Positions 1 through 64,000 of a DNA stretch of 64,000 bases are shown here, one piece after another; the first letter of the stretch is position 1; each line of letters opens with the position of its first letter. The notes under the pieces were generated by a model. It searched no databases, was not told where the DNA came from, and was given only the letters and a program-made list of their open reading frames with translations. Source of the DNA: Micropruina sonneratiae (GTDB taxonomy: Bacteria; Actinomycetota; Actinomycetes; Propionibacteriales; Propionibacteriaceae); the NCBI RefSeq assembly GCF_025972045.1, contig NZ_JAPDHX010000004.1, forward strand, positions 124,001-188,000. Reading direction: 5' to 3'. The position numbers were made by a program, and so were the translations under genes.

Positions 1-1439
1 TGGCGGCACGCCACCCGATCGACGTGATCATCGACGCCGATCGCGCCGACGACCGACGCAAGCGCTTCCGCCGGCTCTTCTACCACCTGACCCCCGGCGG
101 GCTGTACGTGGTGCCGGGCGGGGCGGGCGAACTCGGCCCCGACCCTGGCGAGTTGGGCACCTACCTCGCCGAGGCCGCCACGCGGCCGCGGTCAGCGACG
201 CTGCGCAGCCCCGGCCGCCGGTCGATCGCAGAGAACTCGCTGCGCGCGCTCCGCCAGCATGTGCGGGCCCGCGGCGTGAAGGACGACCTGGTGCTCTCCC
301 ACGACCTGCCCGACGTCCGGGTGAAGCTCGACGAACCACGGACGAACGCCTACCTCGGCAAGTCGGAACGACACGGCCGCGTGCTGGAGGTTCGGCCGGC
401 GGGCAAGGCGCCACAACTCAGGGACTACACCGAAGGCCCGGTGCGCCGCGATCCGCCCGTCGACGGCCGGATCGGCAAGTCGAAGCTCAGCCTGCGGGAG
501 TATCGCGACGCCATCGTGGGCATCGAGCAGGTCGTGATGACGGACGCCGCGATCATGGCCGACAGCTACCGGCACCACCAGCGTCGTTACTTGACCAGTC
601 GCAGCGTGGTCGACGTGGCCCCCGGCTTCGGCATCCCGCGCCGCCGGGTACCGGCCGAACTGCCCCGCCTGCGTGGCAGCTACCTGCACCTCGACAACGA
701 GATCCGGGGACACTTCGGGCACCTGATGACCGAGACCCTGTCCCGGGTGTGGAGCTGGCACGCCGCCCTCGAGGTCGATCCGGACGTCAAGGTGCTGCTC
801 GGCGCGACCCGGACGCGGCCGGTGGTCGCCGAATGGGAGTACGGCTTCTACGAAGCGTGCGGCATCCCCCGCGACCGGATCGTGCTGATCGACGGGTACG
901 TGCGGGTGGAGCGCCTGCTCTCCGGCACCCCGATGTTCAGCATCCCCCAGTACGTCCACCCCGGAATCGTCGACACCTGGAACGAGGTGGGTGACCGGCT
1001 CGCCGCGCAGGCCGCGCCGCGGGAGTGGCCGCGGCGATTCTTCGTGGCGCGCAGGACCAACCGGCGAAGCTGCACCAACGCCGCCGACGTCGAACGGCTG
1101 TTCGCCGAGCGCGGCTTCACGGCGCTCTATCCCGAGGACTACTCGCTGTACGACCAGGTAGCGCTGTTCCGTCAGGCCGAGGCGATCGGGGGCTGGTGCG
1201 GCAGCGGCACCTTCCACCTGGCGCTCGTGCGCGACCCCAAGCACCTGATCCGGATCGGGCCGGTCAGCTACCAGCCACGCAACGAGTTGCTGATCGCCGC
1301 CGTTCGCGGCCACCGCATCGACGACGTGACGTGTTCGGACGTCGAGGACGACAGCGACCGGCCGCGGTTCAGTTTCAACCTCGAGCGGGAGGGCCCGTAC
1401 CTGACCAGCGTGCTCGAACGCGTGGGCGCGGAGCGGTGA
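1..1439 (+). CDS. Partial protein: methyltransferase-like N-terminal part fused to GT61 glycosyltransferase domain
   Basis: The frame is open to the left edge, so the true start lies outside the window; the GTG at 24 is only the first start codon inside it. The first visible residues (HPIDVIIDAD, then a stretch ending in TPGGLYVV) look like the last part of a class I SAM methyltransferase fold, where an acidic loop is followed by LRPGGLYVIED-like strands. The rest resembles family 61 glycosyltransferases (DUF563): NEIRGHFGHLMTE near residue 230, then FFVARR, and a C-terminal GSGTFHLALV segment. Such proteins usually build surface polysaccharides or modify glycans. The domain pairing is inferred from motifs; the methyltransferase half cannot be verified because its SAM-binding part is outside the window. 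It converges with the next gene, 27 bases away. Confidence 0.7.
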   Translation, partial: AARHPIDVIIDADRADDRRKRFRRLFYHLTPGGLYVVPGGAGELGPDPGELGTYLAEAATRPRSATLRSPGRRSIAENSLRALRQHVRARGVKDDLVLSHDLPDVRVKLDEPRTNAYLGKSERHGRVLEVRPAGKAPQLRDYTEGPVRRDPPVDGRIGKSKLSLREYRDAIVGIEQVVMTDAAIMADSYRHHQRRYLTSRSVVDVAPGFGIPRRRVPAELPRLRGSYLHLDNEIRGHFGHLMTETLSRVWSWHAALEVDPDVKVLLGATRTRPVVAEWEYGFYEACGIPRDRIVLIDGYVRVERLLSGTPMFSIPQYVHPGIVDTWNEVGDRLAAQAAPREWPRRFFVARRTNRRSCTNAADVERLFAERGFTALYPEDYSLYDQVALFRQAEAIGGWCGSGTFHLALVRDPKHLIRIGPVSYQPRNELLIAAVRGHRIDDVTCSDVEDDSDRPRFSFNLEREGPYLTSVLERVGAER

Positions 1440-1466
1440 GCGGCGCCGCGGCGTCCGGCAGGTGGA

Positions 1467-2240
1467 TCACGCGGGACGATGCGCGACGACGAAGGTGCGG
1501 GTGAACGGCAGGATGGTGCCGTGCGGGCCGGGCGGGTACGCCTTGCGGAGTTCGGCGGCGTAGGCGTCGGTGAACTCGGCGGACTCGGCGTCGTCCAGCA
1601 CCTCGATCAACGGACGCATGCTCGTGCCGCGCACCCAGTGCAACACCGGATCCGGTCCGGTCAGCACGTGCAGGTAGGTGGTCTGCCAGACGTCGACCCG
1701 CAGGCCGGCCCCCAGCAGCAGCGCCGCGTAGTGACCGGGGCTGCCGACGGCGTCCCCGTGCCGTAGCACGCCGGCCAGCCGGTCGCGCCAGCGCGGGGTG
1801 GCGGCCAGCTCACGCATCAGCGCATGCGAGGGTGAGGAGAAGTTGGCCGGCACCTGGAAGGCCAGCCACGCGTCGGGACGCAGCGAGGCCGCCCACACCC
1901 GCAGCAGTTCCCGATGGTCGGGCACCCACTGCAGGGTGGCGTTGCTCACCAGCAGGTCGAGGTCGAGCGGTGGCTGCCAGCTGTGTAGGTCGGCCAGCCG
2001 GAACCGCAGCCTGGCACTGGCCAGCGCCCGGGTCCGGTCGATCATCTCCTCGGACGAGTCGAGTCCCTCGATGATCGCGTCGGGCCAGCGACGGGCGAGG
2101 GTCGCCGTCAGGACGCCCGAGCCACATCCCAGGTCGACCACGCGGCGAGGGTTCTGCACGGCGACCCGGGCGAGGAGATCGTGGAACGGGCGGGCACGTT
2201 CGTCCGCGTAACGGGCGTACTCGGACGGATCCCAGCGCAT
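1467..2240 (-). CDS. tam: Trans-aconitate 2-methyltransferase
   Basis: SAM-dependent methyltransferase that methylates trans-aconitate, a toxic by-product of cis-aconitate isomerisation, and so protects aconitase. The protein opens with MRWDPSEYARYADERARPF, typical of Tam, then has SAM motif I VVDLGCGSGVLT, SNATLQWVPDH and a C-terminal ILPFTRTFVVA. The length of about 257 residues fits the family. The start is set at the ATG at 2240, which has GAGGAG just upstream; an in-frame GTG 12 bases earlier lies inside that ribosome-binding site and is unlikely to be used. It stands alone and convergent to the GT61 gene. The family assignment is good; the substrate is inferred from similarity. Confidence 0.85.
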   Translation of the reverse strand: MRWDPSEYARYADERARPFHDLLARVAVQNPRRVVDLGCGSGVLTATLARRWPDAIIEGLDSSEEMIDRTRALASARLRFRLADLHSWQPPLDLDLLVSNATLQWVPDHRELLRVWAASLRPDAWLAFQVPANFSSPSHALMRELAATPRWRDRLAGVLRHGDAVGSPGHYAALLLGAGLRVDVWQTTYLHVLTGPDPVLHWVRGTSMRPLIEVLDDAESAEFTDAYAAELRKAYPPGPHGTILPFTRTFVVAHRPA

Positions 2241-2318
2241 CGCTCTCCTCACGGTTGCTGTCCCTCAGCAACGTAGCGAGCCGGTGCGCACGGCACCAGC
2301 GGTCGCCCCCGCGGAACG

Positions 2319-3185
2319 TCAGGCCGCGAACGCGCGTCCGGTCAGCCGCTCGTAGGCCTCGATGTACTTGGCCCTGGTGGCCGCGATCACCTGGTCGGGC
2401 AGCGGCGGCGCAGGGGTGTCGGACGCCTTGTCCCAGCCCGATTCGTGGGTGAGCCAGTCGCGGACGAACTGCTTGTCGAACGACGGCAGCGCCGCACCCG
2501 GACGCCACACGGCGGCGTCCCAGAAGCGGGACGAGTCGGGGGTCAGCACCTCGTCGCCGAGCACCAGGGTGCCGTCGGGACGGCGCCCGAACTCGAACTT
2601 GGTGTCGGCCAGGATGATGCCCCGGTCACGGGCGATGCCCTCGGCCCGGCCGTACACCTCGAGGGTCAGATCGCGCAGCTGCTCGGCGAGCTGCCGGCCG
2701 TGCAGTTCGACGACGGTCGCGAAGTCGACGTTCTCGTCGTGCTCGCCCAGGGGCGCCTTGATCGCCGGGGTGAAGATCGGCTCGGGCAGCCGGGATCCGT
2801 CGACCAGGCCGGGTGGCAGCGGGATGCCGCACACCGATCCGGATCGCTGGTACTCGGCCCAACCCGACCCGGTGAGGTACCCGCGGGCCACGCACTCGAC
2901 CGGAACCATGTCGAGGTTCTGCACCACCACCGCGCGCCCGTGCACGCTGGGCGGGACATCGGTGCTGACCACATGGTTGGCCACCACGGGACGCAGCTGA
3001 TCGAACCACCACAGCGACAACTGGTTCAGCACCGCGCCCTTGTCGGGGATCGGGGTCGAGAGCACCTGGTCGAACGCCGAGATGTTGTCGGTGGCCACCA
3101 TCAGGATCGTGGAGTCGGGCAGCGCGTAGAGCCGCCGAACCTTTCCGGCGTGCAGCAGCGGAAGGTCGAGCTCGAAGTCCGTCAC
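2319..3185 (-). CDS. purC: Phosphoribosylaminoimidazole-succinocarboxamide synthase
   Basis: SAICAR synthetase of de novo purine synthesis: it joins CAIR to aspartate using ATP. Diagnostic parts are the N-terminal GKVRRLYALPD, ATDNISAFDQVL, the ECVARGYLTGSGW segment and the C-terminal SFDKQFVRDWL. The 288 residues match the monofunctional enzyme. The start is a GTG, with no ribosome-binding site: TAGACT (3193-3198 on this strand) sits 7 bases before it, so the mRNA is probably leaderless. purB, purD and purA lie nearby on the same strand but are separated by other genes, so the purine genes are clustered but not one operon. Confidence 0.97.
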   Translation of the reverse strand: MTDFELDLPLLHAGKVRRLYALPDSTILMVATDNISAFDQVLSTPIPDKGAVLNQLSLWWFDQLRPVVANHVVSTDVPPSVHGRAVVVQNLDMVPVECVARGYLTGSGWAEYQRSGSVCGIPLPPGLVDGSRLPEPIFTPAIKAPLGEHDENVDFATVVELHGRQLAEQLRDLTLEVYGRAEGIARDRGIILADTKFEFGRRPDGTLVLGDEVLTPDSSRFWDAAVWRPGAALPSFDKQFVRDWLTHESGWDKASDTPAPPLPDQVIAATRAKYIEAYERLTGRAFAA

Positions 3186-3282
3186 GCGGCACAGTCTAGG
3201 GAGATCGCGGCGGCGCTCCGATGCGACGTCCAGTGCCGAGGGCCGTCCGAGACCACCCCGCCGGGTCCCGACGGGGCCCGGT

Positions 3283-4134
3283 TCACCACGCGGCGGCCAG
3301 CACCTCGGCGATCAGCACCCCGGCGTCCACCTCGAGACCCTTGCGGTTGAACCAGTCGGCCATCGTGCGACAGTCCCGCTCGAGGTGGCCGATCCCGTGG
3401 GGGTTGCTGACCAGGTCGAGCACCTGCGGCACGTCGATGATCACGAGCTCGGGTTCAGGGCCGTCGGCGCCGGCGACCAGCACGTTGTACGGGCTCAGGT
3501 CGCCGTGCGCCAGTTGGAGTTCGCCGAACCTGATCAGCGCCTCGACCAGTTGCGCCCACAGCCAGCGCAACTGGTCGACCGCCAGCCGGCACTGGGCCAG
3601 CCGGGGGGCGGCCGCGTCACCGTCGGCGATGAACTCCATCAGGATCTCGCGGCCGTCGACCTGGACCGGGTACGGCACCCGGACGCCGGCGTCCGCCAGC
3701 CGCTTGAGCGTCGCGAACTCCGCCTCGGCCCACCGGGTCGCCTCGATCTGGCGTCCGAAGGCGGACTTGAGCCTGACGGCCCGGTTCTCGCGGCTGTCAC
3801 GGCCCCGGCGTCCCTCGGTGTAACTGTCGGCCCGGTGGAACAGCCGGTGCTCGCTCGACCGGTACCGCTTGGCGGCGAGCAGGCAGGACTCGGCCCCCGG
3901 CACGGCGCGTTCCATCAGGAACACGTCGGCCTCCTTGCCGGTCTTGAGGACGCCGAGTTCGGTGTCCAGGGCGGCCTCGGAGGTGACCAGCCAGTCCGGC
4001 CAGGGCTCCGGCCCGCGTGAGGACCGGTCGACCTGACGCCAGGTCGACCAACGTTGATCGTCTCCGAGATCCTCGGAGAGTTCGGAATAGCTGAGTGCAG
4101 CCCAGTCGACGGGTGCAGGTTGTTCTGCTGACAA
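3283..4134 (-). CDS. RIO1-type serine protein kinase
   Basis: Atypical protein kinase of the RIO1 family. The nucleotide loop is replaced by the RIO pattern GVLKTGKEADVF near residue 61; the catalytic loop is LAHGDLSPYNVLV and the metal-binding motif is IIDVPQVLD. The 283 residues are normal for bacterial members, whose targets are poorly known. The start is a TTG at 4134 with CAGGAG seven bases upstream; TTG would normally be doubtful, but no other in-frame start has a comparable site. A 24-codon reading frame with its own strong ribosome-binding site precedes it (see 4177-4251), suggesting translational control. The family call is firm; the cellular role is unknown. Confidence 0.88.
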   Translation of the reverse strand: MSAEQPAPVDWAALSYSELSEDLGDDQRWSTWRQVDRSSRGPEPWPDWLVTSEAALDTELGVLKTGKEADVFLMERAVPGAESCLLAAKRYRSSEHRLFHRADSYTEGRRGRDSRENRAVRLKSAFGRQIEATRWAEAEFATLKRLADAGVRVPYPVQVDGREILMEFIADGDAAAPRLAQCRLAVDQLRWLWAQLVEALIRFGELQLAHGDLSPYNVLVAGADGPEPELVIIDVPQVLDLVSNPHGIGHLERDCRTMADWFNRKGLEVDAGVLIAEVLAAAW

Positions 4135-4170
4135 CGGGTTTTCTCCTGAAAGAGGAGGCCCGTGCGGGAG

Positions 4171-4188
4171 GCCGGCTCAGCGGCCGGC
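4171..4188 (-). promoter_or_regulatory. Hairpin spanning the leader-peptide stop codon
   Basis: GCCGGC is repeated as an inverted pair with a six-base spacer that contains part of the stop codon of the 24-codon frame. A ribosome terminating there would open the stem. This fits a coupling or attenuation role for the RIO1 kinase gene, but the stem is short and G+C rich hairpins are common in this genome. Confidence 0.3.
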
Positions 4189-4251
4189 GGTCAGTGGGTT
4201 CGGGCCTCGAATGGATAGGGACGCGGGCGCATCCCAGACAGTGATGGACAC
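4177..4251 (-). CDS. Putative 24-codon leader peptide upstream of RIO1 kinase
   Basis: A short frame starting with GTG (4251), or with a second GTG one codon earlier, preceded by a near-perfect AAGGAGG six bases upstream. It reads VSITVWDAPASLS and ends in RGPNPLTAGR followed by TGA. The stop codon lies inside a small hairpin (4171-4188), and the RIO1 kinase begins 42 bases further on with a rare TTG start. A strong ribosome-binding site in front of such a short frame suggests a translated leader whose translation could set the folding of the downstream start region. I know no homologue with certainty; expression and function are inference. Confidence 0.45.
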   Translation of the reverse strand: MSITVWDAPASLSIRGPNPLTAGR

Positions 4252-4319
4252 CACGCACCTCCTTCGTCGAGTCGAACGGACCGATTCAGGCTAGGCCTCG
4301 GCGGTCGCGGGGGCAACCG

Positions 4320-5186
4320 CTATCGCACCTGTTCGTCCGAACCGGGTGGCCCGGCGTCCAACTGACTGCCGCCCAGCCACCGGGCCATCGCCCGGGTGCC
4401 GAGTTCGAAGGCCGGGCTGGCGGGCTTGGCGAGGAAGCCGTGCGAGGTTCCGGGAACGTACCAACCCTCGTGCGGGACGCCGGCCTCGCTCAATCGGTGG
4501 GCGAAGTTCTCGGCCGACGCGCGCAGCAGGTCGCGGTCCGCGTTCAGTAGGTGCACCGGCGGCAGGCCGCGCAGGTCGGCCAGGCCGGGAAAGACGTGCG
4601 GGTTGGTCAGGTGCTCGGCCGAGCCGGCGTGATTCACCGCCGCCCGCCGCACCATCTCCTGCCCGACCCGCAGATCGGTGAGCCCGAACATCCGGCGGCG
4701 CAGCGCGGCCGACGCGGCGGGCAGGACGCCGTGGAACAACCCGTACTGGAACGCCAGCCCCGCCGGGGCCGGACCCTCGCCGTCCCGCAGCCGCAACGCC
4801 ACGTTCGCGGCAAGACAGGCTCCGGCACTGGCCCCACCCAGCCACAGCGGGCCGCCGTGGGTGCGGGCGGCGTCCAGCCAGGCGTCCATCACCTGGTCCT
4901 GCGGGACGGGGTAGCGGAACGGGGACGGCCGCAGCTTCAGCGGCCCGACGACCGGAAAGCGCGGCAGCAGCCCGTACTCGACACTGGTCACCGGGAAGCC
5001 GGCCGCGGCCACCCGCAGCGACACCAGATGGGCTTCGGGTTCGTCGAGGGTGCCGACCACCCACCCGCCGCCGTGCACCCAGACCAGTCGCGGCCCGGCC
5101 ACGGCGCCGGCCGGCAGGTACTCGCGGACCCGGACCTCACCGTGCCGCCCAGGCACCAGCCGCTCGGTCCACGTCGGCTCCGGCAC
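4320..5186 (-). CDS. Alpha/beta hydrolase, HSL-type esterase
   Basis: Cytoplasmic carboxylesterase of the hormone-sensitive lipase group. The oxyanion-hole motif WVHGGGWVVG is near residue 37, the nucleophile elbow GGASAGACLA near residue 138, the acid is the Asp in NADRDLL and the histidine lies in GTSHGF, giving a complete Ser-Asp-His triad. The 288 residues fit the family and there is no signal peptide. The start is a GTG preceded by AGAGGGGG. It is transcribed away from the neighbouring DUF3048 gene. The natural ester substrate cannot be told from sequence. Confidence 0.85.
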   Translation of the reverse strand: MPEPTWTERLVPGRHGEVRVREYLPAGAVAGPRLVWVHGGGWVVGTLDEPEAHLVSLRVAAAGFPVTSVEYGLLPRFPVVGPLKLRPSPFRYPVPQDQVMDAWLDAARTHGGPLWLGGASAGACLAANVALRLRDGEGPAPAGLAFQYGLFHGVLPAASAALRRRMFGLTDLRVGQEMVRRAAVNHAGSAEHLTNPHVFPGLADLRGLPPVHLLNADRDLLRASAENFAHRLSEAGVPHEGWYVPGTSHGFLAKPASPAFELGTRAMARWLGGSQLDAGPPGSDEQVR

Positions 5187-5284
5187 CGGTCCCCCTCTGG
5201 CTCGCGCAGACGCCGAACAGGCGCTTCGCCCATGATGCCAGTGTCGTCCACGTCGGCCGGGACTCGGCCTGTACCTTGTGAGGC

Positions 5285-6418
5285 ATGCGCGATCTGAGCC
5301 GTCGCACGGCGCTCATCGGGCTGCTCGGCACCGGGGCAGCTGTGGTCGGATGCACCGGCCAACCCACCACCTCGTCCTCACCCGACACCTCCCCGCCCGG
5401 CTCACCGAGCCCGACCCCCACGCCCACTCCGTCGGTCGACACCCGACCGCGCTGGCCGCTGTCGGGCCGGCTGCTCAGCGACGAGTCGAAGGCGGCGCAC
5501 GCCGCAGTCGCGGTCAAGGTCCCGGACAATAGGAACGAACACCCGCAACGCGGCATCGAGAAGGCCGACATCGTCTTCGTCGAACTGGACGGCTACGTCG
5601 ACGAGGCCACCGGTGACAGCGGCACCCGGCTGGTGCCGGTCTTCCACTCGAAGATGCCGGACGCGGTGGGCCCGGTGCGCTCGATCAGGCCCGTCGACAT
5701 CGCGCTGCTCTCGCCGATGCACGCCATCATCGGCAACACCGGCGCCACCGGCTGGGTGAAGCGCTACGCCAAGCACAACGGCTCGTACATCGAGGGCATG
5801 TTGTCGTACATGAACACCCGCGGCACCGGCTCGTACTCGATCGACCCGAGCCGGGTCCGGGTACTCAACGGCACGACGTACTACGACCGGGCGGTGGTGT
5901 GCCACCCGGCCGTGCTGGCCAAGCAGACCAAAAAGTTCCGCGACGGCCCGCCGCAGCTCTACTTCCCCTTCGGCGACGCCTCGACGGCGAGCACCGTGGA
6001 CGGACAGCAGGCGACCCGCATCCGGGTGCCGTGGCACAAGGCCGATAGCTACGAGATGAGCTACGCCTGGGACGCCGACTCGAAGACCTGGTTGCGCAGC
6101 ATGCCCTGGGGTCCGCACGTGACCAGCGACGGCGTCCGGGTCGCCCCGGACAACGTGCTGGTGATCCGGGCGCGGCAGTACTACGACAAGATCTTCTCCG
6201 GCAGCGGCCACGACGAGCCGATGCACGCGATCATCGACGGCTCCGGAAAGTTCCACTACTTCAACGGCGGCCGGTACGTGACCGGCACCTGGCACAAGGG
6301 CGACACCACCGAGCCGTTCGAGTTCACCCTCGATTCGGGCGCACCGCTGGTGATGGCACCGGGACAGACCTACGTCGAACTACCGGACGTCGACGCGAAG
6401 ATCGTCGTCAAGGGCTGA
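5285..6418 (+). CDS. DUF3048 domain lipoprotein (YerB-like)
   Basis: Secreted lipoprotein of unknown function. The N-terminus has MRDLSRRTALIGLLG, a hydrophobic stretch and a lipobox ending AVVGC, followed by a low-complexity Ser/Pro/Thr linker (about residues 25-55) that would span the cell wall. The twin arginine hints at Tat export. The body matches DUF3048: VKVPDNRNEHPQRGIEKADIV, then HSKMPDAVGPVRSIRPVD, then the conserved C-terminal half with FNGGRYVTGTWHKGD. TACCTT at 5272-5277 sits 7 bases before the ATG, so the message may be leaderless, although GTGAGG could serve as a weak ribosome-binding site. Confidence 0.85.
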   Translation: MRDLSRRTALIGLLGTGAAVVGCTGQPTTSSSPDTSPPGSPSPTPTPTPSVDTRPRWPLSGRLLSDESKAAHAAVAVKVPDNRNEHPQRGIEKADIVFVELDGYVDEATGDSGTRLVPVFHSKMPDAVGPVRSIRPVDIALLSPMHAIIGNTGATGWVKRYAKHNGSYIEGMLSYMNTRGTGSYSIDPSRVRVLNGTTYYDRAVVCHPAVLAKQTKKFRDGPPQLYFPFGDASTASTVDGQQATRIRVPWHKADSYEMSYAWDADSKTWLRSMPWGPHVTSDGVRVAPDNVLVIRARQYYDKIFSGSGHDEPMHAIIDGSGKFHYFNGGRYVTGTWHKGDTTEPFEFTLDSGAPLVMAPGQTYVELPDVDAKIVVKG

Positions 6419-6425
6419 CGCTCAC

Positions 6426-6456
6426 GGGCCCTTCCCGGGCCCCACGCCCGGCGGGC
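6426..6456. terminator. Hairpins in convergent gap between DUF3048 gene and purB
   Basis: Two back-to-back inverted repeats fill the 43-base gap between convergent genes: GGGCCC (6426-6431) with GGGCCC (6437-6442), and GCCC/GGGC directly after. There is a short T run (gttt) on the plus side. This is a plausible bidirectional terminator, judged only from position and pairing. Confidence 0.45.
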
Positions 6457-6461
6457 CTGTT

Positions 6462-7892
6462 TCAGAGCACCGCGCCCGGCACGTACCCGGCGGCGCCCGG
6501 GTACAGCTTGGCGATCCGTTTCACCTTGTCAGCGACATCATCGACCTGGTCACGGGCGGAGCCGGTCAGCTCCAGCGGGTCGGCCTGGGTGGCGTCCAGC
6601 TGCTCGCGGCTCAGCCCGAGCCGTTCGTCCGCCGCCAACCGGTCGAGCAGGTCGTTGGTGCGGACGCCGCGGCGCAGGTCGAGCGCCACGGCCACCGCAT
6701 GCTCCTTGATCGCCTCGTGCGCCGCCTCGCGTCCGACCCCGGCCCGGACGGCTGCCATCAGCACCTTGGTGGTGGTCAGGAACGGCAGGTACCGGGCAAG
6801 TTCGGCCTCAATGACCGCCGGGAACGCGCCGAACTCGGACAGCACCGTCAGGAACGTCTCGAACAGCCCGTCCAGTGCGTAGAAGGCGTCCGGCAGCGCC
6901 ACCCGACGCACCACCGAGCAGGACACGTCCCCCTCGTTCCACTGGTCGCCGGCGAGTTCGCCGACCATCGTCGCGTAGCCGCGCAGCACGACGCTGAGCC
7001 CGTTGACCCGCTCGCACGAGCGGGTGTTCATCTTGTGCGGCATCGCCGAGCTGCCGACCTGGCCCTCCTTGAAGCCCTCGGTGACCAGCTCGTGGCCGGC
7101 CATCAGCCGTATGGTGGTCGCCAGGTTGGACGGTGCGGCGGCCACCTGCACCAGCGCGGTCAGCACCTCGTAGTCGAGCGAGCGCGGGTACACCTGGCCG
7201 GTCGAGGTGAAGATGCGGGGGAAGCCGAGGTACTGGCCGATCTGGTTCTCCAGCGCCACCTGCTTCTTGGCACTGCCGCCGAGCAGGTCGAGCATGTCCT
7301 GGGCGGTGCCCATCGGTCCCTTGATGCCGCGCGCCGGGTAGCGGTTGACCAGTTCGTCGACCCTCGCGTAGGCGACCAGCAACTCGTCGGCGGCGGTCGC
7401 GAACCGCTTGCCCAGGGTGGTGAGCTGCGCCGCGACGTTGTGGGAGCGTCCGGTCAGCGGCTGGTCGCGGTACTGCACCGCGAGCCGGGCCAGCGCCACC
7501 AGCACGGTGACGATCCGTTCCCGGACGAGCTTGACCCCGCTCAGCACCTGGAACTGCTCGATGTTCTCGGTGAGGTCACGGCTGGTCATGCCCTTGTGCA
7601 CGTGCTCGTGCCCGGCCAGCGCGTTGAACTCCTCGATCCGCGCCTTGACGTCGTGCCGGGTGACCCGTTCGCGGGCGTCGATCGACGCCAGGTCGACCTG
7701 GTCGACGACGCGCTCGTAGTCGGCGATCACCGCCGCCGGGTCGTCGCCGCCGAAGTCGACACCGAGATCCTTCTGGGCCTTGAGCACGGCGATCCACAGC
7801 CGCCGCTCGGCGACGATCTTGTGCTCCGGGCTCCAGATCGCCCGCATCGCCTCGGACGCGTAACGACTGGCCAGCACGTTGGGAACGGTCAT
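6462..7892 (-). CDS. purB: Adenylosuccinate lyase
   Basis: Acts twice in purine synthesis, splitting fumarate from SAICAR and from adenylosuccinate. The fumarase/aspartase signature GSSAMPHKMN (about residue 285) carries the catalytic serine loop, and HVHKGMTSRDLTEN and TGRSHNVAAQLTT supply other active-site segments. The 476 residues match the family. The start is the ATG of MTVPNVLASRYAS; no strong ribosome-binding site is visible. The same-strand purD upstream is separated by a 167-base gap holding an inverted-repeat element, so separate transcription is likely. Confidence 0.97.
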   Translation of the reverse strand: MTVPNVLASRYASEAMRAIWSPEHKIVAERRLWIAVLKAQKDLGVDFGGDDPAAVIADYERVVDQVDLASIDARERVTRHDVKARIEEFNALAGHEHVHKGMTSRDLTENIEQFQVLSGVKLVRERIVTVLVALARLAVQYRDQPLTGRSHNVAAQLTTLGKRFATAADELLVAYARVDELVNRYPARGIKGPMGTAQDMLDLLGGSAKKQVALENQIGQYLGFPRIFTSTGQVYPRSLDYEVLTALVQVAAAPSNLATTIRLMAGHELVTEGFKEGQVGSSAMPHKMNTRSCERVNGLSVVLRGYATMVGELAGDQWNEGDVSCSVVRRVALPDAFYALDGLFETFLTVLSEFGAFPAVIEAELARYLPFLTTTKVLMAAVRAGVGREAAHEAIKEHAVAVALDLRRGVRTNDLLDRLAADERLGLSREQLDATQADPLELTGSARDQVDDVADKVKRIAKLYPGAAGYVPGAVL

Positions 7893-7950
7893 AGGTTCAT
7901 CGTGTCATGTCGTCAGGATCGGGTCGGCACCGTGGTCGTCCGCGAACCGT

Positions 7951-8038
7951 CCTGAAAACGGTGCACTCGTCGCGGGCCGGAGGCCGGATCCCGCCTCAGC
8001 GTCACCGCTCGGGGTGGGACCAGTGCACGGTTTTCAGG
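7951..8038. repeat. MITE-like element with 21-bp imperfect terminal inverted repeats
   Basis: The arms 7951-7971 (begins CCTGAAAACGGTGCACT) and 8018-8038 (ends AGTGCACGGTTTTCAGG) are inverted copies matching at 19 of 21 positions, enclosing 46 bases without a reading frame. It fills most of the gap between purB and purD. The size and structure suit a small non-autonomous element or a large RNA hairpin; no second copy was noticed in this window. Confidence 0.6.
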
Positions 8039-8059
8039 CGACGTCCGGCCAGACCCGCC

Positions 8060-9409
8060 TCACCACTCCCCCGCGTCACCCTCTTCGACGTCGGCGACGT
8101 ACTGGGCGAGGGTCGAGTTGACCCGGTAGGCGTCCGAGACCGCGATCTCGCCGCGCTCGGCACGCTCAGCGATGTCCCGACGGCAGAACAGGCTTGGCAC
8201 GTCCAGGTCGTCGACCGCCGCGTAGGCGTCGGCCCTGGCCTGCCGCAGCGAGGACGCCTGGGCGACGACGCCGAGCACGCGTCCGCCGGCGGCGACCAGT
8301 TCGCCGGCGTCGTTGCGGGCCGTGCCGGCATGCACGATGTGCACGTTGTCGTCGGACCCCTCAAGCCGCGCCCCCGCCAGCACACCGCCCTTGGCCGGGG
8401 TGCCCGGGTACCCGTCGGCGGCGAGCACGACGACCACCGCCGAGCCCGGCTTCCAGGCCAGCTCGCCGATCTCGTCGAGGTTGCTGGTGGCGGCCGCGAA
8501 CAGGACCTGGCCCAGCGGCGAGTCGAGTGCGGCCAGCACCGCCTGGGTCTCGGGGTCGCCGAAGCGGACATTGAACTCGACGACGCGCAGGCCGTTGCTG
8601 GTCAGCGCGAGGCCGGCGTACAGCAGGCCAACGAACGGCGTCCCCTGCCGGCCGAGTTCGGCGATCGTCGGCTCGACGACGCTCTCCATGATCTCGTCGA
8701 CCAGTCCGGGCGGTGCCCACGGCAGCGGGGTGTAGGCGCCCATGCCGCCGGTGTTCGGTCCGCTGTCGCCGTCGCCGACCCGCTTGAAATCCTGGGCGGG
8801 CTGCAGCGGCAACGCGGTCAGGCCGTCGGTGATCGCGAACAGGCTCACTTCGGGACCGTCGAGGAACTCCTCCACGACGACCGGCAGGCAGCCGGCGGCG
8901 TGCTCGAGGGCGGCGCCGCGGTCGTCGGTGACGATCACTCCCTTGCCCGCGGCGAGGCCGTCGTCCTTCACCACGTGCGGTGCACCGAAATGGTCGAGTG
9001 CCTGCTCGACCTCGGCGAGGGTCTCGCAGAAGCGCGACCTGGCCGTGGGAACGCCGGCCGCGGTCATCACCTCCTTGGCGAACGCCTTCGAGCCCTCCAG
9101 CCGGGCGGCGGCCTTCGAAGGACCGAAGCAGGCGATGCCGGCGCCACGGACGGCGTCCGCCACCCCCGCGACCAGCGGCGCCTCGGGGCCGATCACCACC
9201 AGATCGACCCGGAGCCGGCGGGCGAGGGTGACCACCGCCTTGGGATCGTCGATGGCCAGCGGATGGTTGGTGGCCACGGTGGCGGTCCCAGGATTGCCCG
9301 GAGCACAGAACAGGCGGGTCACGGACGGGTCGTCGGCGAGCGCCAACGCCAGCGCGTGTTCGCGACCACCGTTGCCGACGACCAGGACGGAGAGTTGCTG
9401 GGTGTGCAC
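8060..9409 (-). CDS. purD: Phosphoribosylamine--glycine ligase
   Basis: GAR synthetase, the second step of purine synthesis, an ATP-grasp enzyme joining phosphoribosylamine and glycine. It opens with LVVGNGGREHALALAL, continues with CAPGNPGT and FGPSKAAARLEGSKAFAKEVM, and has the ATP-grasp metal segment FNVRFGDPETQAVL. The 449 residues are slightly longer than usual. The start is a GTG at 9409 with no ribosome-binding site but with TAGGCT ending 6 bases upstream (9416-9421), which suggests a leaderless mRNA. Confidence 0.97.
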   Translation of the reverse strand: MHTQQLSVLVVGNGGREHALALALADDPSVTRLFCAPGNPGTATVATNHPLAIDDPKAVVTLARRLRVDLVVIGPEAPLVAGVADAVRGAGIACFGPSKAAARLEGSKAFAKEVMTAAGVPTARSRFCETLAEVEQALDHFGAPHVVKDDGLAAGKGVIVTDDRGAALEHAAGCLPVVVEEFLDGPEVSLFAITDGLTALPLQPAQDFKRVGDGDSGPNTGGMGAYTPLPWAPPGLVDEIMESVVEPTIAELGRQGTPFVGLLYAGLALTSNGLRVVEFNVRFGDPETQAVLAALDSPLGQVLFAAATSNLDEIGELAWKPGSAVVVVLAADGYPGTPAKGGVLAGARLEGSDDNVHIVHAGTARNDAGELVAAGGRVLGVVAQASSLRQARADAYAAVDDLDVPSLFCRRDIAERAERGEIAVSDAYRVNSTLAQYVADVEEGDAGEW

Positions 9410-9544
9410 CTGCTCAGCCTAGTGTTCCGGCGTCCGCGGGTCAGGAGCGCTTCGGTCGTGGAACGCGCGCCCCTTTCCGGTGCTCACGGCCACCGGGCCC
9501 GCGGTCCAGGTCCCCCGAGGTCCGGGTCGTCGCGACGACGCCGG

Positions 9545-10201
9545 TCAGCCCACCGGGACGGGGCGCTCGGCGTCCTTGCGGGCGGTGGCCAGGAACACCC
9601 CGAACTTGCGCGGGACGCCCTGGACCTCCTTCTCGATCTCGAGCACCTTGCGGACGGTGAGGTGCCCGAAGCCGGCGCCGGCGAGCGCCCGCCGCAGGGC
9701 GCCGCGGCTGAACCCGTGGTGACCGGTGAAGTCGGCGTCGTGGTATTCGCCCTGCTCGGGTTCGAGGTCGAGCGCCGCGAACCAGCCGCCCTCGGCGGTC
9801 GCCGCGAACAGTCGCTTCAGCAGCAGCGGGACGTCTTCGACGTGGTGCAGGACCATCATGCTGATCACCAGGTCGAACTGCTCCCCGGCCGGCAACGGAG
9901 CCCGCGTGAGGTCGTGCCGCTCGGCCCTGATCCCCGGCCGGCCGCACTCGGCGATCCGGCGGCGGGCCACCTCGACCATGCCCTCGGCCGAGTCCATCAG
10001 GACGATCTCACCCACCCGATCCGCCAGCGCGAAGGCCAGCAACCCGGTGCCCGCTCCGTAGTCGAGCACGGTCCAGGAGGGGTCGAGCGGGATCTCGTCG
10101 GCGATCGCCTTCGCCGCCTGACGTGCCCGCTCGACCTTGCGCCGATCATCGTCCCAGGTCGCCGCCTGACCGGAGAACCAGCGGGCGTCGTACTGTGTCA
10201 T
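9545..10201 (-). CDS. Class I SAM-dependent methyltransferase
   Basis: A UbiE/Tam-like small-molecule methyltransferase of about 218 residues. SAM motif I is VLDYGAGTGLLAFAL near residue 47, with LMDSAEGMVEVARRR (motif II acidic residue) and FDLVISMMVLHHVEDV following. The C-terminal half with HHGFSRGALRRAL is typical of cytoplasmic methyltransferases acting on unknown small substrates. Two in-frame ATG codons lie at 10210 and 10201; neither has a clear ribosome-binding site, and I prefer 10201 because MTQYDARWF begins the conserved part. The substrate is unknown. Confidence 0.8.
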   Translation of the reverse strand: MTQYDARWFSGQAATWDDDRRKVERARQAAKAIADEIPLDPSWTVLDYGAGTGLLAFALADRVGEIVLMDSAEGMVEVARRRIAECGRPGIRAERHDLTRAPLPAGEQFDLVISMMVLHHVEDVPLLLKRLFAATAEGGWFAALDLEPEQGEYHDADFTGHHGFSRGALRRALAGAGFGHLTVRKVLEIEKEVQGVPRKFGVFLATARKDAERPVPVG

Positions 10202-10257
10202 GTCTCTCATGCTGCCCCAGGACGGCGCCGCACGGAAGCGGAACGGACGCGGCCGCG

Positions 10258-10794
10258 TCAGCCCCCGGACCGGCGCCGGGCGCGGTACGAGGCCACGTTG
10301 ACCCGGTTGCCGCAGGTCGGACCGCAGAACAACCGCGACCGGTTGCGGCTCAGGTCGACCAGCACGTCCTCGCAGTCCGGCGCCGCGCAGCGGCGCATCC
10401 GGTCCAGGTCACCGGCCCGCACCACGTCGATCATCGCCATGGCGTACTCGACGGTCATCCGCACGTGCAGCGGGGCGTCCGGATCGGTGGCGTGAATGTG
10501 CCAGTCGAAGCCGTCGTGCCGGACCAGTTGCGGCAGCGCCCCACCCTCACGCAGCAGATCGTTGATCAGCACGACCACGGAGGCCTCGTCGCCCGACCAG
10601 AAGCCGGCCAGCCGCCCCCGCACGGCCCGGACGCCGTCGAGCTCGGCCCGGTCGTGGGTGCGACCACCCGACCACTGCCAGCGTCGGCACAACTCGTCGA
10701 GGTCGCCGAGGGTGGTCAGCGTGTCGGGACGCCGGCTGTTGACCAGGGCCGCGAGTGCCTGCAGGGACAGTCTCGCGTCATGAGTGAACTGCAT
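10258..10794 (-). CDS. CGNR zinc-finger (ABATE domain) putative regulator
   Basis: Predicted DNA-binding regulator. The C-terminal third carries the CGNR zinc finger: CAAPDC, then the SRNRSRLFC stretch, then CGNRVNVASYRAR, giving four cysteines. The N-terminal ABATE-like part begins MQFTHDARLSLQALAALVNS. The 178 residues are typical. Its ATG has CAGGAG five bases upstream. It is divergent from an EamA transporter with a 67-base gap, an arrangement often seen for this family, so it probably controls that exporter. An 8-bp palindrome GTCATGAC at 10821-10828 is the only symmetric site in the gap. Confidence 0.85.
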   Translation of the reverse strand: MQFTHDARLSLQALAALVNSRRPDTLTTLGDLDELCRRWQWSGGRTHDRAELDGVRAVRGRLAGFWSGDEASVVVLINDLLREGGALPQLVRHDGFDWHIHATDPDAPLHVRMTVEYAMAMIDVVRAGDLDRMRRCAAPDCEDVLVDLSRNRSRLFCGPTCGNRVNVASYRARRRSGG

Positions 10795-10861
10795 GTTGAC
10801 TCCTGACGCCGATCTAGGATGTCATGACCATACCAACGCATCACTCATTACAGGAGCCATC
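10795..10861. promoter_or_regulatory. Divergent intergenic region between CGNR regulator and EamA gene
   Basis: The 67-base gap holds ribosome-binding sites for both genes (CAGGAG on each strand) and the palindrome GTCATGAC (10821-10828). TTGACT at 10796-10801 could be a -35 element for the plus-strand gene, but its best -10 partner (TAGGAT) is only 13 bases away, so the promoter is not clearly resolved. Confidence 0.4.
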
Positions 10862-11803
10862 ATGGCCGAGCTGGCGGTAGCCGCCGAGTTACGCGGTTCT
10901 TCGGCGATGGTGGGCTGGACGGCAGCCATCGCCTCGGCCTGCGCCTTCGCCACCTCCGGCGCGTTCGCCAAGCCACTGCTGGCCGCCGGCTGGAGCGCGG
11001 GGGCAGTCGTCGCGGTCCGCCTCGGACTGGCGGCGCTGGTGCTGCTGGGCCCGGGCCTGGTCGCCCTGCAGGGCCGGTGGGGGCTGTTGGCGGCGCACTG
11101 GCGGCCACTGCTCGGCTACGGCATCTTCGGCGGTGCGTTGGCGCAGGTGGGCTTCTTCAACGCCGTGCAGTACGTGCCGGTCGCGCTGGGTCTGCTGCTG
11201 GAGTACCTGGGCATCGTCCTCGTCGTGCTGTGGGTGGCGCTGCGGAATCGGCGGCTGCCCGGTCGGTTGACGCTGGCCGGGGTGGTGATCGCGATCGCCG
11301 GGTTGGTGATCGTCCTCGACCCGGGCGGCATGGCCGGCCTCGACTGGCGTGGCGTCGGCTGGGGGCTCCTGGCCGCGTTCGGCCTGGCTAGCTACTTCGT
11401 CATCTCGGCCCAACCGACCCGGCTTCCTCCCTTGACGTTCGTCTCGGTCGGGCTAGGTATCGGCACCGCGGCGATCGTGGTGGCCGGGCTGGTCGGCCTG
11501 ATGCCGCTGCACGCGACCGCGGCCGATGTCACCTTCGTCGGCCTGACGCTGCCGTGGTGGGTACCGCTGGTCGAGCTCGCACTGGTCGCGGCGGCCCTCG
11601 CCTACGCGCTCGGGTTCATCGGCGTCCAGTACCTGGGGTCGACGGTGGCCAGCTTCGTCGGCCTGACCGAGGTGCTCTTCGCTGTCGGCTGGGCCTGGCT
11701 GCTGCTGGCCGAGCTGCCCGGCCCGCTGCAGTTGGTCGGCGGCGTCGTCCTGTTGGCGGGGGTGGCCGCCGTCCAACGGGGACAGGCGGCCGACGCAACC
11801 TGA
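10862..11803 (+). CDS. EamA/DMT-family transporter
   Basis: Integral membrane exporter of the drug/metabolite transporter superfamily, 313 residues with about ten hydrophobic segments in two EamA repeats. The repeat hallmark is visible in each half: a proline/glycine-rich first helix (FATSGAFAKPLLAAGW) and an alanine-rich last helix (EYLGIVLVVLWVAL; GLTEVLFAVGWAWLLL). The start is the ATG at 10862 with CAGGAG upstream; longer in-frame starts run back through the divergent promoter and are rejected. The substrate is unknown; exporters of this family move amino acids or small metabolites. Probably controlled by the divergent CGNR protein. Confidence 0.87.
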   Translation: MAELAVAAELRGSSAMVGWTAAIASACAFATSGAFAKPLLAAGWSAGAVVAVRLGLAALVLLGPGLVALQGRWGLLAAHWRPLLGYGIFGGALAQVGFFNAVQYVPVALGLLLEYLGIVLVVLWVALRNRRLPGRLTLAGVVIAIAGLVIVLDPGGMAGLDWRGVGWGLLAAFGLASYFVISAQPTRLPPLTFVSVGLGIGTAAIVVAGLVGLMPLHATAADVTFVGLTLPWWVPLVELALVAAALAYALGFIGVQYLGSTVASFVGLTEVLFAVGWAWLLLAELPGPLQLVGGVVLLAGVAAVQRGQAADAT

Positions 11804-11810
11804 TCGTTAC

Positions 11811-11827
11811 CGGAAAGACTCTTTCCG
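11811..11827. promoter_or_regulatory. Inverted repeat downstream of the EamA gene
   Basis: CGGAAAG and CTTTCCG form a perfect 7-bp inverted repeat with a three-base centre, followed by a T-rich stretch (gaatagtttcttct). It may be the terminator of the transporter gene or an old operator of the sugar-kinase locus whose remnant follows. The sequence alone does not decide. Confidence 0.4.
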
Positions 11828-11906
11828 AATAGTTTCTTCTCGGTTGGTGTGAGCAGCCGCCGCCGCATCGGACGGACGCCTCACCGAACCGGGAGTCGCA
11901 CAATGA

Positions 11907-12194
11907 AGACTGGCGTCGGAGGTGGTGGCGCTGGCGGCGTCGTGCCTGCGACGGCTCGGGCTGCTGGAGGCATCGGTGCCGGTGGTGCTGGGCGGCGGCG
12001 TCCTGCAGGGCGGCGATCCGCGGCTGATGACCGGCATCGAGCGCGGCCTGGCGGCCGTTGCTCCGCTGGCCCGGCCGACCCGGGTGTCGGTGCCGCCCGT
12101 GGTGGGCGCGGTGTTGCTGGCACTGCAGCATCAGGGCGCCCCGGCGTCCGTTCTCGAGGCGGCCCGCGGGCAGGTCAGCGCCCGCTACGCCTGA
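11907..12194 (+). pseudogene. C-terminal remnant of a BadF/BadG-type sugar kinase
   Basis: From just after an in-frame TGA (11904-11906) the frame reads RLASEVVALAASCLRRLG, VPVVLGGGVLQGGDPRL and a C-terminal PPVVGAVLLALQHQGAP. This is the closing segment of N-acetylglucosamine-kinase-like proteins of the BadF/BadG/BcrA/BcrD ATPase family, which normally have about 300 residues; only about 95 remain. The nucleotide-binding N-terminal half is missing and no matching fragment is visible upstream, so this is a truncated relic. A short protein could start at the GTG at 11922, but it would lack the active site. It converges with purA, 9 bases away. Confidence 0.65.
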
Positions 12195-12203
12195 CCGGCC
12201 CGC

Positions 12204-13868
<1,665 letters not shown>

Positions 13869-14300
13869 TCAGCCGTCCGAGCGCCGGGTGAGTTCGGCAT
13901 AGCCGGTCGGCGAGGAGTCGATCAGCAACTGGGCGCAGCGGTCGTACTCGGCGTCCTCACCGATCGACTTCGCGGCCTGCGCCAACGCCCAGACGGCGCG
14001 CAGAAAGCCCTGGTTCGGCTCATGCTCCCAGGGCACCGGGCCCGAGCCACGCCATCCGTTGCGGCGCAGGGCGTCCAGTCCCCGGTGGTAGCCGGTGCGG
14101 GCGAAGGCGTAGCCGGACAGCACCCCGGCGCGGTCACCGGACGCCAGCGCACGCTCGGCCAGCACCGCCCAGGCCAGGCTCGACCCGGGATACTCGGCGG
14201 CGACCTCCAACGGGTCCGCGTCCGAGGGCGCACTGGCCGCCGGATCGTCGGGCAGCAGGGTGGGACGGGCGTCGGGGTCGGCGAATGGAAGGTGGGCCAT
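13869..14300 (-). CDS. DUF3151 family protein
   Basis: Conserved actinobacterial protein of unknown function, 143 residues. The family core is clear: AWAVLAERAL, GYAFARTGYHRGLDALRRNG, PVPWEHEPNQGFLRAVWAL and a C-terminal RCAQLLIDSSP. It looks like a compact helical soluble protein without membrane segments. The ATG is preceded at 6 bases by TAGGGT (14307-14312), suggesting a leaderless transcript, and that -10 element overlaps the first base pairs of a tandem repeat. Confidence 0.88.
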   Translation of the reverse strand: MAHLPFADPDARPTLLPDDPAASAPSDADPLEVAAEYPGSSLAWAVLAERALASGDRAGVLSGYAFARTGYHRGLDALRRNGWRGSGPVPWEHEPNQGFLRAVWALAQAAKSIGEDAEYDRCAQLLIDSSPTGYAELTRRSDG

Positions 14301-14309
14301 GGCGCCACC

Positions 14310-14375
14310 CTAATGGGGACTGTCCCCATTTCAGGCCGGCCCCTAATGGGGACAGTCCCAATTTCGGGCCGGCCC
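14310..14375. repeat. Two tandem 33-bp repeats with GGGGAC/GTCCCC symmetry
   Basis: Units 14310-14342 and 14343-14375 differ at three positions. Each begins TAATGGGGAC, carries a centre of dyad symmetry and ends in GGCCGGCCC. Similar GGGGACWGTCCCC motifs are known in REP-type elements of other bacteria. The left end overlaps the predicted -10 box of the DUF3151 gene. Confidence 0.75.
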
Positions 14376-14469
14376 ATAACCAGCCGCGCCCACCGGCAGT
14401 CAAGGGTCGGACCACCCGGCCACCCGCACGCCCTTCACCGTCATGCCACCGCAGCCGCATACTGGCGCG

Positions 14470-15429
14470 GTGACCTGGGTCGACGACGTCCTGGCGTCCG
14501 AGCCCACGGCTCGGCGCGCGCCCAGCCTGCTCAACAGCCAACCGGTCGTCCTGCGCCGCGGCGTCGAGCATCTCGAAGTCTGCTGGGATCCCGCCCGCAC
14601 CCTGTCCGTGCTCGATCCCGACGGGGACCAGCTGTGGCTGAGCCTCGGCGCCTTCGTCGAGGCGCTGGTGCTCGCCGCCGCCGAGAACGCCGTCGGCGTG
14701 ACCGTCGAATCGTCCTACGACCCGGCGCGTCACCGCTTCGCGGTGTTGCGGCCCGGCCGCCCCCGCGCCCCGCGCTACACGGCGGAGGAACTGCGCAACA
14801 GGGTCAGCGGCACCGGGCGCTTCGCCACCCCCTACCCGAGCCTGCACGAGGTGGCCGAGCTGGCCCGCGCTGCGGAGCTGCCGGCCGGCGTCCGGGTGCT
14901 GGCGTGGGAACATGCCCGGGCGGACGCCCTGGCCGAGCAGGCGCACCGCTGGCTGTTCGGCACCCCGGAGCCCCGCCGCGAGTTGCGCGCCTGGGTCCGG
15001 CCCGGCGCCGACGACGGCATCGAGCCCGAGGCCCTCGGGCTGCCACCGTGGCGTGCCTCGCTATTCCTCGCTGCCGGCGGCACCGTGGCCGAGGCGATGG
15101 GGGACGTGCTCGGCGGCCATCCGCGGGGTGTGGGCACCCTGGCCGCACTGGTCGACGACGAGGGCCGCGGTGGGCCGGTCCGGCTCGGCGTCCTGGGCGG
15201 AGCGTTGCTGCGGCTGGGGCTCCAGGCCATCAGGCACGGGCTGCGGTTGCAGTCGCTGCCGCACCTGACCGCCTGCCCGGCGACCCGCGATGACATGGCC
15301 CGCCTGGTCGCCGAGTCGGACGCCCCGGGTCGGGTCGCAGCCGTCGTCCGGGTCGGCGTCCCCGAGCACGAACCGCCGCTCAGCAGACGGCGTCCGACCC
15401 CCGTCGAGGTGGCGCTGCCGCCGATGTGA
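14470..15429 (+). CDS. Acg-like nitroreductase-fold protein
   Basis: Resembles the Acg group of nitroreductase-like proteins known from mycobacteria: [12 protein letters not shown] near the start (the family has APSVHNTQPW), [19 protein letters not shown] in the first third and a second half-domain with [20 protein letters not shown]. The family fold binds FMN, but conserved flavin contacts are hard to recognise here, so catalysis is uncertain. The GTG at 14470 is chosen because CATACT ends 6 bases upstream, as in other apparently leaderless genes here; an ATG at 14443 is possible. Length about 319 residues. It runs toward amylosucrase with a 31-base gap. Confidence 0.5.
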
Positions 15430-15460
15430 GTTTGGCGAGCGATCCTCCTATGCTGCAGCC

Positions 15461-17338
15461 ATGGTCGACGACGACACCACCTTCCGCCTGCGCCTTGACC
15501 GGTACGGACCCGAACTACTGGCGGGCCTGCAGGGCGCCTACGGTGACGCCGCCCCGGCACTGTTCGAGCGGCTGACCGGCCTGATGCGCACCGCGTTCGC
15601 CGCCCGGCCCGGTGACCTGCGGGTGCTCGACGATGCCCGGCTGCTCACTCCCGACTGGCTGCAGAAACCGGACACGATCGGCTACGTGTGCTACGCCGAC
15701 CGCTTCGCCGGTTCGCTGGCCGGGGTGGCCGAACGGATCGGCCACCTCAAGTCGCTCGGGGTCAGCTACCTGCACCTGATGCCGCTGCTGAAGCCGCGCG
15801 AGGGCGACAGCGACGGCGGCTACGCGGTCGCCGACTACCGGTCGGTCGATCCGCGACTGGGCACCATGGACGACCTGGCCGATCTCGCCGCCACCCTGCG
15901 CAACGACGGCATCTCGCTGGTGATCGACCTGGTGCTCAACCACGTCGCCCGCGAGCACGAGTGGGCGGCGAGGGCCCGCGCCGGCGAGCAGACCTACCGC
16001 GACTACTTCCACATCTACCCCGATCGCACCGAACCCGACGCCTTCGAGCGCACCCTGCCCGAGGTCTTCCCCGACTTCGCCCCGGGCAACTTCACCTGGG
16101 ACGACGAGGTGCAGGGCTGGGTGTGGACGACGTTCAACTCGTTCCAGTGGGATCTCAACTGGGCCAATCCGGACGTCTTCGCCGAGTTCGCCGACATCGT
16201 CCTGTTCCTGGCGAACCAGGGCGTCGAGGTGCTCCGGCTGGACGCGATCGCCTTCATCTGGAAGGAACTCGGCACCGACTGCCAGAACGAGCCCCCTGTG
16301 CACGACCTGACCCAGGCGTTGCGGGCGGTGTTGCGGATCGTCGCGCCCGGTGTGGCCCTGAAGGCCGAGGCGATCGTCGGCCCGCAGGACCTGATCGCCT
16401 ACCTGGGCCAGGGCGAGCACTACGGCAAGGTGTCCGACCTGGCGTACCACAACTCGGTCATGGTGCAACTGTGGGGTGCGCTCGCCTCGCGGCACACCCG
16501 GCTGTTCGAGGTGGCGCTGTCGAACTTCCCGGCGAAGCCGCCCTCAACGACCTGGGCCACCTACGCACGCTGTCACGACGACATCGGCTGGGCGATCGGC
16601 GACGCCGACGCCCGGGGCGCCTACCTGGAGGGCCGCAGCCATCGCGCGTTCCTGTCGGAGTTCTACGCCGGCGACTATCCGGGATCGTTCGCCCGCGGGC
16701 TGGTCTTCCAGCACAACCCGGTCACCGGGGACCGCCGGATCAGCGGGTCGCTGGCCAGCCTGGCCGGCCTGGAGGCAGCCATCGAGCACGACGACGCGGG
16801 CCAGTTGGCCGACGCGATCGCGCGGATCAACCTGCTGCACACCTTCGTCCTGGGTTTCGGCGGCGTCCCGCTGCTCTACATGGGCGACGAGATCGGCATG
16901 CTCAACGACCACTCCTACCTGCAGGACGCCGACCACGCCGGCGACAACCGGTGGGTGCACCGTCCCCGGATGGACTGGGCCGAGGTCGAGGCCGCGGGGG
17001 CCAACCCCGCCGGCCCGTCCGGCCAGGTGCTGGCCGGCCTGCGGCACACCGTCGGCGTCCGGCGCCGGCTGCCGCAGCTACACGCCGCGGTGGAGTCGCG
17101 GGTCCTGCCGAGCCCCGACGCGCGGGTGCTGGTGCTGACCCGTGACCACCCCGAGGGCACGCTGATCGAGGTCTACAACTTCAGCGAGGACGCCGTCGAA
17201 CTGCCGTCCTACGTGCTGCACGACCGGCTCGGCGACGTCGCCACCGAGCAGATCAGTGGCTACGACTACTCGCTGCTGCCCGAGACCGTGCGGATCAGGC
17301 CCTACCAGCCGCTGTGGCTTACCACGCGCCCCTGGTGA
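15461..17338 (+). CDS. Amylosucrase (GH13)
   Basis: Transfers glucose from sucrose to a growing alpha-1,4-glucan, releasing fructose. The 625 residues match the family (about 630). The N-terminal helical part is followed by the GH13 barrel: [56 protein letters not shown] with the nucleophile Asp261, LKAEAIVG with the acid Glu303 and CHDDIGWA with Asp374. These combinations separate it from trehalose synthase and oligo-glucosidases. There is no signal peptide. TATGCT at 15449-15454 ends 6 bases before the ATG, so it is probably leaderless. Fructose released could feed the PfkB kinase at 58.3 kb, but that link is inference. Confidence 0.88.
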
Positions 17339-17430
17339 GCCAGCCTGGCTGAGGCGCCCACCGCGCCGGGTCGGCCGGGGTGCTGTCCCGAAGCCATGGA
17401 CGGTGCCGCGGCGGCACTACCCGCTGACCG

Positions 17431-17469
17431 CGCGAATGCCCGGGCCCCCAGCGGGCCCGGGCATTCGCG
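17431..17469. terminator. Strong hairpin terminator between amylosucrase gene and fba
   Basis: A perfect 17-bp stem (17431-17447 with 17453-17469, sequence CGCGAATGCCCGGGCCC) and a five-base loop lie in the gap between two convergent genes. There is no clear T run on either side, which is common in high-G+C actinobacteria. Probably ends both transcripts. Confidence 0.75.
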
Positions 17470-17488
17470 GTGCGTCGACGGGTGAGTG

Positions 17489-18511
17489 TCAGCCGACCGA
17501 CTTGCCGGCCGAACGCAGGTTCTGGCAGGCCTCGACGACCCGCTCGGACATGCCGGCCTCGGCGGCCTTGCCCCAGGCGCGCGGGTCGTACATCTTCTTG
17601 TTGCCGACCTCGCCGTCGATCTTGAGAACGCCGTCGTAGTTGCCCAGCATCCAGCCGGCCACCGGCCGGGTGAACGCGTACTGGGTGTCGGTGTCGACGT
17701 TCATCTTGATCACGCCGTAGTCGACGGCGTCGCTGATCTCCTGCGGGGTCGATCCCGAGCCGCCGTGGAACACCAGGTCGAACGGCTTCTCGCGGCCGTA
17801 CTTGGCGCCGACGGCGTCCTGGATCTCCTTGAGCACCTCAGGACGCAGCTTCACCGACCCCGGCTTGTAGACGCCGTGCACGTTGCCGAAGGTGAGCGCC
17901 GTGATGTAGCGGCCCTTCTCGCCCAGGCCGAGCACCTCGATGGTGCGCAGGCCGTCCTCGACGGTGGTGTACAGCTTGTCGTTGATCTCGGCGGCCACGC
18001 CGTCCTCTTCGCCGCCGACCACGCCGACCTCGATCTCGAGGATCTGCCGCGCCTTGCTGGTCAGTGCCAGCAGTTCGTCGGCGATCTGCAGGTTCTCCTC
18101 CATGGGGACGGCCGAGCCGTCCCACATGTGCGACTGGAACAGCGGCTCGAGGCCCTTGTCGACGCGCTCCTGCGAGATCGCGATGAGCGGCTTGACGTAG
18201 GTGTCGAGCTTCTCCTTCTGGCAGTGGTCGGTGTGCAGCACGATGTTGATCGGGTAGTTCTTGGCCACCACGTGTGCGTACTCGGCCAGCGCGACCGCAC
18301 CGGTCACCATGTGCTTGATGGTGGGGCCGGAGGCGTATTCGGCGCCGCCGGTGCTGACCTGCACGATGCCGTCGGAACCCGCGGCGGCGAAGCCGGCCAG
18401 GGCGGCGTTGAGCGACTGCGATGAGGTGATGTTGATCGCCGGGTAGGCGAACGAGCCGGCCTTGGCGGCGTCCAGCATCTCGGCGTACTTCTCGGGTGTT
18501 GCGATGGGCAT
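17489..18511 (-). CDS. fba: Class II fructose-bisphosphate aldolase
   Basis: Zinc-dependent glycolytic aldolase cleaving fructose 1,6-bisphosphate. Zinc ligands lie in VLHTDHCQKEK, TFGNVHGVYKPG and DLVFHGGSGS; the phosphate-binding loop is GVIKMNVDTDTQ. The 340 residues match the long class IIA subtype. The ATG of MPIATPEKYAEML has GAGGAGCGCAGG immediately upstream. A 140-base gap separates it from the next upstream gene on the same strand. Confidence 0.96.
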   Translation of the reverse strand: MPIATPEKYAEMLDAAKAGSFAYPAINITSSQSLNAALAGFAAAGSDGIVQVSTGGAEYASGPTIKHMVTGAVALAEYAHVVAKNYPINIVLHTDHCQKEKLDTYVKPLIAISQERVDKGLEPLFQSHMWDGSAVPMEENLQIADELLALTSKARQILEIEVGVVGGEEDGVAAEINDKLYTTVEDGLRTIEVLGLGEKGRYITALTFGNVHGVYKPGSVKLRPEVLKEIQDAVGAKYGREKPFDLVFHGGSGSTPQEISDAVDYGVIKMNVDTDTQYAFTRPVAGWMLGNYDGVLKIDGEVGNKKMYDPRAWGKAAEAGMSERVVEACQNLRSAGKSVG

Positions 18512-18651
18512 CCTGCGCTCCTCAATCGGGTTCGTGGCCGCACCGTTGCCGGTGGGGCCGGCGATGACACCCCCAGTCTTTCAGAGCGGTCCGGTCGGCG
18601 CACCCCCATTCGGCATGCTCGGACGCCACCGGGCGGACACGCCCGCGCGGC

Positions 18652-19176
18652 TCAGTCGTCCAGTCGGGACAGGTCGATCCAGTGCCGCCCGCCCGAGAGT
18701 GCGCGCACAGCGGAGTCGATGTTGGCCGGCAGCGCGGTCAGGTAGTCCATCGGGACGGACGCCGAACGCCCGTCCCGGCCTTCGACCCTGAGCCGAGGCG
18801 ACCGACCGAGCCTGGACGGCGTGGCGCGGAAGGCGCCGATCTCGGGCCACGACAACCACAGGCCGGCCACCCAGACCCCAGCAGGAGTGGTGGCGAAGGC
18901 CGGACCGGTCACGACGTCCTTGGCGTCGCCGCGCGCCATCAGCAGGCCGGTCACCGACACGATCACCCACACCAGGCCGATCACCAGCGCGGAGCCGACC
19001 AGCCACGGCCCGAAGGCGCCCACCTGGTCGGCGAAGAAGTACCACACCGCCCCACCGATGGCCGTCGAGACGGCGGTGGAGATGAGTCGCTGGATCAGCA
19101 TCGAGCGCCAGCGCGCCACCTTGGCCTGGACGGCCTGGGGCGCGTAGAACACCACGTACTCGGCGACTCCGTTCAC
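18652..19176 (-). CDS. Small two-helix membrane protein
   Basis: A 174-residue protein with two hydrophobic segments (around residues 33-50 and 55-80) followed by a soluble tail ending in SGGRHWIDLSRLDD. The first part, MNGVAEYVVFYAPQAVQAKVARW, looks amphipathic. I do not recognise a family. Its ATG overlaps the TGA of the TrmH gene by four bases (ATGA), so translation is coupled to that gene and the two form an operon. Confidence 0.7.
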   Translation of the reverse strand: MNGVAEYVVFYAPQAVQAKVARWRSMLIQRLISTAVSTAIGGAVWYFFADQVGAFGPWLVGSALVIGLVWVIVSVTGLLMARGDAKDVVTGPAFATTPAGVWVAGLWLSWPEIGAFRATPSRLGRSPRLRVEGRDGRSASVPMDYLTALPANIDSAVRALSGGRHWIDLSRLDD

Positions 19177-19934
19177 GGCGCCATGGTAGTGGCGACGGTT
19201 CCCCGGCCGCCCCAGCGCAGGCTCCAGTGGTACATCGCGATCGCGGCCGCCGCACCCGCGTTGAGCGATCGGGTCGAGCCGTACTGGGTGATCGCGACCA
19301 GGGACTCACAACCGGCGATCACCTCGTCGGTGAGCCCCGGGCCCTCGGAACCGAACACCAGGCAGCACCGCTGCGGCAACTCGGCGGTCTCGAGCGGGAC
19401 CGAGCCGGGCAGGTTGTCCACCCCGACCGGGGTGAGCGCGTCGGCCTCCAGAACGGCCAGGAAACCGGCGACGTCGGCGTGGTGCTCGACGTGCAGGTAG
19501 CGGTCGGTGACCATCGCCCCGCGGCGGTTCCAACGCCGACGCCCGAGGATGTGCACCTTGGAGACGTTGAACGCGTTGGCCGTACGCACGATGGAACCGA
19601 TGTTGAAGTCGTGCTCCCAGTTCTGGATCGCCACCTCGAGCGGGTGTCGCCGGGTGTCGAGGTCGGCGACGATGGCGTCCAGCCGCCAGTAGCGGTAGCG
19701 GTCGGCCACGTTGCGGCGGTCGCCGTGGGCGAGCAGGTCGGGATCCAGCCGCGCATCCTGCGGCCAGGGTTGCGGATGCGGGCCCACCCCCACGTCCGGC
19801 GGGCCGGTGGGGTCGTCGAGGGAAGGGTCGTCGAGCGACGGGTCGATTGACGTCGCGGAGCCACCCGACGGCTGGGCCTCCGGTCCGGGCGACGTCGACC
19901 GAGCCGTCCGATACCCCTGCGCTTCTGGCTGCAC
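19173..19934 (-). CDS. TrmH/SpoU-family RNA 2'-O-methyltransferase
   Basis: SPOUT-fold RNA ribose methyltransferase. The three SpoU motifs are visible: NIGSIVRTANAF, CLVFGSEGPGLTDEV and STRSLNAGAAAAIAMYHW, which together make the knotted SAM site. An N-terminal low-complexity Pro/Asp-rich stretch of about 60 residues precedes the domain. The start is placed at the GTG at 19934; a longer frame would extend through the divergent DedA promoter. Target RNA (tRNA or rRNA) is unknown. The downstream membrane-protein gene overlaps it by four bases. Confidence 0.87.
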   Translation of the reverse strand: MQPEAQGYRTARSTSPGPEAQPSGGSATSIDPSLDDPSLDDPTGPPDVGVGPHPQPWPQDARLDPDLLAHGDRRNVADRYRYWRLDAIVADLDTRRHPLEVAIQNWEHDFNIGSIVRTANAFNVSKVHILGRRRWNRRGAMVTDRYLHVEHHADVAGFLAVLEADALTPVGVDNLPGSVPLETAELPQRCCLVFGSEGPGLTDEVIAGCESLVAITQYGSTRSLNAGAAAAIAMYHWSLRWGGRGTVATTMAP

Positions 19935-19944
19935 GAGGCCCCAC

Positions 19945-19960
19945 GGTATCCTGGCTGACC
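19945..19960. promoter_or_regulatory. Overlapping divergent promoters of TrmH and DedA genes
   Basis: TATCCT at 19947-19952 is a -10 element for the DedA gene, 8 bases before its GTG start. The same bases read on the other strand give GGATAC, a possible -10 element for the TrmH gene starting at 19934. The gap is only 26 bases, so the two polymerases would compete for one site. Confidence 0.5.
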
Positions 19961-20656
19961 GTGACCCTGCTTTCGCTGCTCGTGCCACTCCTGCTACCCG
20001 ACTGGATGGATCCGGAGTACCTCATCCACGCCCTGGGCAACTGGGCATTGTGGGGAGTGGCGCTCATCCTGATCATCGAGTGCTCGATCTTTCCGATCCT
20101 GCCCGGCGACTCCCTGCTGTTCACCGTGGGCATGTTCGTCGCCCTGACCCCGCCCGCCATCACCTTCCCCGGCATGAGCCAGCCGATGGTGCTGGTGGTG
20201 TCGTGCCTGGTGCTGATGGTCGCGGCCGTGCTGGGCAACGTGTTCGGCTACTACGTCGGCAGGTGGATCGGGCCGGCCATCTTCAAACCCCGCGAAGGCT
20301 TCTGGGGCAGGGTCTTCGATCCCAAGCGGGTGGACCAGACCCACGCGCTGATGGAGAGGTACGGCCCGCGCGCACTGGTGCTGGCCCGGTTCGTGCCGTT
20401 CGCACGCACGTTCATCACCCTGATCGCGGGCATCGGCCGGATGGACTTCCGCCGCTTCATCACCTGGACGGGTGTGGGTGCGGTGATCTGGGCCGCGGGG
20501 CTGACGGTGCTCGGCTACTTCCTCGGCACGATTCCGTTCATCAGCCACAACCTCGAACTGGTGCTGGTGATCATCGTGCTGATCTCGGTGGTTCCGATGC
20601 TGGTGGAGTACCTGCGTGAGCGGCACAAGCTCAAGAAGGAGGCGGCGGCCGACTGA
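19961..20656 (+). CDS. DedA-family membrane protein
   Basis: Polytopic inner-membrane protein of the DedA/SNARE-associated family, members of which help flip lipid carriers or maintain proton balance. The 231 residues include the family signatures ILPGDSLLFTVG near residue 46 and LARFVPFARTFITLIAG near residue 145, plus GYYVGRWIG. Four to six hydrophobic helices are visible. The GTG at 19961 is chosen because a TATCCT element precedes it by 8 bases; upstream in-frame starts would run across the divergent gene. Confidence 0.88.
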   Translation: MTLLSLLVPLLLPDWMDPEYLIHALGNWALWGVALILIIECSIFPILPGDSLLFTVGMFVALTPPAITFPGMSQPMVLVVSCLVLMVAAVLGNVFGYYVGRWIGPAIFKPREGFWGRVFDPKRVDQTHALMERYGPRALVLARFVPFARTFITLIAGIGRMDFRRFITWTGVGAVIWAAGLTVLGYFLGTIPFISHNLELVLVIIVLISVVPMLVEYLRERHKLKKEAAAD

Positions 20657-20684
20657 CCACGGCTGCCCCGCCCCCGCACATGAC

Positions 20685-20712
20685 GACGGCCCCGGAACTC
20701 TCCGGGGCCGTC
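20685..20712. terminator. Hairpin terminator between DedA gene and LemA gene
   Basis: A perfect 12-bp stem (GACGGCCCCGGA at 20685-20696 with its complement at 20701-20712) and an ACTC loop, followed by TGTGCTG. It lies between convergent genes and probably ends both transcripts. Confidence 0.75.
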
Positions 20713-20725
20713 TGTGCTGTGCGGG

Positions 20726-21637
20726 TCAGGTCTGAGGCGGGGTGTAGCCGCCCTGCTGCGGCTGGTTGCCCTGGCCCTGCTGCGGCTGCTGCCCGGGCTG
20801 GCCGTACTGCTGCGGCTGCTGGCCGTACTGCTGCGGCTGCTGGCCGTACTGCTGTGGCTGCTGGCCGTACTGCTGGGGCTGCTGGTCGTACTGCGGCTGC
20901 TGGCCCTGGTTGAACTCGCCGGGCGCCGGCGCGGAGTAATTCTGGCCCTGGTAGGCCTGGGGGTTCGGCAGGTCGCTGGACGACGTGGGCGCGGCGTTCA
21001 ACTGGGCGTTGGTCGGTTCGGCGGGCGACTGTGCCGAGTCGCCGCGGTAACTGATCTCGCCGAAGTTCACGTCGGGAGCGCGGCGCACCTCGGCATCGTT
21101 GACCTCGAAGTAGGTCGCCTTCTCGAACTTGTACATGCCGGCCAGGATGTTGGACGGGAACGAGTCGACCTTGGTGTTGTAGTTGCGCACATTGGCGTTG
21201 TAGAAACGGCGTCCGGCGGCGATCCGGTCCTCGGTCTCGACCAGTTCACGCTGCAGTTCGAGGAAGTTCTGGTTGCTCTGCAACTGGGGGTACGCCTCGA
21301 CGCTGACGATCAGGTTGCGAACCGCCGCGGAGAGCTGCTCCTCGGCCTGGGCCCGCTGCTCGGCGGTGCCGCCCTGCTGGGCGAGCGCGGCCGCCTGATT
21401 GCGCATCCGGGTCACGCCCTCGAGGGTGTTCCGCTCGTGGGCGGCGTAGGCGCGCACCGTTTCCACCAGTCGGGGGATCAGGTCGTAGCGGCGGTTCAGT
21501 TCGACGTCGATCTGACGCCAGGATTCCTGGATCATGTTCCGGTCGCGCTGGAAGCCGTTGTACAGCGACACCGCGTACAGGCCGATCAGAACGGCGATGA
21601 CCACCAGGATCACCAGGAACCACAAAATGCCTTCCAT
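20726..21637 (-). CDS. LemA-family membrane protein with Gln/Tyr-rich tail
   Basis: LemA domain protein: one N-terminal transmembrane helix (GILWFLVILVVIAVLIGLYA) followed by the coiled helical LemA domain with WRQIDVELNRRYDLIPRLVE, ETEDRIAAGRRFYNANVR and YFEVNDAE. Function in bacteria is unknown. The last hundred or so residues are unusual: a Pro/Gln/Tyr/Gly tail with tandem GQQPQQY units, likely disordered. The ATG at 21637 has AAGGAG six bases upstream; an in-frame TTG within that site is rejected. A TAGGCT -10 candidate lies at 21671-21676, giving a short leader. Confidence 0.87.
   Translation of the reverse strand: MEGILWFLVILVVIAVLIGLYAVSLYNGFQRDRNMIQESWRQIDVELNRRYDLIPRLVETVRAYAAHERNTLEGVTRMRNQAAALAQQGGTAEQRAQAEEQLSAAVRNLIVSVEAYPQLQSNQNFLELQRELVETEDRIAAGRRFYNANVRNYNTKVDSFPSNILAGMYKFEKATYFEVNDAEVRRAPDVNFGEISYRGDSAQSPAEPTNAQLNAAPTSSSDLPNPQAYQGQNYSAPAPGEFNQGQQPQYDQQPQQYGQQPQQYGQQPQQYGQQPQQYGQPGQQPQQGQGNQPQQGGYTPPQT
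20801..20884. repeat. Four tandem 21-bp coding repeats in the LemA tail
   Basis: Four consecutive 21-base units, each beginning GCCGTACTGCTG on the plus strand, encode the GQQPQQY heptad on the minus strand; units three and four carry single changes. A fifth, 18-base degenerate unit follows. Copy number could vary by slippage. Confidence 0.8.
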
Positions 21638-21823
21638 GGGCAACTCCTTGTCGTGGAAAGGTTCGCGGCCAGCCTAACCGTTCACCACGTCATTGCCGCG
21701 AGACGTGCGCGCACGCCTGTCCGGGGATGTCCCGGGGACGCCGATCGAGCGCCGGGTACGCCGCACACCGACTCGCGTTCCGGGTACGGGGAGCGCCGGC
21801 GAACGGCCGCAGCGCCCGGCGGC

Positions 21824-22369
21824 TCAGGCCAGGTCGAGGTCGACCAGGTCGAGGGCGTAGCGGTAGGGCACGCCCGCCTCGGCCTCGATCCGTTCGGCCG
21901 CACCGGTGCCCCGGTCGACGATCACCGCGACACCCACCACTTCGCCGCCCTCGGCTCGGACGGCCTCCACGGCCTCCAGAGGCGAACCGCCGGTGGTGGA
22001 GGTGTCCTCGACGACCAGCACCCGGCGTCCGTCGACCGAAGCCCCCTCGATCCGGCGTTGCATGCCGTGCGCCTTCGCCTGCTTGCGGATGACGATGGCG
22101 TCCAACCGGCCACCGGCGGCGGCGCGGGCGTGCATCATGGCGGTGGCCACCGGGTCGGCGCCCATCGTCATGCCGCCGACGACGTCGAACTCCCAGTCGG
22201 CGACCAGGTCGTTCATCACCCGGCCGACCAGCGGGGCGGCAGCCCCGTTCAGCGTCACCCGCCGCATGTCGACGTAGTAGTCGGCCTTCGTGCCCGAGGT
22301 GAGCGTGACCCGGCCACGCACCACCGCCAGCGCCTTCGTCTGTTCGATCAGTTCGTCACGATCCGCCAT
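21824..22369 (-). CDS. pyrE: Orotate phosphoribosyltransferase
   Basis: Pyrimidine synthesis enzyme adding phosphoribose to orotate to make OMP. The PRPP-binding signature is VLVVEDTSTTGGSPLEAV near residue 118; the N-terminal TLTSGTKADYYVDMRRVTL contacts orotate. About 181 residues. The ATG at 22369 follows TAGGGT (22377-22382) by 7 bases, so the mRNA is likely leaderless, though GTGAGGGCC could act as a weak ribosome-binding site. The 186-base gap downstream (21638-21823) holds the LemA promoter and nothing else I can identify. Confidence 0.95.
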   Translation of the reverse strand: MADRDELIEQTKALAVVRGRVTLTSGTKADYYVDMRRVTLNGAAAPLVGRVMNDLVADWEFDVVGGMTMGADPVATAMMHARAAAGGRLDAIVIRKQAKAHGMQRRIEGASVDGRRVLVVEDTSTTGGSPLEAVEAVRAEGGEVVGVAVIVDRGTGAAERIEAEAGVPYRYALDLVDLDLA

Positions 22370-22397
22370 GGCCCTCACCCTAGACGCGCCAGGGCAC

Positions 22398-23092
22398 TCA
22401 CTTGGTGAGGGTCTCGATCAGCTCGCCGAACGCGATCGAGCGCTCGGGTGAGTGGAAGAAGTTGCGGCAGGTGACGAGCGTGATCAGCGCCTGGGTGGGC
22501 TCGGGCGCCTCCCGCTCGGTGCCGGGCGGGGTGGGCACCGGATCGATCACCCAGGTCTCGGACTTGTCGACGGTCAGGTCCTTGGCCGAGCTGGTGAGGG
22601 CGCAGATGAAGATCTTCTTCCGGGTCTCGACCACGACTCGTGCGCCGGGTTTGAGATCGAGCAGCTGCACGAAGGGTCCGGACGCCCCGCGGTGCCCGGC
22701 GACGGCGAAATTGCCGATCGCCCCGGGGGCCGCCGTGTGGTCGAACCAGCCGACTCCTGCGTTGAGGGCGTCCTCGCTGGTGCCGGTCATCACGGCGACC
22801 TCGACGTCGTCGCCGAACTCGGGGATGCGCAGCAGGGCGACCGCGTTGTCGGGGATCTTGGACGACGGGGTGCGGCCCTCCCCCCACTGCTTCCTCACCT
22901 CGTCGACGCGCTGTTGAGCGGCCTTGGTGTCCATAACCGGATTGAAGTAGGCGTCCCAGACTACAGCCCGAGGAAGGTCATTCCGGTCACCAGCATCAGC
23001 ACGCCGAGCACGGTGAGCCAACCACCGCGCCGGCGGCGCGGCTGCTCGTCCGGCGGCGGCGCCGGACGGGTCAACGTATCTGTCTCCCTCAC
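22398..23092 (-). CDS. Class E sortase, anchor and catalytic domain in different frames
   Basis: Transpeptidase that would attach proteins to the cell wall. The catalytic domain is complete in one frame: VAGHRGASGPFVQLLDL with the catalytic His, TLVTCRNFFHSPER with the catalytic Cys and nearby Arg. Its last in-frame ATG is at 22934. The expected N-terminal anchor (RRRRGGWLTVLGVLMLVTG) is present just upstream but in another frame that hits TAG at 22961-22963; a -1 shift there would give a normal sequence, LGLVVWDAYFNP. Either a one-base deletion has broken the gene, or a soluble 178-residue enzyme is made from the internal ATG. No LPXTG-type substrate is visible in the window. Confidence 0.7.
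22961..23092 (-). CDS. 43-codon frame holding the sortase membrane anchor
   Basis: From a GTG at 23092 this frame reads VRETDTLTRPAPPPDE, an arginine cluster and a 20-residue hydrophobic helix, then stops at TAG. The pattern of Pro-rich cytoplasmic tail, basic cluster and helix is what the N-terminus of class E sortases looks like. It is therefore best read as the first exon-like piece of the frameshifted sortase rather than an independent gene. Confidence 0.55.
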   Translation of the reverse strand: MRETDTLTRPAPPPDEQPRRRRGGWLTVLGVLMLVTGMTFLGL

Positions 23093-23158
23093 CCGCCCAT
23101 TGTGGAGACGCGCACCGGCGGCAACAAATCACCGGCCCGGTGACATCGGCCGGGCTCG

Positions 23159-23971
23159 TCAGGTGTACCAGCTGCGCCCGTTCGCGGGTGCGTGCGAATC
23201 GCGGGGGGCGTCGTCGGTGAAGGGCTCCGCCGCGCCGAGCCAGCGACGCAACGGCGCCCCGGCCAGGGCGCGGTAGCCGAACAGGGCCAGCCGGGCGGAG
23301 TTCTCCAGCTCGGCCACCGGCAGCGGCGTCCGGGACGCCACCGCCACCAGGTTGCCGTAGCGGCGTCCCTTCCACACCGCGGTCTCCGCGGTCACCAGCA
23401 CGTGCCGCAGGGACGTGGCGAGGCCCGCCAGGCAGCTGCGGGACCAAACGAACGGCGCCTCGTCGGCAAGGTTCATCACCAGCACCCCGTCGGCGCGCAA
23501 CACCCGGGCCGCGTCGGCGAAGAACTCCGCGGTGGCCAGCGACCCGGGCACGTGCAGGCCGTCGAAGGCGTCCACTACGAGGGCGTCGGCGTAGCTGTCG
23601 GGCATGGCCGCCACGCCGCTGCGGCCGTCGGTCTCGCGCACCTTGATGCCCGACCGCTTCTCCAGCGGCAGCTTGCGGCGCACCTCGGCGAGCAACTCGG
23701 CGTCCGGTTCGCAGACCACCTGCGCCGTCCCGGGCCGCACGGCCGCCACCCAGCGCGGCAGCGTCATGCCGCCGCCACCCAGGTGCACCACCCGCTGACG
23801 TGGTTCGGCCGGACGCCGCAACACCGTTGCCCGCAGCACCTCGGAGATCCGCTGCACGTACTCGAACTCCAGCCGCAGCGGATCGTCGGGATCCACCCAG
23901 GACTGCTGGGTGGCACCGGTGCGCACCAGGAACGCGCCGCGCACCTCCCGGTCGGGCTCGACCCGGCTCAC
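23159..23971 (-). CDS. Spermidine-synthase-like protein
   Basis: Class I methyltransferase-fold protein of the polyamine aminopropyltransferase type. VVHLGGGGMTLPRWV is the nucleotide-binding loop, and VVDAFDGLHVPGSLATAEFF matches the catalytic-acid region of spermidine synthases. The 270 residues lack the N-terminal beta-hairpin domain of true SpeE, so the reaction is uncertain; many actinobacterial relatives have unknown substrates. Its GTG start overlaps the stop of the CPBP gene upstream by four bases (GTGA), so the two are translationally coupled. Confidence 0.7.
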   Translation of the reverse strand: MSRVEPDREVRGAFLVRTGATQQSWVDPDDPLRLEFEYVQRISEVLRATVLRRPAEPRQRVVHLGGGGMTLPRWVAAVRPGTAQVVCEPDAELLAEVRRKLPLEKRSGIKVRETDGRSGVAAMPDSYADALVVDAFDGLHVPGSLATAEFFADAARVLRADGVLVMNLADEAPFVWSRSCLAGLATSLRHVLVTAETAVWKGRRYGNLVAVASRTPLPVAELENSARLALFGYRALAGAPLRRWLGAAEPFTDDAPRDSHAPANGRSWYT

Positions 23972-24558
23972 CGCAGCACCAGAGCGACCAGGCCGGCGAG
24001 CAGGTTGCCGGCGCCGTGGGCGGCCCAGGACAGCAGCAGCGACCCGGTGCGCTGCCGCAGCCAGCCGGCCAGGAAGGCCGAGCCGACACCGAGCACCATC
24101 GCGACGAGCGCGGCCGCCGGCTCGCGATCGACGAACAGCCAGTGCATCACCAGCCGCAGCACGCCGCAGGCCAGCGCCTGGAGGACGTTGGCCACCAACG
24201 GTCCGGACCGGCGCTCACCCAGCCAGCGCAGCAGGAAGCCGCGGAAGAACAGCTCCTCGGCCAGTGCCGTCTGGAACACAGCAGTCACTGCGACGGCCAG
24301 CACCACGGCCAGGCCGGAGCCGGTCGACGTCCAGGGGCCCGTCCCGCCGATCAACGCCCCACCGAAGAAGCCGAGACCGCAGACCACCGTTGCCGCCAGC
24401 ACCAGGGGGTCACGGCCGTCGGTCACGGGGGTGAACCCGAGCCAGCGCAGGAAGGACCCATCGGGCCGGGACGCCTGCAACCACCAGGCGAGCGGCACCA
24501 GCGCGAACACCGCGACCTGGGCAGGCACGCCGACGAGTAGCGTTGTCAGCAGGTCCAC
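23968..24558 (-). CDS. CPBP-family intramembrane glutamic protease
   Basis: Polytopic membrane protein of the Abi/CAAX-prenyl-protease-like family. The motif EELFFRGFLLRWL near residue 95 gives the paired glutamates and arginine, and SWAAHGAGNLLAG near the C-terminus gives the His and Asn of the last conserved motif. About 196 residues and six hydrophobic segments. The start is a GTG at 24558; longer frames would cross the promoter of the divergent membrane-protein gene. Roles proposed for the family include peptide processing and self-immunity; here there is no bacteriocin gene nearby. Confidence 0.82.
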   Translation of the reverse strand: MDLLTTLLVGVPAQVAVFALVPLAWWLQASRPDGSFLRWLGFTPVTDGRDPLVLAATVVCGLGFFGGALIGGTGPWTSTGSGLAVVLAVAVTAVFQTALAEELFFRGFLLRWLGERRSGPLVANVLQALACGVLRLVMHWLFVDREPAAALVAMVLGVGSAFLAGWLRQRTGSLLLSWAAHGAGNLLAGLVALVLR

Positions 24559-24606
24559 TGCTCCAGTGTGGGGCCATAGAGTGTGCTCAACCCTCAGGGA
24601 GGACCC

Positions 24607-24987
24607 ATGAACTCGGAAAAGGTCATCTTCGGCTTCTTCATCACGCTCGCCGCGAGCCTCAACTTCGGGTTCTGGACCGGCGAGATGGATCGCATCGAGT
24701 TGCACAACGTGTGGGAGCTGGCCGGGGCGATCGTGGTCAGCCTGATCGCCACCGTGCTCAAGTTCGGCGACCGCACCCAGCTCGGGGCCGTCCATCTGGC
24801 CACCTCGCTCGTCGCCGACGTCCAGCTGATCGCCGGCGCGGTCATCTGGACCTGGGCGGCCACGTCGCCGGGCGGCCTGACCCCGGCCGACATGGCGCTG
24901 GTCGTGTCGATGTCGGGCGGGGCGCTGTTGGCGAACCTGATCTCGGTGGTGCTGATGATCTCCGAAATCATCACCGCGCGCCGCTAG
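24607..24987 (+). CDS. Small membrane protein (DUF6394-like) upstream of ion channel
   Basis: 126 residues with three or four hydrophobic helices. It begins MNSEKVIFGFFITLAASLNF and has the well-ordered segment VVSLIATVLKFGDRTQLGA followed by HLATSLVADVQLIAG. The pattern resembles DUF6394 as I remember it, but I cannot confirm this. The ATG has AGGGAGG just upstream. The next gene, an RCK-gated channel, starts 17 bases downstream, so this may be an accessory subunit of that channel; that is inference from operon structure. Confidence 0.6.
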   Translation: MNSEKVIFGFFITLAASLNFGFWTGEMDRIELHNVWELAGAIVVSLIATVLKFGDRTQLGAVHLATSLVADVQLIAGAVIWTWAATSPGGLTPADMALVVSMSGGALLANLISVVLMISEIITARR

Positions 24988-25004
24988 GCGATCCGAAGGG
25001 CGCC

Positions 25005-26729
25005 ATGAACGACGTCATGTACCTGTTCCTGCGGCGGATGCGGGTGCCGCTGGTGCTGGTCATCATGCTCTACACGGTCAGCGTGTTCGGCCTGGCGATC
25101 GTGCCCGGCCAGGACGACGCCGGCAACCCCACGCCGGGCATGGGCCTGTTCAACGCCTTCTACGTCATCAGCTACACCGCCACCACGATCGGCTTCGGTG
25201 AGCTGCCGCACCCCTACTCGCCGATCCAGCGGATGTGGATGACGCTGTCCATCTACCTGACGGTGACCGGCTGGTCGTACGCGGTCGTGACCGTCGTGGG
25301 CCTGCTGCAGGAGCCGGCCTTCCAGAACGCGCTGCGCCAAGGCCGGTACGCGCGCCGCATCCGCAACCTGCGCGAGCCGTTCTACATCGTGTGCGGGGTC
25401 GGCGAGACCGGCACCCTGGTCTGTCACGGCCTCGACCGGCTCGGGCTGCGGTTCGTGGTGATCGACTCCGACGCCAGCCGGATCGAGCAGATCAAGCTGG
25501 AAGGTTTCCAGGCCGACCCGCCGACGGTGATCGCGGACGCGTCCCAGCCCGGCAATTTGACCGGCGCCGGACTGCTCTCCCCGCACTGCCGCGGCGTGAT
25601 GGCCCTGGCCGTGGACGACGCCGCCAACCGGGCGATCGCCGTCACCGCCCGGCTGCTCCGGCCGGGCCTGCCGGTGATGGCCCGGGTCGGCGACGCCAAC
25701 ACCGACCACTCGATGGGCGCCTTCGGCGGCGACATGGTGACCAACCCGTTCGAACGCTTCTCGACGTACCTGGCCCTCGCGGTGGCGCGCCCCGAGCGGT
25801 ACCGGATGGGACAGATCCTGACCGGCTTTCCCGGCGACGACCTGCCGGAGCTGCACCACCCCCCGCGAGGGCACTGGATCATGTGCGGCTACGGCCGCTT
25901 CGGGCACGGCGTCAAGGAGGCGCTGACCCGGGCCGGCAACGAGGTCACGGTGATCGACAAGCTGCACTACGGCGAGGAGGGAGTCGACATCGAGGGCACC
26001 GGCACCGAGTCGGCGAGCCTGCGCCAGGCCGGCATCGAGAATGCCGTCGGAATCGTGGCCGGCAACGCCAGCGACCTGAAGAACCTGGCCATCGCACTGC
26101 TCGCCCGCGACCTCAAGCCCGACATCTTCGTCGTCACCCGGCAGAACCAGATCAGCAACACGAGCCTGTTCGAAGCGTTCCACGACGACCTGTGCATGCA
26201 GCCCAGCCGCATCGTCGCCCGGGAGTTCCTGGCCCTGATCACCACCCCGCTGCTGGCCCGGTTCCGCTACGAGATCCGGGGGGCGTCGGAGAAGTGGAGC
26301 GCCGAGCTGGCGCAGGCGTTGTCGTACCTCAACGCCGGCTACGTGCCCGAACTGTGGGGCGTCACCATCGACACCGAGCACGCCGGTGCGGTAGTGGACG
26401 CGATCACCCATCGGCACTGGGTCAACGTCGGCCACCTGTTGGTCGACCCCTACGACTATGAGAAGCCGGCCAACGCGCTGGTGCTGATGGTGCTGCGCGG
26501 CGACGACAGCGAGATCCTCCCCACCACCGCCTACCAGCTCGAGGTCGGTGACCGGCTGTTGATCGCCGGCTCGCGCGAGGCCGCCCGCCGGCTCGAGCTC
26601 GCCATGAACAACCCGAATGTGCTGTATTACGTCCGCACCGGCCGCGAACGCGGCGGCGGCTGGATCTGGCACGAACTGCGTTCGGTCAAGCGTCGCTGGA
26701 TCAAGCACCGGGCGACGCGCGGGCACTGA
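25005..26729 (+). CDS. Two-helix ion channel with two RCK (TrkA-N) domains
   Basis: 574-residue membrane channel. Residues 1-110 contain two transmembrane helices around a pore loop with the filter TATTIGFGELPH, close to the potassium signature TVGYG. Two Rossmann-type RCK domains follow: IVCGVGETGTLVCHGLDRLG (about residue 127) and IMCGYGRFGHGVKEAL (about residue 290), each with a downstream acidic residue for nucleotide binding (VIDSD, VIDK). A TrkA-C-like region ends the protein (YQLEVGDRLLIAGS). Fusing both RCK domains in one chain resembles the Kch/GsuK type. The filter is IGFGE rather than VGYGD, so ion selectivity should not be assumed. Confidence 0.83.
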   Translation: MNDVMYLFLRRMRVPLVLVIMLYTVSVFGLAIVPGQDDAGNPTPGMGLFNAFYVISYTATTIGFGELPHPYSPIQRMWMTLSIYLTVTGWSYAVVTVVGLLQEPAFQNALRQGRYARRIRNLREPFYIVCGVGETGTLVCHGLDRLGLRFVVIDSDASRIEQIKLEGFQADPPTVIADASQPGNLTGAGLLSPHCRGVMALAVDDAANRAIAVTARLLRPGLPVMARVGDANTDHSMGAFGGDMVTNPFERFSTYLALAVARPERYRMGQILTGFPGDDLPELHHPPRGHWIMCGYGRFGHGVKEALTRAGNEVTVIDKLHYGEEGVDIEGTGTESASLRQAGIENAVGIVAGNASDLKNLAIALLARDLKPDIFVVTRQNQISNTSLFEAFHDDLCMQPSRIVAREFLALITTPLLARFRYEIRGASEKWSAELAQALSYLNAGYVPELWGVTIDTEHAGAVVDAITHRHWVNVGHLLVDPYDYEKPANALVLMVLRGDDSEILPTTAYQLEVGDRLLIAGSREAARRLELAMNNPNVLYYVRTGRERGGGWIWHELRSVKRRWIKHRATRGH

Positions 26730-26816
26730 GCCGGGACGAGACGGCACGGGAATCCCGTGGATCCGACCAGCGGAGCGAGAGCCCTACCTGGCCCGCTCCG
26801 GCCCGTCGGTTGGGAG

Positions 26817-28073
26817 TCAGTCGCTGCCGTTGCCCTGCAGGCGTGCCGTAACCCGGCCGGCGAGCTCTGCCGGCAGCCGGCCCAGCCCGCGGACCTTGCC
26901 CACCGCGCGGCTGCCGATCTCCTGCAGCATGCCGCGCCAGTTGTAGGTGACGTCCCGACGGATCTTGCGCATCGCAGACTCCTCGGTGCGCTCGAAGTGG
27001 GCATCGCGTCCGATGGCGGCGGCCACGGTGCCGGCGATCGCCTCGACGGCGAGATCGATCGGGATCGAGTCGACGTGCCGGTGGTCGACGAACGGCCCCG
27101 GATCCGGCCGGGACTCCAGGTTGGCCACCTCGCCCAGCACCCGCACCCCGTTGTCCCGGATCGCGGCCAGCACCACCTGCTCCTGTTGCAGAGCCAACTC
27201 GTGGGCCCAGCCGGGCAGCTGCAGCCGGGCCTCGTCGGCGCCGGGGGTGCGCAGCACGAACCGGCCCGTCGCCCCGTGGTAGACCAACCATTCGTGGTTG
27301 AGCCACTCGACGTCGTTGTCGCGGATGACGCCGTTGAGCCGGCGCAGCAGTTCGGCCTCGGGCACCGTCAGGCTGCGGTTGACGCTGCGCCCGCCGGGAG
27401 CGGCCCGCAGCAGCAGGTCACGCGGCAGCCCGAGCATCCGTTCGAACGCGTGGAAGGAGTGGTCGTGGTCGCGTGGATCGAGCGGCACCACCGTGACGTT
27501 CTCGGGACCGACCAGTCCGCACCAGCGGTCGATCAGTGCGGCGTGGTCGTAACGCACCCGGCGCTCGGGGCTGCCCACCTTCTTGGGTTTGAGGACCTTC
27601 TTCAGCCATCCGTCGAAGCTGCCCCGGCCGCCGTTGCGCTTCAGCGTCTCCTGCCACATCGACGGCAGCATCTTCGCGTACGGCCGTAGGGTCAGCGCGA
27701 TGTGCAGGCTCGGCCCGAGCTCGTCGCGCCACTGCTGCGCCTGTTCCTGGGTGGCGGACGCCGCGTACTCGTGCCCGAACCAGATCCGCCGGTCCTTCTC
27801 GGCGCGGATCTCCTCGAGCAGCGCCGTCCACACGCCGATGGAGGGGGCGGACGACACCCGCTCGCCCTCGACCCGCCAGCCGAAGCCGCGCTCCAGGAAC
27901 GCGTTGACCGCCTTGCGGTGGTTGACGCCCTTGCCCGGGTACAAGACGCCGTGGCCGAGCAGTTCCTCCCGGCAGGCCGCCGCAGCAGCCTGCACCGCCG
28001 TCGTGCCGGTCTTCGGTGGCCCTATGTAGAACAGTGTCGTGTGCGGGGGCAGCAGCCAGGGGTCGTCGCTCAT
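26817..28073 (-). CDS. Sulfotransferase-like protein
   Basis: 418 residues with an N-terminal P-loop, FYIGPPKTGTTAVQAAAAA, matching the 5'-phosphosulfate-binding loop of PAPS-dependent sulfotransferases. A conserved-looking LTLRPYAKMLPSMWQ segment would hold the 3'-phosphate-binding Arg/Ser. The C-terminal 200 residues are not recognisable. It starts 10 bases after cysN and is the last gene of the sulfate-activation operon, so it probably uses the PAPS made by the operon to sulfate a glycan, lipid or small molecule. The acceptor is unknown. Confidence 0.75.
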   Translation of the reverse strand: MSDDPWLLPPHTTLFYIGPPKTGTTAVQAAAAACREELLGHGVLYPGKGVNHRKAVNAFLERGFGWRVEGERVSSAPSIGVWTALLEEIRAEKDRRIWFGHEYAASATQEQAQQWRDELGPSLHIALTLRPYAKMLPSMWQETLKRNGGRGSFDGWLKKVLKPKKVGSPERRVRYDHAALIDRWCGLVGPENVTVVPLDPRDHDHSFHAFERMLGLPRDLLLRAAPGGRSVNRSLTVPEAELLRRLNGVIRDNDVEWLNHEWLVYHGATGRFVLRTPGADEARLQLPGWAHELALQQEQVVLAAIRDNGVRVLGEVANLESRPDPGPFVDHRHVDSIPIDLAVEAIAGTVAAAIGRDAHFERTEESAMRKIRRDVTYNWRGMLQEIGSRAVGKVRGLGRLPAELAGRVTARLQGNGSD

Positions 28074-28083
28074 CGTCGTCCGA

Positions 28084-29361
28084 TCACTCCAGGAAGCCGG
28101 CCCCCACGGTGCGGTTGCTGGCCTCGTCGACGAGGATCACCGACCCGGTCGTCCGGTTCTCCTCGTAGTGGTCCATGAACAGCGGCCGGGTGCAGCGCAG
28201 CCGCACGCGTCCGATCTCGTTGAGGGCGAGTTTTCCTGCCTGCTCGTCACGATGCAACGTGTTGATGTCGATTCGGTACAGGATTTCGCGGACCTTGACC
28301 CGTGCCCACACCGTGGTGTGCTTGATCGCCAGGGTCCGGCCCGGGGTCAGCGAGGTGGTCTCGTCCATCCAGCAGACCCGCAGGTCGAGGTCCTGGACGG
28401 CGGGGGCCGGATTGTTGGGCCGCACCAGCATGTCGCCACGGCTGATGTCGATCTCGTCGGCCAGCCGCAGCACCACCGACATGGGCGGGTAGGCGTCCTG
28501 CGAGGGTCCGGTGGGGGTGTCGATGGCGGCCACCCTGGTGCTGAATCCCGAGGGCAGCGCCATGATCTCGTCGCCGACCTTGATCACCCCCGAGGCGACG
28601 GTGCCGGCGTAGCCGCGGTAGTCGCGGGCCTTGGCCGACTGGGGCCGGATGACGTACTGCACCGGGAAGCGCACGTCGGTGAGGTTGCGGTCGGACGCGA
28701 CGTGCAGGTGTTCCAGGTGGTAGAGCAGGGCCGGCCCGTCGTACCAGGGCGTGTTGTCGCTGCGGGTCACCACGTTGTCGCCGAGCAACGCCGAGATCGG
28801 GATGAACTGCAGGTCACCGACCTTCAGCCGTGACGCGAACCCGGAGAACTCCGCCACGATCCGCTCATAGACGCTCTCGTCGAAGTCGACCAGGTCCATC
28901 TTGTTGATGCACACCACCAGATGCCGGACGCCCAGCAGTGTCGCCAGGAACGAGTGCCGCCGGGACTGCTCGGTCATCCCCTTGCGGGCGTCGATCAGGA
29001 TCAGCGCCGCGTCGGCGGTGGACGCCCCGGTCACCATGTTGCGGGTGTACTGCGGGTGTCCCGGGGTGTCGGCGATGATGAACTTGCGCCGCGGAGTGGC
29101 GAAGTAGCGGTAAGCCACGTCGATGGTGATGCCCTGCTCGCGCTCGGCGCGCAGCCCGTCGGTCAGCAGCGACAGGTCCACGTAGTCGTTGCCGCGCTGG
29201 TTGGAGACCCGCTCGACCGACTCGTACTGGTCGGTGAAGATCGACTTCGAGTCGTAGAGCAGCCGGCCGATCAGGGTCGACTTGCCGTCGTCCACGCTGC
29301 CGGCGGTCGCGAACCGCAGCAGGTCCCCGGAGCTGGTCTCGGTCGTGGTCGCCTCGCTCAT
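28084..29361 (-). CDS. cysN: Sulfate adenylyltransferase subunit 1 (GTPase)
   Basis: GTP-hydrolysing subunit of ATP sulfurylase, which with CysD makes adenosine 5'-phosphosulfate. GTPase motifs are GSVDDGKSTLIGRLL, IADTPGHPQYTRNM and CINKMDLVD; the C-terminal beta-barrels resemble elongation factors. It is 425 residues long and has no fused CysC kinase, consistent with the separate kinase gene in this operon. The ATG overlaps the cysD stop by one base (TGATG). Confidence 0.95.
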   Translation of the reverse strand: MSEATTTETSSGDLLRFATAGSVDDGKSTLIGRLLYDSKSIFTDQYESVERVSNQRGNDYVDLSLLTDGLRAEREQGITIDVAYRYFATPRRKFIIADTPGHPQYTRNMVTGASTADAALILIDARKGMTEQSRRHSFLATLLGVRHLVVCINKMDLVDFDESVYERIVAEFSGFASRLKVGDLQFIPISALLGDNVVTRSDNTPWYDGPALLYHLEHLHVASDRNLTDVRFPVQYVIRPQSAKARDYRGYAGTVASGVIKVGDEIMALPSGFSTRVAAIDTPTGPSQDAYPPMSVVLRLADEIDISRGDMLVRPNNPAPAVQDLDLRVCWMDETTSLTPGRTLAIKHTTVWARVKVREILYRIDINTLHRDEQAGKLALNEIGRVRLRCTRPLFMDHYEENRTTGSVILVDEASNRTVGAGFLE

Positions 29362-30263
29362 CAGAAGTACCCTTCCTTCTTCCGGTCCTCCATCGCCGCT
29401 TCGCTGACCCGGTCATCACCGCGGGTCGCGCCGCGCTCGGTCAACCGGGCGGCCGCGATCTCGGCCACGATCGCCTCGTTGGTGTCGGCCACAGACTCCA
29501 CGGCTGCGGTCAGGTTGGCGTCACCCATCGTCCGGTAGCGCACCGACGTGGTGATGATCTCCTCGCCGTCGCGCGGGGTGATGAACTCGTTGACCGCGTA
29601 CAGCATGCCGTCGCGCTGCACGACCTCGCGCTGCTGTGCGTAGTACAGGTTGGGCAGCGGGATGTTCTCCTCGGCGATGTAGGCCCAGGTGTCCAACTCG
29701 GTCCAGTTCGACAACGGGAAGACCCGGATCGACTCCCCCGCGTTCACCCGCGAGTTGTACAGGTTCCACAGTTCGGGGCGCTGGTTCTTCGGATCCCACT
29801 GGCCGAAGTCGTCGCGGAACGAGAAGACCCGCTCCTTGGCGCGCGCCTTCTCCTCATCGCGCCGGGCGCCGCCGAACAGCGCGGTGAAGCGATGCTCCTC
29901 GACGGCGTCCAGCAGCACCGGGGTCTGGATGCGGTTGCGCGAGCCGTTCGGCTCCTCGGTGACCAGGCCGCGCTCGATCGCGTCCGGCACCGAGGCGACG
30001 ACGAGCTGCACCTCCAGCTGACCCAGCCACCAGTCGCGGAAGGCGATCACCTCGGGGAAGTTCAGCCCGGTGTCGACGTGCATGAACGGGAACGGGATGC
30101 GTGCCGGCGCGAACGCCTTCCGGGCCAGCACGCTCATCACCACCGAATCCTTGCCGCCGGAGAACAGCAGGCAGGGCCGCTCCATCTCGGCCGCGACCTC
30201 GCGGATGATGTGGATGCTCTCGGCCTCCAGTGCGCGCAGCTGACTCAGTACGTACCCGCTCAT
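29361..30263 (-). CDS. cysD: Sulfate adenylyltransferase subunit 2
   Basis: Catalytic subunit of ATP sulfurylase, a PP-loop enzyme. CLLFSGGKDSVVMSVL (about residue 31) is the PP-loop; IPFPFMHVDTGLNFPEV and FSFRDDFGQWDPKNQRPELW are typical CysD segments. The 300 residues match the family. It is coupled to cysQ upstream by a four-base ATGA overlap and to cysN downstream by TGATG. Confidence 0.96.
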   Translation of the reverse strand: MSGYVLSQLRALEAESIHIIREVAAEMERPCLLFSGGKDSVVMSVLARKAFAPARIPFPFMHVDTGLNFPEVIAFRDWWLGQLEVQLVVASVPDAIERGLVTEEPNGSRNRIQTPVLLDAVEEHRFTALFGGARRDEEKARAKERVFSFRDDFGQWDPKNQRPELWNLYNSRVNAGESIRVFPLSNWTELDTWAYIAEENIPLPNLYYAQQREVVQRDGMLYAVNEFITPRDGEEIITTSVRYRTMGDANLTAAVESVADTNEAIVAEIAAARLTERGATRGDDRVSEAAMEDRKKEGYF

Positions 30264-31018
30264 CGTTCTCCTTCGATCTGCGCAACGACATCCAGCAGTC
30301 GCTCAGCATGCTCGACCCGACACACCATCAGGTCCGGCAACCACGGATCGGAATTGTTGTAGACAAGCGGCGAACCGTCCAATCGACTGGTGTGCAAGCC
30401 CGCCGCAGCCGCCACCGCGACGGGTGCGGCCGAGTCCCACTCGTACTGCCCGCCACCATGGATGTAGGCGTCCACCTCGCCGGTCACCACCGCCATCGCC
30501 TTCACCCCGGCCGACCCCATCGCGACAAGTTCAACCGGAATCAACTCACCGATGGAGGCCACCAGTGTCGGCGGCCGGGACCGGCTGACCGCAAGGCGCA
30601 ACGGACCGTCGGTCCGCAACGGAGGCAATGGTTCGGCCGGGTCCGTGGCGTAGACACGGTCACGGCCCGGTAGCGCCACTGCGCCAGCGGTGAGGCCGGA
30701 GTTGCGCTCCCACAGGGCCACGTGCACCGCGAAGTCGGTTCGCCAGTTGCCATCGGTGCGCTCGGCATACTCACGGGTACCATCCAGAGGGTCGACGATC
30801 CAAACCCGATCTGCATCCAGGCGCGACCGGTCGTCCTTGGCTTCCTCGGACAGCACCGCATCTCCCGGACGCCATCGACGCAGTTCATCGAGCAGGAACT
30901 CGTTGGCCCTGCGGTCTCCCTCGGGACCAGACACGTCGACTGACGCGTCACGCAGACCCAGCAGCACCCGCCCGGCGCCCCTGGCCAGTTCGGAGGCGAT
31001 CCTCGCGTCAGATGTCAT
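30260..31018 (-). CDS. cysQ: 3'(2'),5'-bisphosphate nucleotidase
   Basis: Removes the 3'-phosphate of PAP, the inhibitory by-product left when PAPS is used. The metal-binding motif WIVDPLDGTREYAE is near residue 74, and YEWDSAAPVAVAAAAG supplies the second inositol-monophosphatase-type signature. The 252 residues fit. Placement between cysC and cysD shows a complete cycle of PAPS synthesis and PAP clearance. Its first 11 bases overlap the end of cysC. The base composition here is somewhat less G+C rich than in cysD and cysN. Confidence 0.92.
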   Translation of the reverse strand: MTSDARIASELARGAGRVLLGLRDASVDVSGPEGDRRANEFLLDELRRWRPGDAVLSEEAKDDRSRLDADRVWIVDPLDGTREYAERTDGNWRTDFAVHVALWERNSGLTAGAVALPGRDRVYATDPAEPLPPLRTDGPLRLAVSRSRPPTLVASIGELIPVELVAMGSAGVKAMAVVTGEVDAYIHGGGQYEWDSAAPVAVAAAAGLHTSRLDGSPLVYNNSDPWLPDLMVCRVEHAERLLDVVAQIEGER

Positions 31019-32249
31019 AACCCATCAACTCCTGCTCACTCATCTGTTCGATCTCACGGGGAGTTCGACCGAACTCCACACCGCGTCGCACCGCGCGCGC
31101 CTCCAGTTCGCCGATGACCAGGGCAACGGCGTCGTCGACGCCGATGTTCGTGGTGTCGATGACCAGATCCGCGTCCTCTGGCGGCTCGTACGGCGAATCG
31201 ATGCCGGTGAAGTTGGTGAGCAGCCCGGCCCGGGCCTGGGCATAGAGGCCCTTGCGGTCGCGCCTCTCGCACTCCTCCAGTGGAGTGGAGATCCACACCT
31301 CGATGAAGTCGGCCCCGTCGCTGGCCATTCGGCGGGCTTCCGCACGCCCCTCGGCGAACGGCGCGATCAGGGCGGTGATCGCTATCCCTCCGTGCCGGGC
31401 GAGCAGGGCAGCAACCCAGCTGGTCCGACGGACGTTCGCCTCACGGCCGGCGACATCGAACCCGAGTCCGGCCGACAGCATGCGCCGCACGTCGTCGCCG
31501 TCCAGCAGGGTGACCTCTCGTTCCGAACGCGGCTCCAGGGCGTTATGAAAGGCTTTGGCAACTGTCGACTTACCCGAGCCGGAAAGGCCCGTGAAGAAGA
31601 CGACGGTGCCGCCCCGGTCTCGATGGGGTTGGTCCGCACCTGCGACCTCGCCGACTTCGACGAAGTGCCGGGCGAGATAGGCCGAGGCCAGGGCGGGGGC
31701 CGATGGCAGGCGGGGCCTCTCGAAGACACCGCGACTTCCGGGTGTCGGCCATGGGACACGCACGATGGCGTGGCTTCCGCGCGGCCGATCAGCGGTGACT
31801 GCCGGCAACTCGGCCAGCAGGCGGCGTCCGACCCGGGTCCGCCCGGCCAGTGCCAGCCAGCGCACGCGGGTGTGCGGTGCGGTCAGCGCGTCCACTCTGA
31901 CCAGGTCGGCCGAACTCGGTAGCCCACGCACGACGACGGCCAGGTCACTCGGGCCATCCGGCTCGTCGCCGATGGTGCCGGACGACACCTGCGCGACCCT
32001 GCGCAGCATGGACGTCTCCAAGGCACCCGCGTTGAGATGGCCGAGTAGCAACGGGGTCGCTTCGGTGTCCTTGACCACCACGGCGTCCACGCCGGTCAAT
32101 GCGGCCAACGCGCCGTGGGTGAGGCGAAGCCGGGGGCCGACTAGACCCCGCTGCACCAGTTCGACAACATCCAGATCTCCGGCTTCGGCAGTCACGGTCG
32201 GCAGCTGGGCGATGCTCGCCCAATCCACCTCTGCCACCTCAGGGATCAT
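31008..32249 (-). CDS. cysC: Adenylylsulfate kinase with extra N-terminal domain
   Basis: Phosphorylates APS to PAPS. The kinase domain occupies about residues 214-390: FFTGLSGSGKSTVAKAF is the Walker A loop, then LLDGDDVRRMLSAGLGF, then APFAEGRAEARRMA, then KGLYAQARAGLLTNFTGID. The 200-residue N-terminal region is unusual for a stand-alone CysC; it contains GLVGPRLRLTHGALAALT and AVVVKDTEATPLLL, faintly like a decayed PUA-like/ATP-sulfurylase N-domain. No sulfurylase active-site motif is seen, so it is probably structural or regulatory. It overlaps the upstream tauE-like gene by 11 bases. Confidence 0.88.
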   Translation of the reverse strand: MIPEVAEVDWASIAQLPTVTAEAGDLDVVELVQRGLVGPRLRLTHGALAALTGVDAVVVKDTEATPLLLGHLNAGALETSMLRRVAQVSSGTIGDEPDGPSDLAVVVRGLPSSADLVRVDALTAPHTRVRWLALAGRTRVGRRLLAELPAVTADRPRGSHAIVRVPWPTPGSRGVFERPRLPSAPALASAYLARHFVEVGEVAGADQPHRDRGGTVVFFTGLSGSGKSTVAKAFHNALEPRSEREVTLLDGDDVRRMLSAGLGFDVAGREANVRRTSWVAALLARHGGIAITALIAPFAEGRAEARRMASDGADFIEVWISTPLEECERRDRKGLYAQARAGLLTNFTGIDSPYEPPEDADLVIDTTNIGVDDAVALVIGELEARAVRRGVEFGRTPREIEQMSEQELMGYDI

Positions 32250-33231
32250 TTCCGTCCTCGCGCTCAGTCAACGAATGCCGCTGCGGCTCGACCCTATGCT
32301 CATCGGGCGGCTGGAGTGGAGATGGTTCAGGTTGCTGGGCGCTGGGCTGGTAGCGGCGCTTCAACATCGCCCACGCGAGCGGCCCGATCACCACGGCCCC
32401 GCCGGTCGCTATCAGGACACCCTCGGTGGGCACGCCCAGGAGCTTGAGACCCGAGGCCATCAGCAGCACGGCGAGAGCTCGTCGGATGACGCCGCCGGGC
32501 GCCCGGGAAGAGATCTGGGCACCGATGAACGCCCCCGGAATCGCGCCCAGGAGCATGGACCCGGTGACTCCCAAGGAGACTTGGCCATACATCAGGTGGC
32601 CCACTGAAGCTGCCGCCACGAGGGGAATCGCCTGGACAAGGTCGGTACCGACCAGTTGGGACGGCTTCAGGGTCGGGTACAACACGAGAAGCAGAGTGAG
32701 GATCAAGGAGCCGGCCCCGACCGAGGTCATGCCGACCATTAGGCCACCCAGCGCGCCCAGCGCCACAGTGGGGAGGCGCCGAACCTCGACCTCGGCCGAA
32801 GTCATCGGCGCCGCCCCCTCGCCCCACGGGAGACGCTTCCGACTCATCTGGAACCAAGCCCGGATGATGAGTCCGGCCGAGGCCAGCAGGAGCGCGGTGC
32901 CCAGCATTCCGAGCAGGACCTGCTCGAACCCGGGCAGCACCTTCAGGTGGTCGACGAGCATCGCGCCCAGGAAGGCAGCGGGAACCGAACCGATGCAGAG
33001 CCACAGCACCAGCTGGAGATTGGCTGTCTTGCGCACGATGTGCACGATTGCCCCGGCGGGCTTCATGAACAGGCTCGAGACGACATCGCTCGAGATAGCG
33101 GTGAGTGGGTCGATCCTGAAGAAGAAGACCAGAACCGGCGTCATCAGGGCGCCGCCGCCCATGCCCGTCAAACCCACCACGATTCCCACGAGTAGGCCGG
33201 CCAGAGCGATTCCGACGTCCAGCGTCCCCAC
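32239..33231 (-). CDS. TauE/SafE-family anion transporter
   Basis: Membrane protein of the sulfite exporter TauE/SafE family, about 330 residues with roughly eight hydrophobic helices in two halves; the first has GLTGMGGGALMTPVLVFFF, the second GMTSVGAGSLILTLLLVL. Family members move sulfite, sulfonates or related anions. First gene of the sulfate-activation operon, so it may move sulfate or sulfite, direction unknown. The start is uncertain: I take the GTG at 33231 because the helices begin right after it, but no ribosome-binding site is clear. An 81-base longer version is possible. Confidence 0.75.
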   Translation of the reverse strand: MGTLDVGIALAGLLVGIVVGLTGMGGGALMTPVLVFFFRIDPLTAISSDVVSSLFMKPAGAIVHIVRKTANLQLVLWLCIGSVPAAFLGAMLVDHLKVLPGFEQVLLGMLGTALLLASAGLIIRAWFQMSRKRLPWGEGAAPMTSAEVEVRRLPTVALGALGGLMVGMTSVGAGSLILTLLLVLYPTLKPSQLVGTDLVQAIPLVAAASVGHLMYGQVSLGVTGSMLLGAIPGAFIGAQISSRAPGGVIRRALAVLLMASGLKLLGVPTEGVLIATGGAVVIGPLAWAMLKRRYQPSAQQPEPSPLQPPDEHRVEPQRHSLTEREDGNDP

Positions 33232-33394
33232 CCCAATTCGGTTCAAGCTCCGGCAAGCACGATCTCGTGGCCATGTCTGGCGAGGCACGTCCGGCGGCTG
33301 CCGACCTCGCAACGCGGCTCAGCATATCGGGCAACTCGATCCAGCCCCATTCGCCCACGACTCTGGGTGAGGTTGTCGCCTGAGCCACGCGAAG

Positions 33395-33428
33395 CGGGCC
33401 CGGGTGGAATCTCCTCCACCCGGGCCCG
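33395..33428. terminator. Hairpin terminator after clpB
   Basis: A perfect 14-bp stem (CGGGCCCGGGTGGA at 33395-33408 with its complement at 33415-33428) and six-base loop lie 15 bases beyond the clpB stop codon. It separates clpB from the sulfur operon on the same strand. The rest of the 211-base gap (33232-33394) must hold the operon promoter, which I cannot pinpoint. Confidence 0.75.
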
Positions 33429-33442
33429 TTCGGTGCCGCCGG

Positions 33443-36025
<2,583 letters not shown>

Positions 36026-36053
36026 GTGGTAATTGTCTCCCTGTGAAACAAAG

Positions 36054-36072
36054 TTGAGTCCACTAGACTCAA
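36054..36072. promoter_or_regulatory. HAIR element (HspR operator) upstream of clpB
   Basis: TTGAGT and ACTCAA flank a seven-base spacer, the exact arrangement of the HspR-associated inverted repeat (consensus CTTGAGT-N7-ACTCAAG); here the outermost pair is G-C instead of C-G. HspR represses clpB and dnaK in Streptomyces and mycobacteria. The hspR gene is not in this window. Confidence 0.88.
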
Positions 36073-36142
36073 CCATACCTGTGTGGCGGCTATTCCGCTT
36101 GTTACGACGAGTTCTGTGGCGTGCTGGCCGCCGCTGCAAGGC

Positions 36143-37030
36143 TCAGCTGGGGTTCTCGTCCAGCGTGGCCGTCAGCGTGAAAGTCGCCGGCAGCCGCTCC
36201 GGACGCCGCTGCAGCCGGTACTCGCCGGTGCCGGGGTCCAGGCGCATCAGGCCGGGCAGTGCCTCCCAGGGCACGCTGTCGTGTTCGTCCAGGCCGGTCA
36301 GCCGCAACCCGCTGGCGAGGACGGCGGTGACGATCTCACCCAGCCCGTGATTCCACTCCACCGATTCGGGGGACGCCACCGCGCCCGTCCCGCTGTAGCT
36401 GCCCGGATCGCTCCACCGGACCGGCGCGGATTGCTCGAAATAGGGCAGTTCGAGAGCGACGGTCTGCTCGCCCGGGCCGCTGATCCAGGGCTGTTGGGCG
36501 CGATCGGGGTGCTCGTCCGCCACACGCTGCGCCAACGCAGCCAGGAGCACCGGGTGCGCGTCGCGGACGAACAGCCGTCCCCCGGGACGCAGCAGGCCGG
36601 CCACCGTCTGCGCCCACCGCCGGATGTCCGGCAGCCAGCACAGCGCACCCACCCCCGTGTAGACTAGGTCGAACCGCTCGCCGCCCAGCACCTCCACGGC
36701 GTCGTAGACGTCGGCCCGCACGTAGTCGATGCCGACTCCTGCCCTGGCCGCCAGGTCGCGCGCCGCCGCCACCGCCTCCCCGGACAGATCCAGGCCACTC
36801 ATCCTGGCGCCCAGCCGGGCCAGGCTGAGGGTGTCGGTGCCCAGGTGACACTGCAGGTGGACGGCGTCCAGCCCGGCGAGGTCCCCCAACCTGGGCCGGT
36901 CGAAGCGCACCACGTCGGACAGCGCGGACGGGTCGGCGAGCAGGTCGGCGATGCCGTAGCCGCCGGCCAGGTGGACCGGCACCCGCGCGTCCCAGTTCGC
37001 CCGGTTGACCACGCGGTAGTCGTCGCTCAT
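36143..37030 (-). CDS. Class I SAM-dependent methyltransferase
   Basis: 295 residues. Starts MSDDYRVVNRANWDARVPVHL; the SAM loop is unusual, AVHLQCHLGTDTLSLARLG, followed by GLDLSGEAVAAARDLAARAG and FDLVYTGVGALCWLPDIRRW. These segments resemble a widespread actinobacterial methyltransferase group of unknown substrate. The ATG at 37030 is preceded by TACCGT (37038-37043) at 7 bases, so the mRNA is probably leaderless; the ATG 66 bases upstream would overlap that promoter. Confidence 0.8.
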   Translation of the reverse strand: MSDDYRVVNRANWDARVPVHLAGGYGIADLLADPSALSDVVRFDRPRLGDLAGLDAVHLQCHLGTDTLSLARLGARMSGLDLSGEAVAAARDLAARAGVGIDYVRADVYDAVEVLGGERFDLVYTGVGALCWLPDIRRWAQTVAGLLRPGGRLFVRDAHPVLLAALAQRVADEHPDRAQQPWISGPGEQTVALELPYFEQSAPVRWSDPGSYSGTGAVASPESVEWNHGLGEIVTAVLASGLRLTGLDEHDSVPWEALPGLMRLDPGTGEYRLQRRPERLPATFTLTATLDENPS

Positions 37031-37132
37031 GACCCCGACGGTAGCGGCAGCCCCCGGCCGCCCGTGAGGTGGCTGGGTAGGCTGATCGCTGACCATCCGT
37101 GATCGACGGCTCCCTTCCGGCAGGAGAACCCG

Positions 37133-38242
37133 ATGGGCCTCCGCTCCCCGCGACCGCTGGTCGCGACCCTGCTGACCGTTGCCCTGCTGACCACCGGCCT
37201 GCTGGCCGGGTGCACTCCGGCGTCCGCTCCCTCGGCGAGCCCGAGCGCCTCCGCCCCGCCCGTCGGCGGCAGCGTGATCAGCACCGGCAACTCGACCAAT
37301 CAGATGGTCGCCACCCTGCCGCAGGCGGTCGCCGACCAGTGGAACGCCCTGGCCGCCGACGGCAAGGGTGTCGAGTGGCTGAACACCCCGAACACCACCG
37401 ACATCGTCCGGACGCCGGTGGCGGTGGGCGGCGACCAGAGCCAGGCGCTGGTGGACGCCGTCAACGGCGTTCAGGGCGCCGGGACGGACCGCTCGGTGCT
37501 GGCCGCCCTGAACGACCTGGACTCGCCCGCCGGATCACCGGTGTGGGTGTTCTCGCCGCTGCTCGACACCCGCGACCCGCTGGACTTCACCGAGCTGGCC
37601 TTCGACGAGGACCCGGCAGCGGTGGTCAAGGCGGTGAAGAAGGCGAAGGACCTGCCCGACCTGAAGGGACGCCAGGTCAGCTTCGTGATCAACCCGGTCG
37701 CCGGTGACCAGGCCGCGCTCAGCGACCTGCAGACCGGCTACCTGCACGCGGTCTGGCAGGAACTGGCCGACGCCGCCGGCGCCGAACGGGTGGAGTTCTT
37801 CGACGGCACCGGCACCGTGGCTGGCGCCGGCTCGGGGCCCGTGGTGGCCGTACCCGAGCCCGACGACGTCGACACCACCACCACCGGCACAGAGGTCGTC
37901 TGCCGGCTGCCGACCCCGGCCCTGTTCGTGATCAACACCCCCAACCTGATCGACCGCGGCAAGACCCTGCAGGGGTTGAAGAAGTGCCTGGCCAAGGCGC
38001 CCGACAACTACCGCGTGGTGGTCGAGGGACACACCTCGGGCGACCCCTCCGACAACGGCAGGGCGACCGTCGAGTTGTCCAAGCAGCGCGCCACCGTCGT
38101 GGCGGTGCTGCTCAAGGACCTGGACGTGCCGGCCAAGGCCATCTACAAGGTGGTCGGCTACGGGCGCAGCAACCCCCTGGTCGACCCGCCCACCGACCCG
38201 CGCAACCGGGCCGTGGTGGTGCGCTTCGAGGTACTCAAGTAG
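37133..38242 (+). CDS. OmpA-domain lipoprotein
   Basis: Surface lipoprotein. The signal peptide ends in the lipobox LLAGC (Cys24), followed by a Ser/Pro/Ala linker. Residues about 285-369 form an OmpA-like peptidoglycan-binding domain: RVVVEGHTSGDP, ELSKQRATVVAVLLKDL and GYGRSNPLV with the NRAVVV end. The 240-residue middle part is not recognised. CAGGAG stands before the ATG and TAGGCT about 55 bases upstream may be the -10 element. Probably tethers the membrane to the wall or senses the envelope. Confidence 0.8.
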   Translation: MGLRSPRPLVATLLTVALLTTGLLAGCTPASAPSASPSASAPPVGGSVISTGNSTNQMVATLPQAVADQWNALAADGKGVEWLNTPNTTDIVRTPVAVGGDQSQALVDAVNGVQGAGTDRSVLAALNDLDSPAGSPVWVFSPLLDTRDPLDFTELAFDEDPAAVVKAVKKAKDLPDLKGRQVSFVINPVAGDQAALSDLQTGYLHAVWQELADAAGAERVEFFDGTGTVAGAGSGPVVAVPEPDDVDTTTTGTEVVCRLPTPALFVINTPNLIDRGKTLQGLKKCLAKAPDNYRVVVEGHTSGDPSDNGRATVELSKQRATVVAVLLKDLDVPAKAIYKVVGYGRSNPLVDPPTDPRNRAVVVRFEVLK

Positions 38243-38359
38243 CCCGGCGACAGCACGGTTCGGGCCACGTCGTCCCACCATCCCGACCTGAGCCCCTGAT
38301 CGCAGGTTCCTCGCCCGGCGGCACTAGGCTCGGTGGCCTGCCCGAACTGGAGGACAACG

Positions 38360-40087
38360 ATGCCGGCACCCGACTTCCACCTCGACACCAGCAGCAGCCG
38401 CGACGTGGTGCTGAGGATCGCCACCCGCGGCCGGCAGATCCTGCGCAATCCGATCTCGAACCGGGGCACCGCGTTCACCCTGAGCGAGCGTGAGCGCCTC
38501 GACCTGTCCGGGCTGCTGCCGAGCCGGGTGACCACCATCGAGGAGCAGCTCCGGCGCACGTTCGCGCAGTACCGCCGCTCACCCTCGCCGCTGGCCAAGT
38601 TCATCTACCTCTCCCAGTTGCGTGACCGCAACGAGGTGTTGTTCTACCGGTTGCTCAGCGAGAACCTCGAGGAGATGCTGCCGATCATCTACACCCCCAC
38701 CGTCGGTGAGGCGATCGAACGCTTCAGCCACGAGTACGTCGGCTCACGCGGCCTGTTCCTGTCCATCGACCGGCCCGACCTGATCGAACAGTCGCTGCAC
38801 AACTACGTGCCCGACCCCGATGAGATCGACCTGGTGGTGGTCACCGACTCCGAAGGCATCCTGGGCATCGGCGATCAGGGCATCGGCGGCATCCAGATCG
38901 CCAACGGCAAGCTCAGCGTGTACACCGCCGCCGCCGGCATCCACCCGCGCAGGGCGATCCCCATCGTGCTGGACGTCGGCACCGACAACCTGGGACTGCT
39001 GAACAGCGACCTTTACCTGGGCGAACGGCACGCCCGGGCACGCGGCGAGGCCTACGACGACTTCATCGACGCCTTCGTGACCGCGATCACCCGCCAGTTC
39101 CCCAACGCGATGCTGCACTGGGAGGACTTCGGCGCCGGCAACGCGCATCGCATCCTGCACCGCTACTCCGACTCGATCTGCACCTTCAACGACGACATCC
39201 AGGGCACCGCCGCGGTCGTGCTGGCGGCCGTCCTGGCGGCGGTGAGGCTGACCGGGGTGCCGCTGCGCCAGCACAAGGTGCTGGTCTACGGGGCGGGGAC
39301 GGCCGGGGTCGGCATCGCCGACATCGTCCGCGAGGCGATGGCGCACGAGGCCGGCAACCCCGCGGACTACTACCCGCAGTTCTACGCGTTCAACAGCCGC
39401 GGGCTGATCGTGGCCGACAACCAGGGGGTGCGCGACTACCAGCAGCCCTACGCCCGGCAGCGCTCGGAGGTCGAGGGCTGGGAGCTGGAGAACCCGTCCC
39501 GGATCAGCCTGCTCGAGACGGTGCGTGCGGTGCAGCCGACCATCCTGATCGGCACCTCGGCACAGCCGGGCGCCTTCGACGCCGACGTGGTCAAGGCGAT
39601 GGCGCAGGGCTGCGAGCGGCCGATCATCCTGCCGCTGTCCAACCCGACCAGCCGCTCGGAGGCGCACCCCACCGACCTGCTGGAGTGGACGGACGGACGG
39701 GCGCTGATCGCCACCGGCAGCCCCTACGGCACGCTGCGGCACGGCGAGGTGTACCACACGATCGCGCAGGCCAACAACGCGCTGATCTTCCCCGGCCTGG
39801 GCCTGGGCGTGTCGGCGGTGCGGGCGAAGCGGGTCACCGACGAGATGATCTACGCAGCGGCCGCGGCGCTCGCCGGACTGGTCAACGAGTACCGGCCAGG
39901 CGCCGCACTGCTGCCGTCGATGAACGACCTGCGCCTGGTGTCGGCCACCGTGGCGATGGCGGTGGCCCGGACCGCCGAGGAGCAGGGCCTGGCCCGTGCC
40001 CCGCTGAGCAACCCGATCGACGCGATCTACCAACGGATGTGGAAGCCCGACTACCCGCGCCTGGAGGTGCTGAACAAGGGCGACTGA
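38360..40087 (+). CDS. NAD-dependent malic enzyme
   Basis: Oxidative decarboxylation of malate to pyruvate. The 575 residues are the long SfcA/MaeA form. Family segments: [72 protein letters not shown] and the Rossmann loop [17 protein letters not shown]. The ATG at 38360 has TGGAGGACAACG upstream; TAGGCT near 38323 is a candidate -10. It is transcribed toward the sugar locus, separated from it by a repeat-bearing convergent gap. Confidence 0.93.
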
Positions 40088-40119
40088 GCCGCGCCCGCCC
40101 GTTGCACGTCCCGCCGCAG

Positions 40120-40193
40120 ATCCCGGGTCGAGCCCGGGATGACGGTGGTCAGAGGGTCGCGGCGGCGGTCGTCATCCCGGCGCAAGCCGGGAT
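40120..40193. repeat. Pair of ATCCCGG-type inverted repeats
   Basis: Two short hairpins: ATCCCGGG/CCCGGGAT (40120-40140) and ATCCCGGC/GCCGGGAT (40174-40193), each with a small loop, lie head to head with flanking GATGACG and CGTCATC. This GTCATCCCGG motif is a widespread dispersed repeat in high-G+C bacteria. It sits in the 202-base gap between convergent genes, where it may also end transcripts. Nothing else is visible in the gap. Confidence 0.75.
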
Positions 40194-40289
40194 CTCATGA
40201 GGCGCGACAGCGGGTGCCGCCGCCCGGCACCCGACGCGACCCACAGCAGAAGTGGGCAACGAGCAGAGCCGGGTGGGACGGCGCGCAAG

Positions 40290-41543
40290 CTACAGCGCCG
40301 GCTCGGCCTCGAGCAGGGGCCGGAGCTCGGCGTCCAACTCGCCGTCGGTGCAGTACCGCTGCAGGACGCCGTCGGCTAGCACGTTCGCCAGCGCCGCGAG
40401 CACCATCGACTGATCGAGGCTGAGGTAGCGCCGCGCCACCTTCCCCGACCGGACGCCGACCGCGTCGCAGAAGCCGCCCGGGCCGTAGCAGCCCAGATCA
40501 CGCTCGAGGCGGGCCAGGCAGTCGGTCGCCTCGACGGGTTCGACCATCAGCGCCATCGCCACGGCGTGCGGAGTGACCACACCGTCCCCCCAGCCGGTTT
40601 CGCGGCCGACCGCGTACGGCGTCCGCTCGACGTCGCTGGGATACTCCGTCGGTGACAGCCCGATCGGCGCCACACCCCATTCCGAGTAGCCACCGTCGGG
40701 GGTGCTGGCCGGCGAGAAACCCCAGTAGCCGAAGCGGGCATCATCGAGACCGAACGTCCGGTGCGCCGCCACCGTGTTGCGATGCGACGCGCCGAACGCC
40801 GCCGGCGACCAGTCGGCCTCGGGGATGAGCAACTGCGGCATCAGGGCCTCGAACATCGACCCGCCCCAGGTCGGGATCACCGCCAGGCCGCGGTACTCGC
40901 GGCGTTCACGGGGCAGGCCGCGGTAGTGACCGGCGGGGATCTGGCCGAGGCCGATGCCGAGGTAGCTGCAGATCCGCGGTTCGCTCATCAGGTGCCCGTA
41001 GTGGTGCCCGGTGGGTCGCAGCCCGTCGGCGTCGACGAAGAACCCGCCCCACAGCTCACCGACCTCCGGGTCGTGGAAGCGGCCGAAGTCCATCGACCCC
41101 AGCAGCGCCCCGGCCGGCCCGGCCACCTCGGGCACCGCGTTGCGCACCACCAACAGTCCGGCCCCCAGCCAGCCGTTGTCGACGCTGGACAGGAACTGCC
41201 TGATCACTCCCCCGTCGGGCATCACCTCCAGCCGGGCGCCGGTCGCCTCGTCGTACCAGTTGAAGAACATGCCGGAGGCAACGTCTCGCCGCATGGCCGC
41301 AAGCGTGTCGAGGGCCGCAGCACACCGCGCAGCGCAGTCGCGGGGCTCGATCAGGCCCAGTTCGCGGGCCGCGACCGCGCACCACAGCAGCCCGCCTATG
41401 TTGGTCGGCGAGGTGTAGCGGCTGCGGCTCGACGGGTCCAGGTCGGCGGCCAGATGGTCGGCGGGCAGGCCGGTGCGCGGGTCGGTGAGGGCGGCCAGGC
41501 TGCGCCAGGTGTCCGCCGCCCAGCGCCGCAGATCGTCAGTCAT
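40290..41543 (-). CDS. PF10091/GH144-like glycoside hydrolase, cytoplasmic
   Basis: 417 residues without a signal peptide, resembling the glycoamylase domain (PF10091) present in GH144 endo-beta-1,2-glucanases and in cyclic beta-1,2-glucan synthases. Typical segments: DPSSRSRYTSPTNIGGLLW, SSVDNGWLGAGLL, TWGGSMFEALMPQLLIPE, YWGFSPASTPDGGYSEWGV, VTPHAVAMALMV and YLSLDQSMVLAALANVL. The (alpha/alpha)6 barrel architecture fits. Last gene of the transport arm of the locus, 45 bases after the LacI gene. Likely acts inside the cell on imported oligosaccharides. The linkage specificity is inferred from the neighbours; catalytic residues cannot be assigned from sequence alone. Confidence 0.7.
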   Translation of the reverse strand: MTDDLRRWAADTWRSLAALTDPRTGLPADHLAADLDPSSRSRYTSPTNIGGLLWCAVAARELGLIEPRDCAARCAAALDTLAAMRRDVASGMFFNWYDEATGARLEVMPDGGVIRQFLSSVDNGWLGAGLLVVRNAVPEVAGPAGALLGSMDFGRFHDPEVGELWGGFFVDADGLRPTGHHYGHLMSEPRICSYLGIGLGQIPAGHYRGLPRERREYRGLAVIPTWGGSMFEALMPQLLIPEADWSPAAFGASHRNTVAAHRTFGLDDARFGYWGFSPASTPDGGYSEWGVAPIGLSPTEYPSDVERTPYAVGRETGWGDGVVTPHAVAMALMVEPVEATDCLARLERDLGCYGPGGFCDAVGVRSGKVARRYLSLDQSMVLAALANVLADGVLQRYCTDGELDAELRPLLEAEPAL

Positions 41544-41588
41544 CGGAGCCTTTCGTCGTCACGAAGAGGACCCGGCGTCCGCCGGAAC

Positions 41589-42599
41589 TCAGTTGTCACG
41601 CCGCTCGACGCAGCCGCAGCTTGAGCGCACGACCAGCTGCGAGGGCACCAGGATCTCGTCGCTGTCGGTCGAGGAGCGCACGATCAGGTCGTGCAGGCGC
41701 TGCGCCGCCATCCGGCCCACCTCCCGGGCCGGCTGCCGCACGGTGGTCAGCCCCGTGTACCGCGCGGCCATCACGTCGTCCCAGCCGGTCACCGCCAGAT
41801 CCTCCGGCACCCGGACGCCGCGCCGCCGCAGCTCGAGCACGACACCGAGGGCCAGCTCGTCGTTGGCGCAGACCAGGGCGTCCAGGTGGCCGTCGGCGAC
41901 GACCGCCTCGGCCACCTCCGCCGCCTGCGACTCCCCGAACAGCGCCCGCAGCGGCGGCCCGGCCTGGTCGAGCCCGGCAGCCTCCAGCGCGTCGAGGAAG
42001 CCTCGGTGGCGATGGGCGGCGTCCCGCGCCTGGTCGGGATCGCCGGCGAACAGCAACCGTCGGTGGCCGTGGTCGCGCAGCAGATGGATGACCAGTTCCT
42101 CGGTGGCGCGGCGATTCTCGACGTTCACCCCGGCGCAGCCTTCGACCGGGTCGCGGTTGAGCAACACGGTCGGCACCCGCCGGGCCACCTCACGGGCCAC
42201 CTCGTCGGAGGTGGTGCCGTGTGCCAGCACCATGCCGTCCATCTTCGCGGCCAGGTCGAAGACCCTGTCCTCGACCGCCTCGATGCCTTCGGTGGAGATC
42301 AGCGACACGCTCTGGCCGAACTCCGGCGCCCGCGATTCGTAGCCGACCAGCAGTTCGGAGTAGTACGGCCCGCCCAGCGAGTAGAGCACCAGGCCGTGCT
42401 GCTCCACGCGCAGGGCGGTCGCGCGTCCGGCCCGCAACGGCACGTAGCCGAGCTCACGGACGGCGTCCAGCACCTTCGCCTTGGTGGCCGGCGAGCTCGG
42501 GGTCGACCCCTGCAGCACGCGTGACACCGTCGCGATCGACACGCCCGCGCGTTCGGCCACGGTGTAGATGGTGACCGGCCGTTCCTCCTCGGCGCTCAC
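41589..42599 (-). CDS. LacI-family transcriptional regulator
   Basis: 336 residues. N-terminal helix-turn-helix VAERAGVSIATVSRVL and hinge ALRELGY-like AVRELGYVPLRAGRA, then a periplasmic-binding-protein-like effector domain with PTVLLNRDPVEG and DDVMAARYTGLTTVRQP. The GTG start follows TAGGGT by 7 bases, so it is likely leaderless and can be expressed apart from the transport genes upstream. It is the obvious candidate to bind the palindrome at 48331-48348 and to respond to an imported oligosaccharide or its breakdown product. Confidence 0.88.
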   Translation of the reverse strand: MSAEEERPVTIYTVAERAGVSIATVSRVLQGSTPSSPATKAKVLDAVRELGYVPLRAGRATALRVEQHGLVLYSLGGPYYSELLVGYESRAPEFGQSVSLISTEGIEAVEDRVFDLAAKMDGMVLAHGTTSDEVAREVARRVPTVLLNRDPVEGCAGVNVENRRATEELVIHLLRDHGHRRLLFAGDPDQARDAAHRHRGFLDALEAAGLDQAGPPLRALFGESQAAEVAEAVVADGHLDALVCANDELALGVVLELRRRGVRVPEDLAVTGWDDVMAARYTGLTTVRQPAREVGRMAAQRLHDLIVRSSTDSDEILVPSQLVVRSSCGCVERRDN

Positions 42600-42671
42600 G
42601 CTGCCCACCCTACTGAGCCGGGCCCACCCCACGACAGGAACCGGCACCCGCGCCAGGTGCATCACAGACCC

Positions 42672-44549
42672 TCAGGCCGGTCGGTCCAGCTTGTCGAACG
42701 GGTTGGGGATGGCGTCGAGGAGCTTGCGCGTGTAGTCGTCGCTCGGGTCCCGGATGACAGTGAGCGCCCGGCCCTGCTCGACCACCCTGCCCTGCGAGAG
42801 CACGATGATCTCGTCGGCCAGCATCCGGGCACTGAGCAAATCGTGGGTGATGTAGAGGATGCCGACGTCGGACTCCTGCACGAGGTCGTGCAGCAATTCC
42901 AGGATCTCGGCCCGGATCGACACGTCGAGCGACGAGATCGGCTCGTCGGCGACGATCAGCTCAGGGTTGCTGGCCAGCGCCCGGGCGATCACCACCCGTT
43001 GCCGCTGGCCACCGGACAGCTCATAGGCGTAGCGGTTGCGGTAGCGGGACGCCGGGGTGAGGGCCACCTTCTCGAGCAGTTCCTCGACCCGCTGCTTGAG
43101 CGCCTCCCCGGACAGGCCGAGGAAGTTCCTCAGCGGCCGGGACAGGATGTAGCCCAGCGTCTTGGTGGGGTTCAGCGAACTGTACGGGTCCTGGAACACC
43201 ATCTGCACCTTGCTGCGGTAGTCGCGCAGCTGACCCGGACGCAGCCCCACCACGTCGATCGCCCGTCCCTCCCGGGTGTGGAACATGATGGTTCCGGCCG
43301 TCGGCTTCTCGACACCGGTGATCAGCTTGGCCAGCGTCGACTTGCCCGATCCCGACTGCCCGACCAGCGCGGTCACCGCGCCCCGGCGCAGCTCGAAGGC
43401 GACGTCGTCGACGGCGGTGAAATCGCTGAACGTGAACCCGTTGCGGGTTCGGTAGGTCTTGCTCACGTCGCTCAGGGTGAGGAAGGCGTGCTGGGACAAC
43501 GCCTCCTTGCTCTCGTCGTCGCTCTTGACGAACTCCGGCCCGGCGAATTTGGCCGACCTGGCCGGCACCTCGACCCCGTCCTCGGGCTCGGCCTGCAACT
43601 GCGCGACGTGGCAGGCCACCCGGGCACCGTCCACCGCGAGCAACTCCGGTTCGACGCTCAGGCAGCGGTCGATCCGTTCCGGGCAGCGCGGCGCGAACAG
43701 GCAGCCCGCGTGCTCGCGGGTCAGGTCCGGCGGCCGTCCCGGCACGTAGGTGATGCGGACCGTCTGGGCGCGAGGGTCGCCGTAGGAGCCGAGCAGGCCC
43801 TTGGAGTAGGGGTGCAGCGGGTTGCGCATCAGATCGGCCGAGTCGTGCTCCTCGACGATCCTGCCCGCGTACATCACCAGGATCCGGTCGGACAGGTCGA
43901 GCACGGTGCCCATGTCGTGGCTGATGAACAGCACGGCGAACTTCTGCTCGGCCTGCAGCGTGCGGACCGCCTCGAGGATCGAGCGCTGGACCACGACGTC
44001 CAGGCCGGTGGTGGGCTCGTCGAGCAGGACGAAGCGCGGCTTGTTGACCAGGGCCAACGCCAGGTTGATCCGCTGCTTCATGCCGCCGGAGAGTTCGTGC
44101 GGGTAGGCGGTGAGGAACTTCTCCTCGATCATCACCATGCCGAACAGTTGCCGCACCCGGTCGACCACGGCGTCGCCGCGCAGGTCGGAATGCAGTTCGA
44201 TGGCGTCGCGGAACTGGTCGACCACACGGACGACGGGGTTGAGCGCGTTCATCGAGGACTGGAACACCGTGGAGATGTCCCGCCAGCGGTAGGGGCGCAG
44301 TTCGTCCTGCGTCATCGTCGCCAGGTCGTTGCCGTCGAAGACGATGGAGCCGCCGGAGATCCGACCCGGGCGTTCGACCAGTCGCAGCAGTGCGTTGGCC
44401 AGCGTCGACTTGCCCGAGCCGGACTCACCGATCAGGCCGACGAACTCGCCCTCGGCGATCTCGAACGACACGTCGTCGACGGCCTGGACGGGCTTGTGCA
44501 ACCGCGGTTCGTAGCGGACGCCGAGATTCTTCACTTCGAGCAGTGCCAT
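42672..44549 (-). CDS. Double ABC ATPase subunit, Opp/Dpp type
   Basis: One 625-residue chain with two ATPase domains, equivalent to DppD plus DppF. Domain 1: GESGSGKSTLANALLR, ELSGGMKQRINLALAL, VLLDEPTTGLDVV; after it the cysteine-bearing CLFAPRCPERIDRCL of the Opp/Dpp ATPase C-terminal region. Domain 2: GQSGSGKSTLAKLITG, ELSGGQRQRVVIARAL, ADEPISSLDVS. The two permeases and the binding protein precede it with overlaps or short gaps. Peptide-class importers carrying sugars are known, for example for cello-oligosaccharides in thermophiles. Confidence 0.9.
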   Translation of the reverse strand: MALLEVKNLGVRYEPRLHKPVQAVDDVSFEIAEGEFVGLIGESGSGKSTLANALLRLVERPGRISGGSIVFDGNDLATMTQDELRPYRWRDISTVFQSSMNALNPVVRVVDQFRDAIELHSDLRGDAVVDRVRQLFGMVMIEEKFLTAYPHELSGGMKQRINLALALVNKPRFVLLDEPTTGLDVVVQRSILEAVRTLQAEQKFAVLFISHDMGTVLDLSDRILVMYAGRIVEEHDSADLMRNPLHPYSKGLLGSYGDPRAQTVRITYVPGRPPDLTREHAGCLFAPRCPERIDRCLSVEPELLAVDGARVACHVAQLQAEPEDGVEVPARSAKFAGPEFVKSDDESKEALSQHAFLTLSDVSKTYRTRNGFTFSDFTAVDDVAFELRRGAVTALVGQSGSGKSTLAKLITGVEKPTAGTIMFHTREGRAIDVVGLRPGQLRDYRSKVQMVFQDPYSSLNPTKTLGYILSRPLRNFLGLSGEALKQRVEELLEKVALTPASRYRNRYAYELSGGQRQRVVIARALASNPELIVADEPISSLDVSIRAEILELLHDLVQESDVGILYITHDLLSARMLADEIIVLSQGRVVEQGRALTVIRDPSDDYTRKLLDAIPNPFDKLDRPA

Positions 44550-44552
44550 GGC

Positions 44553-45494
44553 TCAGCCGTCCTCTCGCAGGTGCGGGTTGCTCAACAGGTCGATGCCGAA
44601 GTTCACGAAGGTGAACGCGGTGATCAGGATCGCCAGGGCCAGGCCGGGCACGAACAGCCAGATCCACAGGCCCTGGGCCAGCGCGCCCTGCTGGTTGGCC
44701 TGGTAGAGCATGGTCCCCCACGACACCGAACTGGTGTCGCCGAGGCCGAGGAAGGACAGCCCCGCCTCGGCGCCGACCGCGCCGGTGGCCGCGCCGAAGA
44801 AGCCGGCCATGATCAGCGACGACATGCTGGGCATGATCTCCCGGAACACGATCGTCCACGACCGGTCGCCGGAGAACTTGGCGGCGGTGACGAAGTCGCG
44901 GTTGCGCAGCGTGATGATCTGGGATCTCTTCGCCCGGGCCGCCCCGGCCCACGAGGTGATTGCGATCACGAAGATCGTGAACCAGATCGACCGGTCCTCG
45001 GTGTAGGCCATCAGGGTGATGATCAGCGGCAGGATCGGCACTACCAGGGCGACGTTGGTGACGAACGACAACACCTCGTCGATCCAGGTGCCTTCGAAGT
45101 AGCCCGAGATCATGCCGACCACCAACGCGATGATCGTCGCGAACAGGCCGCCGAACAGTCCGACCAGCAGCGACACCCGGGTGCCCCAGATCAGCTGGGA
45201 GGCGATGTCGCCGCCGGAGGTGGTGGTGCCCAGCCAGTGTTCGGCGCTCGGTTCGAGCAGAGCCTCGAAATCGGTCCGGGTCCCCTCGTAGGGGGCGATC
45301 CAGGGCGCAAAGACGCCCAGCAGGATGTACAGGCCCAGGATCACGATGCCCACCCGCGCCTTGCGGTTGGCCCAGATGATCGACCACCACCGCGGACCGG
45401 CGGCCTCGACGGCCTCGGCCTCGGCGGCGGCGAGTTCTTCGCCGCCGACCGGCAGGTTGGAGGAGTCGGTGGGTTGGGTGACGCCGGTGCTCAT
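44553..45494 (-). CDS. ABC transporter permease, DppC type
   Basis: 313 residues with an N-terminal cytoplasmic tail, one helix (VGIVILGLYILLGVFAPWI) and then the binding-protein-dependent transport domain with about five helices. The EAA-type loop is near SQIITLRNRDFVTAAK. The start overlaps the stop of the partner permease by four bases (ATGA), and the ATPase gene follows after 3 bases. Confidence 0.88.
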   Translation of the reverse strand: MSTGVTQPTDSSNLPVGGEELAAAEAEAVEAAGPRWWSIIWANRKARVGIVILGLYILLGVFAPWIAPYEGTRTDFEALLEPSAEHWLGTTTSGGDIASQLIWGTRVSLLVGLFGGLFATIIALVVGMISGYFEGTWIDEVLSFVTNVALVVPILPLIITLMAYTEDRSIWFTIFVIAITSWAGAARAKRSQIITLRNRDFVTAAKFSGDRSWTIVFREIMPSMSSLIMAGFFGAATGAVGAEAGLSFLGLGDTSSVSWGTMLYQANQQGALAQGLWIWLFVPGLALAILITAFTFVNFGIDLLSNPHLREDG

Positions 45495-46483
45495 GACTGT
45501 GCCTTCCGGGCGCGGGGATCGAGAATGCCGTACAACATGTCGGCGATCAGGTTGGCCAGCAGGACGCCGACGATGGTGAACAGCAGCAGGGCCTGCAGCA
45601 GCGGGTAGTCCTTGTTGTCGATCGCCTGGGCGGTGAGCCGGCCCAGGCCCGGATAGTCGAAGACCTGCTCGATCAGGATCTGCCCGCCCAGCATCGAGCC
45701 CAGCGCCAGGGCCAGGCCGGTGATCGAGGGCAGCAGGGCATTGCGCGCGGCGTAGCGCAGCGCGATCTGGGTGTCGGGGACGCCCTTGGCCCGGGCCAGT
45801 CGCACGTAGTCCTCACCCAGGTTCATGATCATCGTGTTGCGCATGCCGAGGATCCAGCCGATCGGACCGGTGATCAGCAGCACCGAGGCGGGCAGGATCG
45901 AGTGGTAGATGGCGTCCCCGATGAACTCGGCGTTCCAGCCGGGGGTGCTGGCGTCGTAGCCGCCGGCGGTCGGGAACCAGCCGAGCACGTAGCCGAACGC
46001 GAACAGGATGAGCAGCGCCAGCCAGAAGGCGGGCAGGGTGCCGATGAAGGTCGAGCCGAGGGTGACGATCGAGTCGAAGCGGGTGTTGCGCCGCCAGGCC
46101 GCGAAGGCGCCCAGCAGGGTGCCGACCACGAACGAGATGAGCAGCGTGGTGCCGACCAGCACCAGCGTCCACGGCAGCGCCACCCCGATCACCGTCGCGA
46201 CGTCATAGGGGAAGTAGGTGTAGGACAGGCCCAGCTCACCGCGGCTCAGCGAGCCGAGATAGTTCCAGTACTGCTCCCACAGGTTCTTGCCGGCCGGGTC
46301 GCCCAGCATCGCCCGCAATGCCTCGATCTTCGCCGGGTCGAGCTCGGCGTCCCTGCCCTGCAGCTTCTTGAACATGATCTCGGCCGGATCGCCGGGCTGC
46401 AGCCTGGGAATGATGAAGTTCAGGGTCACCGCCGCCCACAACGTGGCGAGGAAGAACCCGATCCGCCTCAGGAAATAGCGCAT
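45491..46483 (-). CDS. ABC transporter permease, DppB type
   Basis: 330 residues with six hydrophobic segments. The start MRYFLRRIGFFLATLWAAVT is the typical DppB/OppB N-terminus; the region around LGMRNTMIMNLGEDYVRLA is the cytoplasmic ATPase-contact loop. Pairs with the DppC-type permease through an ATGA overlap. An 88-base gap with a large hairpin separates it from the binding-protein gene. Confidence 0.9.
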   Translation of the reverse strand: MRYFLRRIGFFLATLWAAVTLNFIIPRLQPGDPAEIMFKKLQGRDAELDPAKIEALRAMLGDPAGKNLWEQYWNYLGSLSRGELGLSYTYFPYDVATVIGVALPWTLVLVGTTLLISFVVGTLLGAFAAWRRNTRFDSIVTLGSTFIGTLPAFWLALLILFAFGYVLGWFPTAGGYDASTPGWNAEFIGDAIYHSILPASVLLITGPIGWILGMRNTMIMNLGEDYVRLARAKGVPDTQIALRYAARNALLPSITGLALALGSMLGGQILIEQVFDYPGLGRLTAQAIDNKDYPLLQALLLFTIVGVLLANLIADMLYGILDPRARKAQS

Positions 46484-46517
46484 CGTCGCGCTCCTTTCGG
46501 GCTAGCTGGACGCCGGG

Positions 46518-46553
46518 GCGGGGCATGGCGGTGAGGAGTGCGCCATGCCCCGC
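46518..46553 (-). promoter_or_regulatory. Intergenic hairpin between binding-protein and permease genes
   Basis: A perfect 13-bp stem (GCGGGGCATGGCG with its complement) and ten-base loop. Such hairpins after binding-protein genes typically reduce read-through and protect the upstream mRNA, so that more binding protein than permease is made. Function inferred from position. Confidence 0.6.
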
Positions 46554-46571
46554 TGGCCGGGGTCGCGGTGG

Positions 46572-48260
46572 CTACTTGGCCGACCGCAGGTGCGTCATGA
46601 TCACCAGCATGTCGCTGTTGGTCGCGTACGGATCTTCCTCACTGGGCCAGCCGACGGCCTTGTCGGTGCGGTAGATCATCCGGGCGGGTGCGTAGATCAA
46701 CGAGGTCACCGGGAACTGGGTGATCATCGTGTTCACCAGCTCGCCGACCAGCTTCTTCTGCTCGCCCGGGTCGGTCGATCCCGACAGCGCGGCCACGGTG
46801 GCGTCGGTGGCCGGATCGTTCCACCGCTGCACGTTGGACTGCACCTTGGTCTTGGTGGGGATCTGGTCGCTGGCCAGCTTCGAGCCGATGTTGCGGGCCA
46901 CCTCGCAGCCGCCGTGCAGGTACTCCAGCACCATGTCGAACTCGCCGGACTTCTTCTGGGCGTCCACGTTGTCGGGGGCGCTCTTGACGGTGGAGGCGTC
47001 CAGCTTCATCGACTTGAGGTTGCGGACGATGACCTCGACCGTCGACTCGTAGTCGATCCAGCCGGCCTGCACGGTGAACTTGATCTTCAGCGGCGAGCCG
47101 TCGGGGTTGGTGCGCATGCCGTCGGCACCCACCGCGTAGCCGGCGGCGTCGAGCAGCTGCTCGGCCTTGGCGGTGTCGAAGGGCAGCACGGTGTCAGTCT
47201 TCAGGTCGTCCGGCATCAGGTCCTCGGCGTAGGGCAGCTTCAGGCCGGTCTGCGACGCGGGCTTCATGATGCCGTAGGTGGCCTTGGTGCTGATCTCGTC
47301 CTTGTTGATGCCCTGGCTGTAGGCCTCGCGGAACTTCACGTCGTTGAACGGCGCCTTGGTCAGGTTGGGGGTGAGCACCGTGGTGCCGGCCGGCGCGTAC
47401 CAGAAGTGGTTCAGCGTCGGGTTCTTGTCGACGAAGGCGACCTGCGGGTTGGGGATCTCGCCCCAGTAGGCGTCCAGTCCCCCGGCGTTCAGCTTCAGTG
47501 CTGCCTGGGTGGCGTCGTAGTTGCCCTCGAGCACCAGCTTCTCGACCTTGATCTTGTCGGCCTGCCAGTAGTCGGCGCGGCGATCCAGCACCAGCTTGCG
47601 GCCGTTGTACGAGGCCAGCGTGAACGGTCCGGTGCCGACCGGCTCCTTGTCGATGTACTTGACCGGGTCGTCGATCTTCTCCCAGATGTGCTTCGGCAGC
47701 ACCTTCACGGCGATGATCGAGTCGAACTTCGCGGCAGCGTTGCCGCTGAAGGTGATCGTCACGTTGTTGCCGTTCACGGCCACGTCGGTGGCGTGCTTGC
47801 CGAAGGTGTCGTTCCAGACGCCGGCGGTGTCCAGAGCGGGAAAGTCCTTGCCGATGTCCAGGGAGAACTTGACGTCGTCGGGGGTCAGCGGCTGGCCGTC
47901 GCTCCAGGTGACTCCCTCACGAACGGTGAAGGTGAGCTTGTCGGGGCCCTCCCACTTGTACTCGGTGGCCAGCCACGGCGTCATCGTGCAGTTCAACGAG
48001 TTGCGGATCATCAGCGGCTCGTAGAAGTACGTCTTGGTCAGCGCGTTCGGCGAGAACGGGTTGAAGTTGACCAGGCCACCGACGTTCTCGGCCACCTCGG
48101 CCGGCAGCGTCACCTGCTCGATCATGGCGTCGGTGCCGGCGGTGTTGCCGTCGGTGGGACCGGGCTGGTTCTGGTTGGTCTGGATTCGCCCGGAACAGGC
48201 GGTCAAGGCGAGAGCGCCGGCCATGGCCAGCGCCGCGAACCCTGTGATTCGGCGCGTCAT
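46572..48260 (-). CDS. Solute-binding lipoprotein, family 5
   Basis: 562 residues. A signal peptide ends in the lipobox ALTAC (Cys22), so the protein is tethered outside the membrane. The body matches extracellular solute-binding family 5 (OppA/DppA-like): TKTYFYEPLMIRN, TFTVREGVTWSDGQPLTPDDV, VGTGPFTLASYNGRKLVL, FREAYSQGINKDEIS. Family 5 members bind peptides, nickel or oligosaccharides; the surrounding glycosidases argue for an oligosaccharide. The ATG has GAGGAG upstream. It is the first gene of the leftward arm of the sugar locus. Confidence 0.88.
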   Translation of the reverse strand: MTRRITGFAALAMAGALALTACSGRIQTNQNQPGPTDGNTAGTDAMIEQVTLPAEVAENVGGLVNFNPFSPNALTKTYFYEPLMIRNSLNCTMTPWLATEYKWEGPDKLTFTVREGVTWSDGQPLTPDDVKFSLDIGKDFPALDTAGVWNDTFGKHATDVAVNGNNVTITFSGNAAAKFDSIIAVKVLPKHIWEKIDDPVKYIDKEPVGTGPFTLASYNGRKLVLDRRADYWQADKIKVEKLVLEGNYDATQAALKLNAGGLDAYWGEIPNPQVAFVDKNPTLNHFWYAPAGTTVLTPNLTKAPFNDVKFREAYSQGINKDEISTKATYGIMKPASQTGLKLPYAEDLMPDDLKTDTVLPFDTAKAEQLLDAAGYAVGADGMRTNPDGSPLKIKFTVQAGWIDYESTVEVIVRNLKSMKLDASTVKSAPDNVDAQKKSGEFDMVLEYLHGGCEVARNIGSKLASDQIPTKTKVQSNVQRWNDPATDATVAALSGSTDPGEQKKLVGELVNTMITQFPVTSLIYAPARMIYRTDKAVGWPSEEDPYATNSDMLVIMTHLRSAK

Positions 48261-48427
48261 CGGATCTCCTCACGTGGTCGATTCTTGTCAGCATGATCCG
48301 CACATACCCGGGGCGTCAACGGATTGTGCGCATGAAAGTACTTTCATGGCCCAGTGCGCCTACTTTCAGTTATTTACACGCCCGCAACGGGTGTTCAAGG
48401 CCACATTTTCGGTGGTAGACAAAACGA
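48261..48427. promoter_or_regulatory. Divergent control region of the sugar locus
   Basis: This 167-base, relatively A+T-rich gap separates the leftward transport arm from the rightward enzyme arm. For the leftward side, TTGACG (complement of 48314-48319) is a -35 candidate with CATGCT (complement of 48290-48295) 18 bases on. For the rightward side, TAGACA (48416-48421) lies 6 bases before the ATG, with TTCAAG about 16 bases upstream. The palindrome at 48331-48348 lies 11 bases beyond the leftward -35, and a half-site ACTTTCA occurs again at 48362-48368. Confidence 0.65.
48331..48348. promoter_or_regulatory. 18-bp palindromic operator, probable LacI-family site
   Basis: CATGAAAGTACTTTCATG is a perfect palindrome located between the divergent promoters. 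It resembles LacI-family operators of the TGAAAGCGCTTTCA type, but with TA rather than CG at the centre. It is the natural target of the LacI protein encoded at 41589-42599. Confidence 0.7.
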
Positions 48428-51400
48428 ATGACCATGAGCACAGTGCGTCATGACGGATGCCTGGCCACCCCCACCGGCTGGGGTGGCCTGGCCCGCCTGG
48501 ACCTGGCGGGCCTGTCCATGCTGCAGTACCCGGCGAGTAGCTGTGAGGCCGGTGCAGGTGGAGTGTGGCTACGGGTCCTGCACGGTGAACGAGCACACCC
48601 GGTGCGGCTGGCGGACCCCTCCGCTCCCGTGCCGGTCTCGCGCTACCCCGACGGGTTCGCGGTGTCGTCGCACACCGATTCGCTGCAGTATTCGCTGCGC
48701 TTTTCGCTGCACGAACCCGAATTAATGTGGCAATGGTCGGTGAGCGTGACCAATAACGGCACGTCGGCAATCGAATTCGACACGGTGATGGCCGCCGATA
48801 TCGCATTGGCGCCTTTCGATGTGGTACGTATCAACGAGTTCTACGTCAGCCAGTACCTCGATGTGACGCCGTTGTGGCACCAGCGCTGGGGCCGGTGTCT
48901 GGCGGTGCGCCAGAACATGCCCGGACCGAGGGCGCCCTGGGTGCTGTTGGGCTGCTACGGCGGCGGAGCGGGGTGGGCGAGTGACGCCAGGCAACTCGGC
49001 CCGGTGGTCGACGCCGAACTGGCCGGGCTGCGCCGGCGGGCCCTTCCGAACCGGCGGCTGCAGCACGAGCACACCCTGGCGGTGCTGTCCTCGAAACCGG
49101 AGGTGCTGCAGCCCGGCGAGACCCAACGCGGCGGCTTCTTCGGCCTGCTCGTCGAGGACCACCCCGCCGCGACCGGGCCGGGCGACGTCGATGCGGCCCC
49201 GGCGGCCCCGCTGCCGGTGGTGGAACGGGGGACGGAGCCCGGACTGCCCGCCGAGTCCGCCTCACTGGTGGTCCGGGCCGCGCAGCTCGACGGCGCGCCA
49301 CTCGACCCCGGCGAGCTGGCCGCGCTGGTCGGCGATGACGTGCGGGTGGTGGAACGGCAGGCCGACGCCTGGTGGGAGGCCGTGGGGCCCCCCGGAGAAG
49401 TGCTGGTGAGCGCCGCGAAGCAGGCAGCCGTGCTGCGCCCGCATGGGCAGCTGCTGCGGACCTCCGCGGCGACGACCCCCACCCGGACCTGCCTCACGGC
49501 GACGGTCTGGATGGACGGCGTGTTCGCCGCGCAACTCACCCGCGGTCACGTCGGGCGGCGGCCGATGCTGACCACCACCCGCACCCACCTGGGCCTGCAA
49601 CGCAGCCAGGGCCTACGGCTCTACCTCCGCCGGGGTGGCACGTGGTGGCGGCTCGGGCGGCCCAGCACCTGGGGGTTGCGACCCGACCGCGCCCGCTGGC
49701 TCTACGCCTTCGACGACGTGGTGCTGCAGGTCACCACCACGGCGGCGCAGGCCACCGACGAGTTCGCCGTCGAGGTGCAGACGCTCCGGGGCGCGGTCGA
49801 CGAGCTGCTGTGGGTGGGCCAGTTGGCCGGCGGCGACGACCCGGAACCGACGCTGGAGCTGACCGAATCCGGGGCGATCGCCCGCTGGACCGACCGGACC
49901 CTGCGCGTCCGGTCTGAGGTCGATCCACATCGGGCACCGACTTCGGTGCCCGATGTGGACCAACCCCGACACCGGTTCGCCGCCGACGCCCCCCTGTACG
50001 CCGACGGACGGCAGCGCGGCACCGGCTGGCTCACGCTGCGCAGCGGCGGCGACGTGCGGCTCGTGGTCGACGCTCCCGCCGAGGGCGAACAGCAACCGGC
50101 CGCGACCCCCGGCGGCACCCACCCGGTCCGGCTCGGGTTGAGCCTGACAGGTGGGCCGGCGGCGTCCGAGGTGGCGGAACTGGACCGCATAGTGCCCTGG
50201 TTCGGCCACGACGCCCTGGTGCACTACCTGTCGCCACGCGGCCTGGAGCAGTTCACCGGTGGCGGGTGGGGAACCCGTGACGTGTGCCAGGGCCCGGTCG
50301 GGCTGCTCACCGCGCACGCCGACGACCGGGCCCAGCGCGACCTGCTGGTGCGGGTCTTCTCCGCCCAGCATGAGCGCGGCGACTGGCCACAGGCGTTCGA
50401 GTTCCTCCCCCCGGCCGGGGCCGGGCAGCCCGACGCGCACGGCGACGTGCTGTTCTGGCCGCTGCTCGCCCTGGGCGACTTCCTGCTGCGCAGCCACGAC
50501 GCCGGGCTGCTGGCGGTGCCTGCCGGTTTCGTCGACGACGACGGCCCCACCGCGAAGGCCCCGATCTCGGAGCACCTGACCAGGGCGCTGGCGGTGATCG
50601 AGAACCGGACCGTACCGAACAGCCCGCTGCCCGCCTACGGGCACGGTGACTGGAACGACTCGCTGCAGCCGGCCGACCCGCGGCTGGCGGCGCAGATGGC
50701 GTCGGCGTGGACGGCCACCCTGCAGGTGCAGGCGCTGCGGGCACTCAGTGCCGGGCTGGCGGCGACCGGCGCGGAACCGGCGCTGGCCCGGCGGGCCTCC
50801 GAGCTGGCCGACGCGACCGAGGCGGCGTTGCGGAAGGAGCTGCTGGTCGACGGCGTGCTCGCCGGCTATGGGGTGTTCGACACCGACGGCGTCCGCGACG
50901 AGGTGCTGGTGCATCCGCGCGACGACCGCACCGGATTGACCTACGGGGTGCTGCCCTGGATCCACGCGATCAGTGCCGAGCTGCTCGAACCGGACGCCGC
51001 GGCGCATCATCTGCGGCTGATCGAGGAGCACCTGCTCGGGCCGGACGGCACCCGGCTGTTCGACGCCCCGGTGCCCTACCGCGGCGGCCCGGTGGAGGTC
51101 TTCCAGCGGGCGGAGGCGGCCACCTTCTGGGGACGTGAGATCGGGCTGATGTACACCCACGCACACCTGCGCTACGCCGAGGCGTTGGCGCGGTTCGGCG
51201 ACGCCGGGGGGCTTTTCCGGGCGCTGTGCCTGGTCAACCCGGTCGGCGTCACGGCGCGGGTCGCCGGCGCCCGCCCCCGGCAGAGCACCTGCTACTACTC
51301 CTCGTCGGACGCCGCCTTCGCCGATCGCTATGACGCCGCCGCCCGCTACCCGGCCTCGCTGACCGGCCAGGTGCCGCTGGAGGGCGGCTGGCGGGTGTAC

Positions 51401-51733
51401 TCCTCGGGGCCGGGGCTGTTCCTGCGCCTGCTGGTGGAATGCCTGCTCGGGGTTAACCGGCGCGGTGCCGAACTGCTGCTCGACCCGGTCCTCGACCCGG
51501 CGCTCGACGGCCTCGTCGCCGAGGTGCCTCTCGACGACCGGACGTTGCGGCTGACCTACCGGGTGCGCGGGCCGGGCCACGGAGTCTGCGCGGTGCGGGC
51601 CGGCGGGCGTGAACTGTCGCTGCGGCCGCACCCCAACCGCTACCGGCGCGGCGGCGTCCTGATCGATCGGGGCGACCTCGGCGAACCCGTCGGCGGCGTC
51701 ACCGAGGTGCTGGTGCTGGTGGGCGATGAGTGA
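48428..51733 (+). CDS. GH94 phosphorylase, 1,2-beta-oligoglucan phosphorylase-like
   Basis: 1101-residue cytoplasmic protein of family GH94, which cleaves beta-glucosides with phosphate to give alpha-glucose 1-phosphate. The N-terminal half is beta-sandwich-like with RINEFYVSQYLDVTPL and AVRQNMPGPRAPWVLLG, characteristic of 1,2-beta-oligoglucan (sophoro-oligosaccharide) phosphorylases. The (alpha/alpha)6 barrel has YGHGDWNDSLQP, with the general-acid Asp near 741, and RQSTCYYSSSDAAF. Length fits this subgroup; cellodextrin phosphorylases are shorter and differ at the N-terminus. It overlaps the GH3 gene by eight bases. A perfect 36-bp palindrome (49924-49959) lies within the frame around residue 500. 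Specificity is inferred. Confidence 0.8.
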   Translation: MTMSTVRHDGCLATPTGWGGLARLDLAGLSMLQYPASSCEAGAGGVWLRVLHGERAHPVRLADPSAPVPVSRYPDGFAVSSHTDSLQYSLRFSLHEPELMWQWSVSVTNNGTSAIEFDTVMAADIALAPFDVVRINEFYVSQYLDVTPLWHQRWGRCLAVRQNMPGPRAPWVLLGCYGGGAGWASDARQLGPVVDAELAGLRRRALPNRRLQHEHTLAVLSSKPEVLQPGETQRGGFFGLLVEDHPAATGPGDVDAAPAAPLPVVERGTEPGLPAESASLVVRAAQLDGAPLDPGELAALVGDDVRVVERQADAWWEAVGPPGEVLVSAAKQAAVLRPHGQLLRTSAATTPTRTCLTATVWMDGVFAAQLTRGHVGRRPMLTTTRTHLGLQRSQGLRLYLRRGGTWWRLGRPSTWGLRPDRARWLYAFDDVVLQVTTTAAQATDEFAVEVQTLRGAVDELLWVGQLAGGDDPEPTLELTESGAIARWTDRTLRVRSEVDPHRAPTSVPDVDQPRHRFAADAPLYADGRQRGTGWLTLRSGGDVRLVVDAPAEGEQQPAATPGGTHPVRLGLSLTGGPAASEVAELDRIVPWFGHDALVHYLSPRGLEQFTGGGWGTRDVCQGPVGLLTAHADDRAQRDLLVRVFSAQHERGDWPQAFEFLPPAGAGQPDAHGDVLFWPLLALGDFLLRSHDAGLLAVPAGFVDDDGPTAKAPISEHLTRALAVIENRTVPNSPLPAYGHGDWNDSLQPADPRLAAQMASAWTATLQVQALRALSAGLAATGAEPALARRASELADATEAALRKELLVDGVLAGYGVFDTDGVRDEVLVHPRDDRTGLTYGVLPWIHAISAELLEPDAAAHHLRLIEEHLLGPDGTRLFDAPVPYRGGPVEVFQRAEAATFWGREIGLMYTHAHLRYAEALARFGDAGGLFRALCLVNPVGVTARVAGARPRQSTCYYSSSDAAFADRYDAAARYPASLTGQVPLEGGWRVYSSGPGLFLRLLVECLLGVNRRGAELLLDPVLDPALDGLVAEVPLDDRTLRLTYRVRGPGHGVCAVRAGGRELSLRPHPNRYRRGGVLIDRGDLGEPVGGVTEVLVLVGDE
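49924..49959. repeat. Perfect 36-bp palindrome inside the GH94 gene
   Basis: TCCACATCGGGCACCGA (49924-49940), a two-base centre CT and the exact complement (49943-49959). In frame it encodes a loop-like DPHRAPTSVPDVD segment. Such a long perfect palindrome is not expected from codon constraints and looks like a REP-type unit inserted in frame. Confidence 0.85.
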
Positions 51734-53882
51734 GCGGCCGTGGTTGCGCGAGGGCCCGCTGGAGCACCGGGTCGAGTCGTTGCTGGCCGAGCTGACCCTT
51801 GCCGAGAAGGCGGGCCAGCTCAATCAGCCGGCCAACGTGTCACCGGGTGACGACCACGACGCGCTCGCGGCGGGCCGGATCGGCTCGTCGCTGTACGCCA
51901 GTGGCGCATTGGGCGGCAACGAACGCGACGAGGGCCTGTCGATCGCCGCGATCGAGCAGTGCCAGCGGATCGCCGTCGAGGAATCCCGGCTGGGTATTCC
52001 CGTGCTGTTCGGCCGCGACGTCATCCACGGCCACCGCACTGTCTTCCCCATCCCGCTCGGACTCGCCGCCGGCTGGGACCCCGACCTGGTCGAACGCCTG
52101 GCCGCCGTCGCCGGCGAGGAGGCGGCCCGCGAAGGGGTCGCCTGGACCTTCGCCCCGATGGTCGACATCTCCGAGGAGCCGCGCTGGGGCCGGGTCGCCG
52201 AGGGATTCGGCGAGGCGCCGGTGCTGTCCGGGCGGCTCGCAGCGGCGTCCGTGCGTGGCTTCCAGCGCTCGATCGGTGCGACGGCCAAGCATTTCGTCGG
52301 CTACGGCCTGGCAGCCGGTGGACGCGACTACGACACCGTTCAGGTCGGCGAGAACACGCTGCGGAACCTGCACCTGCGCACCTTCCGCGACGCGGTGGAC
52401 GCCGGGGTGCTGGCCGTGATGGCGTCCTTCAACGACGTCGACGGCACACCCATGCACGCAAACCGGCGGCTGGTCCGCGAGGTGCTGAAGGACGAGTGGG
52501 GTTTCGACGGCGTGGTGGTCGCCGACTGGTCGGGGGTGGGCCAGCTGGTCGACCACGGGGTCGCCGCGGACGCCCGGGACGCCGCCCGGCAGGCGCTGCT
52601 GGCCGGCGTCGACCTCGACATGGCATCGGGCTGCTATCTGGCGCACGCCGAAGAGCTGGTCGTCTCGGGCGCGGTGCCGGCCGAGATCGTCGACGACGCG
52701 GTCCGCCGGGTGTTGCGGATGAAGTTCCGGCTCGGCCTGTTCGACGACCCGTACCCGCGCACCACCGACGAGCCGATCGGGCCCACCGCGTCCACCCGTG
52801 CGCTGGCCCGCGAGGCGGCGGCGTCCTCACTGGTGCTCGTCGGCAACGACGGTGTACTGCCGCTGCGCGAGGACGTTGCGTCGCTGCACCTGACCGGACC
52901 GTTCGTCGACGACGGCGAGGCCCTGCTCGGCACCTGGGTGCTCGACGGGCGGGGCGAGGACGTGGCCACCCCGCTGGCCGCGTTCACCGAACTGCTCGGT
53001 GAGCGAGTGAGCCACACCGACGGCCGGTTCAGCGACCTGGCCTGCCACCGCACCCGTGAGGCGGCAGTCACGGTCGCGCTGCTGGGTGAGCATCCGAGCC
53101 GCTCCGGTGAGGCCAACTCGGTGGCCGACCTGGGCCTGCCGGCAGGCCAACTCGAGGCGCTGCGGCAACTGTGCGACCTGGGCAAGCCGGTGGTCGCGGT
53201 GGTGTTCGCCGGGCGTCCGCTCGACCTGACCGAGGTGCTGCGAGCGGCGTCCGCCGTGCTGGTTGCCTGGCATCCGGGCACCGAGACCGGCCCGGCTCTC
53301 GCCGATGTGCTGTTCGGACGCCGGGAGCCCCGCGGCCGGCTGCCCATGACCTTCCCGCGCAGCACCGGGCACGTGCCGTCGTCGATCCACGCCCGCGGCA
53401 CCTCCCGGGTGATCGATTTCAGCCGCGACGTGTGGGGCGGCCGCTACCTCGACGCTCTCACCCAGCCGCAACTGCCGTTCGGCTTCGGCCTGGCGTACAC
53501 CACCTTCGAGATCGGCCCGCCCGCCCTCGACAGGTCGCAGGTGCCGCTGGGCGGAGAGGTCGGCGTCCAGGTGCCGGTCGCCAACACCGGCGGCCGGCCC
53601 GGGCGTGCGGTGGTGCAGCTCTACCTGCACGATCCGGTGGCCGACGTCACCCGGCCCAAGGTGGAGTTGCTCGACTGGCAGGCCATCGACGTCGACGCGG
53701 GGGCGACCGGGTCGGCACGGTTCACCGTCTCCACCGACGCCTTCGGCTACTACGGGCGCGACCTGAGCCGGAGGGTCGACACCGGCCTGATCCGGCTGAT
53801 CGCCGGTCCGGACGCCGCGCACGGCCAGGCAGTCGAACTCACCGTGACCGAACCCACGGCGACAAGGGAGGACGACGCATGA
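51726..53882 (+). CDS. GH3 beta-glucosidase
   Basis: 718 residues, cytoplasmic. Three parts: the (beta/alpha)8 domain with AKHFVGYGLAAGGRDYD and the nucleophile Asp267 in VVVADWSGV, the second alpha/beta domain with LLGEHPSRSGEANSV carrying the probable acid/base Glu462, and a C-terminal fibronectin-III-like domain (VNTG-like VANTGGRPGRAVVQLYLHD). The family removes terminal glucose from beta-glucosides; close relatives next to 1,2-beta-oligoglucan phosphorylase in Listeria act on sophorose. It overlaps both neighbours, by eight bases upstream and four downstream, showing translational coupling. Confidence 0.9.
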   Translation: MSERPWLREGPLEHRVESLLAELTLAEKAGQLNQPANVSPGDDHDALAAGRIGSSLYASGALGGNERDEGLSIAAIEQCQRIAVEESRLGIPVLFGRDVIHGHRTVFPIPLGLAAGWDPDLVERLAAVAGEEAAREGVAWTFAPMVDISEEPRWGRVAEGFGEAPVLSGRLAAASVRGFQRSIGATAKHFVGYGLAAGGRDYDTVQVGENTLRNLHLRTFRDAVDAGVLAVMASFNDVDGTPMHANRRLVREVLKDEWGFDGVVVADWSGVGQLVDHGVAADARDAARQALLAGVDLDMASGCYLAHAEELVVSGAVPAEIVDDAVRRVLRMKFRLGLFDDPYPRTTDEPIGPTASTRALAREAAASSLVLVGNDGVLPLREDVASLHLTGPFVDDGEALLGTWVLDGRGEDVATPLAAFTELLGERVSHTDGRFSDLACHRTREAAVTVALLGEHPSRSGEANSVADLGLPAGQLEALRQLCDLGKPVVAVVFAGRPLDLTEVLRAASAVLVAWHPGTETGPALADVLFGRREPRGRLPMTFPRSTGHVPSSIHARGTSRVIDFSRDVWGGRYLDALTQPQLPFGFGLAYTTFEIGPPALDRSQVPLGGEVGVQVPVANTGGRPGRAVVQLYLHDPVADVTRPKVELLDWQAIDVDAGATGSARFTVSTDAFGYYGRDLSRRVDTGLIRLIAGPDAAHGQAVELTVTEPTATREDDA

Positions 53883-56353
53883 CCTCGGTCGAGACCAGGG
53901 CCGGTCAGCTGCTCATCGACGGCGAGCCCAGGCTGGTGATCGCGGGCGAGATCCACTACTTCCGGGTGCCCCGCGACGAGTGGGCCGACCGGCTCGACCT
54001 GGCCGTCGAGGCCGGCTGCAACGCGGTCGCCTCGTACATCCCGTGGCTGCTGCACGAGTTGCCCGACGGCACGCTGGACGTCACCGGCGACACCCGCGAC
54101 GACCGCGACGTGGGCGCGTTCATCGACCTGTGCGCCGCCAAGGGCCTGTGGTTCATCGCCCGGCCGGGGCCGTTCGTGATGGCCGAGCTGATGAACGAGG
54201 GGCTGCCGTTCCGGCTGTACCGGGAACATCCGGAGCTGGTCCCGGTCGGTTGGGACGGCGTCCCGACCGGCAGCAGGACGCTCGACTATCTGCATCCCGC
54301 CTTCCTGGCCGAGGTGCGCCGCTGGTACGCGACCGTGCTGCCGCGGATCTACCAGCGGCTGGCGCCCCGCGGCGGCAACGTGATCGCCGTCCAGCTCGAC
54401 AACGAGGTGGGCATGCTGGCCTGGGTCACCAACTCCCCCGACCTGACCGGTCACCTGCTGGCCGACTTCCGCGACTGGTTGGACGCGCCGGCACGCCGAG
54501 CCTCGACCGGGCACACCGGCGGCACCCCCTGGCCGGACGAGCCGGAGGGGCCGGACGGGACCTCGCACGGCGCCACACCCTGGCCCGCGCTCGCCGCCCT
54601 GTCCCCCGAGCCGGACGCCTTCGCGCGCGCCGTCCGCTCGCCCGAGGAATCCTGGGCGGGTGAACTGCGGGCCGCGCTGCCACTGTTCATGCGCGACCGG
54701 TTCGCCCGCTACCTCGGCGCCCTGCGCGACCTGGCGCACGAGTTCGGGGTTCACGACGTGCCGCTATTGGTGAACCTGCACGGCACCGCGGCCGGGAGCG
54801 CCGAGCCGTTCCCGATCGGCATCAGCCAACTGGTGGAGACCTACTCCGGGCTACCGGGGATGGTGGCCGGCTCGGACCACTACGTCGGCGAGATGACGCT
54901 GAACGCCACCACCGACCTGTACGTGATCAACGCCTTCCAGGCGGCGGTCAACGGCCCCGACCAGCCGCTCACCTCGGTCGAGTTCGAGGCCGGCAGCGGC
55001 GACTACGGAAACGGCATGGACGTCGCTTACGACCCTTCGACGGTCGAGTTGAAGACCCGGCTGTTCCTCGCACAGGGCAACCGGCTGATCAACTACTACC
55101 TGTTCGCGGGCGGCCACAACCGCCCCCTGGAGGTGCCGATCGGCGACGGGATCGACCGGATCGCCTTCACCGGTGAGCGGCACGGGTTCGCCGCCCCGGT
55201 GGGGCCGGAGGGGCAACGCGGGCTGACCTTCGAGCCGACGTCGCGAGCGGGCCGGACGGCCCGCACCCTGGCGCCCTGGCTGTCCCGGATGCGGCCCGAG
55301 CCGGACTCGCTGCAGCTCGGCCTGGTGCTGGACGCCTACGCCAGCGAGTACCACCACCCGGGCTCTGCTCTGATGACCGAGATCACCGAGGACCTGACCC
55401 GGCACCGCGGTGCCGGCCCGCGGCGAGCCCTGGCCCGTTCGACCCTGCTGCTCGGCTACCAGTTCGACGCCGTCTGGCTGGAACGTTCGGCGCCACGCGA
55501 CGACGCCGTGCTGATGCTGTCGACCGGGCGCTTCATGGACGCCGCCCTGCAGCGCCGGCTGGCGGCCTGGGTGCGCGGCGGTGGCCGGCTGCTGCTACTC
55601 GGACGCCTGCCCGAGGCGGATCTGGCCGGGCGTGGCTGCACGGTGCTGGCCGACGCACTGGGCCTGCGCGGCATTGGCATGGTCTGGGACGCCGCCCACT
55701 ACTTCCCCACCGCCCGGGCCGCCGGCTGGACGAAGCCGTGGCCGGACACCCGGGTCGGATGGTTGCAGCGGCTCGCGGTCGACGACTCCCCGGGCGCGCC
55801 GGCGTCCGAGGTGGTGCTCACCGACTGCGACGACATCCCGTGCGGCGTCGAGGTCGAACTCGGGCGGGGCCGGGTGGTGTTCCTGGCCGCCGAGCTGCCC
55901 AGCAACCTGGCCCTGTTCGGGCGGGTGCTGGACCGGTTCGGCGTCCGGCCCCGGCTGCGCCTGGAGACTGAGGTGCCCGGCGTCTTCGGGCTCAGCACGG
56001 TCACCGACAACGGTCAGCGGCTGCTGCATCTGCTCAACGTCACCGGGTACGAGCCGGAAGTGGTGGTGTCCTTCGACGGCCTCCCCGCGCGGCGGCTGCG
56101 GCTGCCCGTCCGCGCCGGGGTGGCACTGCCGGTGAACCTGGCCACCCCGGTGGGGGTGATCGAGTGGGCAGACGCCGAACTGGTCGACGTCGCAGCCGAT
56201 CGGTTGGCGTTCGGGCCGGGGCTGGCCGGTGACGCGTCGAGCGTGCGGTTGCGCGGGCCGGTGACGGCGGTCGAGGGTGGCACGCTCAGCGTCGACGGCG
56301 AGGTCAGTGTGGTGACCGGCCAGGGGCCGTTCGTGCTGCACCTGCCGACCTGA
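53879..56353 (+). CDS. GH35 family protein, probably not a beta-galactosidase
   Basis: 824 residues, no signal peptide. The GH35 barrel reads AGEIHYFRVPRDEWADRL, CNAVASYIPWLLHELPDG, FIARPGPFVMAELMNEGLP, IAVQLDNEVGML with the acid/base Glu176, and TSVEFEAGSGDYGNGM with the nucleophile Glu368. A long C-terminal half with a glutamine-amidotransferase-like segment (RLLLLGRLPEADL) and beta domains follows. A GH35 enzyme encoded beside beta-1,2-glucanase genes in Ignavibacterium acts on beta-1,2-glucosidic linkages as a glucosyltransferase; the location next to a GH94 and a GH3 gene suggests the same here. The ATG overlaps the GH3 stop (ATGA). Confidence 0.8.
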   Translation: MTSVETRAGQLLIDGEPRLVIAGEIHYFRVPRDEWADRLDLAVEAGCNAVASYIPWLLHELPDGTLDVTGDTRDDRDVGAFIDLCAAKGLWFIARPGPFVMAELMNEGLPFRLYREHPELVPVGWDGVPTGSRTLDYLHPAFLAEVRRWYATVLPRIYQRLAPRGGNVIAVQLDNEVGMLAWVTNSPDLTGHLLADFRDWLDAPARRASTGHTGGTPWPDEPEGPDGTSHGATPWPALAALSPEPDAFARAVRSPEESWAGELRAALPLFMRDRFARYLGALRDLAHEFGVHDVPLLVNLHGTAAGSAEPFPIGISQLVETYSGLPGMVAGSDHYVGEMTLNATTDLYVINAFQAAVNGPDQPLTSVEFEAGSGDYGNGMDVAYDPSTVELKTRLFLAQGNRLINYYLFAGGHNRPLEVPIGDGIDRIAFTGERHGFAAPVGPEGQRGLTFEPTSRAGRTARTLAPWLSRMRPEPDSLQLGLVLDAYASEYHHPGSALMTEITEDLTRHRGAGPRRALARSTLLLGYQFDAVWLERSAPRDDAVLMLSTGRFMDAALQRRLAAWVRGGGRLLLLGRLPEADLAGRGCTVLADALGLRGIGMVWDAAHYFPTARAAGWTKPWPDTRVGWLQRLAVDDSPGAPASEVVLTDCDDIPCGVEVELGRGRVVFLAAELPSNLALFGRVLDRFGVRPRLRLETEVPGVFGLSTVTDNGQRLLHLLNVTGYEPEVVVSFDGLPARRLRLPVRAGVALPVNLATPVGVIEWADAELVDVAADRLAFGPGLAGDASSVRLRGPVTAVEGGTLSVDGEVSVVTGQGPFVLHLPT

Positions 56354-56432
56354 CCGAGCGCCACGCGGCCGCGCCGGGCCTCATCGCGGCGTGGTCAGCG
56401 GGCCGGGGCGTCCGTAGCCGACCGGGCGCCGG

Positions 56433-56975
56433 TCACCGGGCGGGCGCACGCGCCGGCCACGTCCAGCCCAGCCGGTCGAGTTCGTCCGCGAGCAGCGCCA
56501 GCGCCTTGGGACCGAACCCGTGCAGGCCCAGCAGCTCCGACTCGGGGTGCTCGATCACCCGCTCCAGGGTGGTGACCCCGATGGACGCCAGGGCACGAGT
56601 CGCCGGAGCACCGATCGACGGCAGTGGCGTCCCGTGGTTGGCGAGCACGGCGTCCAGCCCGCGACGATAGGCACGGTCGAGGGCGTCCAGGTCGGCGTGA
56701 TGGTCGGCCATCCGGCAGCCCAGCCCGTTCGGTTTCACGGTGATGCCCTCGTCCTCCCAGTGCGGGCGGAAGTGCTCCAGCAGGCCGCCACCGGGGTCTC
56801 CGGAGACGCCGACCACCCGCCAGTACGGCACGTCGCGGGAGTACAGCCGCATGATCGTGCCGACCCGGCGCGGCGACGTGCCGGTCAGCCGGGCCAGGTC
56901 CCCATAGGCGGCCACCCGACCGCGCGGAATCTGCTCGACGGCCAACAGCACGCGATCGACCAGGTAGTCGTCCAT
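56433..56975 (-). CDS. Alkyltransferase-like protein fused to helix-hairpin-helix tail
   Basis: 180 residues. The first half is the DNA-binding domain of O6-alkylguanine transferases: IPRGRVAAYGDLARLTGT then RVGTIMRL and VPYWRVVG. The active-site PCHRV has become PYWRV, so the reactive cysteine is absent, which defines alkyltransferase-like proteins that flip damaged bases and hand them to nucleotide-excision repair. A C-terminal segment GAPATRALASIGVTTLER and HGFGPKALALLADEL forms a helix-hairpin-helix unit, an uncommon extension. The ATG at 56975 is preceded by TACCGT at 6 bases, likely leaderless. Confidence 0.82.
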   Translation of the reverse strand: MDDYLVDRVLLAVEQIPRGRVAAYGDLARLTGTSPRRVGTIMRLYSRDVPYWRVVGVSGDPGGGLLEHFRPHWEDEGITVKPNGLGCRMADHHADLDALDRAYRRGLDAVLANHGTPLPSIGAPATRALASIGVTTLERVIEHPESELLGLHGFGPKALALLADELDRLGWTWPARAPAR

Positions 56976-57027
56976 CGGGCTACGGTAGCGGCGGCCACGG
57001 CGGGGCGTCAGGACTAGATTGGGGCGC

Positions 57028-57339
57028 ATGATCAAGCACATCGTGGCCTGGAACTTCGCCGACGAGGCCGAGGGCGCCGACAAGGCGACGAACGTCGCGC
57101 TCGTCGCGGACGCGCTGCGCGCCCTGCCCGCGGTCATCGACGGCATCGTCGAGTTCGAGGTCGTCGTCGCCCAGCCCGGCATGGACATGACGTTCGACCT
57201 GGCGCTCAACTCGGCGTTCACCGACGCCGAGGCGCTGCAGGCCTACGCGGTGCACCCCGAGCACCAGAAGGTGGTCGCCCTGATCGGTGCCCGCCGCACC
57301 GGACGCGCCTGCATCGATTACGACCCCGAGAAGTTGTGA
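57028..57339 (+). CDS. Dabb (stress-responsive A/B barrel) protein
   Basis: 103-residue single-domain protein with a dimeric alpha/beta-barrel fold: it starts MIKHIVAWNF and has GIVEFEVVVAQPGMDMTFD and the ending HPEHQKVVALIG. The family includes stress-induced and some catalytic proteins; no function can be assigned here. The ATG at 57028 is chosen over an in-frame start three codons upstream because TAGATT (57015-57020) lies 7 bases before it. Confidence 0.8.
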   Translation: MIKHIVAWNFADEAEGADKATNVALVADALRALPAVIDGIVEFEVVVAQPGMDMTFDLALNSAFTDAEALQAYAVHPEHQKVVALIGARRTGRACIDYDPEKL

Positions 57340-57372
57340 CGTCCCTGCCGCGATGACGCTGTGCGCGTCGCT

Positions 57373-58236
57373 TCAGTCGAGTGCCCGGGCGGCGTCCGCA
57401 AGCGTGCGCTCGGCCTGGCCCACCCTGCTGCGGGCCTCGTGCACCTCGTCCTCGGACGCTGTGAGGGTGTCCCGGGCCGCGACCTCCGCCTGCTCGGCGC
57501 TGCGCAGTTCGGCGCGTAGGTCGGCGACCTCCTGACTCGCCCGGTCGAGGGCCACCCGGGCCTCGGCCTGTGACGTCTGGGCCGCCTTCAGCATGGCGCG
57601 CGCCTCGATCAGCGCCTCGGTGGCCGCCTCCAGGGCGCGCTGCGCCTCGGCCCGCCGTTCCTGCTCGGCGCGCTGCTCATCCGCCGCCGGCTCGTCGGGC
57701 TCGACGTCCGGCCTGGCCGCGGCGGCCCGCTTCGGTGCCGCGGATGCCGACGGCGCGCCCATCGGCACCCCGAAACCCGAGTACACCAGGGCCTTCACCA
57801 CCCGGCCGGCCTGCACGTCGGCCAACGCGTCCCGATCGGCGACGGCTGCCCCGAAGGTTCCCGCCACCTCTGAGCGCACCGCCTCCGTCGCCTGGTAGCC
57901 GCGCTCGGCCCCGGACGCGACGGCGTCGGTGGTGAGTTCCTGGACGAGTCGTTGCCGCTCGGTGCCGAGAGCGCGCAGCCGCGCCAGGTCGGCGGCGCCG
58001 TGCGCCGCGGCGAGTTCGGCCCCGAGCTCGCCGAGTCGTCGCACCCGATCGGGCGCCACCCGGGCCAGCACGTTCACCAGCCACGCAGAGCGGGTCGGCT
58101 TCTTCAACGCCCCGATGGCGGACGCCGCCGGCCGGTCCTTGGCCTGCCGGGCCGCCGCGACCAGCGCCGTCCGGGCGGCCATGAACTCGTCGGGGTCGAG
58201 CCCGTACAGCTCGTCGGCGGCGGTGTCCACGTCCAT
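57373..58236 (-). CDS. Coiled-coil protein of unknown function
   Basis: 287 residues. An N-terminal helical part (DELYGLDPDEFMAARTALVA, KPTRSAWLVNVLARV) is followed by a globular-looking middle and then a roughly 100-residue region of Ala/Glu/Arg heptads after position 185 (AEQERRAEAQRALEAATEAL onwards), a long coiled coil. No motifs known to me. The ATG at 58236 has GGGAG upstream. It stands alone on the minus strand between Dabb and the kinase operon. Confidence 0.6.
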   Translation of the reverse strand: MDVDTAADELYGLDPDEFMAARTALVAAARQAKDRPAASAIGALKKPTRSAWLVNVLARVAPDRVRRLGELGAELAAAHGAADLARLRALGTERQRLVQELTTDAVASGAERGYQATEAVRSEVAGTFGAAVADRDALADVQAGRVVKALVYSGFGVPMGAPSASAAPKRAAAARPDVEPDEPAADEQRAEQERRAEAQRALEAATEALIEARAMLKAAQTSQAEARVALDRASQEVADLRAELRSAEQAEVAARDTLTASEDEVHEARSRVGQAERTLADAARALD

Positions 58237-58282
58237 GCTCCCAGCCTGCCGCCCGGGCCCGCCCGCCGCCAGCACCATCCCC

Positions 58283-58316
58283 CCCCTCACCCCCATGCCG
58301 CGCAGGGGGTGAGGGG
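58283..58316. terminator. Hairpin terminator after the PfkB kinase gene
   Basis: A perfect 12-bp stem (CCCCTCACCCCC at 58283-58294 with GGGGGTGAGGGG at 58305-58316) and ten-base loop lie 17 bases beyond the kinase stop. It probably ends the transporter-kinase operon. Confidence 0.7.
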
Positions 58317-58332
58317 AGCAGGACGGACTACG

Positions 58333-59253
58333 TCAGAGCTCAGCGCGGGTCGGGGCGTAGGCGCCGGCCCGGCTGACGGTGTTCGATGAGGTGATGATCG
58401 CCCGGTCGACGGCGGGCATGATGTCCTCCAGCCGGGCGCCGCGCAGCGCGGCCGCGGGTCCGGGACCGCCCAGATAGTCGGCGTCGAGCAGGCCGGACAG
58501 CAGGCCGGCCATGAACGAGTCCCCGGCACCAACCGTGTCGCCCACCTCGACCACCCGAGGGGCGACCTCGATGATCGCGTCGTCGGAGGCGATGGCGACG
58601 AACGCGCCCTCGCCGCCCCGGGTCACGACCACCAGCGCCGGACCGAGCTGCAACCAGTACCTCATCACCTCGGCCACGGAACGGCCCGGGTAGAGCCAGT
58701 GGATGTCCTCATCGCTCGACTTCACCACGTCGGACAGGCCGACGATCTCCTCGACCCGACCGATCACGGCGTCCGGGCTGCCCATCAGGGTGGGCCGGGC
58801 GTTCGGGTCGTACGACACCGTCACCCGCTCACCGGCGGCACGGATGGCCGCCACCACCTGCGAACCGCCGGGCTCGAGGGTGGCCCCGATGCTGCCGGTG
58901 TGCAGATGGCCCACACCGTCGGCCGGCGGCAACTCGGGCAGCAGCCAGGACAGGTCGAACTGGTACGTGGCCTGGCCGGCGGCGTCGATCAGGGCGTTGG
59001 CCACCGAGGTGCGCGGCGCCCGGTCCGAGCCGGACGCGACCCGCACGTGGGCGTCCCGACAGGCCTGGGCGATGCGCTCGCCGCGTTCGTCCCTGGCGAA
59101 CCAGGCCGCCAGTGTCACGTCATGGTCGAGCCGACCGAGACCGAACGCCACGTTGGCGGGGCTGCCGCCGACGTGCTCGGAGACCTGTCCAGCCTTGTGG
59201 ACGACGTCGACCAGAGCCTCGCCCAACACCAGAACCGGGCTGTCCTTCGCCAT
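58333..59253 (-). CDS. PfkB-family sugar kinase, likely fructokinase
   Basis: Ribokinase-fold kinase of 306 residues. Substrate-side motif EHVGGSPANVAFGLGRL near residue 25 and the ATP/anion-hole signature VEVGDTVGAGDSFMAGLLSG near residue 235 with the catalytic Asp. The pattern most resembles bacterial fructokinases, and the gene directly follows a sugar porter gene by 9 bases. Fructose is the best guess: it could arise from imported sucrose or fructose. Ribose or other ketoses remain possible. Confidence 0.8.
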   Translation of the reverse strand: MAKDSPVLVLGEALVDVVHKAGQVSEHVGGSPANVAFGLGRLDHDVTLAAWFARDERGERIAQACRDAHVRVASGSDRAPRTSVANALIDAAGQATYQFDLSWLLPELPPADGVGHLHTGSIGATLEPGGSQVVAAIRAAGERVTVSYDPNARPTLMGSPDAVIGRVEEIVGLSDVVKSSDEDIHWLYPGRSVAEVMRYWLQLGPALVVVTRGGEGAFVAIASDDAIIEVAPRVVEVGDTVGAGDSFMAGLLSGLLDADYLGGPGPAAALRGARLEDIMPAVDRAIITSSNTVSRAGAYAPTRAEL

Positions 59254-59262
59254 GAACGCTCC

Positions 59263-60657
59263 TCAGTGCATCGCCGGGGTGGCCGGTCCACCCACGTCGT
59301 CGGGGTCGTGAACGAGCCCGAGCCTATGCTCCATCTCCTCCAGCGGCACACCCTTGGTCTCAGGCATTACCTTCAGCACCCAGATCAGCTGGGCGACCAT
59401 GCAGACGGCGAAGATGCCGAACGCCACCCCGCCGCCCAACAGGGCGATGACGGGCGGGAACAGTGTCGAGGTCAGCCAGGCGAACACCCAGTGGGTGAGC
59501 GAGCCCAGCGACTGGCCGCGCCCCCTGATGCGGTTCGGGAAGATCTCCGAGATGAACACCCAGATCACCGCGCCCTGGCCGAAGGCGTGGGCGGCGATGA
59601 ACAGCATCAGGCCGCCGAGCACCAGGTAGCTGGACGTGGCGTCGAAGTGGCCCGCGTAGGAGAACATCACCCAGGACAGGAAGCCGAGGCTGATGATGTA
59701 GCCGATCGACCCGACCAGCATCAGGTTGCGGCGTCCGAACCTGTCGATCACGGTCAGCGCGGCCATGGTCGCGACCAGGTTCATCGCCCCGACCCCGACA
59801 CTCATCAGGAACGCGGTGTTCTGCGCGGCACCGGCCTGCTGCATCACCTCGGGTGCGTAGTAGAGGACGGCGTTGATGCCGGACAACTGGTTGAACATGG
59901 CGATGGTGAATGCCAGCAGGATGACCTTGGCGTGCCCCTTGGTGAAGAACGGCACGTTGGGCGCGTTCTCCGCGGCGTTCAGCGCGGCGTGGATCTCGCC
60001 GACCACCTGGTCCGCCTCGGCGTCGGTAGCGGCCAACCGGCGGGCCACCGCCTCACCCTCGGCGTCCTTGCCGACACTCAGCAACCAGCGCGGCGTCTCG
60101 GGGACGGTGAACAGCAGCAGCAGGAACACCGCTGCCGGGACGGCCATCACCCCGAACATCCATCGCCACGCCACGTCGGCGGACAGGGTGCTGACGATGA
60201 TGAAGTTCGACAGGTAGGCCAGCAGGATGCCGAGCACGATGTTGAACTGCACCAGGCCGACCAGCCGTCCGCGCACCGCGGGCGGCGACACCTCGGCGGT
60301 GTAGATCGGCGCACACACCGAGGCCGCACCGACACCGATCCCGCCCAGGAACCGGAAGATGTCGAACATCAGCAGGTCGGAGGTGAGGGCGGTGCCGAGG
60401 GCTCCGACGACGTACAGGATCCCGATCACGAACAGGGTCGGTTTACGGCCGTACCTATCGGCCGGCTTGCCCGCGACGAGGGCACCGACGATTGTTCCGA
60501 TGAGGGCAATGCCGACCGTCCAGCCGAGTCCGGCATCGTCGAGGTGGAACACCTCTTTGAGCGCATCAGTCGTCCCTGAGATCACTGCGGTATCGAAACC
60601 GAAGATCAAACCACCCAGGGAGGCGACAATCGCAGAGCGAATGACTAGGGGTTTCAT
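59263..60657 (-). CDS. Sugar porter (MFS) transporter
   Basis: 464 residues, twelve helices, typical proton/sugar symporter of the XylE/GalP group: GLIFGFDTAVISGT in helix 1, GKPADRYGRKPTLF in the loop 2-3, VPETPRWLLSVGKDAEGEAV in the central loop, FNQLSGINAVLYYAPEVMQ in helix 7 and VMPETKGVPLEEME at the C-terminus. The QLSGIN segment contacts sugars. The ATG at 60657 follows TAGCTT (60665-60670) by 7 bases and is probably leaderless. A symmetric site 50 bases upstream may be its operator. Operon partner of the PfkB kinase. Confidence 0.92.
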   Translation of the reverse strand: MKPLVIRSAIVASLGGLIFGFDTAVISGTTDALKEVFHLDDAGLGWTVGIALIGTIVGALVAGKPADRYGRKPTLFVIGILYVVGALGTALTSDLLMFDIFRFLGGIGVGAASVCAPIYTAEVSPPAVRGRLVGLVQFNIVLGILLAYLSNFIIVSTLSADVAWRWMFGVMAVPAAVFLLLLFTVPETPRWLLSVGKDAEGEAVARRLAATDAEADQVVGEIHAALNAAENAPNVPFFTKGHAKVILLAFTIAMFNQLSGINAVLYYAPEVMQQAGAAQNTAFLMSVGVGAMNLVATMAALTVIDRFGRRNLMLVGSIGYIISLGFLSWVMFSYAGHFDATSSYLVLGGLMLFIAAHAFGQGAVIWVFISEIFPNRIRGRGQSLGSLTHWVFAWLTSTLFPPVIALLGGGVAFGIFAVCMVAQLIWVLKVMPETKGVPLEEMEHRLGLVHDPDDVGGPATPAMH

Positions 60658-60706
60658 ACCGCAGAAGCTAGCGCCCCTCGATTGCCGGCGGGGAGTCCCG
60701 ACTCAC

Positions 60707-60729
60707 GGATACTTTCGCCGAAATTCTCC
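60707..60729. promoter_or_regulatory. 23-bp symmetric site upstream of the sugar porter gene
   Basis: The pattern is GGA-N3-TTTCG-N-CGAAA-N3-TCC, with matching outer and inner arms, 37 bases upstream of the TAGCTT -10 element of the porter gene. Its form suits a LacI/ROK-type regulator. No regulator gene is adjacent, and the opposite gene fdhD does not start here, so the site should act on the porter operon. Confidence 0.6.
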
Positions 60730-60803
60730 GAAACCACTCGCGACAATCACGCTTTGTGTTGGTTACTGTCGTGTGTCGACCGATACCACGCGCCCATGTG
60801 GAT

Positions 60804-61649
60804 TCAGTTGTTGCTCTCAGGAAACGTTACCCGATGTGCATTGGCATACACGTTGAAGGAATCCCCGCGCACGAAGCCGGCAACCGTCACGCCGAGCCCG
60901 GACGCCGTGTCGACCGCCAGCGAACTGGGCGCCGACACCGCCGAGACGATCGGGATGCCGGCCAGGTAGGCCTTCTGCACCAGTTCGAACGAGAGCCGGC
61001 CGCTGACCTGCAGCACGGTGCCGGTGAGCGGCAGGCGTCCGGCCAGCAGCGCCCAACCGACAACCTTGTCGACGGCGTTGTGCCGGCCGACGTCCTCTCG
61101 CACCACCAACCGTTCGCCGGCCGCGGTGAACAGCCCGGCCGCGTGGACGCCACCGGTGGAGTCGAAGGTCCGCTGCGCCGCGCGCAGCCGGCCGGGCAGG
61201 GCCAGCAGCACCGCGGCGTCCAGCACCGCCGGGTCGGACGCCACGTCGTAGCGACCCTGCCGCGACAACGCGTCGATCGACTCGGCCCCGCACACCCCGC
61301 ACGCACTCGAGGTGTACTGCGCACGCGGCACGGGCGGGGCGACGCCGCGTCCCAGTTGCAGGTCGAGCACGTTGTAGGTGTTGACGCCGGTGCCGGTCTC
61401 GTCGTCGAGCACCGAGCCCGCACAGTACTGCGCCAACCGCACGTCGGACGCCGCGGCGATCACCCCCTCGGCGTGCAGCCAGCCGTGGGCGAGTTCGATG
61501 TCGTGACCGGGGGTGCGCATGGTGACGGCGTGCGGGCGGCCCGCCACCCGCAGCTCGAGCGGCTCCTCGACCGCCAGCCGGTCGGGCCTGGTGACGCGGC
61601 GTCCGCCCTCGAAGCGGACCACCCGCACCGGCTGGGTGACGCGACCCAT
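60804..61649 (-). CDS. fdhD: Formate dehydrogenase accessory sulfurtransferase FdhD
   Basis: Transfers sulfur to the bis-MGD cofactor of formate-dehydrogenase-like enzymes. The 281 residues contain the catalytic pair SSACGVCGA (CxxC, about residue 115), VREDVGRHNAVDKVVGWA and the C-terminal SGRLSFELVQKAYLAGIP. It follows the molybdoenzyme gene with a one-base TGATG overlap, so it is almost certainly its dedicated maturase. Confidence 0.93.
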   Translation of the reverse strand: MGRVTQPVRVVRFEGGRRVTRPDRLAVEEPLELRVAGRPHAVTMRTPGHDIELAHGWLHAEGVIAAASDVRLAQYCAGSVLDDETGTGVNTYNVLDLQLGRGVAPPVPRAQYTSSACGVCGAESIDALSRQGRYDVASDPAVLDAAVLLALPGRLRAAQRTFDSTGGVHAAGLFTAAGERLVVREDVGRHNAVDKVVGWALLAGRLPLTGTVLQVSGRLSFELVQKAYLAGIPIVSAVSAPSSLAVDTASGLGVTVAGFVRGDSFNVYANAHRVTFPESNN

Positions 61650-63952
61650 CAGCGCACGCCGACGGGGCTGCCGTCGGTCGGCTCGAGCCGGACGACGACG
61701 GATTTCGACGTCGGCGTCCCCGATTCGTCGGCGACCGAGTCGAGCGGCACCAGCAGGTTCGTCTCCGGGAAGTAGGACGCCACGCAGCCCCGGGCCGTCT
61801 GATAGTCGACGAGCCGGAAACCGATCGCCCGGCGCTCCTCGACGCCGTCGGGGCCGGTCCAGGTCGACACCAGGTCGACGATGTCACCGTCGGCGAAACC
61901 GGCCCTGGCCCGGTCGTCGGGATGGATGAAGACCACCCGGCGGCCTGCGGTGATGCCGCGGTACACGTCGTCCATGCCGTAGATGGTGGTGTTGAACTGG
62001 TCGTGGCTACGGATCGTCTGCAGCAGCAGGTGACCGTCGGGCACCTCGACGATCTCGAGCTCGTTGACGGTGAACCGGGCCTTGCCGGTGCGGGTGTTGA
62101 AGGTGCGCGAGTCGCGCGGCCCGTTGGGCAGCGCGAAACCCTGCGGGTCGGTCACCTTGCGCTCGAAGTCGTCGAACCCGGGCACGACCGCCTCGATGTG
62201 GCTGCGGATCGCGGCGTAGTCGCCACGCATCGCCGCCCAGTCGATCCCGTGGGCTTCACCCAGGGTGCGTTCGGCCAGGGTGCAGACGATGTCGACCTCG
62301 GAACGCAACTCGCCGGACGCCGGGTCGAGACGTCCACGGGAGGCGTGCACCATGCCCATCGAGTCCTCGACGGTGACGAACTGCTCGCGGCCGCCGGTCT
62401 GGTCGCGTTCGGTGCGCCCCAGCGTGGGCAGGATGAGCGCGCGGCGCCCGGTGACGGCGTGCGAACCGTTGAGTTTGGTCGACACGTGCACGGTCAGCCC
62501 CACGTTGCGCATCGCCCGCTCGGTCACCTCGGTGTCGGGTGTGGCGCGGACGAAGTTGCCGCCGACGGCGAGGAACACCCCGCACCGGCCGTCACGCATC
62601 CGGCGGATCGCCTCGACCACGTCGGCGCCGTGCTCGCGCGGCGGCTCGAACCCGAACCTGGCCTGCAGCGAATCGAGAAAGGCCTGCGGGGGCCGCTCGT
62701 TGATCCCGACCGTGCGGTCGCCCTGCACATTGGAGTGGCCGCGCACCGGGCAGGCGCCTGCACCGGGGCGTCCGACGTTGCCGCGCAGCAGCAGGAAGTT
62801 GACGATCTCGCGGATGGTGGGCACCGAGTTCTTGTGCTGGGTGAGACCCATCGCCCAGCAGACCACGATCGAGGACGCCGCTCGCACCTGCTCGGCCACC
62901 CGCTCGAAATCGGCCCGGGTGAGCCCGCTGGCCCGCTCGAGGTCGGCCCAGTCGAGACCCTCGAGGTGCGCCCGGGCCTCGTCGTACCCGCTGGTGTGCT
63001 CGGCGATGAACGGGTGATCGAGGGCGTCGGCGTCGATCAGCAGCTTGTTGAGGCCGGCGAAGAACGCCAGGTCGCCGTTGAGCCTGATCTGGACATAGTC
63101 GTCGGTCAGTTCGACGCCGCCGAGCAGCACCCCCTTGACCGTCTGCGGGTTGCGGAACCCCTTCAGTCCGGCCTCGATGAGCGGGTTGACGGCGATGATC
63201 CGGCCCCCGTTGGCCTTCACCTTCTCGAGGCTGGAGAGCATCCGCGGATGGTTGGTGCCCGGGTTCTGGCCGGCGATGATCACCAGGTCGGAGTTTTCGA
63301 CGTCGGTGAGCGTGACGGTGCCCTTGCCGATGCCCAGCGTGTGCCCGAGGGCGGCGCCGGAGGACTCGTGACACATGTTCGAGCAGTCGGGCAGGTTGTT
63401 GGTGCCGAAGGCACGGACGAACAGCTGGTAGGCGAAGGCCGCCTCGTTCGAGGTGCGGCCGGAGGTGTAGAAGATGGCCTCGTCGGGGTCGTCGAGGGCC
63501 TGCAGCGACTCGGCGATGAGGTCGAAGGCGGCGTCCCAGGCGATCGGTTCGTAGTGCGTGCCGCCCTCGCGCAGCAGCATCGGCTCAGTCAGCCGACCGC
63601 GCTGGCCCAGCCAGTGGTCGGAGCGGGTGGCCAGGTCGGCGACGGAGTGTTCGGCGAAGAAGTCACGCGTGACCCGTCGCAGGGTCGCCTCCTCGGCCAC
63701 GGCCTTGGCGCCGTTCTCGCAGAACTCGGCCAGGTGCCGGTGGGACGGATCGGGCCAGGCGCAGCCAGGGCAGTCGAAGCCCTCCCGCTGGTTGACCCGG
63801 GCAAGGGTCAACACGGTGCGCGCGACGCCCATCTGCGCCGTCGACATCGCCAACGCCCGGACGACGCCGGGCACGCCGGCCCCGTAGGTCTTCGGGTGGC
63901 CGATCGCCAGCAGAGCGTCGCCGGCGTCCTCGGCGGGTGCCTTCTTCGCCAT
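61649..63952 (-). CDS. FdhF/YdeP-family molybdopterin oxidoreductase
   Basis: 767-residue bis-MGD enzyme of the FdhF/YdeP group. The N-terminal FDCPGCAWPDP plus a later Cys gives an incomplete-looking [4Fe-4S] region; the molybdopterin domain has YTSGRTSNEAAFAYQL, CSNMCHESSGAALGHTLG and the dinucleotide-binding segment VIIAGQNPGTNHPRM. It is not a classical formate dehydrogenase: no selenocysteine or NAD-binding partner is visible, and the substrate of YdeP-type proteins is unsettled. The ATG has GAGGAGGGG upstream. The partner fdhD gene follows by TGATG overlap. The remaining 48 bases of the window hold nothing more. Confidence 0.87.
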   Translation of the reverse strand: MAKKAPAEDAGDALLAIGHPKTYGAGVPGVVRALAMSTAQMGVARTVLTLARVNQREGFDCPGCAWPDPSHRHLAEFCENGAKAVAEEATLRRVTRDFFAEHSVADLATRSDHWLGQRGRLTEPMLLREGGTHYEPIAWDAAFDLIAESLQALDDPDEAIFYTSGRTSNEAAFAYQLFVRAFGTNNLPDCSNMCHESSGAALGHTLGIGKGTVTLTDVENSDLVIIAGQNPGTNHPRMLSSLEKVKANGGRIIAVNPLIEAGLKGFRNPQTVKGVLLGGVELTDDYVQIRLNGDLAFFAGLNKLLIDADALDHPFIAEHTSGYDEARAHLEGLDWADLERASGLTRADFERVAEQVRAASSIVVCWAMGLTQHKNSVPTIREIVNFLLLRGNVGRPGAGACPVRGHSNVQGDRTVGINERPPQAFLDSLQARFGFEPPREHGADVVEAIRRMRDGRCGVFLAVGGNFVRATPDTEVTERAMRNVGLTVHVSTKLNGSHAVTGRRALILPTLGRTERDQTGGREQFVTVEDSMGMVHASRGRLDPASGELRSEVDIVCTLAERTLGEAHGIDWAAMRGDYAAIRSHIEAVVPGFDDFERKVTDPQGFALPNGPRDSRTFNTRTGKARFTVNELEIVEVPDGHLLLQTIRSHDQFNTTIYGMDDVYRGITAGRRVVFIHPDDRARAGFADGDIVDLVSTWTGPDGVEERRAIGFRLVDYQTARGCVASYFPETNLLVPLDSVADESGTPTSKSVVVRLEPTDGSPVGVR

Positions 63953-64000
63953 GTCCCCTCCTCGGGCCGATGCGTCGATCCTGCCTGTGGATCGCTGCCG

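What the first reader, a model, noticed from the sequence alone, without database searches (positions are those of the whole stretch)
40290..56353. Complete beta-linked gluco-oligosaccharide locus, best guess beta-1,2-glucan
Eight co-oriented or coupled genes on both sides of one divergent promoter encode an Opp-type importer, a LacI regulator, a PF10091/GH144-like protein, a GH94 enzyme of the 1,2-beta-oligoglucan phosphorylase type, a GH3 beta-glucosidase and a GH35 protein. Phosphorylase plus GH3 occur together in Listeria innocua, and GH144-like plus GH35 in Ignavibacterium. I know no locus combining all four enzyme families with a peptide-type transporter. All enzymes lack signal peptides, so degradation would be wholly intracellular, with energy saved as glucose 1-phosphate.
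Basis: partly seen in the sequence, partly recalled or inferred. Interest (0 to 1): 0.8.

Follow-up and report, generated by a model that had tools for sequence, protein, structure and literature searches.

The report
Cytoplasmic beta-1,2-glucan uptake locus
An actinobacterium carries a switchable set of nine genes that most likely imports chains of beta-1,2-linked glucose and breaks them down inside the cell, including a chain-cutting enzyme of a usually secreted family that here has no export signal.

Summary
The genes are real and the coordinates exact; there are nine, not eight. [quoted passage not shown] The GH35 protein's best solved relative is the Ignavibacterium beta-1,2-glucosyltransferase: catalytic and subsite -1 residues match, two subsite +1 residues do not. 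The PF10091 protein is not GH144: it falls with the recently founded family GH193 (45.5% identity to its founder SkSGL), in a well-supported clade of four whose members all sit in loci of this gene order and lack both an export signal and 27-30 residues that secreted relatives have. The locus is not unique: the same nine-gene order occurs in Intrasporangium, Phycicoccus and Terracoccus, and without GH193 in seven more loci. A LacI-type palindrome in the divergent promoter recurs in 10 of 12 comparable loci. Best reading: LacI-controlled import of beta-1,2-gluco-oligosaccharides and cytoplasmic degradation to glucose and glucose 1-phosphate; no activity has been shown. New variant of a known kind. 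Open: why an endo-type enzyme is kept inside the cell (long or cyclic glucans?), and what GH35 transfers to.

The parts
40290..41543 (-). SGL-clan protein of the GH193 group, 417 aa, no recognisable signal peptide; general acid E188 and candidate base D122 present; lacks 27-30 residues after position 213 that secreted relatives have
41589..42665 (-). LacI-family regulator; true start probably near 42575 (VTIYTVAERAG)
   Evidence: the start is inferred from the position of the HTH
42672..44549 (-). fused double ATPase (OppD-OppF type), 625 aa
44553..45494 (-). OppC-type permease
45491..46483 (-). OppB-type permease
46572..48260 (-). family-5 binding lipoprotein; solved relatives named chitin-oligosaccharide and mannoside binders (E about 1e-39) rank above dipeptide binders (E about 1e-10)
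48331..48348 (.). 18-bp perfect palindrome CATGAAAGTACTTTCATG in the divergent promoter, candidate LacI operator
48428..51733 (+). [quoted passage not shown]
51726..53882 (+). GH3 beta-glucosidase, 718 aa; Lin1840 is among its solved relatives
53879..56353 (+). GH35 protein nearest to IaSGT, 824 aa, changed acceptor (+1) residues

Best explanation
The locus is a LacI-controlled system for taking up beta-1,2-gluco-oligosaccharides (sophoro-oligosaccharides, possibly longer or cyclic beta-1,2-glucan) through an Opp-type ABC importer and degrading them in the cytoplasm. Proposed steps: (1) the family-5 lipoprotein binds the glucan and OppBC/DF imports it (inferred); (2) the signal-less GH193 enzyme cuts longer or ring-shaped chains internally (family placement shown, activity inferred); (3) SOGP phosphorolyses chains of DP 3 or more to glucose 1-phosphate, ending at sophorose (family and residues shown, activity inferred from LiSOGP and LpSOGP); (4) GH3 hydrolyses sophorose to glucose (inferred); (5) GH35 transfers a glucosyl unit from sophorose or short chains to an acceptor that differs from that of IaSGT (donor-site residues conserved, acceptor inferred); (6) LacI represses both transcripts from one palindromic operator (site conservation shown, binding inferred).
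For: GH94: Pfam SOGP_N and SOGP_2nd; LpSOGP 5h3z E 1.2e-125; 15 of 15 LpSOGP ligand or catalytic residues identical in P0007 and nearly invariant in 94 other loci. GH35: IaSGT is the best solved relative by single sequence (158 vs 133 bits for the next kind, a glucosaminidase) and by profile (245 vs 219 bits); Y52, E102, N175, E176, N275, E343, Y378 conserved in 14 of 14. GH193: in one group with SkSGL and apart from three GH189 domains; fold Z 45 to TiCGSTg, 38.5 to CpSGL, 36.6 to XcSGL, 35.5 to EeSGL1, at most 23.3 to folds outside the clan. GH3: Lin1840 among the solved relatives. Identical order in L108, L109, L111. Palindrome in 10 of 12 comparable loci.
Against: No activity, binding or expression data. 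The GH3 type does not fix the linkage: many general beta-glucosidases rank above Lin1840. The GH35 subgroup lacks IaSGT's Arg349 and Trp279 and lies beside the same importer type without SOGP in 13 of 14 further loci, three of them with a related GH3, so GH35, GH3 and importer may serve a broader substrate. I recall the Sopn binder of Listeria (Lin1841) as another type of binding protein; it was not compared. L061 and L180 have the divergent arrangement but no match to the palindrome.
Confidence: 0.75

Rival explanations
1. The natural substrate is a sophoroside or another beta-glucoside (a plant or microbial glycoside with a beta-1,2-linked glucose pair), not a glucan; GH35 trims or transfers the terminal glucose and the other enzymes act on the released pieces.
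For: GH35 with the Opp-type importer exists without SOGP and GH193 in 13 of 14 further loci examined, 10 of them with a related LacI and three with a related GH3, one beside a GH1 by Pfam (L252; nine neighbouring frames scanned). IaSGT has wide aglycone tolerance (PMC8861115, abstract and Discussion read).
Against: SOGP needs chains of DP 3 or more, and the characterised GH193 enzyme is specific for beta-1,2-glucan (PMC12102758, abstract and sections read); both lie in this locus.
Confidence: 0.15
2. The locus is for other beta-glucans (cello- or laminari-oligosaccharides).
For: Lin1840 also hydrolyses laminaribiose (PMC4757417, passages read). Family-5 proteins that bind cello-oligosaccharides are known (recalled).
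Against: GH94 is of the SOGP type with the SOGP N-terminal domain; cellobiose phosphorylase scores only 30 bits; the nearest characterised relatives of the PF10091 and GH35 proteins act on beta-1,2 linkages (papers above).
Confidence: 0.04
3. Sub-hypothesis on GH35, compatible with the best explanation: it is a MalQ-like disproportionating enzyme; two sophorose give sophorotriose plus glucose, so that SOGP can recover the sophorose step as glucose 1-phosphate, and GH3 is a parallel route.
For: Sophorose is the preferred IaSGT donor (PMC8861115). Three SOGP loci have GH35 but no GH3 beside them (L064, L106, L172), and the genome of L106 (Pedococcus) has one GH3 match only at E up to 1e-30, 35% identity, E 5.5e-32. 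The subsite +1 residues differ from IaSGT.
Against: The genomes of L064 and L172 do have other GH3 proteins elsewhere (46% and 38% identity). IaSGT uses sophoro-oligosaccharides poorly as acceptors, partly because of Glu102, which is kept here as E103. A GH1 enzyme could replace GH3. GH35 also occurs without SOGP.
Confidence: 0.3
4. GH35 is an exo-beta-D-glucosaminidase and the importer carries chitosan oligosaccharides.
For: NCBIfam's only match for it is exo_beta_glucsam (E 1e-42, 146 bits against a cut-off of 1500).
Against: Asn175 of IaSGT, replaced by Asp178 in the glucosaminidase and proposed to help separate Glc from GlcN, is Asn here in 14 of 14 (PMC8861115). IaSGT scores higher.
Confidence: 0.04

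Closest known systems
Listeria innocua lin1839-lin1841 locus (SOGP, GH3, Sopn-binding protein)
   Same: cytoplasmic SOGP plus GH3 beside an ABC importer
   Different: no GH35 or GH193 is mentioned for it in the passages read (PMC4757417, PMC12369401); the window has an Opp-type importer, and the type of the Listeria binder was not compared
Ignavibacterium album IALB_1177-1187 cluster (GH144, GH35 IaSGT, ABC transporter)
   Same: SGL-clan enzymes, GH35 of the IaSGT kind and an importer
   Different: its SGL enzymes are GH144 homologues placed outside the cytoplasm in the authors' model, it has no beta-glucosidase, and its GH35 has Arg349 (PMC8861115, Discussion read)
Streptomyces griseus SGR_2422-2427 (GH1, GH193, ABC transporter)
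   Same: actinobacterial GH193 beside a sugar importer and a beta-glucosidase
   Different: binding protein is a Lin1841 homologue, GH1 instead of GH3, no SOGP or GH35 mentioned (PMC12369401, passages read)
SkSGL of Sanguibacter keddieii (GH193)
   Same: 45.5% identity over 468 columns, acid and candidate base at matching places
   Different: SkSGL has a signal peptide and a C-terminal Ig-like domain (PMC12102758); the window protein has neither and is shorter between the acid and F231
LpSOGP of Lachnoclostridium phytofermentans (GH94)
   Same: domain make-up and all 15 checked residues
   Different: from a distant host; no difference bearing on function was found, and full-length identity was not computed

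Membership tests
GH94 SOGP | SOGP-specific N-terminal and second domains | tested here: met
   PF21958 E 1.4e-41, PF21250 E 9.1e-20; PF21270 only below its cut-off
GH94 SOGP | donor, phosphate and Sop2 acceptor residues of LpSOGP | tested here: met
   15 of 15 identical in P0007 (residues from PMC5309861)
GH94 SOGP | phosphorolysis of Sopn with DP 3 or more, not of sophorose | not testable with these tools
   needs an enzyme assay
GH193 | groups with SkSGL, apart from GH189 | tested here: met
   40 rows including SkSGL and P0001 split from 3 CGS rows at 100/100; P0001-SkSGL 45.5% over 468 columns. The program warned of long branches (L113, one CGS row), relations inside the 40 are partly unresolved, and rows of GH144, GH162, GH192 and GH194 were not in the tree
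GH193 | general acid, candidate base and clan residues (E, D, F, Y) | tested here: met
   E188, D122, F231, Y286; the D-E pair corresponds to SkSGL D160/E246. F and Y were matched by sequence alignment, not by superposition
GH193 | anomer-inverting endo-beta-1,2-glucanase activity | not testable with these tools
   needs an enzyme assay
GH189 | nucleophile equivalent to TiCGS E1442 | tested here: not met
   the place holds S277-P278 in the alignment with Cgs; S277 and P278 are invariant in A1
GH144 | closest sequence relatives are GH144 enzymes | tested here: not met
   at E up to 1 one search lists no entry of CpSGL; two 'putative glucoamylases' (GH144 as I recall) come at E 0.06 and 0.09, against 45.5% identity to SkSGL
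IaSGT (GH35 beta-1,2-glucosyltransferase) | catalytic and subsite -1 residues | tested here: met
   7 of 7 conserved
IaSGT (GH35 beta-1,2-glucosyltransferase) | subsite +1 residues Arg349 and Trp279 | tested here: not met
   Gly374 and Thr303 in the window and 13 SOGP-linked rows and in 14 other rows. [quoted passage not shown]
Lin1840-type GH3 | sophorose preference (Arg572 equivalent) | not tested
   the alignment with Lin1840 was not printed
Opp-type ABC importer | family-5 binding protein, two permeases, OppD/F-type ATPases | tested here: met

The most novel reading that the evidence does not exclude
The system imports intact long beta-1,2-glucans, including the cyclic glucans made by rhizobia and agrobacteria, and opens them in the cytoplasm with a dedicated GH193 clade that lost its export signal and 27-30 residues between the general acid and F231; this would be a bacterial route for eating ring-shaped symbiosis and virulence glucans from the inside. 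SOGP and GH3 work from chain ends and could not start on a ring, which would explain why an endo-type enzyme is kept in the cytoplasm.
Probability: 0.2. Interest if true: 0.75.

Novelty: new variant of a known kind. Interest (0 to 1): 0.5.

Why it matters
Beta-1,2-glucan enzymes are still being discovered, and how actinobacteria use these glucans is little described in the papers I saw. This locus supplies a recurrent genetic unit with a conserved candidate operator, a signal-less branch of GH193, a GH35 branch with a changed acceptor site, and an Opp-type importer as a candidate beta-1,2-glucan transporter. Each can be tested directly, and together they would show whether bacteria import long or cyclic beta-1,2-glucans whole.

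Tried and rejected
Considered and dropped: GH144 membership; GH189 cyclisation (nucleophile absent); cello- or laminari-phosphorolysis; a glucosaminidase role for GH35 (N175). I first thought this GH35 kind was tied to SOGP; one search showed it in 35 of 293 genomes of the order (one match a fragment, G262), of which 7 are among the 20 with SOGP. I looked at 14 of the other 28: 13 have the Opp-type importer beside GH35, so I lowered the weight of GH35 as evidence for the linkage. A tblastn recheck corrected my frame-based maps: L071 does have a LacI, and L242, L247 and L248 have a related GH3 (46-53%) that the frame maps had hidden. I took large genomes for Streptomyces at first; the records show that the order holds Nocardioides and Tessaracoccus, so I name no genus for them. 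The SOGP tree (FastTree, midpoint root, L180 dropped as too short) gave support of only 0.108 for one clade of the core Opp/GH35 loci, so I claim no single origin; SOGP of the window is nearest to L061 (0.999), which has no GH193 in the locus. The cytoplasmic GH193 clade has support 100/99, but inheritance with loss, or transfer, is open. L097 was left out of that tree because my motif filter did not find it. The palindrome pattern was written from several of the loci it was then tested on, so its 10 of 12 is partly fitted; the 66 other SOGP loci are the outside control. Literature: listings of searches (open-licence papers, top 10-30 shown) contain no title or abstract on SOGP with an Opp-type importer or a cytoplasmic GH193; most subscription papers are not held, so this is weak evidence of novelty. 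One search (cyclic glucan uptake) listed nothing relevant.
Full report
Observation. The nine genes lie exactly within 40290-56353, on both sides of the intergenic stretch 48261-48427. On the minus strand come the binding lipoprotein, OppB, OppC, a fused OppD/F ATPase, LacI and a PF10091 protein; on the plus strand GH94, GH3 and GH35 with overlapping ends. Pfam gives each family above its curated cut-off, except the C-terminal SOGP domain, which is below it.

GH94. The best solved relative is LpSOGP (5h3z, E 1.2e-125, 424 bits); the only other hit at E up to 0.001 is a cellobiose phosphorylase at 30 bits. Fifteen residues that the LpSOGP paper names for donor, phosphate and acceptor binding or catalysis (PMC5309861, abstract and section on complexes read) are identical in the window protein. 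In 95 rows (the window and 94 other loci) the rest are gaps and a few changes at N138, Y141 and E917. I built no tree with cellodextrin or laminaribiose phosphorylases.

The PF10091 protein. Solved relatives rank cyclic glucan synthases (GH189) first (E 1.7e-22), then TiCGSTg (8.6e-17), then EeSGL1 of GH192 (4.6e-7); two putative glucoamylases follow at E 0.06 and 0.09. PMC12102758 (abstract, sections 2.1, 2.4, 4.2, first part of the Discussion, passages) founds GH193 on SkSGL of Sanguibacter keddieii and places it next to GH189. I take L219 for SkSGL: in its open frame of 789 residues the base and acid are 86 residues apart; one offset, 65, chosen to give D160, also gives E246 and leaves 724 residues, as printed in the paper. 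The contig length, 4253413, is that of the S. keddieii chromosome as I recall it. A tree of 43 rows puts P0001 with SkSGL and 38 others, split from three GH189 rows at 100/100; the program warned that long branches meet there and that L113 is very long. P0001 and SkSGL share 45.5% over 468 columns. P0001 has the acid E188, the candidate base D122 and the clan residues F231 and Y286, while the place of the GH189 nucleophile holds S277-P278. A predicted structure (mean pLDDT 86, two stretches under 50 at 286-295 and 306-316) matches TiCGSTg at Z 45.4 (rmsd 2.3, 375 aligned), CpSGL at 38.5, XcSGL at 36.6, EeSGL1 at 35.5, PgSGL3 at 32.7, TfSGL at 30.1, and folds outside the clan at 23.3 or less.

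A signal-less clade. All 14 relatives aligned with P0001 in A1 have an N-terminal extension with a hydrophobic stretch (1.3-2.9); 10 of 14 show a twin arginine. P0001 has no such extension and lacks 27-30 residues after position 213 that 13 of the 14 have (the fourteenth, L097, has more). The proteins at the same place in L108, L109 and L111 lack the same parts; the frame of L109 begins earlier, but its extension is not hydrophobic. The four form a clade at 100/99. The genomes of L108, L109 and L111 each hold a second homologue elsewhere (G357, G358, G359) that begins with a twin-arginine hydrophobic stretch (L226, L228; L227), whereas the window's genome has only P0001 at E up to 1e-10 with P0001 itself and at E up to 1 with PF10091. 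Clan families that these searches cannot reach remain possible.

GH35. IaSGT is the best solved relative by sequence (158 bits against 133 for a glucosaminidase) and by a profile of seven proteins (245 against 219). Its seven catalytic and subsite -1 residues are conserved in 14 of 14 rows (window plus 13 loci), but Arg349 is Gly and Trp279 is Thr; the aglycone-site residues are changed but still hydrophobic. In 14 further proteins from loci without SOGP, Gly and Thr hold in 14 of 14; the catalytic residues hold in 13, one being a fragment, and Y378 in 12. These 14 are half of the 28 genomes with this GH35 and without SOGP. In 13 of the 14 the Opp-type importer lies beside the gene, in 10 a related LacI and in three a GH3 of 46-53% identity to P0008; nine neighbouring frames were scanned with Pfam and one, in L252, is GH1. 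So GH35 with the importer is a wider actinobacterial unit, joined by SOGP and GH193 in only part of its range.

Recurrence. SOGP is in 20 of 293 genomes of the order, the window's included. The named collection returned its best 80 of more, so proportions are not those of nature. Of the 94 distinct SOGP loci, 15 have the Opp-type binding protein and permease in the stretch held, 13 have the GH35 (12 of them with the importer), and 19 have a GH193-like gene. The complete nine-gene order is in L108 (Intrasporangium flavum), L109 (Phycicoccus sonneratiae) and L111 (Terracoccus sp.). Seven loci have it without GH193: L061, L071, L105 (GH3 only a short piece), L110, L118, L143, L153. L064, L106 and L172 have GH35 and SOGP without a neighbouring GH3; L106 shows no importer. 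L113 and L128 have importer and SOGP without GH35 or GH3; L180 has importer, SOGP and GH3. Other actinobacterial SOGP loci have a longer GH193-like gene and a distant GH3 (28-33% identity to P0008), for example L069, L075, L076, L079.

Regulation. The divergent promoter holds CATGAAAGTACTTTCATG; its 14-base core has no second match in the window with up to three mismatches (17 of 100 shuffles had a match). With TGWAAGTACTTWCA and up to two mismatches, 10 of the 12 other loci with divergent SBP5 and SOGP have one site in between (L061 and L180 do not); L128 has one before its lacI. Sixty-six other SOGP loci, 1.29 million bases, have four; 20 single-base shuffles of the first set gave 0.2 on average against 11 seen. 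The pattern was written after seeing some of these loci.

How it probably works, and how sure. Import, endo-cleavage, phosphorolysis, hydrolysis of sophorose and glucosyl transfer follow from family knowledge; none is shown here. That the linkage is beta-1,2 rests on SOGP and GH193 above all; GH3 and GH35 agree but do not decide. The role of an endo-type enzyme in the cytoplasm is the real puzzle: SOGP and GH3 work from ends, so it would be needed only for long or ring-shaped substrates, or as a speed aid.

Novelty. All enzyme families are known, and neighbouring combinations are described for Listeria, Ignavibacterium and Streptomyces griseus (papers above, parts read). An Opp-type importer with SOGP, a signal-less GH193 clade and the GH35 branch with another acceptor site did not appear in the titles and abstracts listed by searches, which cover open-licence papers only. 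I rate it a new variant of a known kind, interest 0.5.

Noticed in passing
L097 9506-11173 and L113 13522-20688: A distant GH193-like protein (29-33% identity to P0001, Asp in place of the general acid Glu in the alignments) lies beside an Opp-type importer; the L097 stretch shows no SOGP, L113 does.
   Followed up: partly
L243 9004-9984 (G262, same genus as the window's genome): A short GH35 match (327 residues, 57% identity, matching only the C-terminal part of P0009) without importer, SOGP or GH3 nearby; possibly a remnant.
   Followed up: no
L112 8781, L167 3935, L178 3917: A related palindrome TGTAAGCGCTTWCA occurs in SOGP loci without the Opp importer, in L167 and L178 just before lacI, hinting at a shared operator type.
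   Followed up: no
L242, L247, L248 about 9300-14000: GH3 and GH35 overlap in one long frame on opposite sides of an Opp importer without SOGP or GH193: a simpler form of the locus.
   Followed up: partly
window 58333-60657: A PfkB-type sugar kinase next to a sugar-porter MFS protein close to the locus, by eye from the translations; not tested.
   Followed up: no
L180 3041-6317: SOGP in two consecutive frames beside an Opp importer and a GH3 of 61-62% identity in a Chloroflexi draft genome; broken or badly assembled.
   Followed up: no

What the first reader, a model, noticed from the sequence alone, without database searches (positions are those of the whole stretch)
53879..56353. Long intracellular GH35 protein in a glucan context
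Most GH35 enzymes are exported or lysosomal beta-galactosidases. This one has no signal, is encoded in an operon with glucan-active enzymes, and has a C-terminal half with a glutamine-amidotransferase-like segment. It may be a beta-1,2-glucosyltransferase or a new GH35 specificity.
Basis: partly seen in the sequence, partly recalled or inferred. Interest (0 to 1): 0.6.

Follow-up and report, generated by a model that had tools for sequence, protein, structure and literature searches.

The report
GH35 enzyme for beta-1,2-glucan, probably transferase
An actinobacterium carries an operon for using the rare sugar polymer beta-1,2-glucan, and its GH35 protein, which by family name would be called a beta-galactosidase, is instead a distant relative of a known enzyme that moves glucose units between beta-1,2-linked sugars, with a rebuilt acceptor site.

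Summary
Window 53879-56353 (+) encodes an 824-residue GH35 protein without signal peptide, third gene of a translationally coupled operon (SOGP-type phosphorylase, GH3 beta-glucosidase, GH35). A divergent operon holds an Opp-type importer, a LacI regulator and a cytosolic relative of beta-1,2-glucanases. The closest solved protein, by sequence and fold, is the Ignavibacterium beta-1,2-glucosyltransferase IaSGT. All seven catalytic/subsite -1 residues of IaSGT are present and invariant among homologs; beta-galactosidase and glucosaminidase markers are absent. The protein belongs to a separate subfamily (99/99 support) beside the IaSGT group: the IaSGT acceptor-site arginine (Arg349) is Gly374 and the acceptor-side loops are rebuilt. 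The 'glutamine-amidotransferase-like' half is the ordinary Rossmann-type second domain of this lineage. Best reading: a cytosolic retaining beta-1,2-glucosyl transferase on sophorooligosaccharides, perhaps feeding SOGP as MalQ feeds MalP. Glucose at -1 and a role in beta-1,2-glucan use are well supported; transfer rather than hydrolysis is inferred, helped by the GH3 glucosidase in the same operon. New variant of a known kind, modest interest.

The parts
53879..56353 (+). GH35 protein, 824 aa, cytosolic; TIM barrel about 1-466, Rossmann-like GLMA_2nd domain about 475-690, C-terminal beta domains about 693-824. Predicted acid/base E176, nucleophile E368
51726..53882 (+). GH3 beta-glucosidase, 718 aa, no signal peptide; its stop overlaps the GH35 start (ATGA)
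   Evidence: Pfam GH3 N, C and Fn3-like; best solved relatives 5xxl (E 1.5e-140) and, lower, Lin1840 (4zo6/4zoa, E about 1e-120); overlap read
48428..51733 (+). SOGP-type phosphorylase (1,2-beta-oligoglucan phosphorylase relative), 1101 aa; overlaps the GH3 start by 8 bases
   Evidence: SOGP_N and SOGP_2nd; 5h3z LpSOGP E 1.2e-125
48331..48348 (.). perfect 18-bp palindrome CATGAAAGTACTTTCATG, probable LacI-family operator between the divergent operons
   Evidence: core 14-mer found once in the 3.5 Mb genome even with 1 mismatch allowed; similar palindromes at the same place in L035, L036, L038, L042, L043 and, weaker, L039
46572..48260 (-). lipoprotein solute-binding protein, Opp/Nik family, 562 aa
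45491..46483 (-). ABC permease (OppB type)
44553..45494 (-). ABC permease (OppC type)
42672..44549 (-). fused OppD/OppF-type ATPase, 625 aa
41589..42665 (-). LacI-family regulator
40290..41543 (-). cytosolic protein with PF10091; nearest solved relatives are cyclic beta-1,2-glucan synthases, the GH189 transferase domain and a GH192-type (Group 1) beta-1,2-glucanase; possible intracellular beta-1,2-glucan-cleaving enzyme

Best explanation
The gene encodes a cytosolic, retaining GH35 enzyme that binds a non-reducing-end glucose at subsite -1 and acts on beta-1,2-linked glucose (sophorooligosaccharides). It forms a covalent glucosyl-enzyme on E368 with E176 as acid/base, and most likely passes the glucose to another sugar (a sophorooligosaccharide, sophorose, glucose or another glucoside) instead of to water, as IaSGT does. 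In the pathway, oligosaccharides taken up by the Opp-type importer would be trimmed by the PF10091 protein, phosphorolysed by SOGP to glucose 1-phosphate and sophorose, and the short end products either rebuilt to phosphorolysable length by the GH35 (as MalQ serves MalP) or hydrolysed by GH3. Shown by computation: gene, location, fold, catalytic and -1 residues, operon, subfamily. Inferred: beta-1,2 specificity, transfer over hydrolysis, the MalQ-like role.
For: Closest solved sequence is IaSGT: phmmer 1.9e-45; profile of 42 homologs 1e-130 over about 690 residues, against 8e-92 for GlmA and 1.6e-49 for the best beta-galactosidase. AlphaFold model (pLDDT 93): best structural matches are IaSGT complexes, first the one with sophorose, Z 45.4, 673 residues, rmsd 2.9; GlmA about 41; beta-galactosidases 33.7-39.5 over about 320-470 residues. 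IaSGT residues Y52, E102, N175, E176, N275, E343, Y378 correspond to Y53, E103, N175, E176, N299, E368, Y407 and are identical in 42 of 42 and 76 of 76. The hydrophobic aglycone wall stays hydrophobic (M101, M179, L180, V183). Operon with SOGP and GH3; of 245 genomes of the order 6 have both GH35 and SOGP, and in all 6 the two genes lie within about 7 kb. Of 80 related loci, 33 have a SOGP nearby and 10 more a PF10091 (GH144-like) protein. A GH3 relative is present in 8 of 9 Bacillota genomes checked that carry this GH35, so GH35 is unlikely to be just a second sophorose hydrolase.
Against: IaSGT Arg349, the one non-catalytic side chain that holds the +1 glucose, is G374 here; W279 is T303 and the loop 414-430 is longer, so acceptor use may differ. 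Identity to IaSGT is only 23%. 26 of 32 genomes of the order with this GH35 have no SOGP at all, so the MalQ-like partnership cannot be its universal role. IaSGT itself uses sophorooligosaccharides poorly as acceptors (Km 15-300 mM, PMC8861115). Sequence alone does not separate a transferase from a hydrolase.
Confidence: 0.58

Rival explanations
1. It is a true hydrolase: an intracellular exo-beta-1,2-glucosidase (or a glucosidase of beta-1,2-glucosides with another aglycone), with an acceptor site opened to water by loss of Arg349.
For: Arg349 is replaced by Gly in 71 of 76 and the acceptor loops are rebuilt. In Kribbella, Streptomyces, Nonomuraea and others the GH35 sits with a LacI regulator and the same type of importer, without SOGP or GH3 nearby, and 26 of 32 GH35-bearing genomes of the order have no SOGP anywhere; a pure transferase there would not by itself yield usable sugar.
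Against: A GH3 beta-glucosidase is in the same operon here and in most SOGP-bearing actinobacterial relatives, and elsewhere in the genome in most Bacillota, which makes a second sophorose hydrolase redundant. The SOGP-less genomes checked also have other GH1, GH3 or GH39 enzymes. The only characterised relative is a strict transferase (PMC8861115).
Confidence: 0.3
2. An ordinary GH35 beta-galactosidase that happens to lie in a glucan operon.
For: Most characterised GH35 enzymes are beta-galactosidases; the two catalytic glutamates are shared.
Against: Sequence, profile, fold ranking and tree all place it with IaSGT. The beta-galactosidase cysteine near O4 corresponds to Met101, and the Tyr that can bind galactose O6 (IaSGT Tyr397, conserved in SpBgaC) is Gly436, Gly in 76 of 76 (residue roles from PMC8861115). 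The operon is SOGP and GH3.
Confidence: 0.04
3. An exo-beta-glucosaminidase (GlmA type).
For: The only NCBIfam match is exo_beta_glucsam and GlmA is the second family in fold ranking.
Against: NCBIfam score 146 against a cut-off of 1500. The Asp considered to select the amino group (Asp178 of TkGlmA) is Asn175 in all homologs. No chitosan genes were seen in the operon.
Confidence: 0.03

Closest known systems
IaSGT, beta-1,2-glucosyltransferase of Ignavibacterium album (IALB_1185; PDB 7vkw and others; PMC8861115)
   Same: GH35 barrel + Rossmann domain + C-terminal beta domain, no signal peptide, all catalytic and subsite -1 residues, hydrophobic aglycone wall, gene cluster with SOGP and beta-1,2-glucanase homologs
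   Different: 23% identity; separate subfamily (99/99); Arg349 to Gly374, Trp279 to Thr303, Leu100 to Met101, Phe396 to His435; longer loop 414-430; low-confidence insert near 205-235; longer C-terminal part (824 residues against 724 in the 7vkw chain); clear GH3 gene in the same operon
TkGlmA / archaeal exo-beta-D-glucosaminidase (PDB 5gsm)
   Same: domain layout including the larger C-terminal part (736 residues aligned, Z 40.8)
   Different: Asn175 in place of Asp178; Met101 in place of Cys101; no chitosan context
Listeria innocua lin1839-1841 sophorooligosaccharide cluster (SOGP, GH3 Lin1840, ABC transporter; described in PMC8861115 and PMC12369401)
   Same: SOGP plus GH3 plus oligosaccharide importer
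   Different: the importer here is Opp/Nik-type; this locus adds GH35 and a cytosolic PF10091 protein
MalP/MalQ maltodextrin system (own knowledge)
   Same: proposed division of labour between a phosphorylase and a disproportionating transferase
   Different: unrelated families and linkage; an analogy only, untested

Membership tests
GH35 | GH35 catalytic barrel with two catalytic glutamates | tested here: met
   PF01301 E 8e-40; E176 and E368 invariant
IaSGT-type beta-1,2-glucosyltransferase | catalytic and subsite -1 residues Y52, E102, N175, E176, N275, E343, Y378 | tested here: met
   all seven identical in the window protein and in 42/42 and 76/76 homologs
IaSGT-type beta-1,2-glucosyltransferase | three-domain architecture and fold | tested here: met
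   Z 45.4, rmsd 2.9, 673 residues aligned
IaSGT-type beta-1,2-glucosyltransferase | hydrophobic aglycone wall (Leu100, Val179, Phe180, Leu183) | tested here: met
   Met101, Met179, Leu180, Val183
IaSGT-type beta-1,2-glucosyltransferase | Arg349 holding the glucose at +1 (PMC8861115 notes that it is not conserved in many homologs) | tested here: not met
   G374
IaSGT-type beta-1,2-glucosyltransferase | falls within the same subgroup as IaSGT in a tree | tested here: not met
   neighbouring subfamily, 99/99 support; IaSGT is a long branch and its own group has only 87/86
IaSGT-type beta-1,2-glucosyltransferase | transfer without hydrolysis of sophorooligosaccharides | not testable with these tools
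   needs an enzyme assay
GH35 beta-galactosidase | Cys near O4 and a Tyr that can bind O6 of galactose (SpBgaC Cys96; Tyr equivalent to IaSGT Tyr397) | tested here: not met
   Met101 and Gly436
Exo-beta-D-glucosaminidase (GlmA) | Asp178 selecting the amino group | tested here: not met
   Asn175 in all homologs
beta-1,2-glucan utilisation cluster | SOGP with GH3 and an oligosaccharide importer in one locus | tested here: met
   substrate of the importer not tested

The most novel reading that the evidence does not exclude
This subfamily is the 'MalQ' of beta-1,2-glucan metabolism: a disproportionating transferase with a remodelled acceptor site that takes sophorose and sophorooligosaccharides themselves as acceptors, so that SOGP can drain them to glucose 1-phosphate; in the actinobacterial branch without SOGP the same scaffold has become a hydrolase or a transferase for an unknown acceptor.
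Probability: 0.25. Interest if true: 0.6.

Novelty: new variant of a known kind. Interest (0 to 1): 0.4.

Why it matters
A large, multi-phylum group of proteins whose GH35 label suggests beta-galactosidase is probably made of beta-1,2-glucan enzymes. In the open papers searched, the only characterised relative is IaSGT, which has a different acceptor site. Assaying this subfamily would show how a GH35 scaffold chooses water or a sugar as acceptor, and would fill in the intracellular pathway for a polysaccharide made by rhizobia and other bacteria.

Tried and rejected
Beta-galactosidase and glucosaminidase readings were rejected on residues, profile scores, fold ranking and tree. A catalytic amidotransferase half was rejected: the domain is GLMA_2nd in all 42 members scanned. 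The idea that GH35 replaces GH3 in loci without GH3 was tested and dropped: eight of nine Bacillota genomes checked carry a GH3 relative elsewhere, and Peribacillus and Jeotgalibacillus carry an unlinked SOGP+GH3 pair. A first tree contained wrongly framed outgroup sequences and was rebuilt. Positions that separate the SOGP-bearing from the SOGP-less actinobacterial branch include none of the substrate-contact residues listed for IaSGT. The longer ORF start at 53171 was rejected because it would run through the GH3 gene.

Full report
Observation. The stated coordinates hold an intact 824-codon frame. The ATG at 53879 overlaps the stop of the GH3 gene (ATGA) and follows a GGGAGG sequence; SOGP and GH3 overlap by 8 bases. 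The three genes 48428-56353 thus look like one coupled operon. None has a hydrophobic N-terminus. It is the only GH35 gene found in this 3.5 Mb genome; the closest homolog fetched is from a Micropruina genome (67%; 69%).

What it is. Pfam gives GH35 and GLMA_2nd, and all 42 members of a diverse alignment have both. The closest solved protein is IaSGT, by single sequence and by profile. The AlphaFold2 model from the 42-row alignment is confident (pLDDT 93) and its best structural matches are IaSGT complexes.

Active site. The residues that PMC8861115 names as catalytic or subsite -1 are all present and invariant. Those that mark beta-galactosidase (Cys near O4, Tyr397 equivalent) or GlmA (Asp178) are not. 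On the acceptor side Arg349 is Gly374, Trp279 is Thr303, Leu100 is Met101 and Val179 is Met179; His301, Gln317, Tyr335 and His435 are invariant in the 42 homologs but different in IaSGT. The authors of PMC8861115 had already noted that Arg349 and Leu100 vary among IaSGT homologs, so the variation as such is not new; what is added here is how broad and uniform the subfamily is.

Tree. With beta-galactosidases and TkGlmA as the outside rows, 27 window-type sequences form one side of a branch (99/99), and IaSGT groups, less firmly (87/86), with Caldicoprobacter, Perspicuibacillus and a second type of Fictibacillus protein. Fictibacillus arsenicus carries both types about 16 kb apart on one contig (L058 and L107), which suggests different jobs.

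Context. In 80 related loci a SOGP relative is near in 33, GH3 in 28 and a PF10091 (GH144-like) protein in 18; SOGP or PF10091 in 43. Flanks were limited to 9 kb, so these are lower bounds. In 245 genomes of the order, 32 have the GH35, 16 a SOGP and 6 both, and in all 6 they are neighbours. In several Bacilli a GH144-like gene without signal peptide lies directly before the GH35 gene, in some cases overlapping its start, a parallel to the signal-less PF10091 gene at 40290-41543 here. A branch of Actinomycetota keeps the GH35 with LacI and the Opp-type importer but has no SOGP.

Regulation. A perfect 18-bp palindrome lies between the two operons; its core occurs once in the genome and similar palindromes lie at the same place in several related loci. 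The SOGP-less branch has a different one, TGAAACCGGTTTCA, before the GH35. A LacI operator is the natural reading; binding is untested.

Mechanism. Retaining double displacement with E368 and E176 follows from GH35 knowledge and from the IaSGT mutants in PMC8861115. Transfer rather than hydrolysis is inferred from kinship and from the presence of GH3 in the same operon and, in most Bacillota checked, in the same genome. The MalQ-like role is a proposal: SOGP acts on oligomers of three or more units (PMC5309861 abstract), so sophorose is its dead end, and a disproportionating enzyme would relieve it. IaSGT itself uses sophorooligosaccharides poorly as acceptors, which counts against a simple carry-over.

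Limits. No assay, no coordinates for distance measurements, IaSGT is a long branch, neighbourhoods are truncated, the IaSGT and TkGlmA rows used in alignments and tree were read from printed alignments and are incomplete at the ends, and the link of 5xxl to the Bacteroides beta-1,2-glucan glucosidase BT_3567 rests on memory.

Noticed in passing
window 48331-48348: Perfect palindrome CATGAAAGTACTTTCATG between the divergent operons, core found once in the genome; similar palindromes in related loci.
   Followed up: partly
[quoted passage not shown] could be an intracellular beta-1,2-glucan-cleaving enzyme of uncertain GH family.
   Followed up: partly
window 42672-48260: Opp/Nik-type importer in a beta-1,2-glucan locus, unlike the Lin1841-type importer described for Listeria.
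   Followed up: no
L058 9001-11406 and L107 9001-11112: Fictibacillus arsenicus holds both GH35 types (window-like and IaSGT-like) about 16 kb apart on one contig.
   Followed up: partly
L057 11464-16015, L066 11582-15206: Halobacillus-type loci add a sulfatase, a sulfatase-modifying factor (L057), an Exo_endo_phos protein and a family of about 425 aa whose member L086:7692-8969 has no Pfam match; perhaps for decorated glucans.
   Followed up: no
22 of 80 loci, e.g. L075 3659-5920: DUF5696 protein (PF18952) conserved near the GH35 in Bacillota and Mycoplasmatota.
   Followed up: no
L044, L048, L051, L052, L054, L055, L065, L069, L098, L110: Actinobacterial loci without SOGP: GH35 with LacI, Opp-type importer, a Gfo/Idh/MocA oxidoreductase and in some a GH39; in several the operator-like TGAAACCGGTTTCA differs from that of the SOGP branch.
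   Followed up: partly
window 58333-60657: A sugar-kinase-like ORF (58333-59253) and an MFS sugar transporter (59263-60657) on the minus strand just beyond the operon.
   Followed up: no
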